The notes under the pieces are model-generated. The model searched no databases and was not told where the DNA came from. It worked only from the letters and a program-made list of their open reading frames with translations. 64,000 nucleotides of DNA from assembly GCA_026120035.1 (NCBI GenBank), contig JALRME010000007.1, forward strand, positions 310,001 to 374,000, read 5' to 3'. Positions 1 to 64,000 of the stretch are shown here, in pieces; the first letter of the stretch is position 1, and every line of letters begins with the position of its first letter. Source of the DNA: Coleophoma eucalyptorum. Its lineage: Eukaryota; Ascomycota; Leotiomycetes; Helotiales; Dermateaceae. The translations under genes and the position numbers were made by a program.

Positions 1-1173
1 AGTGGATTAGTTAACGAGACATCACGGATGTCCCGTCGCTACTCGAAAGCGGAACTGGCCTAGTAGCTGGGGAAGGACAGAGGATTGGTGGCGGGGGGTG
101 GTGGCGGTGGTCTGTACCGTGTCATATGTATGTAAGTTGTATGTCAAGCCGGTCCCTCAACCACGCAACGGTCGGGTGCTTTTCCTGTGCGAATAAAATG
201 TGTCTCTCCTCAAGGGCGCAAGCGCATGTTCCAACCCACTTCCCTTACATCCCCATAGCTATAGCGAGGAGGATAAGAATAAGGTGGAGGGGCCGACCAA
301 TATAGTTGTACCTAAACTTACCTAAACAAATAAACACCCACACATGCTCCAACTTACATACCACGATACAACTCCGGATAAAAGAGCCACGGCTTACTGA
401 TTGTGGCGGGCGGCGGGCGGCTGACACCGTCGGTCTTGGCCAAAAAGCTTTGCGCTACGTCGAGTAGCCGCAACGACGACATCATCGCCGCGCTGGGGAC
501 CATCCATGGTAGAATAGTGGAAACTTGTTCAAATTACCGCCGACCAAAGCCGCTTGGATCGACTTCAGACGTTGTCAGACAGACGGCACTACCAGCCAGA
601 AACCAAGTACAATGGCACTACTGCCACCACTGGCACCACTGCTCCAGCGGCGGTAGGGGCCCCGGACACGATGTGACGTATCTTCCAGTTCCACACTGGG
701 GAAGAAAATGCTGTACCCACTCCTTCTCTCCGGTTCTTGCTGCTGGAACGAGGATGGGAATGCATCAGCCAGCCCATTGTCGCTGCTGCTGCTGCGTGCG
801 GTGTCGTGCGATGCTCTCTTACCTACAATTAATTATCTTCTGTCACACGATCGGATCGAAGTCTATGTCCGCAATGCCCCGGTGCGATCCCGTCATCGCT
901 GACTACTGCGCTTGCATCTGTCGCGTCCTGTCCTGGATGGGCAGTAGTGGCTCGATGGATCTCGTAAAGTTGCCCATCGCTCTTGAGAGCACGCCGGTCT
1001 TTTTTCCTCTAACTGCATCTTAGTATATTATGCCAGCTCCCCCCCCTCCCATCTTTGTTTCCTCTTTCTTACTCAGTCGCTTTCCCCGCCAAAATCTGCA
1101 GCATTCTTTGCGCTCTTGAAGACCTCGCTTCACTTTTGCATCTTCATTCCTCCTTATCTATCTCGTTGTCGCC
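1..1173. other. Intergenic sequence and promoter of the first transporter
   Basis: No reading frame here looks like protein. The longest (403-1023, plus) is rich in Cys, His and Ser, has no domain pattern and lies in GC-rich low-complexity DNA. The last 150 bases are strongly pyrimidine-rich (C run at about 1038-1045, CT-rich to 1170), as usual for fungal 5' leaders. A CAG at about 1074-1076 after a pyrimidine tract could be the acceptor of a leader intron. Confidence 0.5.
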
Positions 1174-3108
1174 ATGGCTACCGTGCCGGGTGCTGGCAAC
1201 CATGCCGACCAGTCCCAAGAGAAACCTCAACACATTGAGACGGGCAATTCTTCCCAGACCAAGCTGGAGAGTGCTGAGGATGAACACACCGAGACCGTGG
1301 CCCCGAAGCACGCGAAGCATGCCCAGTTCGATCCCCATGCGCTAGCCAGTAAACTCGAAAAAGAAGAGAGACATGAGCTCACCGAAGACGAATGTTATGA
1401 TGAACTCGGCTTCAAATTTCCCACTTGGAAGAAGTGGACCATCTTGTCGGTTATCTTCATTGTCCAGGTCTCGATGAACTTCAACACTTCCTTATACTCG
1501 AACGCGCTCACCGGCATCTCCGAAGAATTCCATGTCAGCGCCCAAGCTGCGCGATGTGGTGCCATGATCTTCTTGGTCCTTTATGCTTTCGGCTGCGAGC
1601 TCTGGGCGCCATGGTCCGAAGAGCTGGGTCGCAAGCCTGTCTTGCAGGCATCCCTCTTCTTAGTTAATATCTTCCAACTCCCGGTCGCGCTCGCCAAGAA
1701 CTTTGGCACTGTTATGGCTGGCCGTGCTTTGGGTGGTATTTCTTCTGCCGGTGGCTCTGTCACCTTGGGTATGATTGCTGACATGTGGGAATCCGATGAG
1801 CAGCAATACGCTGTTGCCTTTGTTGTATTCTCTTCCGTCGGCGGCTCCGTGTTGGGCCCTGTCGTCGGTGGATTTGTTGAAGCTTTCTTGCCCTGGAGAT
1901 GGTGCATCTGGATTCAATTGATCTTTGGAGGCTTCGTTCAATTGCTTCATTTGTTCTTGGTTCCAGAAACCCGAACCACCGTTCTGATGGACCGAATTGC
2001 CAAGAAGAGACGCGCTGCCGGTGGACCTGGCTCCAATGTGTGGGGCCCAACGGAAGGATTGAGCTACAAGGAAAGATTCCCCCCCAAGGAAATTATCGCA
2101 ACATGGATCCGTCCTTTCAAGATGTTCTTGACTGAACCAATTGTTCTCACCTTGTCTCTCCTCTCCGGATTTTCCGACGCTCTTATTTTCATGTTTATCC
2201 AATCTTTCTCGCTCGTCTACAAGCAATACGGTTTCGGTACCGTCGAATTAGGTCTATCCTTCCTCCCCATCCTCGTCGGTTATTTCATCGCTTGGGCTGC
2301 ATTTATCCCATTTATCCGACGCAATATTCGCCAGAGAGCTGAAAAGCCAGAGGATGAGCAAGTTCAATATGAGTCTCGTCTCTTTGGACTACTATTTATG
2401 GCACCCTGCCTACCTCTCGGCCTCATTGGATTCGCTTGGACTATTCAACCTCAGGTGCCATGGATTGCTAGTATGATCTTTGCCGCCTTGATTGGTATTG
2501 CCAACTATGCCATCTATATGGCGACCATTGACTACATGATTTGTGCCTACGGTCCTTATTCCGCCTCTGCTACTGGTGGTAACGGATGGTCCAGAGATTT
2601 CCTTGCTGGTGTCCTTACTATTCCTGCGACACCTTTCTTCACAAGTAAGCAGCTCCTATATATCCCTACAACTATTACTAACTCTTCTGTAGACATCCCT
2701 GGCAGACCTCTTGAGTATGCAAACACGATCCTTGCTTGTATCTCATTTGTTCTTATTATTGCCGTCTATGTTATTTACTGGAAGGGACCAACTCTTCGAA
2801 AGCGATCACCATTCGCTGAGCAGTTGAAGGACCGAAATGCTGTCCAGTCCGAGGTTGACCACAAGCCACTCTCCCGTCACCCATCCAAAACCCACCCAGC
2901 AACTCCTGGTCAACCTCGTCCATTGGCTGGTCGCTCTCAATCCTATTCTCGAGCCCAACAAGAGGCTCGTCTTCGTCATGCAACTGGTTCTCGCCATCAT
3001 TCTGGATTTAACTCCCGCAACAACAGCCAGCCTGGTTCAGCTGCCGTTAGCAGACAACCAAGCTTGGATAGAATCAACCGCCAAGCTAAGATTGAAGAGC
3101 AGGTTTAG
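1174..3108 (+). CDS. MFS transporter, DHA1 family (polyamine/multidrug type)
   Basis: Predicted plasma-membrane proton antiporter exporting drugs or polyamines. The start sits in a good context (GCCATGG). An intron at 2645-2692 (GTAAGC donor, TTACTAAC branch, TAG acceptor) is 48 bases and in frame, so an unspliced reading gives 644 residues and the spliced protein has 628. Splicing restores the family run FFTNIPGRPLEY. A charged cytosolic N-terminus of about 90 residues precedes 12 predicted membrane helices. The DHA1 loop-2 signature is visible in WSEELGRKP and helix 4 in GRALGGISSAGG; helix 5 carries GPVVGGF. The C-terminal tail of about 90 residues is Ser/Arg/Gln-rich and probably phosphorylated. 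The domain order resembles fungal Tpo-like transporters. The substrate cannot be told from sequence. Confidence 0.93.
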   Translation: MATVPGAGNHADQSQEKPQHIETGNSSQTKLESAEDEHTETVAPKHAKHAQFDPHALASKLEKEERHELTEDECYDELGFKFPTWKKWTILSVIFIVQVSMNFNTSLYSNALTGISEEFHVSAQAARCGAMIFLVLYAFGCELWAPWSEELGRKPVLQASLFLVNIFQLPVALAKNFGTVMAGRALGGISSAGGSVTLGMIADMWESDEQQYAVAFVVFSSVGGSVLGPVVGGFVEAFLPWRWCIWIQLIFGGFVQLLHLFLVPETRTTVLMDRIAKKRRAAGGPGSNVWGPTEGLSYKERFPPKEIIATWIRPFKMFLTEPIVLTLSLLSGFSDALIFMFIQSFSLVYKQYGFGTVELGLSFLPILVGYFIAWAAFIPFIRRNIRQRAEKPEDEQVQYESRLFGLLFMAPCLPLGLIGFAWTIQPQVPWIASMIFAALIGIANYAIYMATIDYMICAYGPYSASATGGNGWSRDFLAGVLTIPATPFFTSKQLLYIPTTITNSSVDIPGRPLEYANTILACISFVLIIAVYVIYWKGPTLRKRSPFAEQLKDRNAVQSEVDHKPLSRHPSKTHPATPGQPRPLAGRSQSYSRAQQEARLRHATGSRHHSGFNSRNNSQPGSAAVSRQPSLDRINRQAKIEEQV

Positions 3109-4458
3109 TTAAGACCAAAATTTGCCTTATATGCTACGTATCTTGGGTTTCACAGGCGTTTGGGGCACGATTCTTGCAGCGAAGGAGGACACTCTTGAGC
3201 GAGTTGAGATTCTAGGTGTTTAATCACCTTTCATTTCTTAGATACCCCTTTTTTGGAAAGTGTTTCTTCTGGGGAGCTAATTTCTATGCGCACTGATCGA
3301 TCAAAAAAAGCGTTCGAAAATTTTGTACGCTTTGTTCGTAGGTGTGCAAATTGTTCTTAAAATTATTTCACCATATTGTTTAAAGACGGCATCGGGGATT
3401 AGATAAGACTGCATGAGACATAGACTGTTCATAGAAATTGGGAGTCATGTATACTCGGGATTAAACCTTGGCTTGGTTCCTAAAGGTGGGATCGTGAAAG
3501 AGTTGAGGGATTTTCCGGATCTGGACTACCTTTGCTGTTCTGGGATTCGTCTCTTCGCCAGTATTTCTTAGTCATAGTCGATACTCTAATTCAGAAATCA
3601 AACATTCCTCTTGTCCTACTTGCAATTATTCGCGATGGCTATCATGTCTACTGAAATACACATGTCAAGCTAAGGTTGTTTTTGTCGTCTGGCAGGAATT
3701 CATTGGTTTGTCATCCTTCCAATTCAATGAGAGGGTTTTGGGGTGAGGATTAAGCGAGCGACCTCTCAGGAACAGAAATCTGACAAGCCACTTACAAGAA
3801 CTTGGCAGGGACTTGGTTTCTGGGATAGATGCCGTGATTCTTCTGGCCGAGTTTTACATGGGTATGCAATGGTTATCTTGCGTTCAGCGGATTAAGAAAG
3901 GTCACTGATTAAACGGCACGGACTATTGCATGTCTTGAGGTTCTTACTGGGTCTGCCTCGCAGACTTCTTTGGGATGGCTTCATTTTCATTTCATTTCAT
4001 TTTTTGTCGCTTGATAAGGAAAGTATTCTGTATGAATTAAACCACAGATCTATTCATATTTTTATATGTTTTTGAGGGCCTTTCTTTTGTAGTCTTGGGC
4101 TGGATTGAGCTTATTCGGTTGACTCTGAAATATCAATACCGAATGCGTATTCTATAAGGTTAAGTTATAAGGCAGCTTGCGCTGTACTATTGTCACTTCA
4201 CAATGCAGACAATAATGTCTGGATTGGATAAACAGCTCAGCATAGCGCGATTTGAACAGTCACATAAATGAACAGGTCTGGTATAGCCGATTTGATAATA
4301 ATACATGGACTATGACAAAGTAATATATCTTGCCCAGTTCCCATCCTCATTGGCCAATGGCCCATCCCAGGGATTTCTCCCATTACATCTCCACAGTATT
4401 GTACATTTCGTTATTTCATAATTCTTATCGTACATCAACTCAGATCATAAAAAAAAGC
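3109..4458. other. Intergenic region
   Basis: About 1.35 kb between the plus-strand transporter and the 3' end of the small secreted protein gene on the minus strand, so it holds two 3' regions facing each other. It is AT-rich with many stops in all frames. I see no gene, RNA or repeat beyond short T-rich stretches such as the TTTCATTTCATTT run near 3983-4000. Confidence 0.5.
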
Positions 4459-4772
4459 TTATGCTTTGGTGTTTACGCCAACTTCGCACGAGGCAAGAGC
4501 CAGAGCACTATAAAAGTTCGTTAGTATTCGTGGATAGTAGGGTGAAGTTAGGGTACGTACCAGGATGTGATGCTTCCGGCGTTTCCACCAGCTGCCGACA
4601 TGCAGTCATTGAATGTAGATACACATGCGACGGATCCGCTGGCGTTGTCTGTAGACGCGGCTGCGGTTTGGCGGGCGGCGAGAGGAGCGTCCACTGGTGT
4701 TGGTGCTGCAAGAGCGATGGTGCTGAAGACAGCAGCGGAGAGAAGGGCAAGAGTGGAAGTTGAGAATTGCAT
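4459..4772 (-). CDS. Small secreted four-cysteine protein (candidate effector)
   Basis: Exons 4772-4561 and 4507-4459 flank an intron at 4508-4560 (GTACGT donor, perfect TACTAAC branch, TATAG acceptor). The 86-residue product starts with a clear signal peptide (residues 1-22, hydrophobic core LALLSAAVFSTIALA). A Pro/Ala-rich propeptide-like stretch ending near Arg34 follows, then a mature domain of about 50 residues. Four cysteines fall at 50, 57, 71 and 78, a symmetric C-X6-C-X13-C-X6-C pattern that suggests two disulfides. The second pair exists only after splicing; the unspliced frame stops inside the intron. A TATATATA box lies about 150 bases upstream at 4921-4928 (minus-strand sense). 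I do not recognise the family. Size, secretion and cysteine spacing fit fungal effectors or small surface proteins; this is inference. Confidence 0.82.
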
Positions 4773-5742
4773 GTTGATATGTGGTTTTGTGGTTGGGAGG
4801 TTGAGGAAGAGTTAAGATTGTAGTGTCGGTTAAACTGGTTTTTGTATGTGTGAGTGTGGAAGTGTGAATCTGAAGCTGGATGCTGTGAAGATGTTGCTTA
4901 AAAGGTGGACTTCACAGCTCTATATATATTACTCTTCCCTTACCTCCGAGCTTGATTGATCGTCACCAAGGACCCCTATTACAAGCTTGACGTAGTCGGC
5001 TGTAATCCTCAGCTTGAAATCTTCAACAATCTAATCGACAGCTGGGCAACTCAAGATTTGAAACCAAAGACCAGATGAATTCATCGCAGAACCAGTCGCA
5101 TAGCTTGAAGCTTGGTCGATGATACGTCACATACGCTCTTCAGGTGAATTGCATGAACATTTCGCCCAAAATGGCATGATGGCGAACAGCCTTCCTGGGA
5201 CGGACAACTGCGGAATAGTTAAGCCTCATTGTAACACCACCTGCTGGTCCCGAGGCGTTCTCTACTTCGCCCATTTGCCTCCTGCTCCTGTGAAAAAGAC
5301 TGGTGATCTACCTTGCTGAATCAACAGCATGTTCGTTTTCGCATCGCATGGCTTGACAGACAGACTACCCTTATTAGCTAAGCGAGGTGCATTCGAACAA
5401 GCATGCATAACTTTAAAGGACGCTCAAGTCTATCTTTAACGTCACCTTTGCCTGATCAGTTAATGCAAACGTTGAAAGCTCCTCGGTCATCTCTTTTCGA
5501 AGATTCTGGCCATTTCAGTCTTGTTCGATGGTTGAGTGAATGAGTTCGCCAATTCTGATTATTCATTCAACAGCCGAAGATGATGATGTCACAGGATTTC
5601 ACGGTCTTGAACTCACGCCGATGGCCAGCTTCAGAGTTTTATTTTCAACCAGGAACCCTAGAAGACTCACGCCGACCACCATCGTCACTTAAACCATCAA
5701 CTATTCGTGTTATCTGAGGGGCTTATCCTTTTTCGGGTCGAG
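4773..5742. promoter_or_regulatory. Divergent intergenic region with TATA box
   Basis: This holds the promoter of the minus-strand secreted protein (TATATATA at 4921-4928) and of the plus-strand methyltransferase-like gene. The frame 5119-5319 shows no protein character. No other feature is seen. Confidence 0.45.
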
Positions 5743-6985
5743 ATGGTCTCTCCAGATGCTGTTCTTGAGAATTGGAAAGGAATGGTCGATGGTAATTTTG
5801 AAGTTACAATACGGAGAACTTTCGATCTCCCCCAGACAGATGATTATATCTATGCTGCCGAGTCGTTTCAGATGACTCTGGCCCAAGTGCAAGAGCAAAT
5901 GGCTACAGGGAAGTTGATTTGGAGTTACTGGTCACCTGACCACCCTCCTCAAAAGATCGCCGTAAGTAAACAAAAACATAATATTGATAAAAAGTTGCTA
6001 TTCGATCTCCCGAGGATGGAGAAAATGGCATGCAGATCGAGTGAATGGTGCTGTTTATTGCCCTTCACGTTCCAATGGCTCTTCTTGGTCGCTTGAGGGT
6101 CCAGACCGCCAGGCTTGTTCCTGTTATCTTTGAAACACATAAGCTGTTGGTGTTTATGCTAACAAAGCATAGATTCCCGATTCTGATGTCACGGCGTACA
6201 CGTCAATATTTTCCCCGACAACAGACACGGCCAAATCCTTGAAGTCTTTTGAGGCAAATGCAAAGAAATCCTCACCTCGAGCTCTCATCTCGTCCTATCT
6301 CAACTCTCGTCGTTTAGTACCCTCAGACCTCAAAATATCCAAATTGAAACAACACCTCAATCCATACTACGATATCTGGACTTGGTCTTGTCTAAAATGC
6401 CACTTTATAGGTCCTACGAACGACTCCAGCTATGCTCATCCAACGAAGGCCAAACTCACCCATCCGATGCTTCCGATCCTGTACCACCATTTTGGTTGCG
6501 TCTGCCCTTCGTACGAAGCTCTCAGCGTTATCTCTTACGTTTGCAATCAAGTAGAATCGGACGGCGTCCTCGAGATGGCCAGTGGTAACGGCTACTGGAC
6601 GTACATGCTTAGACGGCATGGAGTTAAGTGCTCTGCTGTGGACAACATGGAAGCAAGATGGAGATATATGTGGATCGACGACACCATCAAAGCCAACGGA
6701 GTTACCTATCTCAAGCAGAACAACGGCGCGCCAAACCAGGTTCTCTTGATGGTTTACATGGTTACTCGAGGAGATTTTACCAAGCAAGTTTTGAAAGCCT
6801 ACAGAGGCAATTTTATTGTCATAGCTGGTACGCAGAACGCCAACCGCTTTACCAGCTTTGCGGATGCTACAGTGGAAGAGTACTTCGAACAGGACATGCC
6901 GAACTGGGCATTGGCCGTCCGGGTAGCTCTACCAAGCTTTGCTGGGAAAGACGAGGGTCTGTTTGTTTATGAGCGGAAAAAATAA
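5743..6985 (+). CDS. Class I SAM-dependent methyltransferase-like protein
   Basis: Two exons are proposed, 5743-5961 and 6173-6985, giving about 343 residues. The intron 5962-6172 (GTAAGT donor, TGCTAAC branch, CATAG acceptor) is 211 bases, much longer than the local norm, so a small internal exon may have been missed. The start is the first ATG in frame (MVSPDAVLENW). Residues from about 195 hold a Rossmann methyltransferase core: motif I reads VLEMASGNGYWTYML, with an acidic strand end at AVDN. After the splice the frame runs smoothly through IPDSDVTAYTSIFSP. A CxxC pair (SCLKCHF) lies before the core. No signal peptide or helix is seen, so it is probably cytosolic. The substrate is unknown; this looks like an uncharacterised fungal family. 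Confidence 0.72.
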
Positions 6986-8069
6986 ATATCCTTGCCTCTG
7001 CGCTTGACTCCAGTTTCTACGTGGCACGTCTCCAGGGTTGGAGGTCTTTGCAGCTAGTCACGTGAATGGGCTCGAGGATGAGCCATGGAGGCCTTTCGTC
7101 CCAACCCGATTCCGCATCTAGACCCCCAATCTGAAATGTGGTAATGAATATATACTAATATATAACTTTATGAATCGTGGTAGCGAGAGAAAGTTATCGG
7201 GGAGTTGCAAGAAAACGCTCTGTCGCAATACCCTCTGAACTTTACTAGCTAACGTGTACTTATATACCCGTCTGGAACAAAGGGCAGTGGATATAAATTT
7301 TGGCCCTGAGGCGAACTTCCCACTTTTATATATTAAAAGACACGTCTCGGACATCTAGACAATAGAAGGCCCTTCAGATATTGCCAACATGCTCTATTAG
7401 AAAAGAAAAAAAAGAAGCGCTGTGGGTGTTTTAATGTGATACGTTATAAAAAGTAAGTTTTAGATGGGCTGATAGGATATGAAAGGCAGCGCCAAATTCC
7501 TCGCTCTTGAGAGTATGATAGGCTCGTTAAGAATTAAAGTAAAGTTACATTATAGTTTCTATTTTCTAAAAACTATAAGAGACGGTTGAAAAGAATAAGA
7601 TACCGATAAATGCGCAGAATTAAAACCTTCAAGATATAGAGGCCACAACTTTCTTTTGTTATCCAGGTGTTTTAAAAGTATGCTAAACAGAGTAGTACTG
7701 GTGATCTTTCGATGAAATGGCCCGTGTGCAAACGCTCCACGTGGGTCAGCCTAGTCACGGCATACCTAAACAAGAAATCAATCTGAGTAATCATGATAGA
7801 GTACCAGCCAATTTCCAAGCCAATGGACCCCATTCTCTGTCGGGCTAGTTTTTTGGAATACCTCTGGTTATTTTAAGTTGCTAATGTTTAAGGTAGATGA
7901 GAATGCCAGCCATCGTTCAGCTGGTCCGCATGTGCTCCGCCTTGGCACGTGCACGTTGCTTAATCATCTCAACCTTATGAATTTCAGATTGCAATCATGA
8001 CCTGACCTTCCCACCTACGAAATAATGCGCAAGCTGTGGAGAGGGTAGCGGGCAGACTGGCAGTACAAT
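6986..8069. other. Intergenic region
   Basis: AT-rich spacer of about 1.1 kb with frequent stops. The minus-strand frame 7118-7354 has no protein character. Sequence just before 8070 serves as the promoter of the next gene. No RNA gene or repeat is recognised. Confidence 0.5.
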
Positions 8070-9587
8070 ATGGAGGACACCAATCCCAAGACTACCGAGC
8101 AAGCGACCGATGTGGTGGGGACAAGTTTTACGTTTGTAGCGGAGAAGAATCAAAGACAGATCCGTAGCCACGCTATGCGTGAATCTTGGAAGCAGAGGCA
8201 TAGAAAATGTGGGACCAGTGCACAGAAGAGAAGGGCTCCTACGATTGCACCAAAACGAAATGCCAGCACTGTGGTGGATGTCGATGTTACTGACGATGAT
8301 ATCACGCTAGCTAGGGAACTCATTGATAGTCGACCTCCTGTACAAGATCAAGACACCTTATGGGAGGTAATCGAACGACCATCGCCCCCAGATTCTGTCG
8401 TATCATTTGAGCAGCTGCTGGGTGGCATGCTCGATCCTTTCAACACTACACAACTTCCTCGTCTTGATCAGGTCCTTCTGTACCACTGTGAGCAAGTGTC
8501 GCTTTCCGTTGGATACGCGAGCTAACTTTCCATAGGGGTAAATGATTATGCACCTCTGGCTTTTGGTCGACCTACAGATCCCACCTTCAATCCAATGCGA
8601 GATTTGTATCTTCCCGTTGACTTATCGCATACGGCTTCTGTGCATGCCGTGCTAGCACACTCTGCTGCTCACGTAGCATACTTGCGCCAGGAGCGCATGT
8701 CTCCACAAGCACTTATGCACAAGATGGCTGCAATCAGCATGGTTAATGAATACCTTGGTGACCCGGTGAAAGCGATCAGCGATGAGTGTTTCTCTGCCGT
8801 TTTGAGACTCTTGACCTTTGAGGTAGGGACTTCCTTCATCCCAGGATTGAGAAATCTTCTACTCGGAGAATTGGGCACTAAATAAACGGCTATAGAGATA
8901 TTGGGGCACGGAAGCTACTTGGAAACTCCACAAGAGAGGTCTAGCGCAGATGGTTAGGAAACGAGGAGGTCTCCCAAGTTTTCCAGAAAACTGGAGGCTG
9001 GAGATGAAAATCCAGTTGTAAGTCAAGCAGATTTCTCACTAGGTAACTCTAACAAATATATCAGAGTCTCGTTGCTGCCACCGCCACGATGGAATGATCC
9101 AGTTTTCGCCTTGGGCGATGAGGTCGATGACTTTGAAAGACCCCACTCAGACTTTGTAAATTTCTTCGCGGATATCCAAACTAATACTATGAATATCCGC
9201 CATTCATACCCAGCTATAGCACGGGTTACAATCTGGCTACAATCATCACCTGCCGGCATGAACGGCTTTGATCGACTTATGTGTCTATTCTATATCGCTG
9301 TTGTGCTGAAAGATTCGAATAAAGAGCGTTTTGACCTTTCCTGGTTAAACGACTCACTACAGATGACTGAGGATGTATGGACCATGTCAGTTGAGTCGTT
9401 GCGATGGTTGTTACTCCAAGGCATGGGACGAGGCCCCGAGGGTCTAAGTAGTATTGAGCGTACTCTGAAGCTAGAGCAAGTTGCGAGGCTGCTGAAGGAG
9501 AATTCTTGGGGACAGATGGAAAGTCACCTTCTGGACATCATACTCGGTGGGAACCGTGAAGCTTGCAGTGGCGTATTTGGTGATTAA
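8070..9587 (+). CDS. Fungal_trans_2 family putative regulator lacking a zinc cluster
   Basis: Four exons (8070-8487, 8536-8822, 8896-9017, 9065-9587) encode about 449 residues. Introns 8488-8535, 8823-8895 and 9018-9064 have GT-AG ends, and each junction restores a family-like run: YHWVNDYAPLAFG, then RYWGTEATWKLHKRGL followed by MVRKRGGL, then QLVSLLPPPRW. The N-terminus has the TFVAEKN, IRSHAMRESW and KQRHR basic region typical of the fungal group often labelled tachykinin family, which carries the Fungal_trans_2 (PF11951-type) regulatory domain but no Zn2Cys6 motif. HKRGLAQMV and RGGL are the hallmark of that domain. It is likely a nuclear protein of unknown target. The splice after LLTFE uses a GTAGGG donor and is the least certain join. 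Confidence 0.8.
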
Positions 9588-11137
9588 ATCATCACTTGAC
9601 CACTGACCCTCTGTATTTGCAGCAGTAAAGAGCGATGTGGGGGGGGGGCGCAAAAGTTCTACAAAGGCCACAGTCCACAAGAGTCAAGATTAAACTTTCC
9701 GTTTGCTGGATTCGTTCTGGTTCTCAGAAACGTGCAGCATAAACCGTCTTGATCTAGTATTTTAAGTTCTCAGGAGATGGACATTTATCTCCTGGGCCTT
9801 GTCTTTATATCCCTCGATTTTTTACCAATGATACCAGTCTCCATTTCTAGTCAATCTACCAACTTTCAATGCATTTTGAAAACCGCCAACTTGTCTCCAT
9901 GCTCTCATTCGTACAAAAGTCGTTTGATTTCTCAGTGTCTGATCGCAGGGGTCAATTCATTGTATATCCTAGCTCTAATTTCCTGTATATCAATTGTCGG
10001 AGTGTGCACTGTCGAGATATTTTTGGGTATCTCACTCAGTCATATAAGAACGATATTGCGTATTTTTCGTTACATGTTCGCCAATATCTGGTGCAGTCGC
10101 TTTACTAATCGTCTTACTGCCGTCTCGCAAAGCTACATAAAAAAACCCCCCTGAAATTTTGATTCTGCAAGCTTCCTTTCAATTTCAAAGACCGATTGCG
10201 CGCTCATGATCTGATTTCGCGGTGGAACTCCCTTTCTGCTCCTGTCCTTCCCAAAGAAAATACACAGCACAATAAGAGCTTTGTTACCATAGCAAGGGCT
10301 CTCATAATCCTGGAGAAGAGGGATGATGTGAGAAGTGCATCTGTTTTGTGGAACCCAGGAGAGGCTGTGTGCCAGAAACAGCATGATTATCTTTCGTTGT
10401 TATCGGGGTTTGCTGGACGAGCTTCCTGATCGATCTTCCAAGCCAGACCCGGATATTCGGCTTTTTGATTGACTTGAACACGATAGGCACGAACAAGATA
10501 GCCACAAGATAGGTACAAGGTCAATGCGATTGAGAAATAAGTAAATGAGGTCCATGCGTATAAAGCTTCGCGGGATGTACTAAAGAGGCTCCGATCTCGA
10601 ATTGGAAGGAGATTAATTAAAACAGGGATACATCGGAGAAAACATCGCGCCCCACTTCTCTCCGGACATTTACTCCCGAATGGATGATAACGAAGCTTGA
10701 ATGCCTGAGGCATGAGATATGCATGAGATGGTAACTCAACCTCGATGAAGTGACCCATAGATGTATCTTCATGAATAGTTCTGAGACACTTGCAAATATA
10801 AAAGTACAAGAAAAACTCGCGTAATATTGAACGGCAGCTTAACTATCACACGAGTGAGTTGTCAGAATCAACAATCGAAAGTTTAAGACTATAACTGGTT
10901 GCTCCACCTAGTGACATTTTGTTCTGGTTGCTCAACTAGATATACGGGTACTTCACAAAGGAAGAAAGCAGATGACATAGAACATTGGCTCAGAAGGTCC
11001 GTCGCTTAGCTGGAAAGTGATACAAGTATGTAGCGCGAGAATCATGGTTTTTAATGCATTCAGTCTTGCGTATGCACTGGCTGTGTAGCTTTATATCGTG
11101 TTATCATAATTAGAATATTCAGCTATTATTGGAGACT
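9588..11137. other. Intergenic, gene-poor region
   Basis: A run of ten G lies at 9639-9648. The minus-strand frame 10387-10809 contains one hydrophobic stretch (FSIALTLYLSCGYLV) and might be the tail of the relic at 11.1-12.4 kb, but I could not join them with confidence. The plus frame 9777-10154 has no domain character. Nothing else can be supported. Confidence 0.4.
9639..9648. repeat. Poly-G tract (10)
   Basis: Uninterrupted G10 just downstream of the regulator gene. Similar tracts of 11-13 occur at 12611, 37524 and 63843. Confidence 0.85.
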
Positions 11138-12400
11138 CTAAAAGAGTGTTAAAAAAGGAACATGAGACCTTGCATTTCTCCAAAGCACATCGCCTTCAAA
11201 GTCGCCTGTAGTTTCTATGTGTGAATAAAAACCCATACGGACAGACTCACAATCCATGAGATCAAACTTCTCCCAAAATGTTAGTTCTTCAACGGGTGCA
11301 ATGGATTGAAGGGCAAAGAGTTTCGTTAAGGCAGGCATCAACAGACCGAGGAGGTGCTCCCTGTACCAATAACCAGCTGAAGTTATATCAAGCGAGAAGA
11401 GAAAACGTACAGAACGTATTGGAAGGTCTCTTGAAGTGGAATGAAGTATGGGCAGGCTAGATGTACTCTTATGGACCTTAGAACAAGTTAGTGAGCCCCA
11501 TAGATATGAAAAAACTAAGGGCAGCATACGACTCCGAAGAAGAAGTTGTAGGAATGGTCAGATCGTAAGCGCATGATTGCCATGCGAAACGACTCGTCTG
11601 AATCAACGACGCCAATACTACAAGGCTCTGGCTCGAATCGATACATCAATTTTTCCTCCTCCGTGAAATCTCATTCTCACAACCAGAAGCGAGCGAATCT
11701 GGATAAAGCTCAGCGCCGCAATCGACAGGTCTTCCGAGTCCGCGTCATTGGGCATTGGTCTAGTGATGCATAAGCGAGGGTGTAGATAGAGGGTCTCAGC
11801 ACGCGTGCTAGAGGTTGGACTTCCGTACCGGATAGCAATGAAGGTGCAGTATCGGATCTGGGGCCAGGTACCATCGACATTGAAACTATGTTCATTAATC
11901 AGTACCGGCCTGCCGGTAAAGCTTCCTTCCTTCAACCCGTCCGTGATGTTAGCGAGGAAGTAGAACATGCCTCTTGTCGGAAGCTGGTTGGGATATTAGG
12001 ATTGGAAAGTTCTCTGAATTCCTGTCGAAGGATATCTATGACTTGTCAAGCCGTGTTACGAAAGTCTTCGGAGCGAACATCGGTGGAGATCAGAGTGCGT
12101 CGAAGAATCAGTCCCCCATCCGCTTAACGAGGAACCTGAATTGGTCATCCGATATGCCGGGACCAACTCTGAACTCCAACTCCGAGATTCCATTCCAGCT
12201 CTGGCGTCAATGCTGGTAAAATTCGGGATGGATTATTCGTCCAGACATCATATTTCAGTGGATAGGGCACTGAGAATTTCGCAATGTTTTGGGTCACTAG
12301 AGAAGGGTAAGTGGTCGCTTGCCAAAGCCGATTTGTGTCGATGTATTTGTATGGCGTATTGAGCCCGAGGAGACTAGCCTACTGGATCGCCAGAAATGGA
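11138..12400 (-). pseudogene. Frameshifted gene relic, family not recognised
   Basis: Read from 12400 down to 11138, protein-like stretches appear in shifting frames. The first is an aromatic-rich segment (NTPYKYIDTNRLW, then PYPLKYDVWTNNP). Next comes a segment with in-frame stops (FRFLVKRMGD). A long clean stretch follows (MFYFLANITDGLKEGSF, DGTWPQIRYC, FIAIRYGSP), then DFTEEEKLMYRFEPE in another frame, then PLQETFQYV joined through a credible intron (GTACGT donor, TACAG acceptor) to EHLLGLLMPALTKLF. Frame changes at about 11670 and 11500 have no splice sites that would explain them. The best reading is a decayed gene of more than 300 codons, but a multi-intron gene with sequencing errors remains possible. 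I cannot name the family. Confidence 0.5.
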
Positions 12401-12610
12401 GAACAAACATATACAAATATAGTGTTTCAGATGAAAATACCTACCTGCTCATTCTTTACAAGTGTTAAAACAATATGATGACCAAGGGCTTTGAAGCTCT
12501 GCTGCAATGGACATTTAAAGAAAGACTCTTGAGATAAACATGTTACTGGCTTTCTTGGCTTGAACGTTTACCGGCCTTCTGTATGCTCCCTAGAGATTCC
12601 GGAAGGGGGT

Positions 12611-12622
12611 GGGGGGGGGGGG
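12611..12622. repeat. Poly-G tract (12)
   Basis: G12 preceded by GGAAGGGGGT, at the left border of the AT-rich region. Confidence 0.85.
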
Positions 12623-14938
12623 TTTATTTCACTTTTCTTTATTAAGAATTTAATAAAATGGACAATAGTAAATTTCTTTTTAGGAAAATAATCTTTGAGT
12701 TCAGTTGCTCAAGGAGCCGTTGAGTTCTTGAATCATGCCTGGCTTTTGACAAAATTAATGATGGCATCACTTTATTTGCTTGTTCTTTTCTTTTATTTCT
12801 ACTCTTTTTCTTCTATTCGAATCTGTCTTATCTCATATGAAAATTAATATACTGCTAAGATGGCCATGAGGGGTCCTTTGACTGCTATTCCAATGAAAAT
12901 AGAGTGTAGACGCGTGAAATACCTAGAATTTGCGAGCAGGAGAAATTTACAATGATTTTGGTTGGATAACCTATTCTAAAGCACTTACTCTTTACACCAG
13001 CTAAGTAAGCCAACACAAACACATATTCTCAAAACAGAAAGCTTTATATATTTAGCATGTGCGGATAAAAATGCGATAGCAAGATGGAGTGAGCTTCTAG
13101 TAACCAAAAGAACAATTGTTAATGAAGGTGATTGTGCATTAAACATGTATCTCGATAAGTCACAGTTGTATATGCTAAAGAAAGATTTAGTGGGCTACTA
13201 CCTCCGCTAACTCTTGGTTGAGTAGAGGCGCAGAGTCTTGTCAGTAGGTGAGAAAACTATCCAGGGGCTAGAAGAATGCTCTAGGAATACATTGTATAGT
13301 CCTTTTCCTCAATTGGATAAATCGACTAGACTCTGTGTCCTTATATTAGTCATCTTGTACTCTTCAATCTTGTTGTGTCTTGGATAAGTGTTCAGTCCAA
13401 GCCACCTATTGATATAATTCCGAGTATCCTTAATCATATAAGAGAAATGGCTTTTTATATTGCGTACTGATTAGTTCGTCCCAGGAGTTAGACTGAGTCC
13501 TTCTTCCTAACAACAGGAGTGGTATCATATCACCAGCTCGCTTAATTTCTGTTTTTCTTCCGTGATTATTTGAGGACTATCTGAATATAATTGCTCAAGG
13601 CCCTCTTTCGTCTTATAATATTTTTCCTTTAGGTAGGATGAATCTGGCAGCTGCAACTTCACTTATGTATGATGCGTTGTTCTGGCGAGAATTATAACAC
13701 GGAGAAATTGAGCTCCGTTGCTTGCACTGGAGTGCGAACTTATCCAGCCACATTCAGTAATAATGTTGATCTAGACCGGAAATATGCTTCAGGGGGATAT
13801 GGATGCTATTCAGCATTAGCTTTATCGTGAGAGCTGCAGCGAGTACACACGAAAATAGAACTATGCCGAGGAGATTCTCATAACCTATCTCGACTTCTAG
13901 TATTGTGCCAGTAACACCATAGGCCAGCTTTTCTTTTTTGCCTCATACAATATTCTATATCCAGCAGGTGTCGGAATCAACTCTCTTTACCTTCCTCTTC
14001 TATGCTCATATAATTTGTGGCCTCAGATATCCCAAACAAAGCATTGATTGAGGAAATTAGCCAGGTGTATTCGGCGATCAAGCACGGAATAACAAAACCG
14101 GAGTTCGAAGCCCAAGCTTGAATCCCTTGATCATTAATAGTAACAGGAGAAGACAAGCTCTTGCCTGTTATAGATTTTGGAAGGTGCAAGGGTGTGGAAT
14201 GGTGCCACACGTATTCCAAGGTGGGCTGCATGTTTCGGTGTGGAGTAAACTCTTGCCACCGATTGCCGATGGCAGTTGTTGGTTGTTGACACAATACGAG
14301 CTGCCGAATTGCTTGGCTTACGAAAATGTGACCAGCCACGTCTTGGCTTGCAAATGCTTGCTTAATCGAAGCACTGTTGGCAGAAGCTTGATAGCATCCG
14401 GGCTGATTGCCAAAAGCTTGGTTGTGATTTGAAGTGGACCTTAGTGATATCGGCTTTCGTTTGGGGGAGAAAAGCATCCCCATCGGCCCTATGAGCCCAC
14501 GTCTTAGCCGTAAATTAAGTCCACTATCACGTCATGTTCACCTGCAACTAGACATGTGCAGCACCTCGTATGCAGCGACATGTATTCCAACAGAAAATAG
14601 ATTTGGAGATGTTGATGTGTCGTGTTGTTGTGCGGCCTGGTCTGACAGGAGCTATCTCCCAACTCCATGGACCATTTTGCATAGTAAGTATGCTGCGCTG
14701 AAAAACCTGTTTTGTTCCTGAAGTAGGAAAGTCTGGGCAAGATCTGAAAAATGCCGACCTCTGTTCAAGTGACTGCATTGCCATCAAGCCACCGGATGGT
14801 ATTCACCTAATAGGCAGGTTCTACACCAGCAAGAGCCGCCCGACAGGTGCGATGGGCCAAGATAAGTGGCATCCGGCAAAAAGCGTGGCGGATGGCGCAA
14901 TCCCTGACCGCAAGATAAGTCTGGTACGGCAGACGGAA

Positions 14939-14996
14939 GATATCATGGATACTGCCATGGGTACAACACATACCATGGATATCATGGATATCATGC
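14939..14996. repeat. Short ATGGATATC/CCATGG repeat patch
   Basis: Several copies of ATCATGGAT and CCATGG occur in 58 bases, partly palindromic (GATATC, CCATGG). It is a local low-complexity patch with no known role. Confidence 0.5.
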
Positions 14997-15780
14997 TGTC
15001 TCGCGTTGCCCTGTACCTGCCGAACCTTGCAAAATTGCGGGGCCGGCATGCTCTCTCCACACGACCACCCGCGCTCAACGTTGACGCTGCTGCTGCTGCT
15101 CTCGACCCCCCGATTCGCCGAGGTTACAGGTCGTAGACCAACCATTGACGAGCCTGGCCATCATCCGATCCTTTCGTGATAAGGACCCCGGCGCACGATG
15201 GGATTGTTTCTGCAGGTCATATATTTTTCTGTGGCCTCTTATCTCTGGAAATTGCTTCAACAACACCTCGCACTCAGCCCACTTCCGGGGGAAAACCAGC
15301 TGCCAGAAGCATCGCTCCGTCTCTGCCAACGTCACCACAAAACCCACCAATAATCAATAGTTTGCCCCGTCAAGGCCCATCACAACATGTCGAAACCCAT
15401 GATATTCAGGTAAATTTGTTCATACGCCTTCAAAGACATACCCCGGGAGGAACCTTATATTAACTCTATCGGCACTGCCTTCATAAACAGGAAGGTCAAG
15501 CTGTGGACTCATGAACAAGTTGAAGCGACATCCAATCACGGGCTTGGCTCGCTGTATACCGTTGAAGACTGCCAACCATGCCTCCTTCCTTTCTGCGCAA
15601 GATCATCATTAATATTCGTAGATCTTATTATCTAATACCGTAGTGGCAATAGCGTTGCAGTCGACTGCATCGAACTTCCAGCCAGAAGGCCTGTAGACCA
15701 TCCGATCGTCTATGGGCTGCTTCTATCCACCTTTGATCTCTTGGGGAAGCTCAAGATCCAAACGACCATGATCAATTTTC

Positions 15781-15788
15781 TATATAAG
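15781..15788 (+). promoter_or_regulatory. TATA box of the acid peptidase gene
   Basis: TATATAAG lies 109 bases before the ATG at 15897, followed by a pyrimidine-rich leader (CTCTCAGTCTCCTC). Strong TATA boxes of this kind are common at highly expressed, regulated fungal secreted-enzyme genes. Confidence 0.6.
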
Positions 15789-15896
15789 GTTGCTCTTCGC
15801 TGCATTGTCCAGTTCTTCATCCCATCGCTCTCAGTCTCCTCATCAATACCACTCGCCTCTCAGATCATTTGCTGATAATCTAAAACATCCGCAACA

Positions 15897-16777
15897 ATGA
15901 AGTTCGCAACCATTGCCAGTGCTCTCCTCCTCGCCGGTAGCGCCATCGCTGCCCCAAACACCCTCAAGCGCCGCGAGGCCGCTGAGAAGCGTGCTGCTGC
16001 TTCTCGTCTGCGCAAGACCAACCCACCTGCATACATTGAAGGCGTCAAGACCAACAACACCAATGTTGAGTACAGTACCAACTGGGCTGGAGCTGTCTTG
16101 ATCGGAACTGGCTACACCAGTGTGACTGGAACTTTCACTGTTCCAACCCCAACTTCCAGTGGTTCTGGATCTGCTTGGGTTGGTATTGATGGTGACACTT
16201 GCGGTACTGCCATTTTGCAAACTGGTGTCGACTGGACAAAGTCGGGTTCCAGTATCACTTATGATGCTTGGTACGAGTGGTACCCTGGTAAGCTTCCCTA
16301 GCGCCCTTTCAGAAGCTCCAAGAACTCATTACAATATAGATTACGCATACGACTTCAGTGGTATCACCATCTCTGCTGGAGACAGCATCACTGTCACTGT
16401 TACGGCCACCAGCAAGACTGCCGGTACCGCAGTGATTGAGAACAACACCACCGGCAAGACTGTTACCCACACTTTCAGTGGAGGTGTTGATGGCTCCCTT
16501 TGCGAGTACAACGCTGAGTGGATTGTTGAGGATTTCGAGGAGAATGGATCTCTTGGTAGGTTTCTTGCCCCAAAACACAAGTAATTACACTAACACCCCA
16601 AAAGTCAGCTTTGCCGACTTTGGTACCGTCACCTTCACCGGTGCTTCTGCTACCAAGAGTGGATCTACCGTTGGTGTTTCTGGTGCTACCATCATTGATA
16701 TGGAGTCTCAGAGTGGCACTGTCTTGACCAACTGCGGTACTACCGGTACCTCTGAGGTCTACTGCACCTACGTCTAA
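15897..16777 (+). CDS. Secreted glutamic peptidase, family G1 (eqolisin)
   Basis: Three exons (15897-16287, 16340-16555, 16605-16777) with introns of 52 and 49 bases encode 259 residues. Both junctions rebuild family sequence (WYEWYPDYAYDF and GSLVSFADFG). A signal peptide (residues 1-18, core ASALLLAGSAIAA) is followed by a short basic propeptide (KRREAAEKRAAASRLRK) and the beta-sandwich catalytic domain. The G1 landmarks are present: NWAGAVL near the start of the mature domain, the catalytic Gln in ILQTGVDW, and the catalytic Glu in YNAEWIVEDF. The length is normal for aspergillopepsin II, scytalidoglutamic peptidase and the Acp1 proteins of Sclerotinia and Botrytis. It cleaves proteins outside the cell at acidic pH; a nutritional or host-tissue role is inferred from relatives. 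Confidence 0.95.
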
Positions 16778-17948
16778 GTTATTAGCTGCAAGCTGTCGTG
16801 TTGCCGGTGACTGAGCAGTGGACTATTGAAATTTCAATACCACAGCGGAGTCTTGGTAATGAGAACGAGATGAGAACATGACGATCGGAATTTGGATTGC
16901 GAATTTTTAAGCGAGAAGCGAGGTGCTTGATGTGTGGTGGATTCTATTCTTCAAATTTAGCTCTAGCTGCTTTACCTTGGCCAAAAAATTATTTACACCT
17001 TTGTTGCATTTGTATAATTTGTTACTAAAGCCAGCGTGTGCCGATTCATGGTTTAGCCCTTCCACGTAATCTTGTGGGCTCAGAAACCCACTAGGCCCTC
17101 GAAGTTGATACTGGAGACATTTGATTTAGTGAGAAAGCACTTCCCATCTGGGAGGGAACATCAGATACTTCTGAAATATACTGAGGCGCTACAACTGTGC
17201 TGCTTAAACGAAATCAATCTGATCTTCGGTATGCCTGCACTCAGTCCTCGAATAATTCTGGCCAGGGACTTATCAGGAATTGTGATTGTAGAGGCCAAGA
17301 TATCATTCATTATTCAATAATAGATCTTACAGATAGTGAATTTCTGTTAATTATTTCACCAATGCTCAATCAGTGGTTAAAATTCAATGCTCGAATGCTA
17401 AGTAACCTTCTGAACAAGTGTAAAATTGTCCCCTCAAACTCGTCTGTTTGACTCTACGGAAAGGCCATCTGTTTGTTCTTGAGATTTGAGGAGAGCACGC
17501 CAAGGCGTAGTGCTAGAACAGAAGATTAAACAATTCTACCTAACGTCAAAGGGAACTGCAATATCAGCCTTGTCGAGATGTTTCCGTTCGCCTGTGTCTC
17601 CACAAGGGACCCGCAATGAACGGGCATGGTATTCTCTGAACCTGAAAAAGGAAGTCATTTTTGTTTGAAAGTTGAAGAAAAATAAAAGGAATGAACAAAG
17701 CTTACGAATATTCTCACACTATTTGTCAGAAAAAGAATCAAAATTACTATCGTAAAGATTATATTCTGAAGCATGCAATGAATGTTTGAAATCATCCACC
17801 AATCGTGAAAGATCTCTTGGCATTGTGAACCCTCCAATACGGTGACCAACACAGCGCAACTCTGACATCAGTGGGATCTTCTCGAGTTTTTGCCCCGCCA
17901 AAGCTTGACAACGCCATCCAGAGCTCACAAATTGTTTCAACAGAAACG
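16778..17948. other. Intergenic region
   Basis: AT-rich spacer of about 1.2 kb between two plus-strand genes. The frames at 17072-17320, 17197-17451 and 17655-17985 (minus) carry no domain character. It holds the 3' end of the peptidase gene and the promoter of the Rqc2 gene. Confidence 0.5.
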
Positions 17949-20900
17949 ATGAAGCAACGATTTTCTTCGCTCGACGTGAAGGCAAGCTTATCTCCCCATC
18001 CCATAGATACTAATGCAAACTAACCTCCATAGGTGATCGCACACGAACTCTCCAAGAGCCTGGTCACTCTACGCGTACACAACATATATGACCTCTCCTC
18101 GAAGATCTTCCTCTTCAAGTTTGCGAAGCCAGACAACAAGAAGCAGATCGTAGTCGACTCCGGATTTCGCTGCCACCTTACAAACTATTCTCGCGCAACC
18201 GCCGCCGCCCCTACGCCCTTCGTTGCAAAGCTTAGAAAATGCCTCAAGACACGCCGAGTTACGTCCGTCTCTCAAGTCGGTACCGATAGAATCATCGAAT
18301 TCCAGTTCAGCGAGGGACTTTACAGAGTGTACCTGGAGTTTTATGCGGGTGGTAACATCATCTTGACCGACCAGGAGCTCAATGTGCTTGCTCTGCTCAG
18401 AATTGTGGCGGCTGGAGAGGGGCAGGAGGAATTAAGGGTCGGACTGAAATACTCTTTGGAAAATCGGCAAAATTATGGTGGGGTACCGCCACTCACGAGG
18501 CAGCGACTACAAGATGCTTTACAAAAGGCTGCAGATAGAGGCGAAGATGGCCTCGTGGCAGGAAAGAAGCCGAAGAAGAAGGCAGGTGATGCATTGAGGA
18601 AGGCATTGGCTGTCTCTATAACAGAATATCCGCCTATGCTGGTTGATCATGCAATGCGAGTGATGGAGTTTAACTCTGAGCTAAAACCCATAGAAGTCCT
18701 GCAAAGCGACGAACTGCTCGATCATCTTATGCGGTCACTGGAGGAGGCCAAGCGGGTGGTCCAGGAAATCACGAGCTCCGACGTTTCTAAGGGTTATATA
18801 ATTGCAAAGAAGAGGGAAAACAGCAATGGAGCTGGTGCGGAGGAAGGAACACGTCAAGGATATCTTTATGAAGACTTTCATCCCTTTCGACCAAAGCAAT
18901 TTGAGGATGATACGGCATTGACCTTCCTCAGTCACGATGGATTCAACGCGACGGTTGATGAGTTCTTTTCGTCGATTGAGGGCCAGAAACTGGAATCGCG
19001 ACTACAAGAACGTGAGGCTATGGCCAAGAGAAAGATCGAGGCTGCGCGCAGAGACCAGGAACAAAGATTGGGCGGCTTGCAGGAAGTACAAGACCTCAAT
19101 GTGCGCAAAGCCGGCGCGATTGAAGCAAATGTGGAACGTGTACAAGAAACCATGGATGCTGTCAATGGTCTCATTGCTCAAGGAATGGATTGGGTAGAAA
19201 TATCCAAACTGATCGAAATTGAGCAAAAAAGGCGTAATCCTGTCGCGGGAATCATCAAGATGCCACTCAAACTCGACGAAAACACCATTACTTTACTCCT
19301 TGATGAGGAGGAAGAAGAAGATTCTGATGACGAGTCGGCCAACGAAACTGACTCGGACTTATCTGATAGTGAGGACGAAGCTACTACAAAGAAAGCACCT
19401 GTGAAAACCAAACCTGCAGACAAGCGGCTGGTGATTGATATTAATCTTGGTCTGTCTCCGTGGAGCAATGCCCGAGAGTATTATGACCAGAAACGCACTG
19501 CGGCCGACAAGCAACAAAAAACCTTACAGTCATCTTCTAAAGCGTTAAAGAGCCAGGAAGCAAGAATTGCCCAGGACCTGAAGAAGGGTTTGAAGCAAGA
19601 GAAGGCAGTCCTACGGCCTGTGAGAACTCAAATCTGGTTTGAAAAGTTCACTTGGTTTATTTCATCCGATGGATATCTTGTTCTTGGTGGAAGGGATTCC
19701 CACCAGAATGAGATCTTATATAAAAAGTATCTGAAGAAGGGCGATGTGTATGTTCACGCGGATGTTCAAGGTGCAGCAACAGTAGTCATCCAGAACAACC
19801 CAAAAACACCGGATGCACCAATTCCACCCTCAACACTTGCACAAGCAGGAACTTTGGCAATCGCTTCATCAGTGGCCTGGGATTCTAAAGCTGGGATGTC
19901 CGCGTGGTGGGCTAATGCGGACCAAGTGTCAAAAAAAGCGTCCACAGGAGATTTCCTTCCAACTGGCGTATTCAATGTGAATGGCAAGAAGAACTTCTTA
20001 CCGCCTGCACAACTCTTGCTTGGTTTTGGTGTAATCTTCCAAATCAGTGAAAAAAGCAAGGCTAGACACGTTAAGCACAGAGTCCTGGATGACGAACATA
20101 CCCAAGGAGTTGAGATGAATGGTACACATGATAATCCCCATAAGACTGTCGAAGAAGCAAAAGAGGAAGCTACAAATCAGCCGGAGAATGACTCCGAGAG
20201 TGACGGCTCTGCACATGAAGCAAGAGCTGAGTCGGAGAGCGAGGAAGAGGTTGAAGAGCCACGAGCCAATCCTCTGCAATCAACTGCAACTGAAGATAAC
20301 ACTAGCATACCGCCGTCTCAAGAAATGCAAGATCTCGACATAGCTGAGGTGTCGGGAGGGAAGGAAGAGGTAGACAATCAAACAGATGATGATTCTTCTG
20401 ATAAGGGGACATCAACACCATCTCAACTGCCGAAATCCACTGCACAAAGCCAGCAGGGCGCTAAGAAGGGCCCAGCTCCCCCAAAACGTGGTAAGAAAGG
20501 GAAAGCGAAGAAGATCGCAACGAAATACAAGGACCAAGATGAAGAAGATCGACTTGCAGCAGAAGCTTTCTTGGGATCTGCAGCTGGTCTTGAAAAAGCC
20601 GAGGCAGAAGAGAAAGCAAAAATAGCTCGTGAAGCTGAACTTGCCTTCCAGAAAGAGCGTCGACGTGCACAGCATCAACGGACACAAGAAGAGATGAAGA
20701 AGCATGAAGAAATGAGACAAGCCATGCTTGAGCAGGGCAACGACAATGAAGAAGATGACGCAGAGAAGGAGATTCTGGCGAATCTTGCCATTTTCGTCGG
20801 CACGCCTCTACCAGGCGACGAAATCCTCGAAGCCATCCCAATCTGCGCTCCCTGGTCAGCACTAGGAAGATTCAAGTACAAGGCTAAGCTACAGCCCGGA

Positions 20901-21173
20901 GCGCAGAAGAAGGGCAAAGCTGTGAAGGAGATCTTGGGGAAGTGGGTGATTGATTTTGATGGCAAGGGAAAGGTGGACAAGGATAGTCAGGATACTGAGA
21001 GGATTTGGCCCAGGGAAGCTGAGCTGATCAAGGGCTGGAAAGCAGAAGAAATCACGAATACTATTCCTGTTAGCAAGGTTAGAGTTATGATGGCTGGTGG
21101 GTCTGGAGCAGCGGCTGCGAAGGGTCAGCAAGGCAAAGGAAGGGGTGGAAAAGGAAGTAAGAAGCAGAGATAG
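17949..21173 (+). CDS. TAE2: Ribosome quality control factor Rqc2/Tae2 (NFACT protein)
   Basis: Rqc2 binds stalled 60S subunits with peptidyl-tRNA, helps recruit the Ltn1 ubiquitin ligase and adds C-terminal Ala/Thr tails. The long frame opening at 18033 lacks the true start. An 11-codon first exon, 17949-17981 (MKQRFSSLDVK), joins over intron 17982-18032 to VIAHELSKSL, which matches the universal NFACT N-terminus in length and sequence. The donor is GC (AAG/GCAAGC), a GC-AG intron. The protein has 1057 residues, normal for yeast and fungal orthologues. Landmarks are the N-terminal NFACT-N domain (VVDSGFRCHLT, FVAKLRKCLK), a central coiled coil, the NFACT-R domain with GGRDSHQNE and VYVHADVQGA, a long acidic low-complexity region, and the C-terminal basic tail. 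It is a housekeeping gene, convergent with the next one. Confidence 0.96.
17982..18032 (+). other. GC-AG intron in the Rqc2 gene
   Basis: The donor reads AAG/GCAAGC, with branch candidate AAACTAAC and acceptor CATAG. An alternative GT donor (GAC/GTGAAG) six bases upstream would delete two residues from the conserved N-terminus. The GC donor keeps the spacing seen in yeast Tae2, so it is preferred. Confidence 0.75.
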
Positions 21174-21472
21174 TCTTGGTTAAAATTTGATGAACCAGAT
21201 CTGTGTTTCGACGCAGAGTTTACCACAGTATATCACTGACCCATTATGATACAAGGTTTAAGCTTAAACTCGTACCCGGAACGTGAAGTATAAATGGTGT
21301 TGCGATAACCTAAGATTGTTTCGGTGTTTCGTGGATTCTCCTGAGCGAACAGCTCATTATTATATGTCACATTTAGATAAATAGCCTCAATTAACCTCGC
21401 CCTGGCCCTGTGTCCTATATTTTAAACCTAAGCCAAACGCCTCATAAGTGCTAATAAAAGCCCATCCGTACG

Positions 21473-23247
21473 TCACCACTTAATCATAATCTCCTTAACC
21501 TCCAACCTGCCTTCCACACCACCAGGTCTCAGCACAAAAGCAACAAGTTGGGCTCTGGGGCCAAGTTCAATCTCCACGTCATGTATACCCTGCGGACCAG
21601 ATATAGGCCTGCTCAAATACATTTCTTCCTTATTCGTCACGCCGTGCGTGTCGAGAATCCTCTGTTGTTCCGGCGGGAACATGGTCTCAGGATCCATACC
21701 TTCTTCTTCCATCGCGACGGCCTTCTCCGCGACCGCAGCCAGCAGCCCAGAATTCCACATGCCTTCTCTTCGTGGCGAAGCTTTTTGGAGGAGTGCTAGC
21801 GCCCGTCGGCGGAGGATGCGGTGTCGGCATTTCATGGCGACGAAGTAGATGGGCGGCAGGATGCCCATTTCGAAGGAGAAATAGCGCGAGTGAGCTGATG
21901 ACTTTGCTGTCTCTTGGGCCTGTTGGGCAAACAGCGCCTCGGCTAGGTCGACAATCTTTTCGAACTTATCCATATGCTTGTCGTATTCCTCCTGTGTCGG
22001 TGCAAGACTTGTCTCGAGCCAGAGCAGCGCTACCAGGTGCAAGATGCGCATGTCATCTGCGCCTTGGATTTCTTGCACTGTCATGGACTTCTGCTCTTTG
22101 CTGACGAAGGTCTCGAATTTAGAGGACCAGTGTCCAAGCTTGTCTACATGGTTTTGTATCTCATGACGCAGCTGTACCTTCTCTGGTGCCGAGTCGGGCA
22201 GAAACGCCTTTTCTTCGCCGCGCCTGATGAAACCAAATCCTTCCTTGACAGCATGATCTAGAGAATAACGTGCCATTAATAGACTTGAGAACGCAGTCCC
22301 AGCCCCTTGCGTAACCTCGCCGGTTGACATGTTTGGATGGAGATGTGACAGCGGCTTGCCAGTAAGGGTTGACTGGAAAGCCAATCTTTCGAAAATCCGT
22401 ATGAGGTTATCTTCTAATGACAAGGGAGTGATTTTCTCAAGCGGCAAAGTCTTGCGCCACTTACTGAGAATCTGTAATCCGCTGTGGAGATGAATTACCG
22501 CAGTCGTAAAATTACCGCGGAGGAACTCTATACAGATGAAGAGTATGCAGCAAGACAAGGTGAGTTCTGTCGGCTCAGTATCATCTGATATCCGCTTCCT
22601 TAGTGCCGCCATGGCAGCGTTGTATTGAAGGAACGAAAAGCGTCGTCGCGTGTCCAGCTCTACCGAATCAGGTTTCCGACGACCTACAATTGCTTCACTG
22701 ATGGCCTCCATCTGCTCATGAACACTAGCCGCAGCAATCATGGCATGCCTCACCGTGGGTTCCAGCTGGCTAGTCTGAGGAAGCTGGATTTTCCAAAAGC
22801 ATTCATCGAACCACCCTGCCAGCGAAGGAGCCGTCTGCCTCAGAAAGTACTCAAAGGATCTCAGTTCTTGCAACGTGCCGTGATAATCCAAGAGACGGTT
22901 GGAAACTCCAATCCCGGCACGACATGCGGGCTGTGATGGTGGGGGGCTACCTATGTTGTTGGTGGCTTTCTTGGGTACAAGATAGCCGTCACACTTCCTG
23001 CCGGTACTGGTACACCGATGGCAGTGAGGTTTCTCCTCGCCACATTTGATGCGTCGGATTCTGCAAGGAGGTTAAAATCCAGATCTGGGGTGTACAAGTA
23101 AAGTTGAGCGAACAACGGAGATCAGGCTTACTTGCAGGTTATGCAGCCCGTTCGGACTTTCGGTTTGCCTGCACGGCCGGGTTTCTTGATAAGTGATCCA
23201 TCTGTTATGTTACCATTCGGAGGATGCGAGACAATGGAGTCGGCCAT
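21473..23247 (-). CDS. Zn2Cys6 transcription factor
   Basis: Exons 23247-23132 and 23060-21473 encode 567 residues. The intron 23061-23131 (GTAAGC donor, TGCAG acceptor) falls inside the zinc cluster and splits a Lys codon. The cluster is C-X2-C-X6-C-X6-C-X2-C-X6-C at residues 35-62 (GCITCK then IRRIKCGEEKPHCHRC). A basic linker precedes a helical fungal regulatory domain of the Fungal_trans_2-like/DUF3468 type with LHLHSG-like repeat character (AVIHLHSGLQIL). No glycolytic or biosynthetic partners are adjacent; it lies 3' to 3' with the Rqc2 gene (299 bases) and head-side towards the GH16/acyltransferase gene, whose stop is 443 bases from its ATG. Its target is unknown. Confidence 0.92.
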
Positions 23248-23690
23248 CTCGATTCAGCATGCAAGCTCGGTCGTAGATCCTGTTGCGGTAGTTCCGGATC
23301 GAGGAAGAGGGAGATCTAATAGCTGCTAACAGTTTTAAAGTCCCATTAGCCTCTAATGGTTCGGTCATCATCCTTCTTGACAACCATTGGCGTTTTTCCC
23401 TTATCGTAGCATCAGTTGACTCCTCTTCCCCATAGTGTCTGACGTTGAAACTTGCATTGTGATTGGTCAGTTCGCACTTCGGGGCGGCTTTCTCCTTAGT
23501 GCAAGCCACGCCACGTGATTTGGATGTGTTACATGGACCCCCCCCTCGTGACTTTTTGAGGCATTAAAGATCAAGAAACTATGTATAGCATTAAATCTAT
23601 GGAAATCTATCGAGAAACATCGTACTTGATCCTCCATGAATCGTAATTAAAAAGAAAAGTCTAGCTGCAATATATACTTCCGTTTCAACG
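23248..23690. other. Promoter of the Zn2Cys6 regulator and 3' end of the next gene
   Basis: This stretch lies upstream of the minus-strand regulator and downstream of the minus-strand fusion gene. No gene is seen. A CACGTGA E-box-like motif occurs at about 23512-23518. Confidence 0.4.
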
Positions 23691-26600
23691 TCAGATTTCT
23701 TGCACCTTGACAGATACATTCTTCCCGGCATCACCCTTGCCATCAATCTCAGCGTCAAAAGGACTCTTTTCATCAACCGCTATTTTGGGAGAATCGACAT
23801 CTCTATCCAAGAATAAACCCTTGCCGAATGGGAAAGTGGTAGGTCTTCTTGGCAGAGGCTCCTGACTTGCGTGCTCCCAAATACTCATCGTCATGTTCTT
23901 TCCTAGAAGCTCGATCGGAGGCGTAAGGATTGGAAGACACGCGAAGAGAGTGCCGTAAGTTGCAATTGCAGTCAAGAGAACGTTAAGCCAGTAAGGGAGT
24001 CCGTAACTTGAGAAAGAAACCATGGCCCATGATCCCACCGACCAGAAGATAAAACCGTGGATCAAATAGATGGTAAAGATGTGTGGGAAGATCCACTGGA
24101 ACAACTTTATGGAAAGCACCTTTTGAAGTGAAGGACAGATCTCGACTATCAGCTGCATGCTGACTGTGGTGAGCAGAGCATTTAATCGCGGAATATAATA
24201 GTCTGGGTAGACGCTGTTCCCAGCTCCCAGGATTGTTAGCCCAGTGGCGGTGTCAGGATGCCATCCATATTCAATTTCAGCGTATTGCACTCCATTCCAT
24301 TGCGTCGCCATATCGATGGTGAAACCACCGAGAGCAACAATAATAATGAAAAAGAGCAACGGGTAGTAAACGAATGGTCTGCCATACAGCCACTTCTTGT
24401 ATTTGAAGGTAATATCCAAGTCTGCCATGAGAATTCCTGCGTAGTAGTAACTCCCCCAGGAAAGGCCATACCAATGATTGACGATGCAGAATGCGTAAAA
24501 GCAGAAACGTTTCCATGGTGTCTTGCATTCTCTGATGACGATCAAGCCAATCAGAGTCTGCCATGCACCTTGCAGTTGAACAGGAATCGTCCACAGTACA
24601 CCGGTACAGTAGTGGTAAGTAATCTGAGGAGCAGCATTGGGGATCAGGAATGCGAGCTGCATTAATTCGCTAATGAAAACACCAGGATTGGCAACGAGAG
24701 TTGTGAAGGGCCAGGAAGACCATGTGATTGATGGCAAGTATTCAAGCCATTTGAGGGCGCCAGCATCCATTAAGAAATATTCGAGCAACGCAATGGACGC
24801 AACCGGGGTAAGGAGTCGAAAAGGACGGGAAACAATTTTTTGGGCCATGTTGTCCAATTTACCTGTCCTGAGATAATTGGAAATAAGGAAACGAGTCGAG
24901 ATCATAAGGAAAGGTCCGATCCAAAGGGGGTCGAGAAAGTATGATGCAATTGTCTTTCTCGCCCAAACCTCACTTTGGTAATGAGCTCGAACACCACTTT
25001 CGATGACGGCTGCCCAGAAGGTCAATCCAAAGTGATTCAGCGTCACGAGGAGCGCACTGAGAGAGATGAATCCGGCAAGATAGTCGATTCGTTGAGGTGC
25101 GATTACGCCACCTGCTGCTGGCTTTTTCTTATCATCCACAGCGATGGTCTTGGTCTCCATAGAATTTTGTTTCTCTGTTACTTGTGGTACTTGCTCGCTT
25201 GGTGTAGCCGAGCCAAAGACACCAGGAGTCGTAGGGCCAGTTGGGATTCCCTCTTGGATCTTATTCTCGTCCAAGAATGGATTGCTAATACTGTAGATCT
25301 TGTTCTCGTCCGAGAATGGGTTACCAGAACTGGAAATATCCTTAGACGTAAGTGGGGTGCTAGTGCCGGACGGCTTGGAGTTTGCTTCGTAGAAAGGAAA
25401 TGAGGTTTCAGATCCGGCTCGGTGAAGCGTTGACTGAATCGTATCACGTCGTGGCATCGGTTCAATGCTAAGATCATCCTTGGAGTTCATTCGTGAAGGA
25501 AAAAGAGAGGCACTTGGGCTCTGATACGCTGGGGCTGGAGTTGCAGTGCCTGTGTAGAGTGGTGGTGTTGAGATTCCGGAATAGGCAGACTCTCTTGGCA
25601 GACCCAGGAAGGTTCTCCCGGGAACATCACTGCCACTTAGACTATTGTTGTCGGTCGTAGACTCTGCTCTAGATTCTCCTGTAGGCTCTGCAGGTTCATT
25701 TGGTTGCCTCTTCGAAATTCCAAGGAATATACGGAACTTCTCCCAGGTAAAGCGACGTCGCAATGCTTTCATGGTGACTATAGTGAAAATAGCTAAGAAA
25801 ACGATGTCAATGGTAAGAGGTACCCATGGCACCGTCCATTTAGGGTGTTTTTGCTTCCACTTTTTCAAAGATTCTTCGGTATAATTAGAAGAGCCTCGAA
25901 GATTGTTGTTGGCCATAAGACATGCATCATCTGTAGTGCATCTCAGATCGAATGCCGTCTGCTGCTCTTTCGTGGTCACAGAAGAATTAAAGAAGATGCG
26001 AATCCATTGAATATCTGCCTCGGACTGGTACAAAGGTGGTCCTTGGGTAGTATACATGTTGCCCAATGAGTAGTGCTGCCACTTCAAAGGAGCTGGCGTA
26101 CTTGGGAGAGTGCCGTTGAGCTTCTTGGTGTAGCTATGGACCAGGGTGTCTGCAATATAGTAGTCGATTCGATCGCGAGTCCAATCTACGCGGTACTCTT
26201 CATAGTACCATAGGTCAACATTGTTGATATTCACATCGGTGAAGTTTGTTCCCAGCCAGACATTGGGGAAAACACCACTGGCGATATAGCTGACCCAGGC
26301 CCAGCTACTGTTGTCGGTGTTCATGATGTCAATATCCCAGCTCTCTGTCTGGTTGTGGTGGAGAAGCATGGAAAGAGATGAGCCACGCTGCCATGATCGC
26401 GGTGCTCTCATCGAGGATCGAAAAGATCCAAAGAAAATATCCTCACGTGCGGTCCGAACACTGGCACCAACCACAAGGCCATTATTGTCGGCAGAGTCGC
26501 AGTACAACGAGAGACTGGTAGTATTGCGGGCTGTTACGTCTTTGGTAATGTTGACATTTTCCACAGCAGCTCCTTGACGGTAGAGAGTATTCCATCCGAA

Positions 26601-26813
26601 GTCGTACTTATGTTCGAACGACTCCACGATCAGATCGGATGGGATTATACCACCAGTCTCGTTGAAGTAGATAATTGTACTGTTTGTAAAATACAGATGG
26701 GAATCTTGGTCGTAAAAACCGCAACCACAGTCATTGACATCCTGAGTCGTGGCCTGCTGTGCAAAAGCCAGACTGGGAAGCAACAGAAGTGCTAGTCGAA
26801 GATACGACGCCAT
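23691..26813 (-). CDS. GH16-like / acyltransferase-3 fusion membrane protein
   Basis: A single exon of 1040 residues starts at the ATG 26813, which gives a good signal peptide (MASYLRLALLLLPSLAFA). An upstream in-frame extension to 26966 would bury it. Residues about 25-295 are a GH16-like concanavalin fold (LYCDSADNNGLVVG, FPNVWLGTNFT, YRVDWTRDRIDYYI), with many N-glycosylation sites. One membrane helix (about 329-350) and a Ser/Thr/Pro-rich linker with a duplicated NPF-DENKI motif follow. Residues 575-1000 form a multi-helix acyltransferase-3 type domain (RIDYLAGFISL, NHWYGLSWGSYYYAGIL). The GH16 active-site position reads DIDIMN instead of EIDxxE, so hydrolysis is doubtful and it may only bind glycan. 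It probably acylates a surface polysaccharide. It is divergent from the glycosyltransferase. Confidence 0.88.
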   Translation of the reverse strand: MASYLRLALLLLPSLAFAQQATTQDVNDCGCGFYDQDSHLYFTNSTIIYFNETGGIIPSDLIVESFEHKYDFGWNTLYRQGAAVENVNITKDVTARNTTSLSLYCDSADNNGLVVGASVRTAREDIFFGSFRSSMRAPRSWQRGSSLSMLLHHNQTESWDIDIMNTDNSSWAWVSYIASGVFPNVWLGTNFTDVNINNVDLWYYEEYRVDWTRDRIDYYIADTLVHSYTKKLNGTLPSTPAPLKWQHYSLGNMYTTQGPPLYQSEADIQWIRIFFNSSVTTKEQQTAFDLRCTTDDACLMANNNLRGSSNYTEESLKKWKQKHPKWTVPWVPLTIDIVFLAIFTIVTMKALRRRFTWEKFRIFLGISKRQPNEPAEPTGESRAESTTDNNSLSGSDVPGRTFLGLPRESAYSGISTPPLYTGTATPAPAYQSPSASLFPSRMNSKDDLSIEPMPRRDTIQSTLHRAGSETSFPFYEANSKPSGTSTPLTSKDISSSGNPFSDENKIYSISNPFLDENKIQEGIPTGPTTPGVFGSATPSEQVPQVTEKQNSMETKTIAVDDKKKPAAGGVIAPQRIDYLAGFISLSALLVTLNHFGLTFWAAVIESGVRAHYQSEVWARKTIASYFLDPLWIGPFLMISTRFLISNYLRTGKLDNMAQKIVSRPFRLLTPVASIALLEYFLMDAGALKWLEYLPSITWSSWPFTTLVANPGVFISELMQLAFLIPNAAPQITYHYCTGVLWTIPVQLQGAWQTLIGLIVIRECKTPWKRFCFYAFCIVNHWYGLSWGSYYYAGILMADLDITFKYKKWLYGRPFVYYPLLFFIIIVALGGFTIDMATQWNGVQYAEIEYGWHPDTATGLTILGAGNSVYPDYYIPRLNALLTTVSMQLIVEICPSLQKVLSIKLFQWIFPHIFTIYLIHGFIFWSVGSWAMVSFSSYGLPYWLNVLLTAIATYGTLFACLPILTPPIELLGKNMTMSIWEHASQEPLPRRPTTFPFGKGLFLDRDVDSPKIAVDEKSPFDAEIDGKGDAGKNVSVKVQEI

Positions 26814-27555
26814 ATTGCTGTTGAGACTGGTAGAGAGGGAACAGTCTGGGGAGAGAAGAGACAGCCGGCCTACTTTGACAGGACATATGAGTATCTTTCT
26901 GGGTAGCCGACCCTGGCTCTTACCCGGTGTTCTTGCTCTCACAGTCAGGTCTAGGATGGCCACCATAATCCGCAGCCCTCATCTATTTGCAGATCCTATG
27001 GGCCGCGTTGTCTGTCTGCACTTGCTCGGCTGCTGATCGCTTAAAGTGGAGTGGATTGGACTCAGTCATGCCCCTGCAGGCGCATGAGACAAGGGTCGCT
27101 ATCATCTCATGGACCTGGCACTTGTACCTGGTTCAACTTTTTGCTGATGCATATCTCCAAATTTCCAGCAGCCAGAGTTAAAATACGGATTTCGGAAGCC
27201 GTGGCATCCTGGCTCCGCCTTTGGCTGAAAGGTGACAGGAACCATTGCGGCAGCATCCTACTCGCATGAGGTTCCTCATTGGAGCATTGCTTTTCTAACC
27301 TGGCCACCTCGTGCGCTGCAGCAGTTTGTACGGACATCACGGTCTTCAGGGTTATTTGCAATCGACCAGGGAGCAGACTGGGGTGCTAATTGCCTTGCAT
27401 TGCCATTGACACCAGTCGGCGATAAAGAACTCTCACTCACTACATTGTTCTCCCCACGCTTTCTGGTATCGACTTCACCCATTTCCTCGCCATTCCCTTC
27501 TAATTATCTTTGGCATTTCTGGCTGGAGAGCAGCTGCTGCCATAGACCGCTGAAC
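26814..27555. promoter_or_regulatory. Divergent promoter of the polysaccharide locus
   Basis: This 742-base region separates the fusion protein gene (minus) from the glycosyltransferase gene (plus) and must drive both. It contains GATAA motifs and a CT-rich leader before 27556 (CCATTTCCTCGCCATTCCC). Open frames run through it on both strands, but they lack protein character and give poorer N-termini than the internal starts chosen. Confidence 0.6.
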
Positions 27556-29145
27556 ATGGCTTCCATCCTCCATTCTGATGATGGCATCATCGAAGGCGCC
27601 GACGCGGGCAAGTCTCGTGGGCGCCTAACAAGTTTTACGTCTTTCAAGATGTTCAAGAACCTTCTCTGGTTCATCAAAACCACATCAGATGGAGTGCAAG
27701 ACTGGACACCATTCCTCATGGTACTGTCGTACTTTGCCTTCTCGATCTGTATCTACATGGTAGCGAATTCCGCGACCATGAAAGTCTTCTGGTTCGTCTA
27801 CCTCTGGACCAACACCTATATCGCCGGAGCTACTGTCATTGAGGCCATGCTGAGTGTTGGCCCATCTCATGAAGCAAAGAAAGCCGTCGCCAAAGTCGCC
27901 AAGAAAGGATGGGTTTTTCCCACTCCAGATTCTGACCTCCTAAAACTGGATATCATCATTGTCGCTTACTTGCCAAATGAGCAAGACATCATTTTGGATC
28001 GAGTGGACTATTTGCTCGATAAAATTGTGTATCCAAAGGACAAGCTATGTATCACGGTTCTTTACAACACTCCAATCCCGATTGAACCTCTGGAAACCCA
28101 ACTTCACCAGATGTCACAGAAAAACCCGAATCTGAGAGTTATTAAGGTTCCAAATTCCAAGTCCAAGGCTGACAATATCAACTATTACTGTACTCTCAAC
28201 ACCGGCTGCGATGTATCAGCTATCTACGACTGTGATCACTACCCACATCCATACGGTCCTCGTTGGGCCATGGAGCGTTTTGCCCAGGACAAAGACACCG
28301 ACATCGTTCAAGGACGCTGTATCATTTTCAATGCTGAGGCAACGCTCATGACCGCCATGATTGCTGTTGAGTTTGACAAGATTTACGCCGTGTCACATCC
28401 TGGGCGCACGGCAATGTTTGGCTTTGGTCTCTTCTGTGGCTCCAATGGATACTGGAGAACTCCACTTTTGAAGAAACTGAAGATGGACGAGACCATGCTC
28501 ACAGAAGATATCGATTCTGCACTGAGAGCGTTTGGTGCAGGAGCCAAAGTGGCCCACGACCTCAATGTTACCTCTTTCGAGCTTGCTCCTACAACAATGT
28601 CGGCGCTTTGGAAGCAACGTCTTCGTTGGTCTCAGGGTTGGATCCAAGCAAGTATACGACATGTTCATCTGGTCTGGACCAGGAGCGAAGTGGAGGGCAA
28701 ACACCGAAATGGCACCATGCGCTTTGGTCTGCTGTCGCTGCTATTGATTCGGGAGATGAGTTATTATCTCGTCACGCAATACTTGTGCCTGGTTATCAGC
28801 ATCATCATCATGGATTTCCCCCAGTCTGGAAGCGACCTCTTGAAGCTTGTGTTTTTCCAGTACCCCGTCGCATGGTGGCTCTTCATGCTCAGGTTAGTTA
28901 ACAAGACAAGGCCGACCCGAAAAGCGCGATCCAGATTAACTGACATGGTGTTTAGTGTCATCTCGATGATTGCGACGCTGTACATTACCTTCCACACCCG
29001 ATCCGAGTTTGTGCGCTGGTGGATGATCCCAATCTTCACCGTAACCTACCCCATCCAGCTCGTGTTTATGGCAGTGATGGGTCTGTTCGGACATGCACGG
29101 CAAATCAGCAAATATGTTAAGTGGAACCCAACCCCAAGAACTTGA
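27556..29145 (+). CDS. Family 2 processive glycosyltransferase (polysaccharide synthase)
   Basis: Predicted membrane enzyme that extends a polysaccharide from UDP-sugars, in the broad chitin/cellulose/hyaluronan synthase clan. The start at 27556 (MASILHSDDG) is preferred over an open upstream frame to 27232. The intron 28893-28955 (GTTAGT donor, TTAACTGAC branch, TTTAG acceptor) is 63 bases and in frame; splicing gives 508 residues and joins FMLSVISMIATLY within a helix. Two N-terminal helices precede the GT-A domain: DxD at 225-227 (YDCDHYPHP), TED at 316-318 (LTEDIDSAL) and Q-x-x-R-W at 354-358 (QRLRWSQGW), all intact. C-terminal helices would form the channel. Fungal relatives (ZtGT2/FgGT2 type) support hyphal growth on solid surfaces; assignment to that subgroup is inferred. 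Confidence 0.9.
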   Translation: MASILHSDDGIIEGADAGKSRGRLTSFTSFKMFKNLLWFIKTTSDGVQDWTPFLMVLSYFAFSICIYMVANSATMKVFWFVYLWTNTYIAGATVIEAMLSVGPSHEAKKAVAKVAKKGWVFPTPDSDLLKLDIIIVAYLPNEQDIILDRVDYLLDKIVYPKDKLCITVLYNTPIPIEPLETQLHQMSQKNPNLRVIKVPNSKSKADNINYYCTLNTGCDVSAIYDCDHYPHPYGPRWAMERFAQDKDTDIVQGRCIIFNAEATLMTAMIAVEFDKIYAVSHPGRTAMFGFGLFCGSNGYWRTPLLKKLKMDETMLTEDIDSALRAFGAGAKVAHDLNVTSFELAPTTMSALWKQRLRWSQGWIQASIRHVHLVWTRSEVEGKHRNGTMRFGLLSLLLIREMSYYLVTQYLCLVISIIIMDFPQSGSDLLKLVFFQYPVAWWLFMLRLVNKTRPTRKARSRLTDMVFSVISMIATLYITFHTRSEFVRWWMIPIFTVTYPIQLVFMAVMGLFGHARQISKYVKWNPTPRT

Positions 29146-30653
29146 GCCGCGTGTTTGCAGCCCAATGGGATGGGGGGCTTGGCGGGAAGAGAGTTGAGAT
29201 GAGATTTCAAATTTGCCATCAATCACATAGATTTCCTTACTTTCTGTTTCGAGTAAATTGTTGTCGATCAAGACATCGGCCGGCAGCACGGTGTGCATTT
29301 CCGTCCCACGTGGGGATGATCCATAATATATGACATAATAGAGTAATTCAGACGAACAGCACGGAACAGTTCAGCTGTGCAGCTGTGGGCAGGACGAGGC
29401 GACGGAGGGGGAGGTCGCGGAGGAAGGGGGGTTTGGAAGTCGGGATAAACAAGCGTCCTTACCTTATCTTGCGGTGCTGATAGCCTACTGGCCTACAGTG
29501 CTGGCCTGCCTCGCCTCACTTGCCTACGCAATAAGAAAGAAGCATTAGCCCTGTTCAAAAGCAAGTAAGCAAGTCTGCAAGTCTATCACACAAATCCAGG
29601 CACAAGCTGGATCGGCGAGGGTGCGACCGCGGACGAGAGCTCCGATAAGAGATGGGTACCATCTGGCCAATCGTGTACTTGTCCCTCATCCAGCAATCAT
29701 CATCCATCGCTCGTTCCAGGGCAATGCATCTATCCTTCACAATGCAGCCGATGGAGCTGATGGGAGATAAGATAAGCTTTCAGCCAAGGCGACGCCACGG
29801 TCGGCGGCACTTCGACGACGATGACAGTTAGTCAGGCCGGGACTTCGACCACAAACGGAGGCGATCAGCCTTACCCGGTATAAGTCCGTCTGTTTGAAAC
29901 CAATCCACTTTCCACTTTCTCCCAGTGCAGCTGTCGCCGTCCCGCCGCAGCCTCGTCGACGCTCGAACTACCTTGGTGGGTGTGCCGTCGTTCGTCTTGT
30001 CTAATGTTGTATTGCCCTCATCTGTCATATTTTCCGCCGTCCCTTCCCTCATCCTTGCAGTAAATCCTATCACCTACTCTTCCTTGTGCATGCAGCATAC
30101 ATGAAGCATCTGGTGCAGCAGCAGCTATTGAAATGAGACCTTCAGTTGCTGCATAGACCAACGAAACACCAGCGAAGTACCTACCGATCCCGGCTCGATT
30201 GGGCTATAATTACTATGGAGTGCGATTCAACGTGCACACACCACACCCACTTTGCCAGGGCCAGTCGAGGTAATCAAGCCATGGAAGTGGGACATGGGGC
30301 TTCAACAGCGAACTGACCGGGCCTGGCAACCTTGATAACTTATCAATCGACCAGGCTCTGTATTTCCCAGGGAAGGCATCTTTGTTGCACATATACCCTG
30401 GCTGCGCGGTAAGTACAGGATACAGCGATCGTCAGCACTATTGATTTAGATGAACCCATGTGCCTTGCAACTACTTGGCCACGTTTGTGATGTGGTGGTG
30501 CTCATCTCGAGGGAACCGGAAAACGGGGACCCAACAATCTCGCGGTTTCGCACTCATTAGCCTCTTCTCATAGCACCAGATGCTACTTCTCCCATCCTAT
30601 TTGCAACTTCCATCTTGCCTGTGTGTGTTGGCATTCTCCCCTCCCATGCAACA
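29146..30653. other. Intergenic region within the polysaccharide locus
   Basis: About 1.5 kb of non-coding DNA upstream of the second acyltransferase gene. A purine-rich patch (GGAGGGGGAGG type) lies near 29400-29440. No frame shows domain character, and no RNA gene is recognised. Confidence 0.5.
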
Positions 30654-32049
30654 ATGGACTTTCGAAAGCTGATTCAGAAGCCGGACAGCTTCGTTGCCAG
30701 TCCTCCAACGACCTACGAGCAAGAGTACCTGCTTGGATTTCGGGGTCTTCTGGTCATCGAGGCCTTCCTATGGGTCTTTCTCCAAGTCTTCGTTCCCGTG
30801 ACCGTTGTTCAGTCCAAAAATACGACTGGAAAGCTGTATGAGGAGGTCTTCCGCAAAGTTCTCTCGGTCCTCTTCTGGAACGAATACTTTCTCTATGGCG
30901 CCATCATCTTCCTTTCAGCACGTTCAATCGCTATTCCTTTCATTAAGAATCCGACCAGAGAACAGGCCGCCAGATCAATCTTTTGTCGTGGTCTTGCACT
31001 ATGGTTCCCAGTCGCCATTGCGTTGGCCATTGTAAAGCTTTCTTTCACTACCGCTACCGTCGAACGCATCTATGATTTCAAATCCAGGACTGGCAATAAC
31101 TCGATGACAATCCCTTACATCATGCCAACAACATTGGCTTATTTCAACTCGGTCTTCAATATGTTCTGGACGACTAAGAATTTCACCGTTACATCAGGAA
31201 ACACAGCCTTTCCGTCGCAAACATTATGGCTTGTTAATGCGGTATACTTACAGAGCTACACTGTCTATATGACAATGATCATTATTCCGTACACCAGAAA
31301 GCAATGGAGAGTACAGGGCGCAATCGTCTTCATCATTATGGCGTGGTGGTGTGATTCCTGGGCCTGGTACACCATATCTGGGCTCCTTTTTGCAGATATG
31401 GTAATGACTATGGACTTCAAAGCCTGTGCTCAGCGAGGAATCCCAATCTACTCGCCTTTCGCAGCGTTCAGAAAATCTGACGGAAGCCCACTTCGGCTGC
31501 CAGTCTGGGTTCCTGCTGGACTTTGTATCACTGGTGGGCTACTTATGCAGTACTTATGGGCAGCATGGCGTCCAAGTCTCTTCGATGGCGAGTATCTCGT
31601 CCACACGGGAATGTATTATACGGACGGACTCAACACCGAATATACCACCCATCATACTTTTGCTCGAGACGACATCTATCTCATTGTTATCGGATTCTTC
31701 ACTCTGCTGGAAACCTACGATTTTCTCCAGCGCTTCTTCCAGAACAAGTTCTTCGTCTACCTGGGTCGAAGATCACTAAGTAAGCGAGCGTACATTATTT
31801 CCATCTGTGCAACTGCTAATGTGTATTGTAGGCTATTTCCTTATTCAATCCGTCATCATCTACCTCGTTGGCACACTGGTGTTCAAAAAGATTCGTCGCA
31901 ATGATAACGGCACGGCTCCCGGTGCTACAGTCGCATCGTTGATCAGCTGTCTCGCAATCACTATCCCTTCAGCGGAAATCTTCTATCGCTTGATTGAGTT
32001 GCCCAGCAGAGTCTTTGCGCACCGGTCTTACGATTTTGTGACTGCATAG
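30654..32049 (+). CDS. Acyltransferase-3-like multi-span membrane protein
   Basis: Exons 30654-31779 and 31832-32049 encode 447 residues. The intron 31780-31831 (GTAAGC, TGCTAATG branch, TGTAG) rejoins SLSYFLIQSVI inside a helix. About ten hydrophobic segments are present. The layout matches the C-terminal half of the fusion protein at 23.7-26.8 kb: an N-terminal FRGLLVIEAFLWVFLQ helix, a SQTLWLVNAVYLQSY segment equivalent to its VLWTIPVQLQG, and a WWCDSWAWYTISGLLFADM segment equivalent to its HWYGLSWGSYYYAGILMADLD. I therefore call it a diverged acyltransferase-3 homologue working with the glycosyltransferase. Acyl donor and acceptor are unknown, and a transport role cannot be excluded. Confidence 0.82.
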
Positions 32050-35000
32050 TAATCTATATAACACTTTAGCGGCATTGGACTGTTCCTTCAGAATTGAAAA
32101 ACAATATTTAATATAGAGAAATTGCAAGTATATTTAGCTAGAATAATGTACATGGCGTTCATCTGAACATATTTCCTTAGAATCATGTCCCGCTCAACGT
32201 TGACTTATGTATGCGCTGACAATGGTGAGGTGATAACTCAGTCCAAAATAGCGCTTCTAGAACCACCAGATTCAGAACTCCTTGCTTTCCTCATTCTACA
32301 TCATGAAGTTTCCACCACCCATAAAGAGGGAGTGTCTCACATAACTCCGTAGCTTCACTCACTCTACCACGTGTGTTTTGGATTCCAAATAACCTTTATG
32401 CGCTTGATTCAATCGAGACTTTGGGTTTTCGTAAAAAGCCTTCATTCGGCCAAGAATGTTTCGGTGTGCTAGAATCGAGAATGTCACTATCTACTCCACA
32501 TCTCAATGTCGCCGATCGCTGCCAAAATAAGTCCAACAACAACCACCAAAACGGAAACGCACAGAAATCTCTCAGTAATAACACGTAATCCACGTGCGAA
32601 GTCTTCGATGTCACTCAGTCATTGTCAACGTCTGGCCATTTTTACCAGCAATACCTCGTGGTGACCGGCTACAAGCGTACCGTCCGTGCCGTGCCTCCTA
32701 TGCATGTAGAGCAAGGTTGCAGCATCGCAGAGCATACATACCTGCGCCGCAAAATTCCCACCCGTTCCGCCATAGAACACATCTCTGGATAAGATTTTCT
32801 ATAAGGCGTCGTCAGGGACGGGCGTTCTACGGAAATATTCAGGTCGACAGTGACAGTCATTGGGTAATGCTAACTCTTAATCATACGTTCTGATTACCTT
32901 ATCAGGCAAGAGATGAATTGACCGCAGCTTGGATATACTTTTCCACGCCTTCGCAACCCATACCGTCGGACAACCTGACCGAGCTGTGCCCTAGTAGACT
33001 GCGGGACCAAGCGGCACCTCTTCCTTCCAGCTAACCAACCGACAGCGCGGGGAAGATCATTGCCATAGCCGTCCTGTCACGGCCCAAAAGGGTCGGCAAG
33101 AATTGAAGAGGGAAAGTCAGAGACCAAAAGTCTCACAAGATCCAGATATGCAGGTGCATGGCAAGGGGAGGGACCACGATACTGTAAGCTTAAGCGAGCA
33201 TAGCCCGTAGGATGGGATAATGCCAATGCGCACATACGAGGAAGGTTTGCATAATGCTTCTGCAAAGGCGGCTCTTTTTTTTTTAGCCGTGTGCTACCGG
33301 CTCGGCTTCTCCCATATCCCTTATGCAGTAGTGCATCTCCCAGAACTTCTTTCATCTCTTTACCAAAGTGTCACCCTATCCAGGAGATGAGATGATCAAC
33401 TAACATCTCTTGGCTTATGAGAAAAGAAAAAATGACGATGATCTTCGTCGTGCAGATCTCAAACGCTCTATTGAGCAGGGGGCGGGATAAGCTTCAAGTG
33501 GAGAAGAGAAGAGAGGGCTTAAGAGTGGCGCTGGATAGAGAGACTTCTTCACCGATGGCCATTACTTCCTAGGCTGGTCCATGGTGGAAGGGGCCATGAA
33601 GGATGGGCCCATGGGGTGGCTACGGTGGGTGCGACGTCGACCAGTTGAGTGAGTCAAGTACCGACAAACTCAGTCAATCGCCCAACCCGCTTTACAACGG
33701 CGGTTAGTCTGTCTGTACATCGCTTTTGAGGTGAATCTCGTATTGAGTCTGTAATATCTCAAGTGCCGAATGGTTGATTGCGCGTCTGATAAGTCACTGA
33801 GAGTGGAGATAATCGCATATCGCAATATTAAATCTGGGCGACACCATTAGGCGAGGACAGGCTGCTCTTCTAGACCTCGGCGAGATAAGAAAGAACTGGA
33901 AGAAACCTGTACATTCCCTGGCCCAGCACAAAGAAAACGGATTCGCATTTTGTCGAAAACAAGAGGATACTGCCAATTTCTCTAAGCCAGTACACATAGT
34001 ATATTCCTTGATCTTTTCCAGAAGTTTCATTCTCCTGCAGTCCCGCAATTCGCCCTTGATCTCCTTGGCGGTAATTAAGGTACCTTAAGGAATATACGGC
34101 AGTTAGTTGGTCGGGAAACCCCATAGGAATCCCAAACCATAATATCTGACCGCAGCATATTTTCAATTATATCACCATGAATGGCCTAGAATACAGATAT
34201 ATTGGTCCATTTCCTTCTTCGCAAAGATTTCTTGGTACAGAATTCAGGGATTACCAACCCAGATCTAAAATCCAAGATCCGAAAACAAGGCAGTAAAAGT
34301 GGTAATACCCACTGTGCGCGCAAATCGTTTGTCAGAATAAAAAACTGGAAAACATAGATCTAGGGGCGAAGAAAACAGGTTAATCGTACCACCTAGGCTC
34401 ATCTCATCTGCTATTTTATCTCACTTTAGCTCAAGAATCCCGGGAGCGGAAGCCTGCAGAGCGAGGCTTCGGTAGCAAATAGATCCAAGTATCCATGACA
34501 TCACATTTGTCAAAGGTCAGGCCTGACAGAATCCCAGCGCATATCAACTTCACCTCGGGATGCCGCAGTGAAGGGAAAGTTGGTGAAAGGTTGCCAGATT
34601 TTCCTAAACCGAACCACAATTCTTTTCGTTTCCCCTCCTTGCTTTCCCCTTCATTATTGTGGTCTCATGTGATGAGATGTGATGAGATCAGATTAGATGA
34701 GATGAGATGAGATGAATTAAGGGGTTCAGTGCTGATACGTGGAAACAAACAGGATAGTTGCGTCAATTGCCTACTGTAGATGCTAGCAGTGTAGATCGAG
34801 ATTTACAAGTTCCATAATATGCGCGACATTCTGTGGAGGAAAGCCATGATGTCACAAGAAAACCCGAGGTGCATTTAAAAGTTATCAGCTTGCTGAGAGA
34901 AAAACCAACAATCGCCACAGGAGCTGCGAAAGTAGAGCATCACTCCCATCAAGCTGTACGGGGTATCCTGTGCGAGAAACATGGAACGGGAATGCGGATC

Positions 35001-35982
35001 ATGCCATTCCACGTTCTTTCCTCTTCTTTACGAGGAATCATGCTCTCTAGATCTAAATAAAGATTGGGCTATATGACCTGTCTGCTGAAACGGCACCTCA
35101 TATAATGCAAAATAGCAAGACTACAAATGTTGTCTTAATCTCATCACCATAACCCTCACTATCACCATTGGGTCTCGTGACACCTGATCCTCCCATCACG
35201 TATAGCCACGTCGAACCTGCATCCTCCTACAGATGGTGATGACGTCCGAAGGAGAGGTTGTTTTCTCGATGGTTGGGCCCACGTTGTCTGCTGATTAGGG
35301 AGCTGCAGATACGAGATGCATGCTACTTCATGGGTTTGAGGAGTTGGGGTATGTGAGGGCCCAGGGACCGTTGAGACCGTTTTATATTGGAAACACCTGC
35401 ACAGCGTTCCGGAGATTTTGGGGTTCGGGAAGGGGGGTTGCGGAAATTTACGAGAGTTAATGCTGCATATTGGTTTGCCTTTTCCATTTTTAATTCTCCT
35501 TGACGAGTATGGATTCTGCTGTGCTTGTGAAATGATTGCTCATAAATTCCCTGCAGGATGAATGTAGGCGATGCAGCCTTGCATATTCTGGGAGATGCAG
35601 AGCCTAGGTTCAAGGTAGTTTCGGCAAGTGTGTGAAAGGTATTGAGAAGTATGCAATATGCTGACTACTTCGACTTGGGAAAGCTGGGAATGGCGTGGTT
35701 CTTGGTTATGGCCCTTAGAATTTAAGGCCCCAGGAAGAATTGTTCGAAGAATCTCAAATGAGGCTTTATTACAACCTTGATATTAGGATTTAGGAAAGTT
35801 ATATCTAAATTAATATTTCAAAAGGGAGCGACCATGTCACCCGGTATAATGCTCATAAAGATAAAATTTTGCGCCGCATTCGTGCGTTCTCTAAACCATA
35901 ACTCTAAAGTCCAATGACGAAGTGACCCAACTTGTGCAGCGAGGAATGAAATAGTCGTTGTTTGCTTGATCTAACAACTTAT
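32050..35982. other. Gene-poor 3.9-kb spacer
   Basis: Despite modest GC content I find no frame with domain character on either strand and no consensus splice chains. A T run at 33271-33280 and a GATGA-type repeat at 34671-34717 are the only patterned sequences. It separates the polysaccharide locus from the homoserine cluster and may hold UTRs or non-coding RNA that I cannot see. Confidence 0.45.
34671..34717. repeat. GATGA/GATGTGATGA microsatellite
   Basis: Imperfect tandem repeat of GATGA units (GATGAGATGT, GATGAGATCA, then four GATGA copies). Low-complexity DNA. Confidence 0.8.
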
Positions 35983-37661
35983 TCACTCATTGGCAGTAAT
36001 TGAGCTCCGCTCTCTTAACGCCTGTCCTTTAAACCACAGTAATAAAGGAGAAGGCAGCCCCAAACCCAGCGCCAAGAATGCCAATAGAGTATCACCCCAC
36101 CCATGGTCCAAAGACCTGTATATGTATGGGGCAAACATGGGGAAAGTGAAGCCAGCTAAATACCTCAGAGTCGATGCAGCAGATAAAGCGGAAGCTGCGT
36201 ACTGACTATAAGCATCTACCAGGTAAGTCTGCACACACTGTGTCAAGATTTCTACACCTGCTGAAAAGATGGCTACCCCAATATTGGGAACAATCCAATG
36301 TACGTGATACTGGCCCGACCAGCCGTACAGGAGTAGCCCGGATGGAACGAAAATGCTGCTTGGGATCATGAGCGGGATTCGAAATTCCGGACGGCCAATA
36401 CCTCCAGCTCGGGCCTTAAGAGTGCGGTATGCACGGTCGTTGAATAATGCACATATTTGTGTGCCAGATATATAGCCAATTCCGAGGGCTATATAGTTCA
36501 AACCTGCTGTGCCAATGTTTTCATGGTAATTTGTGATCCATAGTTCTGTGAATGATGACAACACGAGGATGGCGAGTCCATATACATAAGCCATGTAGAT
36601 GGCGAGGACTTGGACAATGGGTTGGGTAATGAGGAGACTGCAAGGTCGCACAAAGCCTTTTCGCATGATATCCGAGAAACTGGTTGTCAAGTCTTCTCCT
36701 TCTGCTCGCAGATCCTCATTGCCTGTCTCTTTTCTGGCTTTGCGTGCTTTCTTCTGGAGAAGTGTTGGCGCATATGTTTCTCGGAGACATGCGATACTCA
36801 GTAGCTGGATGGCACCATCAACGATCACAGCAGCATAGAATGTCCAACGCCAGGAGGTTCTTTCAGTGATGAACCCTCCGGCTACAGGACCGGAAGCTGG
36901 AGGTAGTCAGTATATATTCACGTGGCTAGAAACTGAAATAGATACCCGATCCCAGCAAGGGAACCAGCGCATACATCGAAAAGGCTGCACCTCTCTCTTC
37001 AGTCCTCCACATATCGCTAAGTACACCGCCACTAATCTTCTATATGTAAGTCCAACTCACCCCAACCATTAATAGTTTAAACATACCGCAAGAGGAGCAC
37101 TCCCAATGACGCCCGCGAAGAATCGGCATATTATCAGACTCGCTGCATTCCCACTGACACTACATGCAACGTTGAAAAGCAATCTGAGGAAATTCGCAAT
37201 ATGCATAACATGAAGCCGCCCAAAGACCTCGCTCAACTGCCCAAATAGAAGCAAGCCTACGGCATACCCTAGATAGGCAATGGACAAAACCATCTGTTGC
37301 TCAACATCATTTGCGATATTGAGATCATCAGCAATGACTGTCAGAGAAGGTGCCACAATTGAACTTGTTGCTGGACTCATGAAGCTACACATTGCTACCA
37401 CGAAAGTGAGGAGCCATTTCTTGCTCCGCGGCCAGTTTTTAGGATTTTGCGGATCCGCTGGACTTGACCATGAAATCTAGATTACTTGTTAGTGCTAGAG
37501 ATTTTTTAATTGAAATAATGGGCGGGGGGGGGGGGGCTTGCTATATTGCTATCAACAATGACCTCAGGCTGCTCTTTTACTCTGTTTGGATTAGGGGAGC
37601 CGTTGAGCTTTTGGTTACTCGCAACAATTTCTCCTAGTACTATATCCTCCTCCGTAGACAT
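35983..37661 (-). CDS. MFS transporter, DHA1 family (cluster end)
   Basis: Four exons (37661-37542, 37476-37087, 37039-36946, 36896-35983) encode 505 residues. Introns 2 and 3 are GT-AG (47 and 49 bases). Intron 1 (37477-37541) needs a GC donor (ATA/GCAAGC) followed by a C run of 13, and rejoins SNIISWSSPADPQNPKNWP, the usual pre-helix-1 motif of these transporters. Landmarks are GQLSEVFGR in loop 2, ICRFFAGVIGSAPLA in helix 4, and GPVAGGFITERTSWRW after exon 3. Twelve helices are predicted with a long central loop. It is the last of five co-oriented minus-strand genes starting at 48.4 kb, so it may export the cluster product; it may also be an independent drug pump. Confidence 0.85.
37477..37541 (-). 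other. GC-AG intron with C13 tract in the DHA1 transporter gene
   Basis: On the minus strand the intron opens GCAAG followed by a run of C, and ends CTAACAAGTAATCTAG with a good branch site. No GT donor nearby gives an open frame into exon 2. The frame is kept exactly (ATA then ATT). Confidence 0.65.
37524..37536. repeat. Poly-G tract (13) inside an intron
   Basis: A G13 run on the plus strand, read as a C run just inside the GC donor of intron 1 of the minus-strand DHA1 transporter gene. Confidence 0.85.
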
Positions 37662-39246
37662 GATTGATGGTGACAATTTATCTATGGCTATTTATCCTCA
37701 AAAGACAAGTAGGCTTTCTGGATAGATGTGCAGTTTTTTTTGCGTAAATTCGTAAAACTACGTTCAGTCAGAAGAGATGGTACTGTGATGTGACTCAGAA
37801 ATAGAATAAGCGAGAGCAGTCCCTACCACCTATCCTCTGTTTCTGTTTCTGTTTCTTCTCCTATCTACAGCATATCTCCGGTTGAATACCCCTGGCATGC
37901 GCCACATACTCACTCGCCTTCCGGATGAGAGAATTGCGGTACTAACGCTGGTACTATAGACTACATGGGTTTGATACCGAGGATTTCCCACAATGTCATA
38001 AGTGCCCTTAAATTTTTTTAATTATGTTCATATTATTTAAGTTAACGTGAGAATAGGTAACTACTCTGACATTGACTCCCAAATCGACGTTGAATTACTC
38101 CTAGTGTTATGAGGTATTTGCCTTATGCTCTTTAATCTAATCCTTTTCACTCTCGAAAATGAAGACATACTTGCCTACTAGAGCACAGTACTGTAGGCTA
38201 AAGTAGCATCGCTGTACCATATCCAAACGCTGCACTACTATAGCATATGTCACACTGGTTGGCCCCCCGGACCAACGGGTGCCCCTAGGCCTATAAGCAC
38301 TCTTAGTGAATTCCAATCACGATTTAGGCTTTCCATATCATCCAGAAAACATTATTCCCGTAGAAATATATAGTATATACCACTTGCATGTATGTCGGTC
38401 TCAAAGACGCCACTGTAGTTGTAAGCTAGGTGTTTTTAGAATATAGTATCAGACTACGATTAGCTTATCCTGATCAAGCTATGCGAATTTCAAGAACTTA
38501 ACTATCATGAAGGCTGTTAGAAATTTCAATCTACAGAATTTCCTTGGAAGGAATGAAATATGTTCTGGTTAAGTTCGTAAGACATACAGTACGTCAAGGC
38601 ATATGAACATCCCAATTAACCACAAATCTTGCTTCCTTGATCCATTCGATCTGGTCGAAGATTGTAAGTGACGAAAGAGAGAAGAATACGCACACAAACG
38701 AGCCAAGTTATTAATTCTAGATCTCTCCTAAACTTATCAAAACACACGGCCTTAAGACTTAAACGATGCAGCTGAAGCTTACAGTAGAACCTGGGTCTCC
38801 AGAGCCACCAAAGATGGCCATTTGTTTTCAAAATCTGGCTAGTGAGGCCTTAGTTTTGAGCCCCCGGGTTCAACTCATTTCACTGAGTTTGCACCCGAAG
38901 AAACCTAGTCTCATATATGAATTCGTAAATCGACGTTGATTCAGTGGGCGTCTTACCGTGGATTAACGAGTGACATCTTATCTCGCATCCTTTTGGTGTT
39001 ATCTTTTTATCAGCAACAAGGAGATATCTGATGATAATAGATAAAGCTTTTGTATTTCCAGAGACTAATTTCTCGACTTCAGCCACTGGAAATAAATGAT
39101 AGGAAGGCTAATTATTCAAACTGGGGTAATGTAATTCTGATAAACGGAGCAAGAACGCCGTCTTGTCATAGTATCGACCTTTCACGTCCTTACGCCGCCT
39201 CATAATCCAATCACATCATTATCGTAAATAGTTCCCCTCCATAATC
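37662..39246. other. Intergenic region
   Basis: About 1.6 kb, AT-rich, upstream of the transporter and downstream of the minus-strand regulator. A small inverted repeat GTTGG...CCAAC around a C/G-rich loop lies near 38258-38276. Frames 38616-38831 and 38880-39086 have no domain character. Confidence 0.45.
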
Positions 39247-41621
39247 TTACATTTGACTCCTACCAGAGCTTGACATGCTGTCGCAGCAGGCGTCAAGCTG
39301 TGGAAGTTCATCTACCATGCCATACTGCATGATGTCCACCGAATCGGCAGCGACTAAAATCTGGTCTGTAGAATATTAGCTACCTAAAGTCTTAAAATAA
39401 ATTGGTTGTTCATCGTACCTTTCATACCGCCCAGTGCCTCATAAGCAATGGAGTAATTCCGCAAAGCATTTAGAACCAGGCGAAGACCGTCCCCGAGCTG
39501 CCTCAATAGAACTTTTGCAGGGGATGCACCATCAAGAGACCCTCCAAAACCCATAGCGCGAGTTCTGTAAGATAGCATGACCATCGCATAACTGCTCTGC
39601 ATTGCGCAACAAGCGAAGATTGGCACCATGCGAGGAGCTTCAACGAGCTCATCCGAAGCTGGCGATGGTAAACTTCGGAAAGCGTGCGCAATGTTGAAGG
39701 CGGACTTCATACATAATTTTGCGGAGAAGTGGCTGTTGAAGGGAAGGACTCCACATCGTGGATCTATCCCACGTCCTGGAATACCATCTGTTGACACTTT
39801 AAGATCGCAGTGCTTCTGTGTAAAGACTGGCATATCTGAGAATGCACAATATCTATGGAGTTTGATCCTCGCGCTTTGGTTAAATTAGTATGGCGATTCC
39901 TGAGTCACTGATGTAGCTCTTACCTATTGAGCTTTATCTTTGCCATACCCCTGAGGGACTGGGATACCGCAAATTCTCCATCCGACAGTTTCACGGAGGA
40001 ATCCAAAGCCCACTGGTTGGCTTCGTTGCAAAGTGGATCTAGCAAGGCCTCCAATTCTAGCATCCGGTCCCCAATGGTCGAGAAATTAGTACTTGTTTTC
40101 AATGCAACCTCGAGATCCAAGACAAATTGTGTAGCGGACACAATAACTTGCTGTGCTTGCATAAAGGCGTCCCATGCAGCAGGATCGGCTTCGAATGTGG
40201 GCTTGGGTGTTGTGAAGCGAGGGTCATATAGGTAAATCGTCAATGATGTATTGCTGAGAATGGATCCTTGGCAGACGAGAATATATGTCATCCACCACGC
40301 TCGGCGATCTCCTTCGGAATAAGGCCCAAAGTCGTCGTTCCTTGAGTGAAGTCCTAAACCCATCGCAGCTACTAATGCTTGACCTGCGCGTGTTCTCAAT
40401 TTTGATATATTGCCACGCTGAGCATATTCATACGTGCCCAAAATCAACAACGCAATCACGCTTTCGTTCTCCACGCGACATTGAGGGTGAAACGGTGCCC
40501 TCGGAAGTAAAGATGGCCCTCGACTAAGAGCTTCAGACGGCTTTGTATTGGAGTAAAGGAGCTCGGACTCTGTTTCTAGACTCTCCAGTGCTGATAAAGC
40601 AAAGGAGTGCGCCTGGCTTCGTCGCTGAAGAACTGACTCTATTGATTCTGGATTGGGGTCACTGGGGTGTGGAATAAGAGCCAGAGTAGCTGAAATTGCA
40701 AGGGCTATTGGCGAAGAAGGCATCGAGTCTTGGGAGCCACCTTGAAATGATGTTTGGCTGCCTTTGGACGTGCCTGGAATTTGTCCTTCGGTTGCAGGTG
40801 GCAGTACAGGGAAATAAGGATGTATGTATGTATAGTATGCATTAAGTCTTGTAAGGCAATTTAGCTTTGGTTAACCAAGCAAGGGGTAACTCTCAATATA
40901 CTTACAGATCTTGATCACATGCATATATTCGAGCCACGGATTGTGACTTCTCTGGCTCGGGGATCTTTTTGGGAACTTCGGGCGACCCGTAGCCACTATC
41001 ATTGACGTCCGTGGTCTCAAAATTGGTAGAGAAAATGGTATCAAAGATAAAGTCTGTGTCGTCTTTGAAAGAGTCCTGGGTTGTTAGTCCAGCCCCCGGT
41101 TGAGCTAAAAATAGAGGTCCTGGAAGAGTTATATCTAGAAAGTTGATATTAGCAAAATTCATTGTAAAAAATATAATGCACATAATCCTACCTAACGCGG
41201 GCTGGCAAAGCTCTAGGAGATCACACTGATCTAGGTTGAGACTGGTGTCACTCCGTGACGAGGGAGATGTCTCTTTTTCAATGACTGTAGTCTTGCTCTT
41301 CCGGCATCTTGCGCCTCCTCTCTTGCTTCTGGTGTAGGTGCATGTTTTGCCTTTGGCCACGCACTAACCAATATGTTAACTGCGAATGGTTGTAAGTTGA
41401 AGGGGTGCCTCATACATTAGAGCAAATAGTATTCCCGTCACATCGAATCCGAGAAGCTCGGCTTTATGGACATGTTAGACAAGCGAGTTATAAAAGCGCT
41501 ATACTGACCATTGTAGGCACGCTACTTTGACTGGAGGTACTGCAAACTTCTTTCTTTGCTTGATAGGTGGTGACTGAGTGGGTGATGCAGAGCCGCGCTC
41601 TGCTTTAGTGTCTTTGTCCAT
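39247..41621 (-). CDS. Zn2Cys6 transcription factor of the homoserine cluster
   Basis: Seven exons are proposed: 41621-41509, 41461-41416, 41363-41192, 41134-40906, 40847-39924, 39852-39419 and 39365-39247, giving 678 residues. The first two introns cut the zinc cluster, which appears only after splicing: C35-X2-C-X6-C-X5-C-X2-C-X6-C61 (ACLQCRASRIRCDG, then CSNCVAKGKTC). Intron 41135-41191 is in frame and could be retained. The join at 40848-40905 rebuilds LLNAYYTYIHPYFPVLPP, the classic middle-homology start of fungal regulators (AflR/Gal4-like architecture). Exon 6 ends near GGMKDQILVAADSV. It lies 870 bases downstream of the sulfhydrylase gene on the same strand and is a candidate pathway-specific activator. 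Confidence 0.86.
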
Positions 41622-42490
41622 GGTGTTATGGGCAGGAAGGAGATTGCTACAGCCCGCTATGTGAACGACTTGTACGCGGGGTATGACGTCGAAAACTAGA
41701 GACAGAAGTGTTCTACAGCGGCCGTACGGTCTTTATGTCATCAAACCTTCGAACCCGGAATGTCCTGAGTGGGTTTTTCACAACTCCTGAACCCCGGAGA
41801 CAACTAATTCAGGAACGCTTGCTGGGGAGTTCCTCGGAGCCGGATGAGATCCAGGGGGCAAACGTGGCCTGGGGAAATGTAAATGAAGAAAGAAAAGCTT
41901 CCACGGGTCGAATTAGAAGGAGCAGTCCCTAATTCTAGCTTGAATAGCGTAGAGCCGACCGCAGAGGACAGTATGATATCTCTGAAAGATGCCCTTGTTG
42001 CTTGGATCCAGAACACGCGATAACGATATCACCTGTTTTGAGTGGGGAAAAATGCGAAAACTGGCCAATCTTACAGCCGAGTCTCGCCCTTCCAAACCCC
42101 GGATTCTGATGTTCGGGATTTGAAAATTTTGCAGGGGCTCGCTTGACTTTTGGGCTTCACGTGACATGCTGATGAAGCAGTCTGCAGTCGTGTTGTGAGC
42201 AAGTTAAGCAGGCTAGCTTACCAATTACTTAAACTTTAGATGATTTGGTTACAGATGAGTCAGTAGAACCGATATCCAATCACTGCTGCGCTGGGTTCGG
42301 GAGTCACGGTAAAGTTTTACACCGTACTACTTCGTGACGGGCTGGTTGTAAGCGAACAACTCTTTTGACATGACTCTAGCCGCTACGCTAGACTACAGAA
42401 GTCTAAGCTAATGTGTATGTGAATTGCTCTCCTAATACTACCCGACATCGTCATAATCTGCTCTATCAATATCTAGTGCGAGGGAAGAAG
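41622..42490. other. Intergenic region
   Basis: This is the promoter of the Zn2Cys6 regulator and the 3' region of the sulfhydrylase gene, both on the minus strand. The open frames at 41708-41932 and 41913-42167 lack protein character. Nothing else is recognised. Confidence 0.45.
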
Positions 42491-44103
42491 CTATACTCCA
42501 TTCTGCTTGACTCCGTTTGCCACCGCCTTAATTCCCGCCCCTTCGAACGCCTGTTGAAAATCGTGAATAATATCGTCAATGTGCTCCAGTCCAAGAGACA
42601 CCCGAATCAAGTCTGGGGTAACACCAGCCTGGATCTTCTCTTCGTCTGGGAGCTGTTGATGGGTTGTTCTCCATGGATGGATGATAAGTGTCTTAGCATC
42701 GCCTACATTGGCAAGATGGCTACATAATTTCAAGTTGTCCACAACGGCACTGACTTCATCAATGTTCCCATCAACCCCAAAAGTAAGAACTCCACCGAAT
42801 CCATTTCGAAGGTTCTTCTTGGCATACTCATGATCCGGGTGAGACTCCAGACCTGGGTAGAGCACCCATTTGACTGCAGAGTTCGACTCCAACCATTGTG
42901 CAAATTTGAGAGCGTTCTCGTTGTGGCGCTCCCCTCGCAGACTCAATGTCTCGAGGCCCATTAAGAAGAGCCAGGCGTTAAAAGGGCTCATGCATGGACC
43001 CAAGTCTCTCATGGCATCCATTCTTAATTTGGCAGCAAGGGCTTTGAAGCCATATGCGTCCCAGAACTTCATTCCGTGGTAGCCGTCTGCTTCCTCAGTA
43101 AAGCCTGGGAACTTGCCGCTCTTTGACCAGTCAAACTTTCCTCCATCGATGACAATTCCTCCCATGGATCTACGTAGTCGATGAGTTAGTTTTGGTTTTG
43201 ATATAGCAAATCTCGGTAGTAAATGAAGCAGTCCAAGCACTTGCACGCTTCTTGAGAGCAGCCAAGAAGCCCACATCCCTTGAGACAGACTAGATGGTAG
43301 CAAGGGGATCCAAAATAATTTGTGTTTGCTTACGTTCCATGGCCTCCAATCCACTTAGTAGCACTATGCGTTATGATATCGGCACCAAGAGAGAATGGCT
43401 TCTGAACATAGCCTCCCATTCCGAAGGTGTTGTCACAGATCAGTGGGATTCCAGCATCATGAGCGACTTTCGCAATTGCAGCAATATCTGGAACGTTATG
43501 TTTTGGATTGCCAATTGTCTCAATATAAACAGCTCTGGTCTTATCGTCGATTGCAGCAGCTATGGCTTTTGGGTCTTGACCTTCAACCCATTTGACATTT
43601 ATTCCAAACTTCTTGAGATATACTCGAAATTGATTGTATGTTCCGCCGTAAAGCCAGCTGGTACTAACGAAGTTATATCCTTGTTCCATGATGGAAGTGA
43701 TGGCCATGAACTGGGATTTGAATTAGCTTAGCCCCACCCGCTCTTCCAAGACTCGTACCTGAGCAGCATGTCCAGATGCCGTGGCAACAGCTCCGACTCC
43801 TCCCTCCAACATAGTCATTCGATTCTCAAAGACCGATATAGTCGGATTGCCCATTCTGGTATACACATAGCCATCCTTTGCCCATGCAAATTTACTCGCA
43901 CCGTCCGCGGCGTCGCTAAAATTGTATGAACATGTTTGGTAGAGAGGTACTGCACGAGCGCCATTGATGGGATCTGGATCTTGTCCGCCGTGTGCCTGGA
44001 TTGTCTCAAACTGCGGCTCCCTGCGATTTGTCAGTGCAAGAAAAACTAACTCCGTCTATACTACTTACTTCGTGATGCCTCGCAAGGATCCTGATGCTGG
44101 CAT
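42491..44103 (-). CDS. O-acetylhomoserine sulfhydrylase-like PLP enzyme (Met17/Fub7 type)
   Basis: Four exons (44103-44069, 44020-43759, 43710-43334, 43169-42491) encode 450 residues of the Cys/Met-metabolism PLP family. The enzyme replaces the acetoxy group of O-acetylhomoserine with sulfide (giving homocysteine) or, in Fub7-type homologues, a carbon nucleophile. Landmarks are YTRMGNPT, the ASGHAAQ segment spanning intron 2, the [14 protein letters not shown]-binding segment, the Schiff-base Lys at about 218 ([12 protein letters not shown]) and the C-terminal RVSLGLEH motif. Length and motifs look intact. Intron 3 is 164 bases against about 48 for the others. It sits beside aspartokinase and homoserine acetyltransferase genes on the same strand, which supports a dedicated pathway rather than the housekeeping Met17 role. 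Confidence 0.93.
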
Positions 44104-44752
44104 GTTGAGATAAAGTTACGGCGGATAGTTACAAAACTTGAAAACCAATTTGCAGTGATGATATGATTTCGGAAAATGTATATGTTTTTCTCGTTCTATA
44201 TGGATTTTACTTGGAATGTATGCGTCTATACATGTCTCTTTCTTTGCCTCCATTTCAATATCCTTATCTTTCGGTATCTGCTTAATCTGATAGCATGTAA
44301 CATACCCATTGCTGATCTCAATGATCATCGCCTCATTAACGAAACTAAAATAGCAGTATCTCAGCATCAAATACCGAGAGGCTAAAACGTGGGGGAGCAT
44401 ATACTGTATCGTCAGCTTACTGCTTTTGAAATCTTGGTTGAATGTTGCGTTCAAATCCCGCAATCCGAAACAAAACCTCCGAGGCGCGGAAGTCCGCGTC
44501 CAACAGACGGAATATCACGTTCGATGAGAGAGTAGGGTCGAGTAATCATTATCTATTTAGCCAAGAAAAACCATATCCACAACTAGGAGCCGCGTTCCAG
44601 TTTCCGAAACCAACCGAGGGATCATGCGCAAGTTATCGTTCATCGTACGTCAGCACTCAGCAAGCCCGTATCAATCACTATCAACACTTCAAGCCTTATC
44701 TTACAGTCATCGGGATTTGGAATGCAGAGTTATATTTAAATAGTCTAGGTCT
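44104..44752. promoter_or_regulatory. Promoter of the sulfhydrylase gene with CGG/CCG motifs
   Basis: This region lies upstream of the minus-strand sulfhydrylase. At 44479-44498 there is a dense group of CCG and CGG triplets: CCG-N5-CGG overlapping CGG-N4-CCG (CGGAAGTCCG). Paired CGG triplets are what Zn2Cys6 dimers bind. A further ACGG lies at 44517-44520. No gene is seen here. Confidence 0.4.
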
Positions 44753-46665
44753 TCAGAATAGCCAAGGTCCTTTCATGATACTATTTTGAGCAATCGGGAT
44801 ATGTTCAGTATACTGAGGAATCCCCAAAACATTAGTGTGAATAGTTTGCATGGCTTTTAGGGTATCAGCACTTTGGACTACGCATCTATTGAGGAAGTTA
44901 GCAAAATCCGAGATCTTTTGTTTTGGAGGAACTCACGAGATATTGATCTCGCTAGCGCCCTGTGCAATAAGATACACGTTGATTCCCACCTGTGCTAATT
45001 TAGAGAATACCTCGCCTGTTAAACATTAGTAGTTGTTGAGTTACTATCTTTCTTTAGAGGTTTTACCTGAAATGCCAACCATATTCCGCATCTTGTGACC
45101 AATAACAGAGACAATTGAAACGTCCCGGCGGACTTCGACTTTCCCAAATCTCTCTAATTTTGTGAATAATCGTTTCTCCTCTTCAGAACTACCAATTGAC
45201 GATATTGCTAAGCTCACTGATTGCTCACTTGTTGTTACCAAGTCCGCAACGACATTGAGCTCGTCAAGGCTTCCAAATACTCTCGCAAGAAACCCATGAG
45301 ATTTTACCTGCCGATTCGATTGAATATTGAGTAGAATTATGGAATCTTTTGTTGTAAGTGCGGTTGGGCTTCTACGGTGTCTCCCTTTGCCATAATAACC
45401 ATTGGCACTCATGAATCCTGCTATAGAAGGATCTAGCAGAAGTGACTCGGTGGATGACACTGGAGAAGGCGTCCCAGATGAAGTTTCGCAGTCAGAATTA
45501 TCCGAGGGGTATATGATAGTCCCTCTTCCCCCTGGGTTCTTCACATTCTTTAACCGTAGTGGGATGTTTGCTTTTCGGATTTGCTGCATGGTCAAAGGAT
45601 GAATGACCTCGCTTCCATAATAGGTCAACTCTGCGGCTTCTTCTAGGGTGACCGTAGATAATAACCTAGCCGATGGGATTTTTCGAGGATCTGCTGTGAA
45701 GATGCCATCAACGTCTTTCCATATCTGCAATTCTGCTGCTCCCACTCCAAGTGCACACATGGCAGCGCAGAAGTCGGAATAGCCTCGTCCAACACTCTTC
45801 AGCATTGACTCTGGTAGCTTTCCAAAGAATCCTATGTATCACTTAGATCTGGTCTACTAGTTCTAGGAGAAATATCATACCCGTGATAACTGGAACCGTT
45901 TGTTCAGCTTCACAAGCCCTGAGCTGACGGCCAATCTCCTCGGTAATGCTATTATAGAACTGTGGACCAAGTTCTTGATATGCTCGCCTTTGAATGTCTA
46001 GATCATTGCCGTAGACACTGGCTACAATATCAAGCAGTGATACCAACTTGGCTGGAATTCCCTATGATAGTGTCAAAATTATCCCTTCGTATGATTCCGA
46101 GACATGTACCTTAACTTGGAGAGATGCTACAACAAGCCTGCAGGAAAGCCGTTCTCCAGTAGCTATTACTCTGTCTTTAGTCCTCACTGATAGCTCACCA
46201 ACAGTCTTCATGTAATTAATTTTCCGTCAGCAAAGGTTCTATAAGATTGAAAGAAAGCTAACTAACCTGAGCAGCATTCAGAAAGGCATTTAAATCGTAA
46301 CATTCTCGTATTATATCTGCCTGTAGAGCATCACATATAGAGGCTTGACTTTTGCATCTCACACCAATTCTGATGGCTTTATTAGCTTTGATATGCTCAT
46401 CTTTAATCTTTCCAATCGTGGCATCAAGTTGACTCTGGTCGCCGTCTAAAGCACTCTGGACCGCCTGAAGCAGCAGTGCGGTCGTACCCAAAGATTTCGA
46501 TGTCCCTGATATTGCCGAGCAGACGACGCCTACATGATGCGTTTCCAGATACTGTGGGATGATCGTAATGGTGATGGTCTCGAGCAAATTCCCAAGACTC
46601 GTACCGCCATACTTCTGGATGATCCACGGCTTCCGCACGGGTGGACTCGGAAGAACTGCTGGCAT
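44753..46665 (-). CDS. Aspartate kinase (Hom3/Fub3 type)
   Basis: Six exons (46665-46267, 46205-46110, 46061-45881, 45831-45067, 45015-44937, 44885-44753) encode 550 residues. It phosphorylates aspartate, the first step to homoserine. All five introns are 48-61 bases with good borders, and each join restores family sequence: NAAQTVGELSVR, SLQVKGIPAKL, VITGFFGKLPES, GISGEVFSKL and EINISCVVQS. The catalytic region has KYGGTSLG (residues 18-25), VGRGYSDFCAAM and WKDVDGIFTADPRK. Two ACT domains end the protein (SSIGSSEEEK; AQVGINVYLIAQGASEINIS). The ATG 46665 was chosen because upstream in-frame codons lack an ATG. Feedback sensitivity cannot be read by eye. The length is near that of yeast Hom3. 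Confidence 0.93.
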
Positions 46666-47101
46666 GGTATATTGAGTGGTGCTGTATGATGTCACAATCT
46701 TCAAAATGGGCAGATAACAAGCATGGGCAGCTTCTTGATCATGTATGTATTCCTCGAATTCTCCATTTAATGAGGTTTTCGTTACGGCAATGGCTCGGTG
46801 TTTGATCGGGATTTGACCGTTATTTAAGGGGCAAGAATTAGGTCGCGATGACTACAAACTTCCACATTCTAGAACCATGAGAACCAGTCGACTATGATTC
46901 TTGATGACTTTGATTTTTTCCGATAATTCAATTGTCGCCCATATCATATGAACCCAGTGAATGAATTTCAGCTGTAATATACCCCCATGCCGAGTAGCCG
47001 AGTTATTTTTACTTCAAAAACAAGCGAACAGAGAATCAACACACGTAGTAGTGTTGCAAAGCAAGCTGAAATTGCATGTATCTAATACAAGTCTAAACAT
47101 T
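46666..47101. other. Short intergenic promoter of the aspartate kinase gene
   Basis: This 436-base gap lies between the acetyltransferase stop and the aspartokinase start, both on the minus strand. It contains the promoter of the kinase. No gene is seen. Confidence 0.45.
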
Positions 47102-48421
47102 TTATTCCCACTGTCCCTCGACTTCTCCAAAGAGACTATCTTTGACCTCAGCTGTAGGTTCTTCATAATCTAACAGTGGAGCTCTGTATATCCAAGAGCA
47201 GACCCCCATCAAATGTTCGGTGATGATTTGACTCAGAGAATCGAATGCAAGCAGAAATCCATCATGGCCCTCCGGAGAATTCAGCATGATTAGTTTGGCT
47301 TCTGGAAGAGCATCTGCAAGGGATCTTTGCTGCTCAGGTGTGAAGAGAACATCAGACACGACTCCAATAACCAAAGTTTTAAGCGGCATGGTGCTCAAAG
47401 CCAGGGAGAGCCTATCTCCTGCTTCCAACTCAGTCCGCCCGCGCGTTACATCGTGCGAGTCCATCTTGCGAGTAAGGTGAATATAACAATTCGCGTCAAA
47501 TCTTCGTATGAATTTGTCGCCTTGATATCTCATATAGCTCTGAGTAGAAAATTGTAAAGGTTCAGATACTTGGACAGTATCTCTCTCAACAATGCTATCA
47601 GGGTCCTTCTCGGGCGGGGGTGTTGCAAGTGATGACTGTTGGAGAGGCATTATCTTCTTAGAAACAGCACACTTTCTTCCAAACCTTGTATCAAAAGAAG
47701 AGCTTGAGCGGTATGTCAGCATCGCAACCATGCGCGCTGCTGCAAGACCACCTAATGGCTGCGAGTCTGGCGCTGGTACGTAATAGCCATTTTGGAAAGT
47801 TGGATCCACGAATATGCATTGTCTTTGAGCTTCTACCCACGCAATTCCCCAACTACTGTGTTCCGCAGACGTCGCTATTGGAATTATGCTCTTGACATAA
47901 TCTTTTGGTGTGCAGAGAGGCCATTCAAGTGTTGCCATTCCTCCCATTGAGCCACCAATTACCGAGGCAACACTTTTCACTCCCAGATTGTCGAGAACGA
48001 GCTTATGAATGCTATAAATGTTATTTTCGACTCTTTAAGTTGAATTTATCACTCACCAGACATCATCTCTAATAGTTGTTTGCGGGAATTCGGGACCGTA
48101 AAGCCTTCCGGTATTTGGATTCAAGCTTAACGAGGAAGTCGAGCCGTATGGTGAACCTAAGACATTTGCACAAAACACGAAGTATCTAGAAGTGTCGAAG
48201 GCTTTTCCAGGACCTAAGAGAGGCCCCCACCAGTCCGAGATATCGCTGCTGCCTGAAAGAGCATGACAGATGACCATACAATTATCGGCATCTGTGTTGA
48301 GTGTTCCCCAGGTCTTATAAGCGATGGTCACATCATCAAGAAGCACCCCGGATTCGAGACGGAACGAATTGATTTTGGCAAACTTCTGTCCTCGAACGAA
48401 GTCTGAATAGAGATATGGCAT
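47102..48421 (-). CDS. Homoserine O-acetyltransferase (Met2/Fub5 type)
   Basis: Exons 48421-48057 and 48011-47102 encode 424 residues of the alpha/beta-hydrolase MetX/Met2 family, which moves acetyl from acetyl-CoA to homoserine. The 45-base intron 48012-48056 (GTGAGT, TATAG) rejoins RDDVCIHKLVLDNLGV. The nucleophile is Ser143 in GGSMGGMATLEW; the charge-relay Asp lies in VVSDVLFTPEQQ and the His in SPEGHDGFL. ICHALSGSSDISDWW and the NVLGSPYGS oxyanion region are intact. The frame is open upstream to 48514, but the first ATG is at 48421. The length is nearer the 420-residue secondary-metabolism forms than the longer housekeeping Met2 of many fungi. It is divergent from the nitrilase, sharing a 456-base promoter, and heads the five-gene minus-strand row. 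Confidence 0.93.
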
Positions 48422-48877
48422 CTCAGTTTGTGAATTGAAACCTAAAACAGTCAATTGTCTGGCGAAGTGGTATTCCGCCTTGACATACTGAACATTTTCT
48501 TCTCGGATACTCAAAGTATTCTATAGCTGCACGTAAGACGCGATGCTCTCTTTTTTTCTTATTTGATACCCATAATGCATCTATGAATAATAAGGCTATC
48601 TCCATTTAGATTCATGCAGCTTCTATCATGCCCACCATTTCCTGGAAGTCCTTTATCGCATGATTTTCTTATCGCGGGCTTTGATATAGAAATCTGTCGG
48701 GATTTGTGGACTATCAACTGTGGGGGACTTCTAGTGCACATCAGCATATGTGTCAGCATCTAAGTTATGATTATTTGACTTACGCCACACAAGAGATAAG
48801 GAATTGAGGTTTGTTTTCTTATATATGAGAGACTGTGACTTGGCATTCGACCAATCATTTCCAGAATTGGTTCAAAT
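48422..48877. promoter_or_regulatory. Divergent promoter: acetyltransferase / nitrilase
   Basis: This 456-base region between two divergent ATGs makes co-regulation of the two genes likely. It contains AGATAAGG (GATA-type) near 48791 and AT-rich stretches. No strong palindrome was found by eye. Confidence 0.55.
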
Positions 48878-50053
48878 ATGGCTCGTCAAGAAAGTGTTAA
48901 GATTGCGGCCGTTCAAGCTGCACCAGTCGCTTTTGACCTTTCTGAGAGCTTGAAGAAAGTTGACCACTTCTCAAAAGAGGCTGCTGACCAAGGGGCAGAG
49001 TTGGTTGCATTCCCGTATGTGTTCTTTGGCATTGTGATAGAGTGGTATTGATTATAGGACAGTGAAGCATTTTTGAGTGCATATCCCTGGAGGTATGCTT
49101 TTGATTCTACCATCGGCACACGGGAACCAAGGGGTAATAACCAGCGCTCTGTTACAACCATTCTGCTGATATACAACTAGGTAGGCAGTGGTATGCAAAG
49201 TACTATAACTCTGCTGTAGCCATCCCATCTCCAGAGTTTGAAATTCTGCAACGGAGTGCAGAAAAGCACAAGATCAACATATCTATTGGAATCATCGAGA
49301 AGAATGGCGGAACGCTCTATTGCACCGCCCTGTTGATTGGAAAAGATGGCCAACTCCTCAGTCGGCACAGAAAACTCATTCCTACTGGAGTTGAGCGCCT
49401 TATCTGGGGAAGAGGGTCAGGAGATTCATTGAAAGTGGTAGACGTTGGTTTCGGCAAAATTGGCGGATTGATATGCTGGGAAAATTACATGCCAATGGCT
49501 CGAATGGCATTGTACCAGCTTGGTATCGATATATATATCGCCCCAAATGCAGATGATCTGCCTTCTTGGACAGCAACTATGCAGCACATCGCCAAGGAAG
49601 GAAGATGCTTCGTCATCAATGTGAACCAGTTTTGCAAGGTCTCAGATTTTCCAGCGGACTATCCACCATTTTTACCAGAGAGTCATGATAAAAACCCGGA
49701 GGGATTGCCGTGGAAGTCTGATGATATTTTGAACCATGGAGGGTCCTGTATTGTCGGTCCACTTGGAACGTTCATCACAGAGCCAGTATGGGACAAAGAA
49801 GAAGTCATTTATGCAACATTGGAGTTGTCCAAATTGACAGAGGCTAGAGTAAGTCTGTTTTATCCTAGAGATGATTGCAACTAACTGTGAATGTAGATGG
49901 ATCTTGATCCGGTCGGTAGCTATGCAAGACCAGACATCTTGTAAGTTCTACGACTATGAAAGTTAACATGTGTGAATGCTGCTGACTCACGCTTTTAGTT
50001 CGTTATCTGTAAACACGAAACCGGGATTGAATGTCAACTTCCAAGACTCTTAG
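48878..50053 (+). CDS. Nitrilase / carbon-nitrogen hydrolase
   Basis: Five exons (48878-49014, 49063-49133, 49181-49848, 49897-49940, 49999-50053) encode 324 residues. The catalytic triad is complete: Glu47 in AFPEAFLSAYPW, Lys134 in HRKLIPTGVER and Cys168 in GGLICWENYMP. The second intron leaves PRGRQWYAKYYNSAV, normal for true nitrilases, and the end exons rebuild DIFSLSVNTKPG. CWENYMP fits the aliphatic/aryl nitrilase branch, which turns R-CN into an acid (or sometimes an amide). It stands divergent from the homoserine acetyltransferase, and its stop is 60 bases from that of the convergent GNAT gene. A role on a gamma-cyano amino acid made by the neighbouring PLP enzyme is a hypothesis; general nitrile or cyanide detoxification is the alternative. 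Confidence 0.93.
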
Positions 50054-50113
50054 ACCAATGTCATTTCTAATAGAAAATTAAATACAAACCTGTGATCAGA
50101 GATGTAGATCTCC

Positions 50114-51008
50114 CTACTGCTTTGGATATCGGACCATTCCAGTTTGTTGGTGCAACCCACTTCCACCATATTCTGCCATATCAATTTCGGCATAACCAAC
50201 TTGTTCGAATCCACATTTTAGATATACTCCATATCCCATGGGTGAAGCATCGAGAAAGCACATTCCTCCATTTGAATCAACATCCGGAAATATAGCTGTG
50301 GTCAAGCTTTGGCCGACACCACGTCTCCCATGCGATTGTAATGTATAGAGATTCTCCAGGACTTTGAGGATTCAGTGAGCGGTATCCAGGACCTAAACTA
50401 GTATATCAATCCTTACTATAGTGTTCTTTACCACCATCTAAGGACTCTCTTAAACCCTTAATCTTGGCCGAACATATCTCGCATAAATTCGCGTTCCCAC
50501 CTTCTGGGATTGGAGGAAGTGGTCGTATTGTCCCAGCTTTGATCCCTGCTTCTTCCTTCTCTATTTCCTCTTTCTGCTTCTTCTCGCTTAATTCAATCCA
50601 CTCGGTTGGGTTGTGCGCCCATTCAGCGAGACCTATAATCCTACCTCTTCCTTTCAAAGTATTTCGTATCGTGTCAGGCTCGCCGGTTGTGACATCTCCA
50701 TCGTAAGCCAGGACCTGATCCCAGGTCGGCAGTGGTACTTCCATTTCCATATCTCGAACAACAAACACCCATGAAGTCTCTTTCGCGCCCTGCTCCTTTC
50801 GCAGTTTTCCTGCGGCTGCGCGTCTTTTGATTTTCCGGGCCCACATCGTAGTCAACCATCTTATGGTCTCCTCAGTGGGAGGTCCATTCCGTATTCGCGT
50901 CAGCTCAGAGAGGCCTAGGACACTTTGCACAATGAGTGCAATTGAATAAGAATCATGAATTGCAAGAGGATCAGCAGCATCAAATAGTTCTGCATCCGTG
51001 AGCTTCAT
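50114..51008 (-). CDS. GNAT family N-acetyltransferase
   Basis: Exons 51008-50417 and 50361-50114 encode 279 residues. The intron 50362-50416 (GTAAGG donor, AAG acceptor) is the only one that joins the two frames into HYILENLYTLQSHGRRGVGQSL, which contains the acetyl-CoA-binding motif A (RRGVGQSL). The C-terminal half has the usual GNAT ending (FLDASPMGYGVYLKCGFEQVG). The N-terminal half (TDAELFDAADPLAI; RIIGLAEWAHNPTEW) matches the fungal layout of a first beta-strand pair with a charged helical insert (EKKQKEEIEKEE). The start is the first ATG, as codons upstream to 51017 lack one. It is cytosolic; the substrate is unknown. It is convergent with the nitrilase and may protect or finish the cluster product, or be unrelated. 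Confidence 0.85.
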
Positions 51009-51531
51009 ATTTAGCAAACAAGGTGCAGTGAATCTAGAAATGTCGGGGAACTTGCTTGATGGGTAGAAATATTTTTTCTTTGTTTACAAAATAGCAATAC
51101 AGCCTGCTTGAATCATTCATAAAATACGAGATAGCAGAAGAAGTCGGACGCAATGTTTAAATACCTAGATCTCGAGTCACTATCGGACAAATCTCTGGTC
51201 CTGCTTATGTAACCTCTCACTGGTAAGCACTACCTCCTTATGGCAGGTAGCATTCAGCCCAGCAGAAGCCATGCTTACCTCGGTCGCTTCTGCAGACCCA
51301 TCAAGGGTCAGAACTTTACCAGACATAATGTTGCGCACGTTGAGAGTTTGCAGGACTTGAGAAGTAGGTCTGCGCCACAAATATATTCGGCTTGCAGAGA
51401 CAACCTGGATAATTCACACTATCTATAGCAAATGGTTCTACTAGGTGGCTGGTTTTGCTGTATAAGAGCACTGCACAAGATGCGCGAAAGTATGAGCTCC
51501 CTGCACTAACAATTCTATCAACCTCTTAAAC
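51009..51531. other. Intergenic region
   Basis: This lies between the GNAT start and the 3' end of the serine hydrolase gene, both minus strand. The open frames are short with no domain character. It holds the GNAT promoter. Confidence 0.45.
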
Positions 51532-52917
51532 TCAAATCTTCGTGTTGACCTTTGCATACAGTGCTGCTTCGAATTCTCTGCCCATCTCAATAGTCCTTGG
51601 ATCTGCTGTAGGCACAAGCTGGCTTCCGAAAATGCCACTTACTCCAGATGTCCTGTCAGCCCACCAGAAGAGGTTAGGCAGTCCAGCCCAATGAATGCTT
51701 CCTTTTTTTCTCCCACTTGGAAGATCTTCAAGGATGACCATCCCTCCAAGACCAACTCCGAATTTCGTTCCCATCGGTATTCCCGGAGCAGCAACGTCGT
51801 GGTATTCAGGAATGCTCAGCAGCATTTCAGCCGTTGCTTGTGATTCAGGCCCAATTTGTGGTGTGCACATTTGATCGAGCATGGAAGAGCTAAGGAGTTT
51901 CTCGTCATTGGAAGCGAGACTCTGCAGTACCTTTTGGTAGTCAGGGACAGTAGCGTAGCCACCAGCTCCACCAGAATCATCCTCCAAGCCTGTCGCTTTC
52001 CAAACTTTGTCGGCCGTCCATTGGAGTGCTCCGTTGACATCTGCTGGGGTTCCGAACGCATTGGGACCTCCCTGTCGCTCAGTCATCTCGGGTAAGCGAG
52101 CAAGCATGTCTGGACGCTTTTCTAGGTGGAAAGCCATATCCTTAATACCTAATGGTTCGCAGATATACTTCTGTATGTACTCTTCCAAGGTCATCTTGGT
52201 CACTCTAGCCACCATCAAACCAGCCCAATCAAACCCGGCTAAACTATATTAGCCTTAGAAAACACTGAAATTGAAAGTACTTACTTGAGTAGGCATAAGA
52301 TTCCCCTGGCTCATGGACCAGCGGTGTCAGGCAGCGCCAAATAATGGTGCCTTCACATAACCCAGGCGCTTCGCCTCGTGATGCACGCCACTGAATCAGG
52401 TTAGGGGTGAAGGCATCATAAGCCAAACCTGACGTATGTGTGAGAAGGTGTCTAGGAGAAAGTAAGTACTTATCGCTTAACAATTAGCTGTATGGACATA
52501 ACTTACCGCAAAGTAATAGTCTTGTTGGCTTTCACCAGGATAGGTTTTTCGCTGTCTTGTTCGAAGCCTTTGAGAACTTCAATATCCTTCAACTCGGGCA
52601 AAAGTTTTGTTACATCCTCATCCAGGTCCAGCAATCCCCTTTCAACACACTGAAGAGCTGAAATGGATGACAGAACCTTAGTGCACGAAGCGAGCCAAAA
52701 AACCGAATCTAAAGTCAAAGGCTTTTTGTCGTCCTTGAGAGAATTGAAACCGAAAGCTTTGGCATATGAAGATTTGCCTAGCAGGCATGAGCCTTAAAAG
52801 ATGTAGTTATCATGGAATTTCAATAAATGTACCTTGTGCATCGCTTCCACAAACAACCCCTCCAGGCAGCTCTAAGTTCTTGACAGCATTCTCAAACTTC
52901 TGTTCGAAATTCTCCAT
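51532..52917 (-). CDS. Serine hydrolase/transesterase, class C beta-lactamase fold (LovD/EstB type)
   Basis: Four exons (52917-52833, 52792-52507, 52451-52285, 52238-51532) encode 414 residues. Introns are 40, 55 and 46 bases; the first is unusually short but has a usable branch (GATAACTAC) and an AAG acceptor. The nucleophile motif is S64-C-T-K67 (WLASCTKVLS). The tyrosine motif is Y178-S-T (YAYSTGFDWAGLM), created by the third splice and matching LovD. A third-box HWAGLPNLFWW replaces KTG. RHLLTHTSGLAYD is the family marker before the Tyr motif. Fungal members hydrolyse esters or move acyl groups (LovD in lovastatin). With no signal peptide it is cytosolic. It lies head-to-head with the DHA2 transporter and may load, trim or release an acyl group. 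Confidence 0.92.
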
Positions 52918-54053
52918 GATCAGATATAGGTTGACGAATGTAAGTTTTCTCTGTAGATGCCTTTATATTGAGTTTGATCTGGAGTTTGAAAGAAGAGGCA
53001 GAGCAGAAGATACTGGTTTTTATACATCCTCTGTCGTATAGTTGTCCGACTAAGCTTACATCGTTGCCAACACTACCCCGCACAAAGGATGAGCCCGCAA
53101 ATCAAGACCTTTATTCCAACATCATGTCTGACTCTATTCTCTTGGTCTTTTCGGTTGTCGCTTCCATATCAAATAGGCTGTATTATAAAACATATAGTAG
53201 TCAATGCAATTGACATCTCCGAACATGTATCATGTCGACGCAGCACAGCTGACCAGCGGGAGCGAAAAGTGACAAAAACGAAGGAGGAGCTGTCATGTTT
53301 CGCGGACTCAGCCAAGAGGTTGCCAAGAGCCACAGGACTGAGCCGAGTACATGCCGAGCTACACCGGGCTGTTGGTTTTTTAAGATAAGCGACCAATAAC
53401 ACGCTAATCCTCCCTTGGGGATTATGTGCGAGCTGTACCTGTATCTATCATCCTCATTAAATGGATCAGGCATATCTTCCTCGCCACCAGCTAAACCGCT
53501 TCCGAGGATTGTGCGCGAAGGTCTGAAGTACCGACAGGACTAAGCAATACACCACCAGATGGAAAAGATGCAGGGGCTGCAACGCTTGACCTATTCTATG
53601 CATCTTGCACGAGCATTCAGTTTACCTAATCTAAGGCATGGCCCTGGCTTCTGGTTTCTACCATCGCACTCGTTGCAAAATCAGAAGTGCTGAGCAATAA
53701 CGCCTCGGTTGTGCAGCTGTAGAATGCCTGTTCCTATTATAAACTGGATTTGATTTCAAATCGAACATCGAATGTGCGAAGCCCATGCTCAAGCGAGTAA
53801 ATGCTGGGAGATTAGGATAAGTATTTCAAAGCTTTGCAGAAAGAGCATTGCATCAGCTTGTCATTTTTTCAAGGGCGAAGATTGGAAAGGTCAAAGTATA
53901 AAGTATAAAATACGGTTCAGATCCTAAAACTTCACTACGCAGGCCCATTTCTTATAACAAACTACCTTTCCTTGCGGCAAAGGCTTTATAACCTTTCTTA
54001 TTTCAACCGTATACCAATTCTACTATCTTCTTTTCTGCTGTCATCCTTGCAGA
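52918..54053. promoter_or_regulatory. Divergent intergenic region: hydrolase / DHA2 transporter
   Basis: About 1.1 kb between divergent ATGs. The plus frame 53089-53388 and minus frames 53169-53473 have no domain character. AT-rich sequence with repeated AAAGTATAAAGTATAAAATA near 53894-53913 resembles TATA elements of the plus-strand transporter. Confidence 0.5.
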
Positions 54054-55986
54054 ATGTCATATACTGCGGAGCAAGTCATGCCTGGAAATACCAAAAAGTC
54101 ACCACAAGCAGAGGCTCAGAAAACGAGTAGTGCTGCCGTTATAGGCTCTGTCAAACAAACCTCCAAGAATCGATCTGTCCATGGGTGGAGGTGGGCAATG
54201 GCAGTTGCATCGATTCTATGCTCAACATTCCTCTTTTCGCTGGACACCACAGTGGTAGGTTAGGTATGGATTCATGCCGACTTGTGCACTAACAGTTGTG
54301 CCAGGTAGCTGATATACAGCCAAACATCATCGCCTCATTTGGGAATATTGATAAGCTACCATGGCTCGCAGCAGGTTTCGTACTTCCGTCTGCGGCTCTG
54401 ACGCTTCCCTGGAGCAAAGCATATTCCATCTTCAATATCAAGTGGCTTTATATATGCCATGTTCTCCTATTCGAAGTTGGAAGTGCCATCAGTGGTTCTG
54501 CTCCTAGTATGGATGTCTTAATCGTGGGCCGAGTTATTGCAGGAATTGGGGGTTCTGGCATGTACATTGGAACTCTCACATTCTTGACTGTTGTGACAAC
54601 AAAGAAGGAACGACCGATGTACATCTCCTTAGTTGGACCTGTTTGGGGGTTTGGGACGATCATAGGTCCATTTGTGTGTATTAAAACATTCGAAGAGCCC
54701 AAAGCTAACTTATTTAGGTTGGCGGTGCATTTGCAACCAGCAGTGCAACCTGGCGTTGGGGATTTTACGTCAACATAGTCAGTACATCTTCCACTTTTTG
54801 GTCCTATTTACTGATCAGAATTAGGTTATTGGAGCATTATGCGCACCAGCTCTATTGTTCTTACTTCCCTCGATCGACATGCAGCCAACAGCATCATTTA
54901 GCAGCAAGCTGAGACAGAATGATTTCATGGCAATTATCATATTCTCTGGTTGGACCACGTCTTTCGTTATGGCAATTACTTTCGGAGGGAGTGTCTACGG
55001 TTGGGAGTCTGCCACCGAAATTGTCTTATGGAGTTTGAGTGGAGTGCTCATGATTGCTTTCATACTTAGCCAAGTTTATCATCCTTTTGTGTCGTCTCAG
55101 GATCGGTTGTATCCTTCAAGCCTACTTACACACTGGAAAATAGTCAATCTCCAATTCCAAGCGTTTGCAGCTGTAGGCATCGTAATGGTTAGTAGCGTAT
55201 TCTTGAAATTGTATAAAAAGTTGACCATTGCTATCCAGGTACCTATCTTCTATGTTCCCTTGTTCTTCCAATTCTCAAGGGGAGATACAGCTTTGCATGC
55301 TGCAGTTCGTCTACTACCACTCGTATTTACAATTGTTCTGTTCTCGCTGCTCAACGGGTACTTTGTGGCAAAGTTTGGATATTTCATGCCATGGTTCATT
55401 TTCGGAGCAGCACTCTCGCTCGTTGGGACAAGTTTAATGTGTAAGTTCCTTCTCTTCGAGGTTTGGAACAAGGACTGACTCTTCTAGATACTTTGAATGT
55501 TTCTACTTCCGCTTCTGCCATTTACGGATACACGGTCCTCCTTGGAATAGGCTCAGGGTCTTTCTTCCTCGGACCTTTCGCCGTAGCACCCACATTAGTT
55601 GCACCTGAGAAAGTATACGATGCCATTGCTGCCGTAAGCGTCGCCCAGAATCTAGGCATTGTATTCTTCGTCTCCACAGCCGGGAATCTCTACCAAAATT
55701 TGGGGGTCAAGTACGTGACACCACTCGTACCTGTCGCTTTCCGCGATGACGTTCGACCATTGATTGCCGGCACAAGCAGCTCTCTCTTCGCACAGCTTTC
55801 TGAAAGTACACAAACGCTCGTTACGGCGGCAATTGTAAGGGCTCTGGATCAGACATATATGTTGCTCATTGTAGCCTCGGCTCTGTGTTTAATCTTGGCT
55901 CCATTTTTAGGCGTAAGTCCTCATTGAACTAGTCCTTGAAAAAGTTAATAATCCTGGATGATGAATAGCTTGGCAAGGTTAACTAG
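54054..55986 (+). CDS. MFS transporter, DHA2 family (14-helix)
   Basis: Seven exons are proposed: 54054-54254, 54305-54673, 54718-54777, 54825-55187, 55239-55440, 55488-55912 and 55969-55986, giving 545 residues. If the last intron (55913-55968) is retained the protein ends at 55927 with 544. Every join restores helix sequence: SLDTTVVADIQPNI, IIGPFVGGAFATSSATWRW, YVNIVIGALCAP, GIVMVPIFYVPLFF and LMYTLNVSTSASA. LDTTVV in helix 1 and GRVIAGIGGSGMY in helix 4 are DHA2 marks, and 14 hydrophobic segments are countable. Such proteins often export fungal toxins and give self-resistance. It lies directly upstream of a Zn2Cys6 gene on the same strand, a usual cluster layout. Confidence 0.9.
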
Positions 55987-56724
55987 TAGAAATGGGTGTC
56001 AGAGAAAGATCCGTCCACTAACGGCCATAACCATTCTTACCCGACAATGAACCGAAAGCTATAAGTTGCGACGAATGAAATGCGAGACAATCGTAGAAGA
56101 AATTCTTAAACATGGCGAATTTTAAATTTTTCAATAGTCCGATGCAGATGATCATATATATATATATATAGGTTACGTATAGTAGTTAGAAGCTCCATCT
56201 TGATAGAATAAAAACCTCAATACTTCAAAGTTGTCAGTCTTTAATAGACTTTTTGTGCCCGTTATACTAACTTAAGCTTTCCACATGCTCCATGTCGAAT
56301 CTAGGGTTGATCATGTGGCTGCAGTAATACTATAGCTATTGAAAATAACACGGCTATGAATAATTTCAAAGATCCTTCAATCTATACCCATAATTTATCT
56401 ATATAGATTCATTATTATTAGAAGCCAAGTAGTCATGTGATTGGCCTTGTTGCACTCCAGCGGCCAATCAGGTACTTGAGACGGGACTCTTCTAATCTGC
56501 CTCGATTATGAGCTTTTCAACCTACAAGTGCACGTCTAACTCTATGTCCTCTTCGTTCGGCGATTAATTACTCTCACCATTGATCCAGTTGCAATATTGA
56601 CACGTGATATTGTAGTGGGGCATTAGAGTGATGGTTGGTAAGCATCAACTACCTCTATCCCTTCGTGACCCAGCAATCTAGATGTCTTCATTTCTACAAG
56701 ATTCATGCTCTCTCGTTTGACAAA
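55987..56724. other. Intergenic region with AT microsatellite
   Basis: AT-rich promoter of the following regulator. An (AT) run of about 9 units lies at 56153-56170. No gene is seen. Confidence 0.5.
56153..56170. repeat. (AT)n microsatellite
   Basis: Alternating A and T over about 18 bases. Low-complexity DNA with no assigned role. Confidence 0.8.
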
Positions 56725-58399
56725 ATGGGCGCCAGGAGTAAAGGCTGCCGAACATGCATCTCCAGACGCGTGAAATGTGGTGCAGAAACGCCATCCTGTC
56801 TCCGATGCCTTAAAGGCGGATATACATGCGAAGGGTATCGTCCACTGGTATTTATAGATGAGAGACCGCGGATTGCGAGGTCCAAAGCGGTTGTACGGGC
56901 TCAGGAACGTGATTATGCGTTACATAAACAAAGACTTCAGACAATAAGTTCCATCGGTAGCATGCCGCTTACTGCATTCAAGCAGGATATCTTCCTCTCT
57001 TTTCTCGTCCACAAATTACATGAGGGCAGAACATTGTACGATACTGAGGATATGGAAACTAGTTATAGGACTGATCATGCTCCTACACAAGGATGGTGGA
57101 TCAGTGAGATAGTCAAGGATGAGCCGTTGATTAGCCTTCAAGCACTTGCAGCGATGGTGTTTGGCCGGGCCCATGATTTTCGAGAAGCGAAGTTAGAGGC
57201 AACTAGGTTATATGGCGAAGCGCTTTTAAAATTGAGAGAAGCTGTTGAAGATGTTAAGTCGGTTTGGAAATTCAGTACTTTGGCTTCCGTAACTACGTTG
57301 TGTATGTATGAGGTAAGACTAGTTCTCGCGTTCTGAAAGAAGACCTGTTAATATGCGGCAGCTTGTTTCATACAGATCTGGTTTCGGATGGGGCTACCAT
57401 GCTCAAGCTTTATCTACTATGATCGAGCTCAGAGGGCCGTGGAGACACAAGAGGTTTCCAGAGAAGAGCCTTTTTCTGGAGCACCGCATGGTACTTGTAA
57501 GCAAAACGGCTATCTTCAAATCCCCCAGATACTGACCATTTAAGCTCTCGCAAGCTATTATGTCCCGTCGTAAATCATTCCTCGCTCAGAATATTTGGAA
57601 GGAAGTCCCGTGGGAAGATGACCCAACATCTAAACAGCCTGTCGATTATCTACTTGACATTCTTTGTGATGTTTCCGGCTTTGTTCAAGAGATCGATCGA
57701 GCAGAGAGAGAAGGAAGATCTTACGGGAACGATATTGGCCAGCGAGTCATAAAGAGCCTTCAGGAGCTAAATGAGTGGTGGCGGCAGTGGGAAGTGAGCA
57801 TTGCCGGCGCGTGTGTAGAAGTTAGCACAGACCCAAAGTCGACCATCATGGTTGATGAAGATGGCATCTTATTCCCGACACTCTTGGAGTACAGGAATTT
57901 CTGGAGTGGCTACACAACAGGCATCTACAACGCTGTCCGAATCCAGCTTTTGTTATTGTGGGAAATTCTTACCGGTGCCGCTCCCCAAACGGCAGAACTC
58001 CAATCAGAGCTCAACGAGCCTAATAATACACCACTACTTGGCATTACATCCGATATCAAAGGCCTCGCTCGTGAGATCTTTCAATCGCTGGAGTACTATC
58101 ATCTCCAGTCAAAACATCACCTGGGTACATTCTGTCTACTATTCCCTGTAGACTTCGCATATGGTTGTCTTGGTTTGGATTCCAGGGAAACTAGATGGCT
58201 CCTAGGTAACAACGCGAAGGAGCTTGCCAAGTTTGGTGACTTTGTGCCTGGAACAAAAAACCATACGCTGATTCCGCAGTATCGATTCAATGCCCCACAA
58301 AGTGGACAAGGCACGCTCAAGCATAAGTTGCTGAGTGAGAATGCAAAGATCAACGACTGGCGGCGAAAGTGGAAGCTCAATTCGTTGGCTCTCGGTTGA
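56725..58399 (+). CDS. Zn2Cys6 transcription factor next to the DHA2 transporter
   Basis: Exons 56725-57312, 57362-57496 and 57545-58399 encode 525 residues. The ATG at 56725 puts the zinc cluster at the very N-terminus (C8-X2-C-X6-C-X6-C-X2-C-X6-C35: KGCRTCISRRVKCG, PSCLRCLKGGYTCEG), normal for this class; the open frame upstream to 56635 adds no conserved sequence. Joins give LCMYELVSYRSGFGWGYHAQAL and MVLLSQAIMSRRKSFL. The rest is a helical Fungal_trans_2-type effector domain (AWYHHAQAL-like segment, ARSHKRFPEKS-like linker). The two introns are 49 and 48 bases. It is the second regulator flanking the homoserine cluster and might control the DHA2 transporter or the whole set. Confidence 0.9.
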
Positions 58400-59214
58400 A
58401 AAGAATGGAGTGACGCCCAAAAATCACGAGGACTTTAAATCTGGCGTAAAATACGAGAAAGTAGTAAGTACTCCTTGCGTGTGTATAAATAGTCATTCAT
58501 GGTGTGTTCTAAGACAAGCTTGAAAACAGCTTTGGTTCTTCTCCGGTACGGAACTGTAAGTGACCAATTGCGATTGACAGAGAACATCAGGTCACCGATG
58601 TTGCAAAGGGCTGAATTCCTTTCCAAAGGGAGCGACTTTGATATTGTCTGTTTTGGGCAACGTCGCTAAACGACATACCATCACGCCAAGCGATGCACGC
58701 TGCTTACAGAGGGCACGCTACCCTTGGAGAGGCCACCACAATAACTCGTTTAGGAAAGGAGTTTGAAACACTGGGATTGTCCTTTTCAGAAGCACTTCTG
58801 TGCTCGCTATGTTCGCTGCATCGCTAAGGTTAATGGGTCATCAAGCATTGTATCTTAGCAATGCCACAATGCCAAGACATGTTCTCATAGACCAGAGGCG
58901 CCCTAAGTTACTCTTGAAGGCCTCGTATTGACTAGCCTTCCTCCCCGCCCTTCTATTTATGTTTCCATACTAGTTGATCATACTTGTATGACCGTGCGGT
59001 AGGAGCATTTTAGGTTGGGTGATATGCAGTCCGTGAGTAAGGATACTTTGGATGCACAACCATTAAATAGACATAGTCAGATGAATACAAAGGCGCAGCC
59101 CTTCAACTCCTCCAGCACTCCTCTTCAGCATCAGACTTCGTTGTCGAATGATTTTTGAAGGGCATAGATCCAAATCCATCTAAAGTCATCAATAGGCTAC
59201 ACTTACTCAGAAAC
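58400..59214. other. Intergenic region
   Basis: About 0.8 kb with no coding character. It marks the probable right border of the metabolic cluster. It contains the promoter of the next plus-strand gene. Confidence 0.45.
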
Positions 59215-60178
59215 ATGTTTTCTACAAGAACCGCCGTACTCATTCGACTCCTAACCAGCCTCGTGGGAGGAGGCTCACTCGCTCTCTGGGTGCTAAACCT
59301 CCAGAGAGTTCTCGAACCATACTTCCCAGCCCAAAAACCAGGCTTGACATTCCTTCCTATAGTCTTCGTAAGTTCCATCTCCCAATCTACCTCCTTTCTC
59401 CTTCATTTCTGAGCAGAACACCTTTCAAAGCCCATACAAAAGGGCAGAAACCCAATAACTGATCAATCCAGCTATCCATCTCCATAATTCTCAACCTGCT
59501 GCACCTCGGCTTCCCACCCAATACACCCACGATCACAAGAACCCGAAAATGGCTCGACATCACCAGTGATCTCTTGATTGCAGTATTACTAACTGCCTTC
59601 GGCATTATCGCCTTCCTACACGATAATTATACGTATTTCCGAACCGGCATGTGGCGACAGTATGACGATAATGATTCGAGTTTTGGATGGTTTGATCGCG
59701 AGGTCGTGGCGGGGAGTTTGATGATAGTCGTCGTGTGAGTTTGCTCTCTCCTGTCTCTAGGGTCTTGCTTGCAAGAACATCCATTCCCATCTATAGTAAA
59801 CGCTTCATGGAATTGAATAATCCCTCTAACATAAAGTCTAGACTCTCACACATCCTCCTCGCCTTCTCTCAACTCTTCGGCTTCCCAGCCGCAGTCTTTG
59901 GGGCTCAGTCAAACCTAGATACCAATCCCCCAGACTATCAATCGGACACTTCATCCGTGACACTTCTGAAAACGCATTCAAATGAGAAGAAACAAAAACG
60001 CCAGGGCATGGATACAGCAAGTTTTGTATCCAATGGAGAGTTTGGGAAGGAGGAGCTCTACTTGTCGTCCTCTTCGGTTGCGGGTTTTAGTTTGACGAAG
60101 GATAGTGAGGTTGAGAGTATTGGAGACAAGTATAATTCTGGAGAATTTGTGAAGGAGAAGAAGACGTTGGAGGTCTGA
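59215..60178 (+). CDS. Fungal four-helix membrane protein, unknown function
   Basis: Three exons (59215-59367, 59472-59734, 59842-60178) encode 250 residues. Introns of 104 and 107 bases are longer than most here. The second uses a GTGAGT donor and a TCTAG acceptor, giving MIVVVLSHILLAFSQL. Four hydrophobic helices are seen (LIRLLTSLVGGGSLALWVL; SISIILNLLHLGF; LLIAVLLTAFGIIAFL; the joined VVVLSHILLAFSQLFGF), the layout of MARVEL-like fungal membrane proteins, although I cannot assign the domain. A Ser/Lys-rich cytosolic tail of about 90 residues follows, with predicted phosphorylation potential. No clear link to the neighbours exists. Confidence 0.75.
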
Positions 60179-60506
60179 GGAGGTATGGGATGAAGAACGT
60201 AACGTAATGATTACTTGGAGGCTAGGATTCTGGACTATAGTACCGCGTTACGTCGCTAGTTAGCTAGACGCTCCTTTATAGCTACGACAGTGTTATGAGA
60301 ACGAAGACGGAATAGACGATGAGCGTAGCAGTATCTCCACGTAAATCCACAACATGTATATCACCCATTTCAGCTAGGGTTGATCCCCAAAATTTAGAAC
60401 GCCAAAATGCCTGCTGATATTGCATCTATACCCGCCCGCATAAACTTTTGTTTACTTTACAATCATACAGTGCCTTCTACTGTCCATGTAGAACACTTTT
60501 ATTCCT
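60179..60506. other. Convergent 3' spacer
   Basis: This 328-base gap lies between the stops of two convergent genes. No gene or structured element is recognised. Confidence 0.5.
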
Positions 60507-62094
60507 TTATTGAACCTTCTTGCCGCTCGTTGTCAACTTCAAAGGTACTGGCTTACTCCACAACCACAAAGCCACAAATGCTAGCCATCCAGTAACTGTA
60601 GCGGCAATTCCTGCAATCCATGGCCATGCTCCGCTAATAACCCAACTTCTTGGGTACTCGTCGTGAGCAAAATGTCTGACTGTCACGGTGTTCTTCTCCT
60701 CGACATTAGTGAGGAATGGTCGCTTATAGTTGACCTTGAAGTTGAAAATACCGTGTTGATCAGGAAGCTTGAAGCTTGTGGTGAACACAGTAGAGTCAGA
60801 TGTTGTGCCTGATGCAACCAGAGGCAAACGGTGGAAAGGTGAGAGCATAGAGAACTCGAGCTGAACGACATCCTCCTCAACCGGGGTGAACGGTACCCAC
60901 TTATCCCAAGACCATTCCGAAAGCTCAATTGAGTATTCCTAGATTTCATCAGCAGCTGGTTTACATTCCCAAGATATCGTTTACATACCACATCGTTCTT
61001 CACTCGGTAGATCTTAGGGTTGGTGATATTGCTTCTCACACCCTCGTTGAGGCGGTGCTCAATCTTTCCAACCTTCAAGACACCAATTTCTTGGAAAGTC
61101 CAGCCAGTAACCTCTTTGGCGAAAGCTTGGTTAGAAGTCTTGACTTTCTTCGCATCGGTGCCAACGCCTCCCATACCCACACTGCGCTTCACCTCACCAG
61201 TGAACCAGCCATCTTCAAGCATCTCTGCAGATCCAATAACAGTGAATCGAGCGGAGTTTCTTGCCTGCATTGTGGTAACCAAGGACAGTTGTTGGCCAGC
61301 TGCGAACACATCCTCGACAGACTCAGCCTCGTCCTTAGGGTTGTACGAATATGCTGTTCTTGGCGCCCGGATGACTGGAGTCAACAATGGGCTGGTATTT
61401 CCCAAGGTCTGTCCAACACCTCGTGGGAAAGCGATAACCTCTCCACCCTTTCCATTGCCCTTGAAGAAGTTCTTGACACCTGGTCGAATGGTATCTGGTC
61501 TTGGGAGAAGAACGACATCATGCTTCTCGGATGCACTGAGAGTATCGTAGTTGAAGTGGTCTACTACGAGCGCATTGCGGTCAGTAGGTAGATGGATGTC
61601 CAATTCGAGAAGGAGGGACACGAGGGCGGTTGGTGTGGGGGTTGTTGCAGAGAGCGTCAACAGGATGTTTCCGCCTTTGTTAATGAATTCGAGGAGTAGT
61701 TTAGGGGTCAAGTTAGGACCAAGGCCTGAGAGAAGATTAGCAAGAAGAAGCTGCAAGTGCAGTAGAAGCTCTACCTTTTGACTTGGATGGTAGAACGAGT
61801 AGGTGCTCATAAGCTCTCTCGCCGAGTGTGAAGAGACCAACACTCTCGCTCTTTGGTGACTCAAATGTAATTTGGAAGCCTCTTTCTATAACACAATCCC
61901 GTTAGCAGAGTGAACTGTGGGCAAGCTTCAGGGCCAATTTTGAAGCTCATACCTTCTAAATCTCCGAAATACTTAGAATATTTGGACTTATCAGCCAATT
62001 CCTCCAAAACAACCAATAACCTATTGCCAGAAGCGCTCAAAGCTTGCGCAACACCTAGGAGACCTAGGAACAAGAAAGAAAGTAACCACCGCAT
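60507..62094 (-). CDS. WBP1: Oligosaccharyltransferase subunit Wbp1 (OST48)
   Basis: Wbp1 is the beta subunit of the ER complex that transfers the Glc3Man9GlcNAc2 glycan to Asn in nascent proteins. Four exons (62094-61953, 61885-61775, 61725-60989, 60938-60507) encode 473 residues. Joins give DLEERGFQITFESPK, SKSKGLGPNLTPKL and KNDVEYSIELSEW. Landmarks are the signal peptide (LLSFLFLGLLGVAQALS), the NRLLVVLEE start of the DDOST domain, EFINKGGNILL, VVDHFNYD, the NYKRPFLT segment, and one C-terminal membrane helix (WIAGIAATVTGWLAFVALWLW) with a short KK-containing cytosolic end (SGKKVQ), the ER-retrieval-like KKxx-type tail. Length and order are standard. It is a housekeeping gene, divergent from the complex I subunit gene. 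Confidence 0.96.
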
Positions 62095-62392
62095 ATTTTT
62101 GTTGTGGTAGTTGTTTGGTGGAACTCGTCGTCAGAAGTTCAGATGCTCTTGCGCGTCGAAGCTTTAGGGATACGTAGCTCGAAGCCAAGAATCCTCACAC
62201 GTGATCTGAGCTTAAACCCACTCCTCCGGTCGCCGACTTCACCTCATCCAAGCTGCGCGACGGATTTGACGATTCGTACCATCAGCACCAATTCTTGAGG
62301 TTGTAGTACTCTGCCAAGTCTCGAACTTGATCAATCAGGTGCGTATCGCGCTCATGGAGCTTTAGACTACCTGCTAACCTTTCCCAGTCACC
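62095..62392. promoter_or_regulatory. Bidirectional promoter WBP1 / NUO9.5, with leader intron
   Basis: Only 298 bases separate the two ATGs. On the plus side a leader intron is likely at 62339-62387 (CAG/GTGCGT donor, TGCTAACC branch, CCCAG acceptor), which places the acceptor five bases before the ATG at 62393. A CACGTGA motif lies at about 62199-62205. Confidence 0.65.
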
Positions 62393-62691
62393 ATGTCAGC
62401 CTATCCACGATTCTTTCAACAGCCATTCCGGTACATGCGATGGGCGTCAATTGAGAAGCCAGCAATCTTTTACTCGATCATAATAGGATGCCTAGGACCT
62501 GTTACTCTTGTTACGGTACCGCCGATTCGAAAAATGCTTGGAGACGTGGATCCAGAGCCAATTCCATTGACATACCCAAGTAAGCAGGGGGGGTTATTGA
62601 TCATATGAGGGCGAGAGCAACAGCAGCTGATTTGTTAACTACAGTGCCCACCACACCAAGGAACAAGAACTTGACCGGTTATGAAGATTAG
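62393..62691 (+). CDS. nuo9.5: NADH:ubiquinone oxidoreductase 9.5-kDa subunit
   Basis: Exons 62393-62579 and 62645-62691 encode 77 residues. The intron 62580-62644 (GTAAGC donor with a run of G, TTAACTACAG end) rejoins TYPMPTTPRNKNLTGYED. The product is a small accessory subunit of mitochondrial complex I in fungi. It has one membrane helix (IFYSIIIGCLGPVTLVTV) followed by the conserved PPIRKMLGD motif and PIPLTYP, and the aromatic N-terminus FFQQPFRYMRWAS. Length matches Neurospora Nuo9.5. The gene is easily missed because it is short and split. Confidence 0.9.
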
Positions 62692-64000
62692 AGGGCTTTC
62701 GGGTTGCTTGGGTTGTTTGGGGACAAAACGAGACTACGAGCAAAGTTGTGTACATATGGCGTCTTGAGAAATGGAAAACAATACAACACCCTATTGGAAT
62801 TCTGGTAGAATGCGCCGGCTTCGGAATCTAAAGCGAATTCCTTCTTTCGGATTTCGCAGTCACCGGTTCGGGCGGAGGTGCTCTATGTGGAATATATGCT
62901 CTACTTCCTTAAGTTACGGCCTTTTCTGGACAACACTCTTGACACAAGGATATTTTCAAGATAAGAATGCTTTTAAAGCCATGGAGTCTTGGCTATAATC
63001 TACAGTCTAAGTAGTTGTTCGATGCGGTATCGAAAAGGCATGCCACAATGGCTAGGATTAAAGCCGAGTGTGCAGTCATTTAAAGCTTTCACATCTTCAA
63101 GATTCTTATTGGCATTCGTCTTGGATCTGGATTTAATTGCAAGTGCACTACTCCCTCAATATCTCATAAGAGCCAGCTTGAGAGTTTAAGCGGATAGTCT
63201 TGTCTTGCTACTTGTTCTCTTTTATGTTACCTTGGTGATCCTGAAATCGAGTCAATTTTTCACTCTGCGACAATGCTACTAGTGTCACCGCAAAGCCGGA
63301 CTCCCTTGTGAGATACCAAACCTCTCAGATCTCTTGTCGCTCTCCTTAATTGTGACGGTCGAAACAGCAAATTAATGTTCTGACGTTCGCAAAACGCGTT
63401 GTCTCAAACAACCTCCTTTTACAAAGAACTCAAACAATACGACCCTTGCTCTCTCGAACAGAATTAAGCAGAAAACAAAAAAACAAAATGATAACGAAAC
63501 AAAAAAGAGAATACTTCCAATCTTTCTTTGTTGCACATCGCACACCTCCGCCACGTGTAAAGCCACGTTATTTCGCCACCTAGTGATGATCTCCCGGTTT
63601 CGATCGAACAAATACGAAGTAAAATGCCCCTGAAAATAGGCGAAATTCCCTTTGCGAGAGCAGATGGACAAAGATGAACACGGTAACTACAATGGCTAAC
63701 ATTTAATTATAAAACACTACATTTATGTATTCGGTTTCGTTTGCAAAAGAACGAACCTTGTGAGTGGGGACCCCAAGAGGTTTGTGGGGAGATGGGCATT
63801 TGAGTACCTAGCCAGGGGCAGGGCTGGGAGGGGTTCATTGAAGGGGGGGGGGGTAAGATACCTTTGGACATTCGTTGACCAATCGATCATACAAACGAGT
63901 AGGAGGATATGAAAACACACACCAGTGTTTAACTAATATTAAATTGTGTCGTTTCCTTAGGACCTAATTCTGTTATGTTAACCTCACTAAGTCCTTTTGC
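62692..64000. other. Non-coding right end
   Basis: No convincing gene is seen. The frames at 62989-63189, 63372-63671 (minus) and 63723-63920 (minus) lack domain character. A run of eleven G lies at 63843-63853. The area may be the untranslated end of a gene outside the window. Confidence 0.4.
63843..63853. repeat. Poly-G tract (11)
   Basis: G11 in the non-coding right end. Confidence 0.85.

Follow-up and report, generated by a model that had tools for sequence, protein, structure and literature searches.

A possible cyanide-assimilation gene cluster in Coleophoma eucalyptorum: an O-acetylhomoserine module with a nitrilase partner

What does a duplicated set of O-acetylhomoserine (OAH) genes do in a fungus, and why does a nitrilase stand beside it? 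The question is raised by a 64,000-nucleotide stretch (the window) of the 45 Mb genome of Coleophoma eucalyptorum, in which we set ten gene models by hand from the reading frames at positions 35983-58399.

Gene content of the locus and housekeeping copies elsewhere

All ten models are intact, each with a single terminal stop, and contain 31 introns of 44-164 nt; the GT-AG intron ends are no independent evidence, because they were required during model building. Three genes adjoin on the minus strand: a PLP enzyme resembling OAH sulfhydrylases (42491-44103, 450 aa, four exons), AK, an aspartokinase with an ACT domain (44753-46665, 550 aa, six exons), and HAT, a probable homoserine O-acetyltransferase of the MET2/MetX family (47102-48421, 424 aa, two exons). 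A preliminary description of this DNA had placed the three enzymes side by side on one strand, and so we find them, all intact. Divergent from HAT lies NIT, a NIT4-like nitrilase (48878-50053, plus strand, 324 aa, five exons; CN_hydrolase 197.8 bits), which that description included without assigning it a role. On the other side of the trio is TF1, a Zn2Cys6 regulator (39247-41621, minus strand, 697 aa, six exons; Zn_clus 33.2 bits).

The remaining genes are the flanking transporter MFS1 (35983-37661, minus strand, 498 aa; MFS_1 131.8 bits), a GNAT-like protein (50114-51008, minus strand, 279 aa), the LovD-like serine hydrolase BLA (51532-52917, minus strand, 409 aa), the transporter MFS2 (54054-55927, plus strand, 561 aa, with an uncertain C-terminal end; MFS_1 105.7 bits) and a second Zn2Cys6 regulator, TF2 (56725-58399, plus strand, 525 aa; Fungal_trans_2 and Zn_clus). 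Across the ten models Pfam confirmed Cys_Met_Meta_PP, AA_kinase with ACT, CN_hydrolase, Beta-lactamase, two MFS_1 and two Zn_clus domains. The earlier label GNAT fared less well: its one match, to Acetyltransf_7, is sub-threshold (E 0.015). The best PDB match of BLA is the transesterase 4lcl (268 bits), which we take to be LovD. This protein is 81% identical to one from Coleophoma crateriformis, with the next match at 54%, and its gene is probably a lineage-specific neighbour. Neither the ten models nor nine ORFs at 382-31904 (19 scanned in all) contain a polyketide synthase (PKS) or NRPS domain, in agreement with the preliminary description.

Housekeeping counterparts of the three adjoining genes exist. 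A genome search located an aspartokinase (HOM3) on contig C68, MET2 on C35 and MET17 on C20, so the outcome named earlier as fatal to the cluster idea, that the locus holds the only copies, does not apply. We relied on the imperfect C20 and C68 models for approximate identities and for placement in the tree only. AK scores 309.1 bits on TIGR00657 (cut-off 208.7) and is about 37% identical to the C68 aspartokinase, whose automatic model is imperfect. HAT is seen by Pfam as a generic Abhydrolase_1 only; it reaches 430 bits on TIGR01392 MetX (cut-off 500) and 366 bits on NF001209 (cut-off 331), and is 47% identical to the C35 MET2. A third MetX-family gene, at C79:395743, lies 21.7 kb beyond the window, and its product presumably resembles fungal serine O-acetyltransferase; we rejected it as an extra part of the cluster, as it is 30% identical to HAT and the intervening genes, named by eye, look unrelated.

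The PLP enzyme clade and its nitrilase partner

With 605.5 bits on TIGR01326 (cut-off 495.1), the PLP enzyme belongs to the OAH/OAS sulfhydrylase family, and it shares with MET17 and FUB7 the motif SATKW, whose lysine we take to be the PLP lysine. In a tree of 51 sequences it falls into a clade of its own, apart from MET17 and FUB7 (support 1.000), while FUB7 is placed inside the ascomycete MET17 group; the tree gives no orthology of the PLP enzyme to either housekeeping MET17 or FUB7. Identities are 56-63% to MET17-type enzymes, 57% to the C20 MET17, 53% to FUB7 and 49% to the Thermus enzyme. The closest relative named is from Tricladium varicosporioides (91%). Residues D51, K55, W58 and W291 of the clade are changed relative to MET17.

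The conserved partner of this enzyme is the divergent nitrilase NIT. We read linkage from PLP-clade and NIT matches that fall on contigs of identical size. Among the matches listed, this is the case in five of six comparable species from four classes: Tricladium (contig size 546617), Rasamsonia (99514), Dendryphion (277843), Lepidopterella (20183) and Parahypoxylon (5748124); in Xylariaceae AK1471 the two genes are on different contigs. Counted by entries, 5 of 32 PLP-clade proteins share a same-size contig with one of the 120 NIT matches listed, as against none of the 87 other PLP entries listed, which are mostly basidiomycete and hence a weak control. For the LovD-like gene, none of the 120 listed matches shares a same-size contig with PLP-clade or NIT matches, and linkage to NIT is seen in none of the eight species common to both listings (counted by eye).

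Nitrilases use a Glu-Lys-Cys catalytic triad, present in NIT as E47, K134 and C168. Across 12 aligned nitrilases the lysine and cysteine are invariant and the glutamate nearly so (the annotated sequence P0215 differs). The genome search turned up no second close copy of NIT. Its best PDB match is Arabidopsis NIT4 (287 bits; next 181 bits), and no plant NIT1-NIT3 chain is among its PDB matches. Passages of PMC7503981 report that the fungal nitrilase NitAb acts on beta-cyanoalanine, that more than 500 homologues in ascomycetes exceed 50% identity to it, and that for fungal nitrilases sequence did not settle whether they are of NIT1-3 or NIT4 type. Because of that statement, and because no NIT1-3 chain was matched, the label NIT4-like does not fix the substrate. 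The NIT tree broadly tracks fungal classes and, among the matches listed, many species have NIT with no PLP partner, so NIT also has an independent life.

A shared upstream motif and the extent of the unit

The sequence TCGGGATTTG, discovered by search and not set beforehand, has four exact matches in the window against 0.07 expected, all on the plus strand and all in 5' regions of the core. They lie 492 bp 5' of TF1 (42113-42122), 607 bp 5' of the PLP gene and just 3' of AK (44710-44719), 141 bp 5' of AK (46806-46815), and in the promoter between the divergent genes HAT and NIT, 276 bp 5' of HAT and 181 bp 5' of NIT (48697-48706). A 10-mer common to at least four of eight regions arose in none of 1000 shuffles. 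The exact motif is absent 5' of GNAT, BLA, MFS2, TF2 and MFS1 (for MFS1, in the upstream 700 bp). Elsewhere, on contig C5, a further Cys/Met PLP gene also has a site on its 5' side, so the motif could be a general sulfur-amino-acid element. We dropped a link to cyanide-resistant respiration: the nearest TCGGGATTTG to the sole alternative oxidase gene (C13:2049524) is 3.7 kb away, on its 3' side.

Probably, then, the functional unit is TF1-PLP-AK-HAT-NIT, with TF1 as the candidate regulator of the pathway. The preliminary description had taken all ten genes as one cluster. As a functional unit the cluster is supported for five of them: the LovD-like gene shows no linkage to PLP or NIT among the matches listed, the exact motif is missing 5' of the five genes listed above, and MFS1, GNAT, the LovD-like gene, MFS2 and TF2 are neighbours of unproven membership.

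Proposed pathway, rival readings and known systems

What the sequence analysis shows is intact genes, a duplicated module, a separate PLP clade, a recurring PLP-NIT linkage and a common motif. Of the earlier view, the duplicated OAH-making and OAH-using module is supported, and so is a gamma-substituted amino acid as the probable first product; NIT offers the strongest hint at the nucleophile. As their families predict, AK and HAT, together with housekeeping dehydrogenases, would lead from aspartate to OAH. The PLP enzyme would swap the acetate of OAH for cyanide, giving 2-amino-4-cyanobutyrate (gamma-cyano-alpha-aminobutyrate, or cyanohomoalanine), and NIT would turn this into glutamate and/or glutamine, completing detoxification and regaining the nitrogen. 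TF1 may act by binding the observed sites in the four 5' regions. Relatives of the two enzymes provide a published precedent for each half-reaction; for gamma-cyano-alpha-aminobutyrate, formation by an OAH sulfhydrylase is recorded (Omura 2003, as cited in PMC9317851). Judged from sequence, it is quite possible, if short of probable, that the five-gene unit traps cyanide on OAH and that NIT yields glutamate or glutamine. Tentatively, we extend this to a eukaryotic cyanide-assimilation cluster with a dedicated OAH supply, a cyanide-fixing PLP clade distinct from MET17, a NIT4-like nitrilase releasing glutamate or glutamine, and one regulator with its motif, kept in several Pezizomycotina classes. 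The open-licence titles and abstract openings listed yielded no fungal cluster of such make-up.

Would another nucleophile serve as well? A carbon, nitrogen or sulfur partner would give some other gamma-substituted amino acid, with NIT hydrolysing a nitrile in the product or a precursor and the transporters exporting. The changed clade residues and the two MFS genes flanking the core are in keeping with this, as are OAH-using fungal cluster enzymes with carbon partners, namely FlvA and, in the proposed fusaric acid route, FUB7 (passages of PMC8902786 and PMC10967133). We nevertheless find it doubtful: no further tailoring gene has demonstrated linkage, BLA being never on a same-size contig with the core among the matches listed, and NIT looks like an enzyme acting on a small cyano-amino acid. 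An auxiliary methionine or sulfur-assimilation module, that is, an extra HOM3-MET2-MET17 set with the nitrilase linked for a different reason, would explain the TIGR01326 score and the TCGGGATTTG site on C5; the separate clade with its own residues, the linkage in five species and the TCGGGATTTG site between HAT and NIT make it unlikely.

NIT might instead convert beta-cyanoalanine to aspartate and asparagine and so feed AK, the PLP enzyme trapping cyanide on both O-acetylserine and OAH. NIT4-type enzymes act on beta-cyanoalanine (passages of PMC7503981), AK consumes aspartate, and the TIGR01326 description spans OAH and OAS enzymes. However, the dedicated HAT favours OAH over O-acetylserine as acceptor, the two being inseparable from sequence, and we rate this route as very unlikely. 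Least credible, to the point of being highly improbable, is that cyanohomoalanine is itself the product, exported as a methionine analogue, with NIT for self-protection. The E. coli methionyl-tRNA synthetase does incorporate it for methionine, and MFS genes are near the core, yet it did not slow E. coli growth and is called nontoxic (abstract of PMC13320846). No cyanide source is seen in the ten genes, the exact motif is missing 5' of MFS1 and MFS2, and no such secreted product was found in the open-licence titles and abstract openings listed. Given this lack of toxicity to E. coli, hydrolysis is not obviously needed for safety, and we dropped toxicity as the reason for coupling PLP enzyme and nitrilase.

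The proposed assimilation route has a counterpart in plants, where a PLP beta-cyanoalanine synthase fixes cyanide on an amino acid and a NIT4-type nitrilase hydrolyses the nitrile. The likeness is in the order of a cyanide-fixing PLP enzyme and a NIT4-type nitrilase (for NIT4, passages of PMC7503981); the route proposed here differs in an acceptor, OAH, one carbon longer, in a gamma-substituting Cys/Met-family enzyme, and in being clustered and fungal. The plant-type fungal nitrilases NitAb and NitTv1, active on beta-cyanoalanine, are described as single enzymes in the same passages. The FUB cluster likewise has a dedicated aspartokinase, a homoserine O-acetyltransferase and an OAH-using PLP enzyme (FUB3, FUB5 and FUB7), Zn2Cys6 regulators and an MFS transporter (passages of PMC10967133). 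The resemblance to Fub noted earlier lies in shared logic. Unlike FUB7, which groups with MET17, the PLP enzyme lies outside that branch; its recurring partner is a nitrilase, and a PKS (FUB1), an NRPS-like enzyme (FUB8) and an FMN enzyme (FUB9) are absent from the 19 models and ORFs. LolC of the loline cluster is another OAH-using PLP enzyme, and we know of no nitrilase in the loline or flavunoidine cluster. FlvA of flavunoidine also uses OAH, but is a dioxygenase fusion (passages of PMC8902786).

The gamma-cyano-alpha-aminobutyrate synthase of Chromobacterium and Bacillus stearothermophilus, an OAH sulfhydrylase, shares the proposed reaction and superfamily; its descriptions, as far as excerpted, mention neither a nitrilase partner nor a dedicated supply of OAH. 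From 590 we kept 80 GTDB loci that carry a NIT-like nitrilase; in just one of these (L121, Chloroflexi) an OAH sulfhydrylase neighbours the nitrilase, metA (named by eye) adjoining; two others gave single weak matches, L105 to HAT and L099 to BLA (25% each). The L121 sulfhydrylase is the sole strong Cys/Met match of its genome. Within that genome's class a match was obtained in 41 of 298 genomes, and of 30 loci examined (2.6-4.0 kb each) only L121's own (L130) has a sulfhydrylase, the 29 others having none. We rejected a bacterial parallel, judging one in 80 to be about chance, a rate that we estimated roughly rather than computed.

Cyanide hydratase is the usual explanation for how fungi deal with cyanide. 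If true, the proposed OAH-cyanide-nitrilase route would give them a second, clustered way that saves nitrogen; it would explain a NIT4-like nitrilase beside methionine-pathway genes and set a new enzyme clade apart from many proteins annotated as homocysteine synthase. Even with a different nucleophile, clade, linkage and motif together would mark an uncharacterised amino-acid pathway with neither PKS nor NRPS, a type that would be expected to escape cluster finders that look for core enzymes.

The locus and the second copies of its homoserine genes

The locus lies at G000:C79:310001-374000, on contig C79 of a genome of 45.26 Mb in 101 contigs. Its ten gene models, at 35983 to 58399, all have intact reading frames, and profile and structure-database matches bear out the identities first read from the DNA, except for the 'GNAT', which has a sub-threshold match only. 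The nitrilase (NIT) is 94% identical to its Coleophoma cylindrospora match, and the LovD-like protein 81% identical to that of C. crateriformis; the source is therefore probably a member of the Helotiales near Coleophoma. An OST48 subunit gene (60507-62094, minus strand; Pfam OST48_N and OST48_MD) forms the right edge of the block. On the left side, a Zn2Cys6 regulator, a GH16 protein, a GT2 glycosyltransferase and an ORF without a Pfam match (21473-31904) are possibly a polysaccharide cluster.

The preliminary description regarded the aspartokinase (AK), the homoserine O-acetyltransferase (HAT) and the O-acetylhomoserine (OAH) sulfhydrylase-like PLP enzyme as a duplicated module, and the genome agrees: housekeeping counterparts are present on contigs C68 (AK), C35 (HAT) and C20 (OAH sulfhydrylase), three separate contigs being the pattern expected of scattered housekeeping genes. 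All three window genes are intact, with identities to their own second copies of about 37% (AK), 47% (HAT) and 57% (PLP enzyme). A third MetX-family gene (locus L038, G000:C79:395413-396975), a single exon encoding an N-terminal extension, is located 21.4 kb beyond the window end; its product is 30% identical to HAT and resembles fungal serine O-acetyltransferase.

An upstream motif common to the core genes

Comparing 5′ regions for common words of 8-12 bases, we found a 10-bp motif, TCGGGATTTG, with one copy each, in identical orientation, 5′ of the Zn2Cys6 regulator gene TF1, the PLP enzyme gene, AK and the divergent HAT/NIT pair, and none elsewhere in the 64 kb window. These four copies compare with 0.07 expected, and four were reached in none of 100 shuffles. 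Since the motif came from a search for shared words, the proper control is a shuffle of the whole search, run here for 10-mers only among the word lengths 8-12: 1000 dinucleotide shuffles produced no 10-mer shared by at least four of eight non-overlapping 5′ regions, and 122 of them produced one shared by at least three regions. The shared motif marks TF1, the PLP enzyme gene, AK and HAT/NIT as the core. A CGG-bearing site would fit a Zn2Cys6 protein, with TF1 as a putative binder.

Genome-wide there are 132 exact sites, versus 41 for the reversed control. Among the first 100 of the 132, one (G000:C5:356923) precedes a further gene of the Cys/Met PLP family by about 0.2 kb, and a tandem pair (G000:C47:160321 and C47:160351, 30 bp apart) is about 0.85 kb from a nitrilase-family match.

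The PLP enzyme and its nitrilase partner

Our PLP tree comprised 51 sequences: the window enzyme, the organism's own MET17, 8ovh, FUB7, a Thermus enzyme and 46 of 120 listed matches. The window enzyme and 28 matches form one group with a support of 1.000 on a long branch. FUB7, to which the enzyme had initially been likened, is placed outside this group among ascomycete MET17 proteins: the PLP enzyme belongs to a separate clade of its own. By the species names of the listed matches, members of the clade come from Leotiomycetes, Eurotiomycetes, Dothideomycetes, Sordariomycetes and a lichen fungus. D51, K55, W58, M227 and W291 are among the positions that are (nearly) fixed in the clade but differ from MET17; at these positions, 21 to 29 of the clade's 29 sequences carry a residue. 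The Paecilomyces variotii enzyme (P0006) groups with Sordariomycetes enzymes in the same tree, possibly by horizontal transfer.

The best solved structure for NIT is Arabidopsis NIT4 (287 bits versus 181 for the next), and the catalytic triad of Glu, Lys and Cys is present. No other close copy of NIT was found in its own genome, the next long matches being 32-36% identical. The gene looks old, as a tree of the window protein with 48 of 120 listed matches broadly tracks fungal classes; among the exceptions, Fonsecaea and Exophiala stand next to Dothideomycetes. The matches listed for NIT come from far more species than those of the PLP clade, although the best 120 for the PLP enzyme are largely taken up by MET17 proteins. 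Beta-cyanoalanine is given as a substrate of both NIT4 and the fungal NitAb, NitAb is credited with > 500 ascomycete homologues of over 50% identity, and the assignment of fungal nitrilases to the NIT1-3 or NIT4 type is described as undecided by sequence (PMC7503981).

Protein searches give the longest contig per match, and equal contig size was taken to mean the same contig. PLP-clade and NIT matches share contigs of identical size in Tricladium varicosporioides (546,617 bp), Rasamsonia emersonii (99,514 bp), Dendryphion nanum (277,843 bp), Lepidopterella palustris (a contig of only 20,183 bp) and Parahypoxylon ruwenzoriense (5.7 Mb, a weak case), that is, in 5 of 32 clade entries compared with 120 nitrilase entries among the matches listed. 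Counted by eye, linkage holds in five of the six comparable species present in both match lists; the counter-example is Xylariaceae sp. AK1471, with the two matches on different contigs. Paecilomyces variotii, whose PLP and NIT matches come from different strains, was left out of the count. None of the 87 other listed PLP entries shares a contig size with NIT, but most of these are basidiomycetes, which the nitrilase list lacks, and the control is weak. A better one is the LovD-like protein, for which eight species occur, by eye, in both its list and that of NIT (Tricladium, Xylaria sp. CBS 124048, X. arbuscula, Paraphoma chrysanthemicola, Leptodontidium sp. 2 PMI_412, Scytalidium lignicola, Alectoria sarmentosa and Hymenoscyphus albidus); none of its 120 listed entries is on a contig equal in size to those of PLP-clade or NIT matches. 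The nitrilase is a recurring partner of the PLP clade.

Bacterial neighbourhoods are of no help to the route proposed below. An OAH sulfhydrylase is nearby in 1 of 80 bacterial nitrilase loci, the Chloroflexi locus L121 (349-4405), in which a metA-like gene (identified by eye), an OAH sulfhydrylase and a NIT-like nitrilase adjoin; this arrangement has no repeat in the relatives examined within its class.

A possible route through cyanohomoalanine

The individual parts, clustered OAH-using pathways and cyano-amino-acid detoxification are already known; for the gene combination, we found no description in the titles and abstract beginnings of the open-licence literature. PLP-family enzymes swap the acetate of OAH for a nucleophile, and this nucleophile may be other than cyanide. 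The acceptor may instead be O-acetylserine, the module may serve plain sulfur assimilation, or the pathway product may be exported. Our search for cyanide-specific evidence found none; the alternative oxidase gene has no TCGGGATTTG close on its 5′ side among the first 100 of the 132 sites. Cyanohomoalanine is described as nontoxic to E. coli (PMC13320846), so that a need to destroy it is not evident.

The nitrile that an OAH-using enzyme would naturally give is the next homologue of beta-cyanoalanine, 2-amino-4-cyanobutyrate (cyanohomoalanine), which is on record as a product of bacterial cyanide fixation and of an OAH sulfhydrylase. Given these precedents, a NIT4-like nitrilase and an OAH-using PLP enzyme, we propose a route in which AK and HAT, as assigned by family, would lead from aspartate to OAH, the PLP enzyme would combine OAH with cyanide to form cyanohomoalanine, and NIT would convert the latter to glutamate/glutamine.
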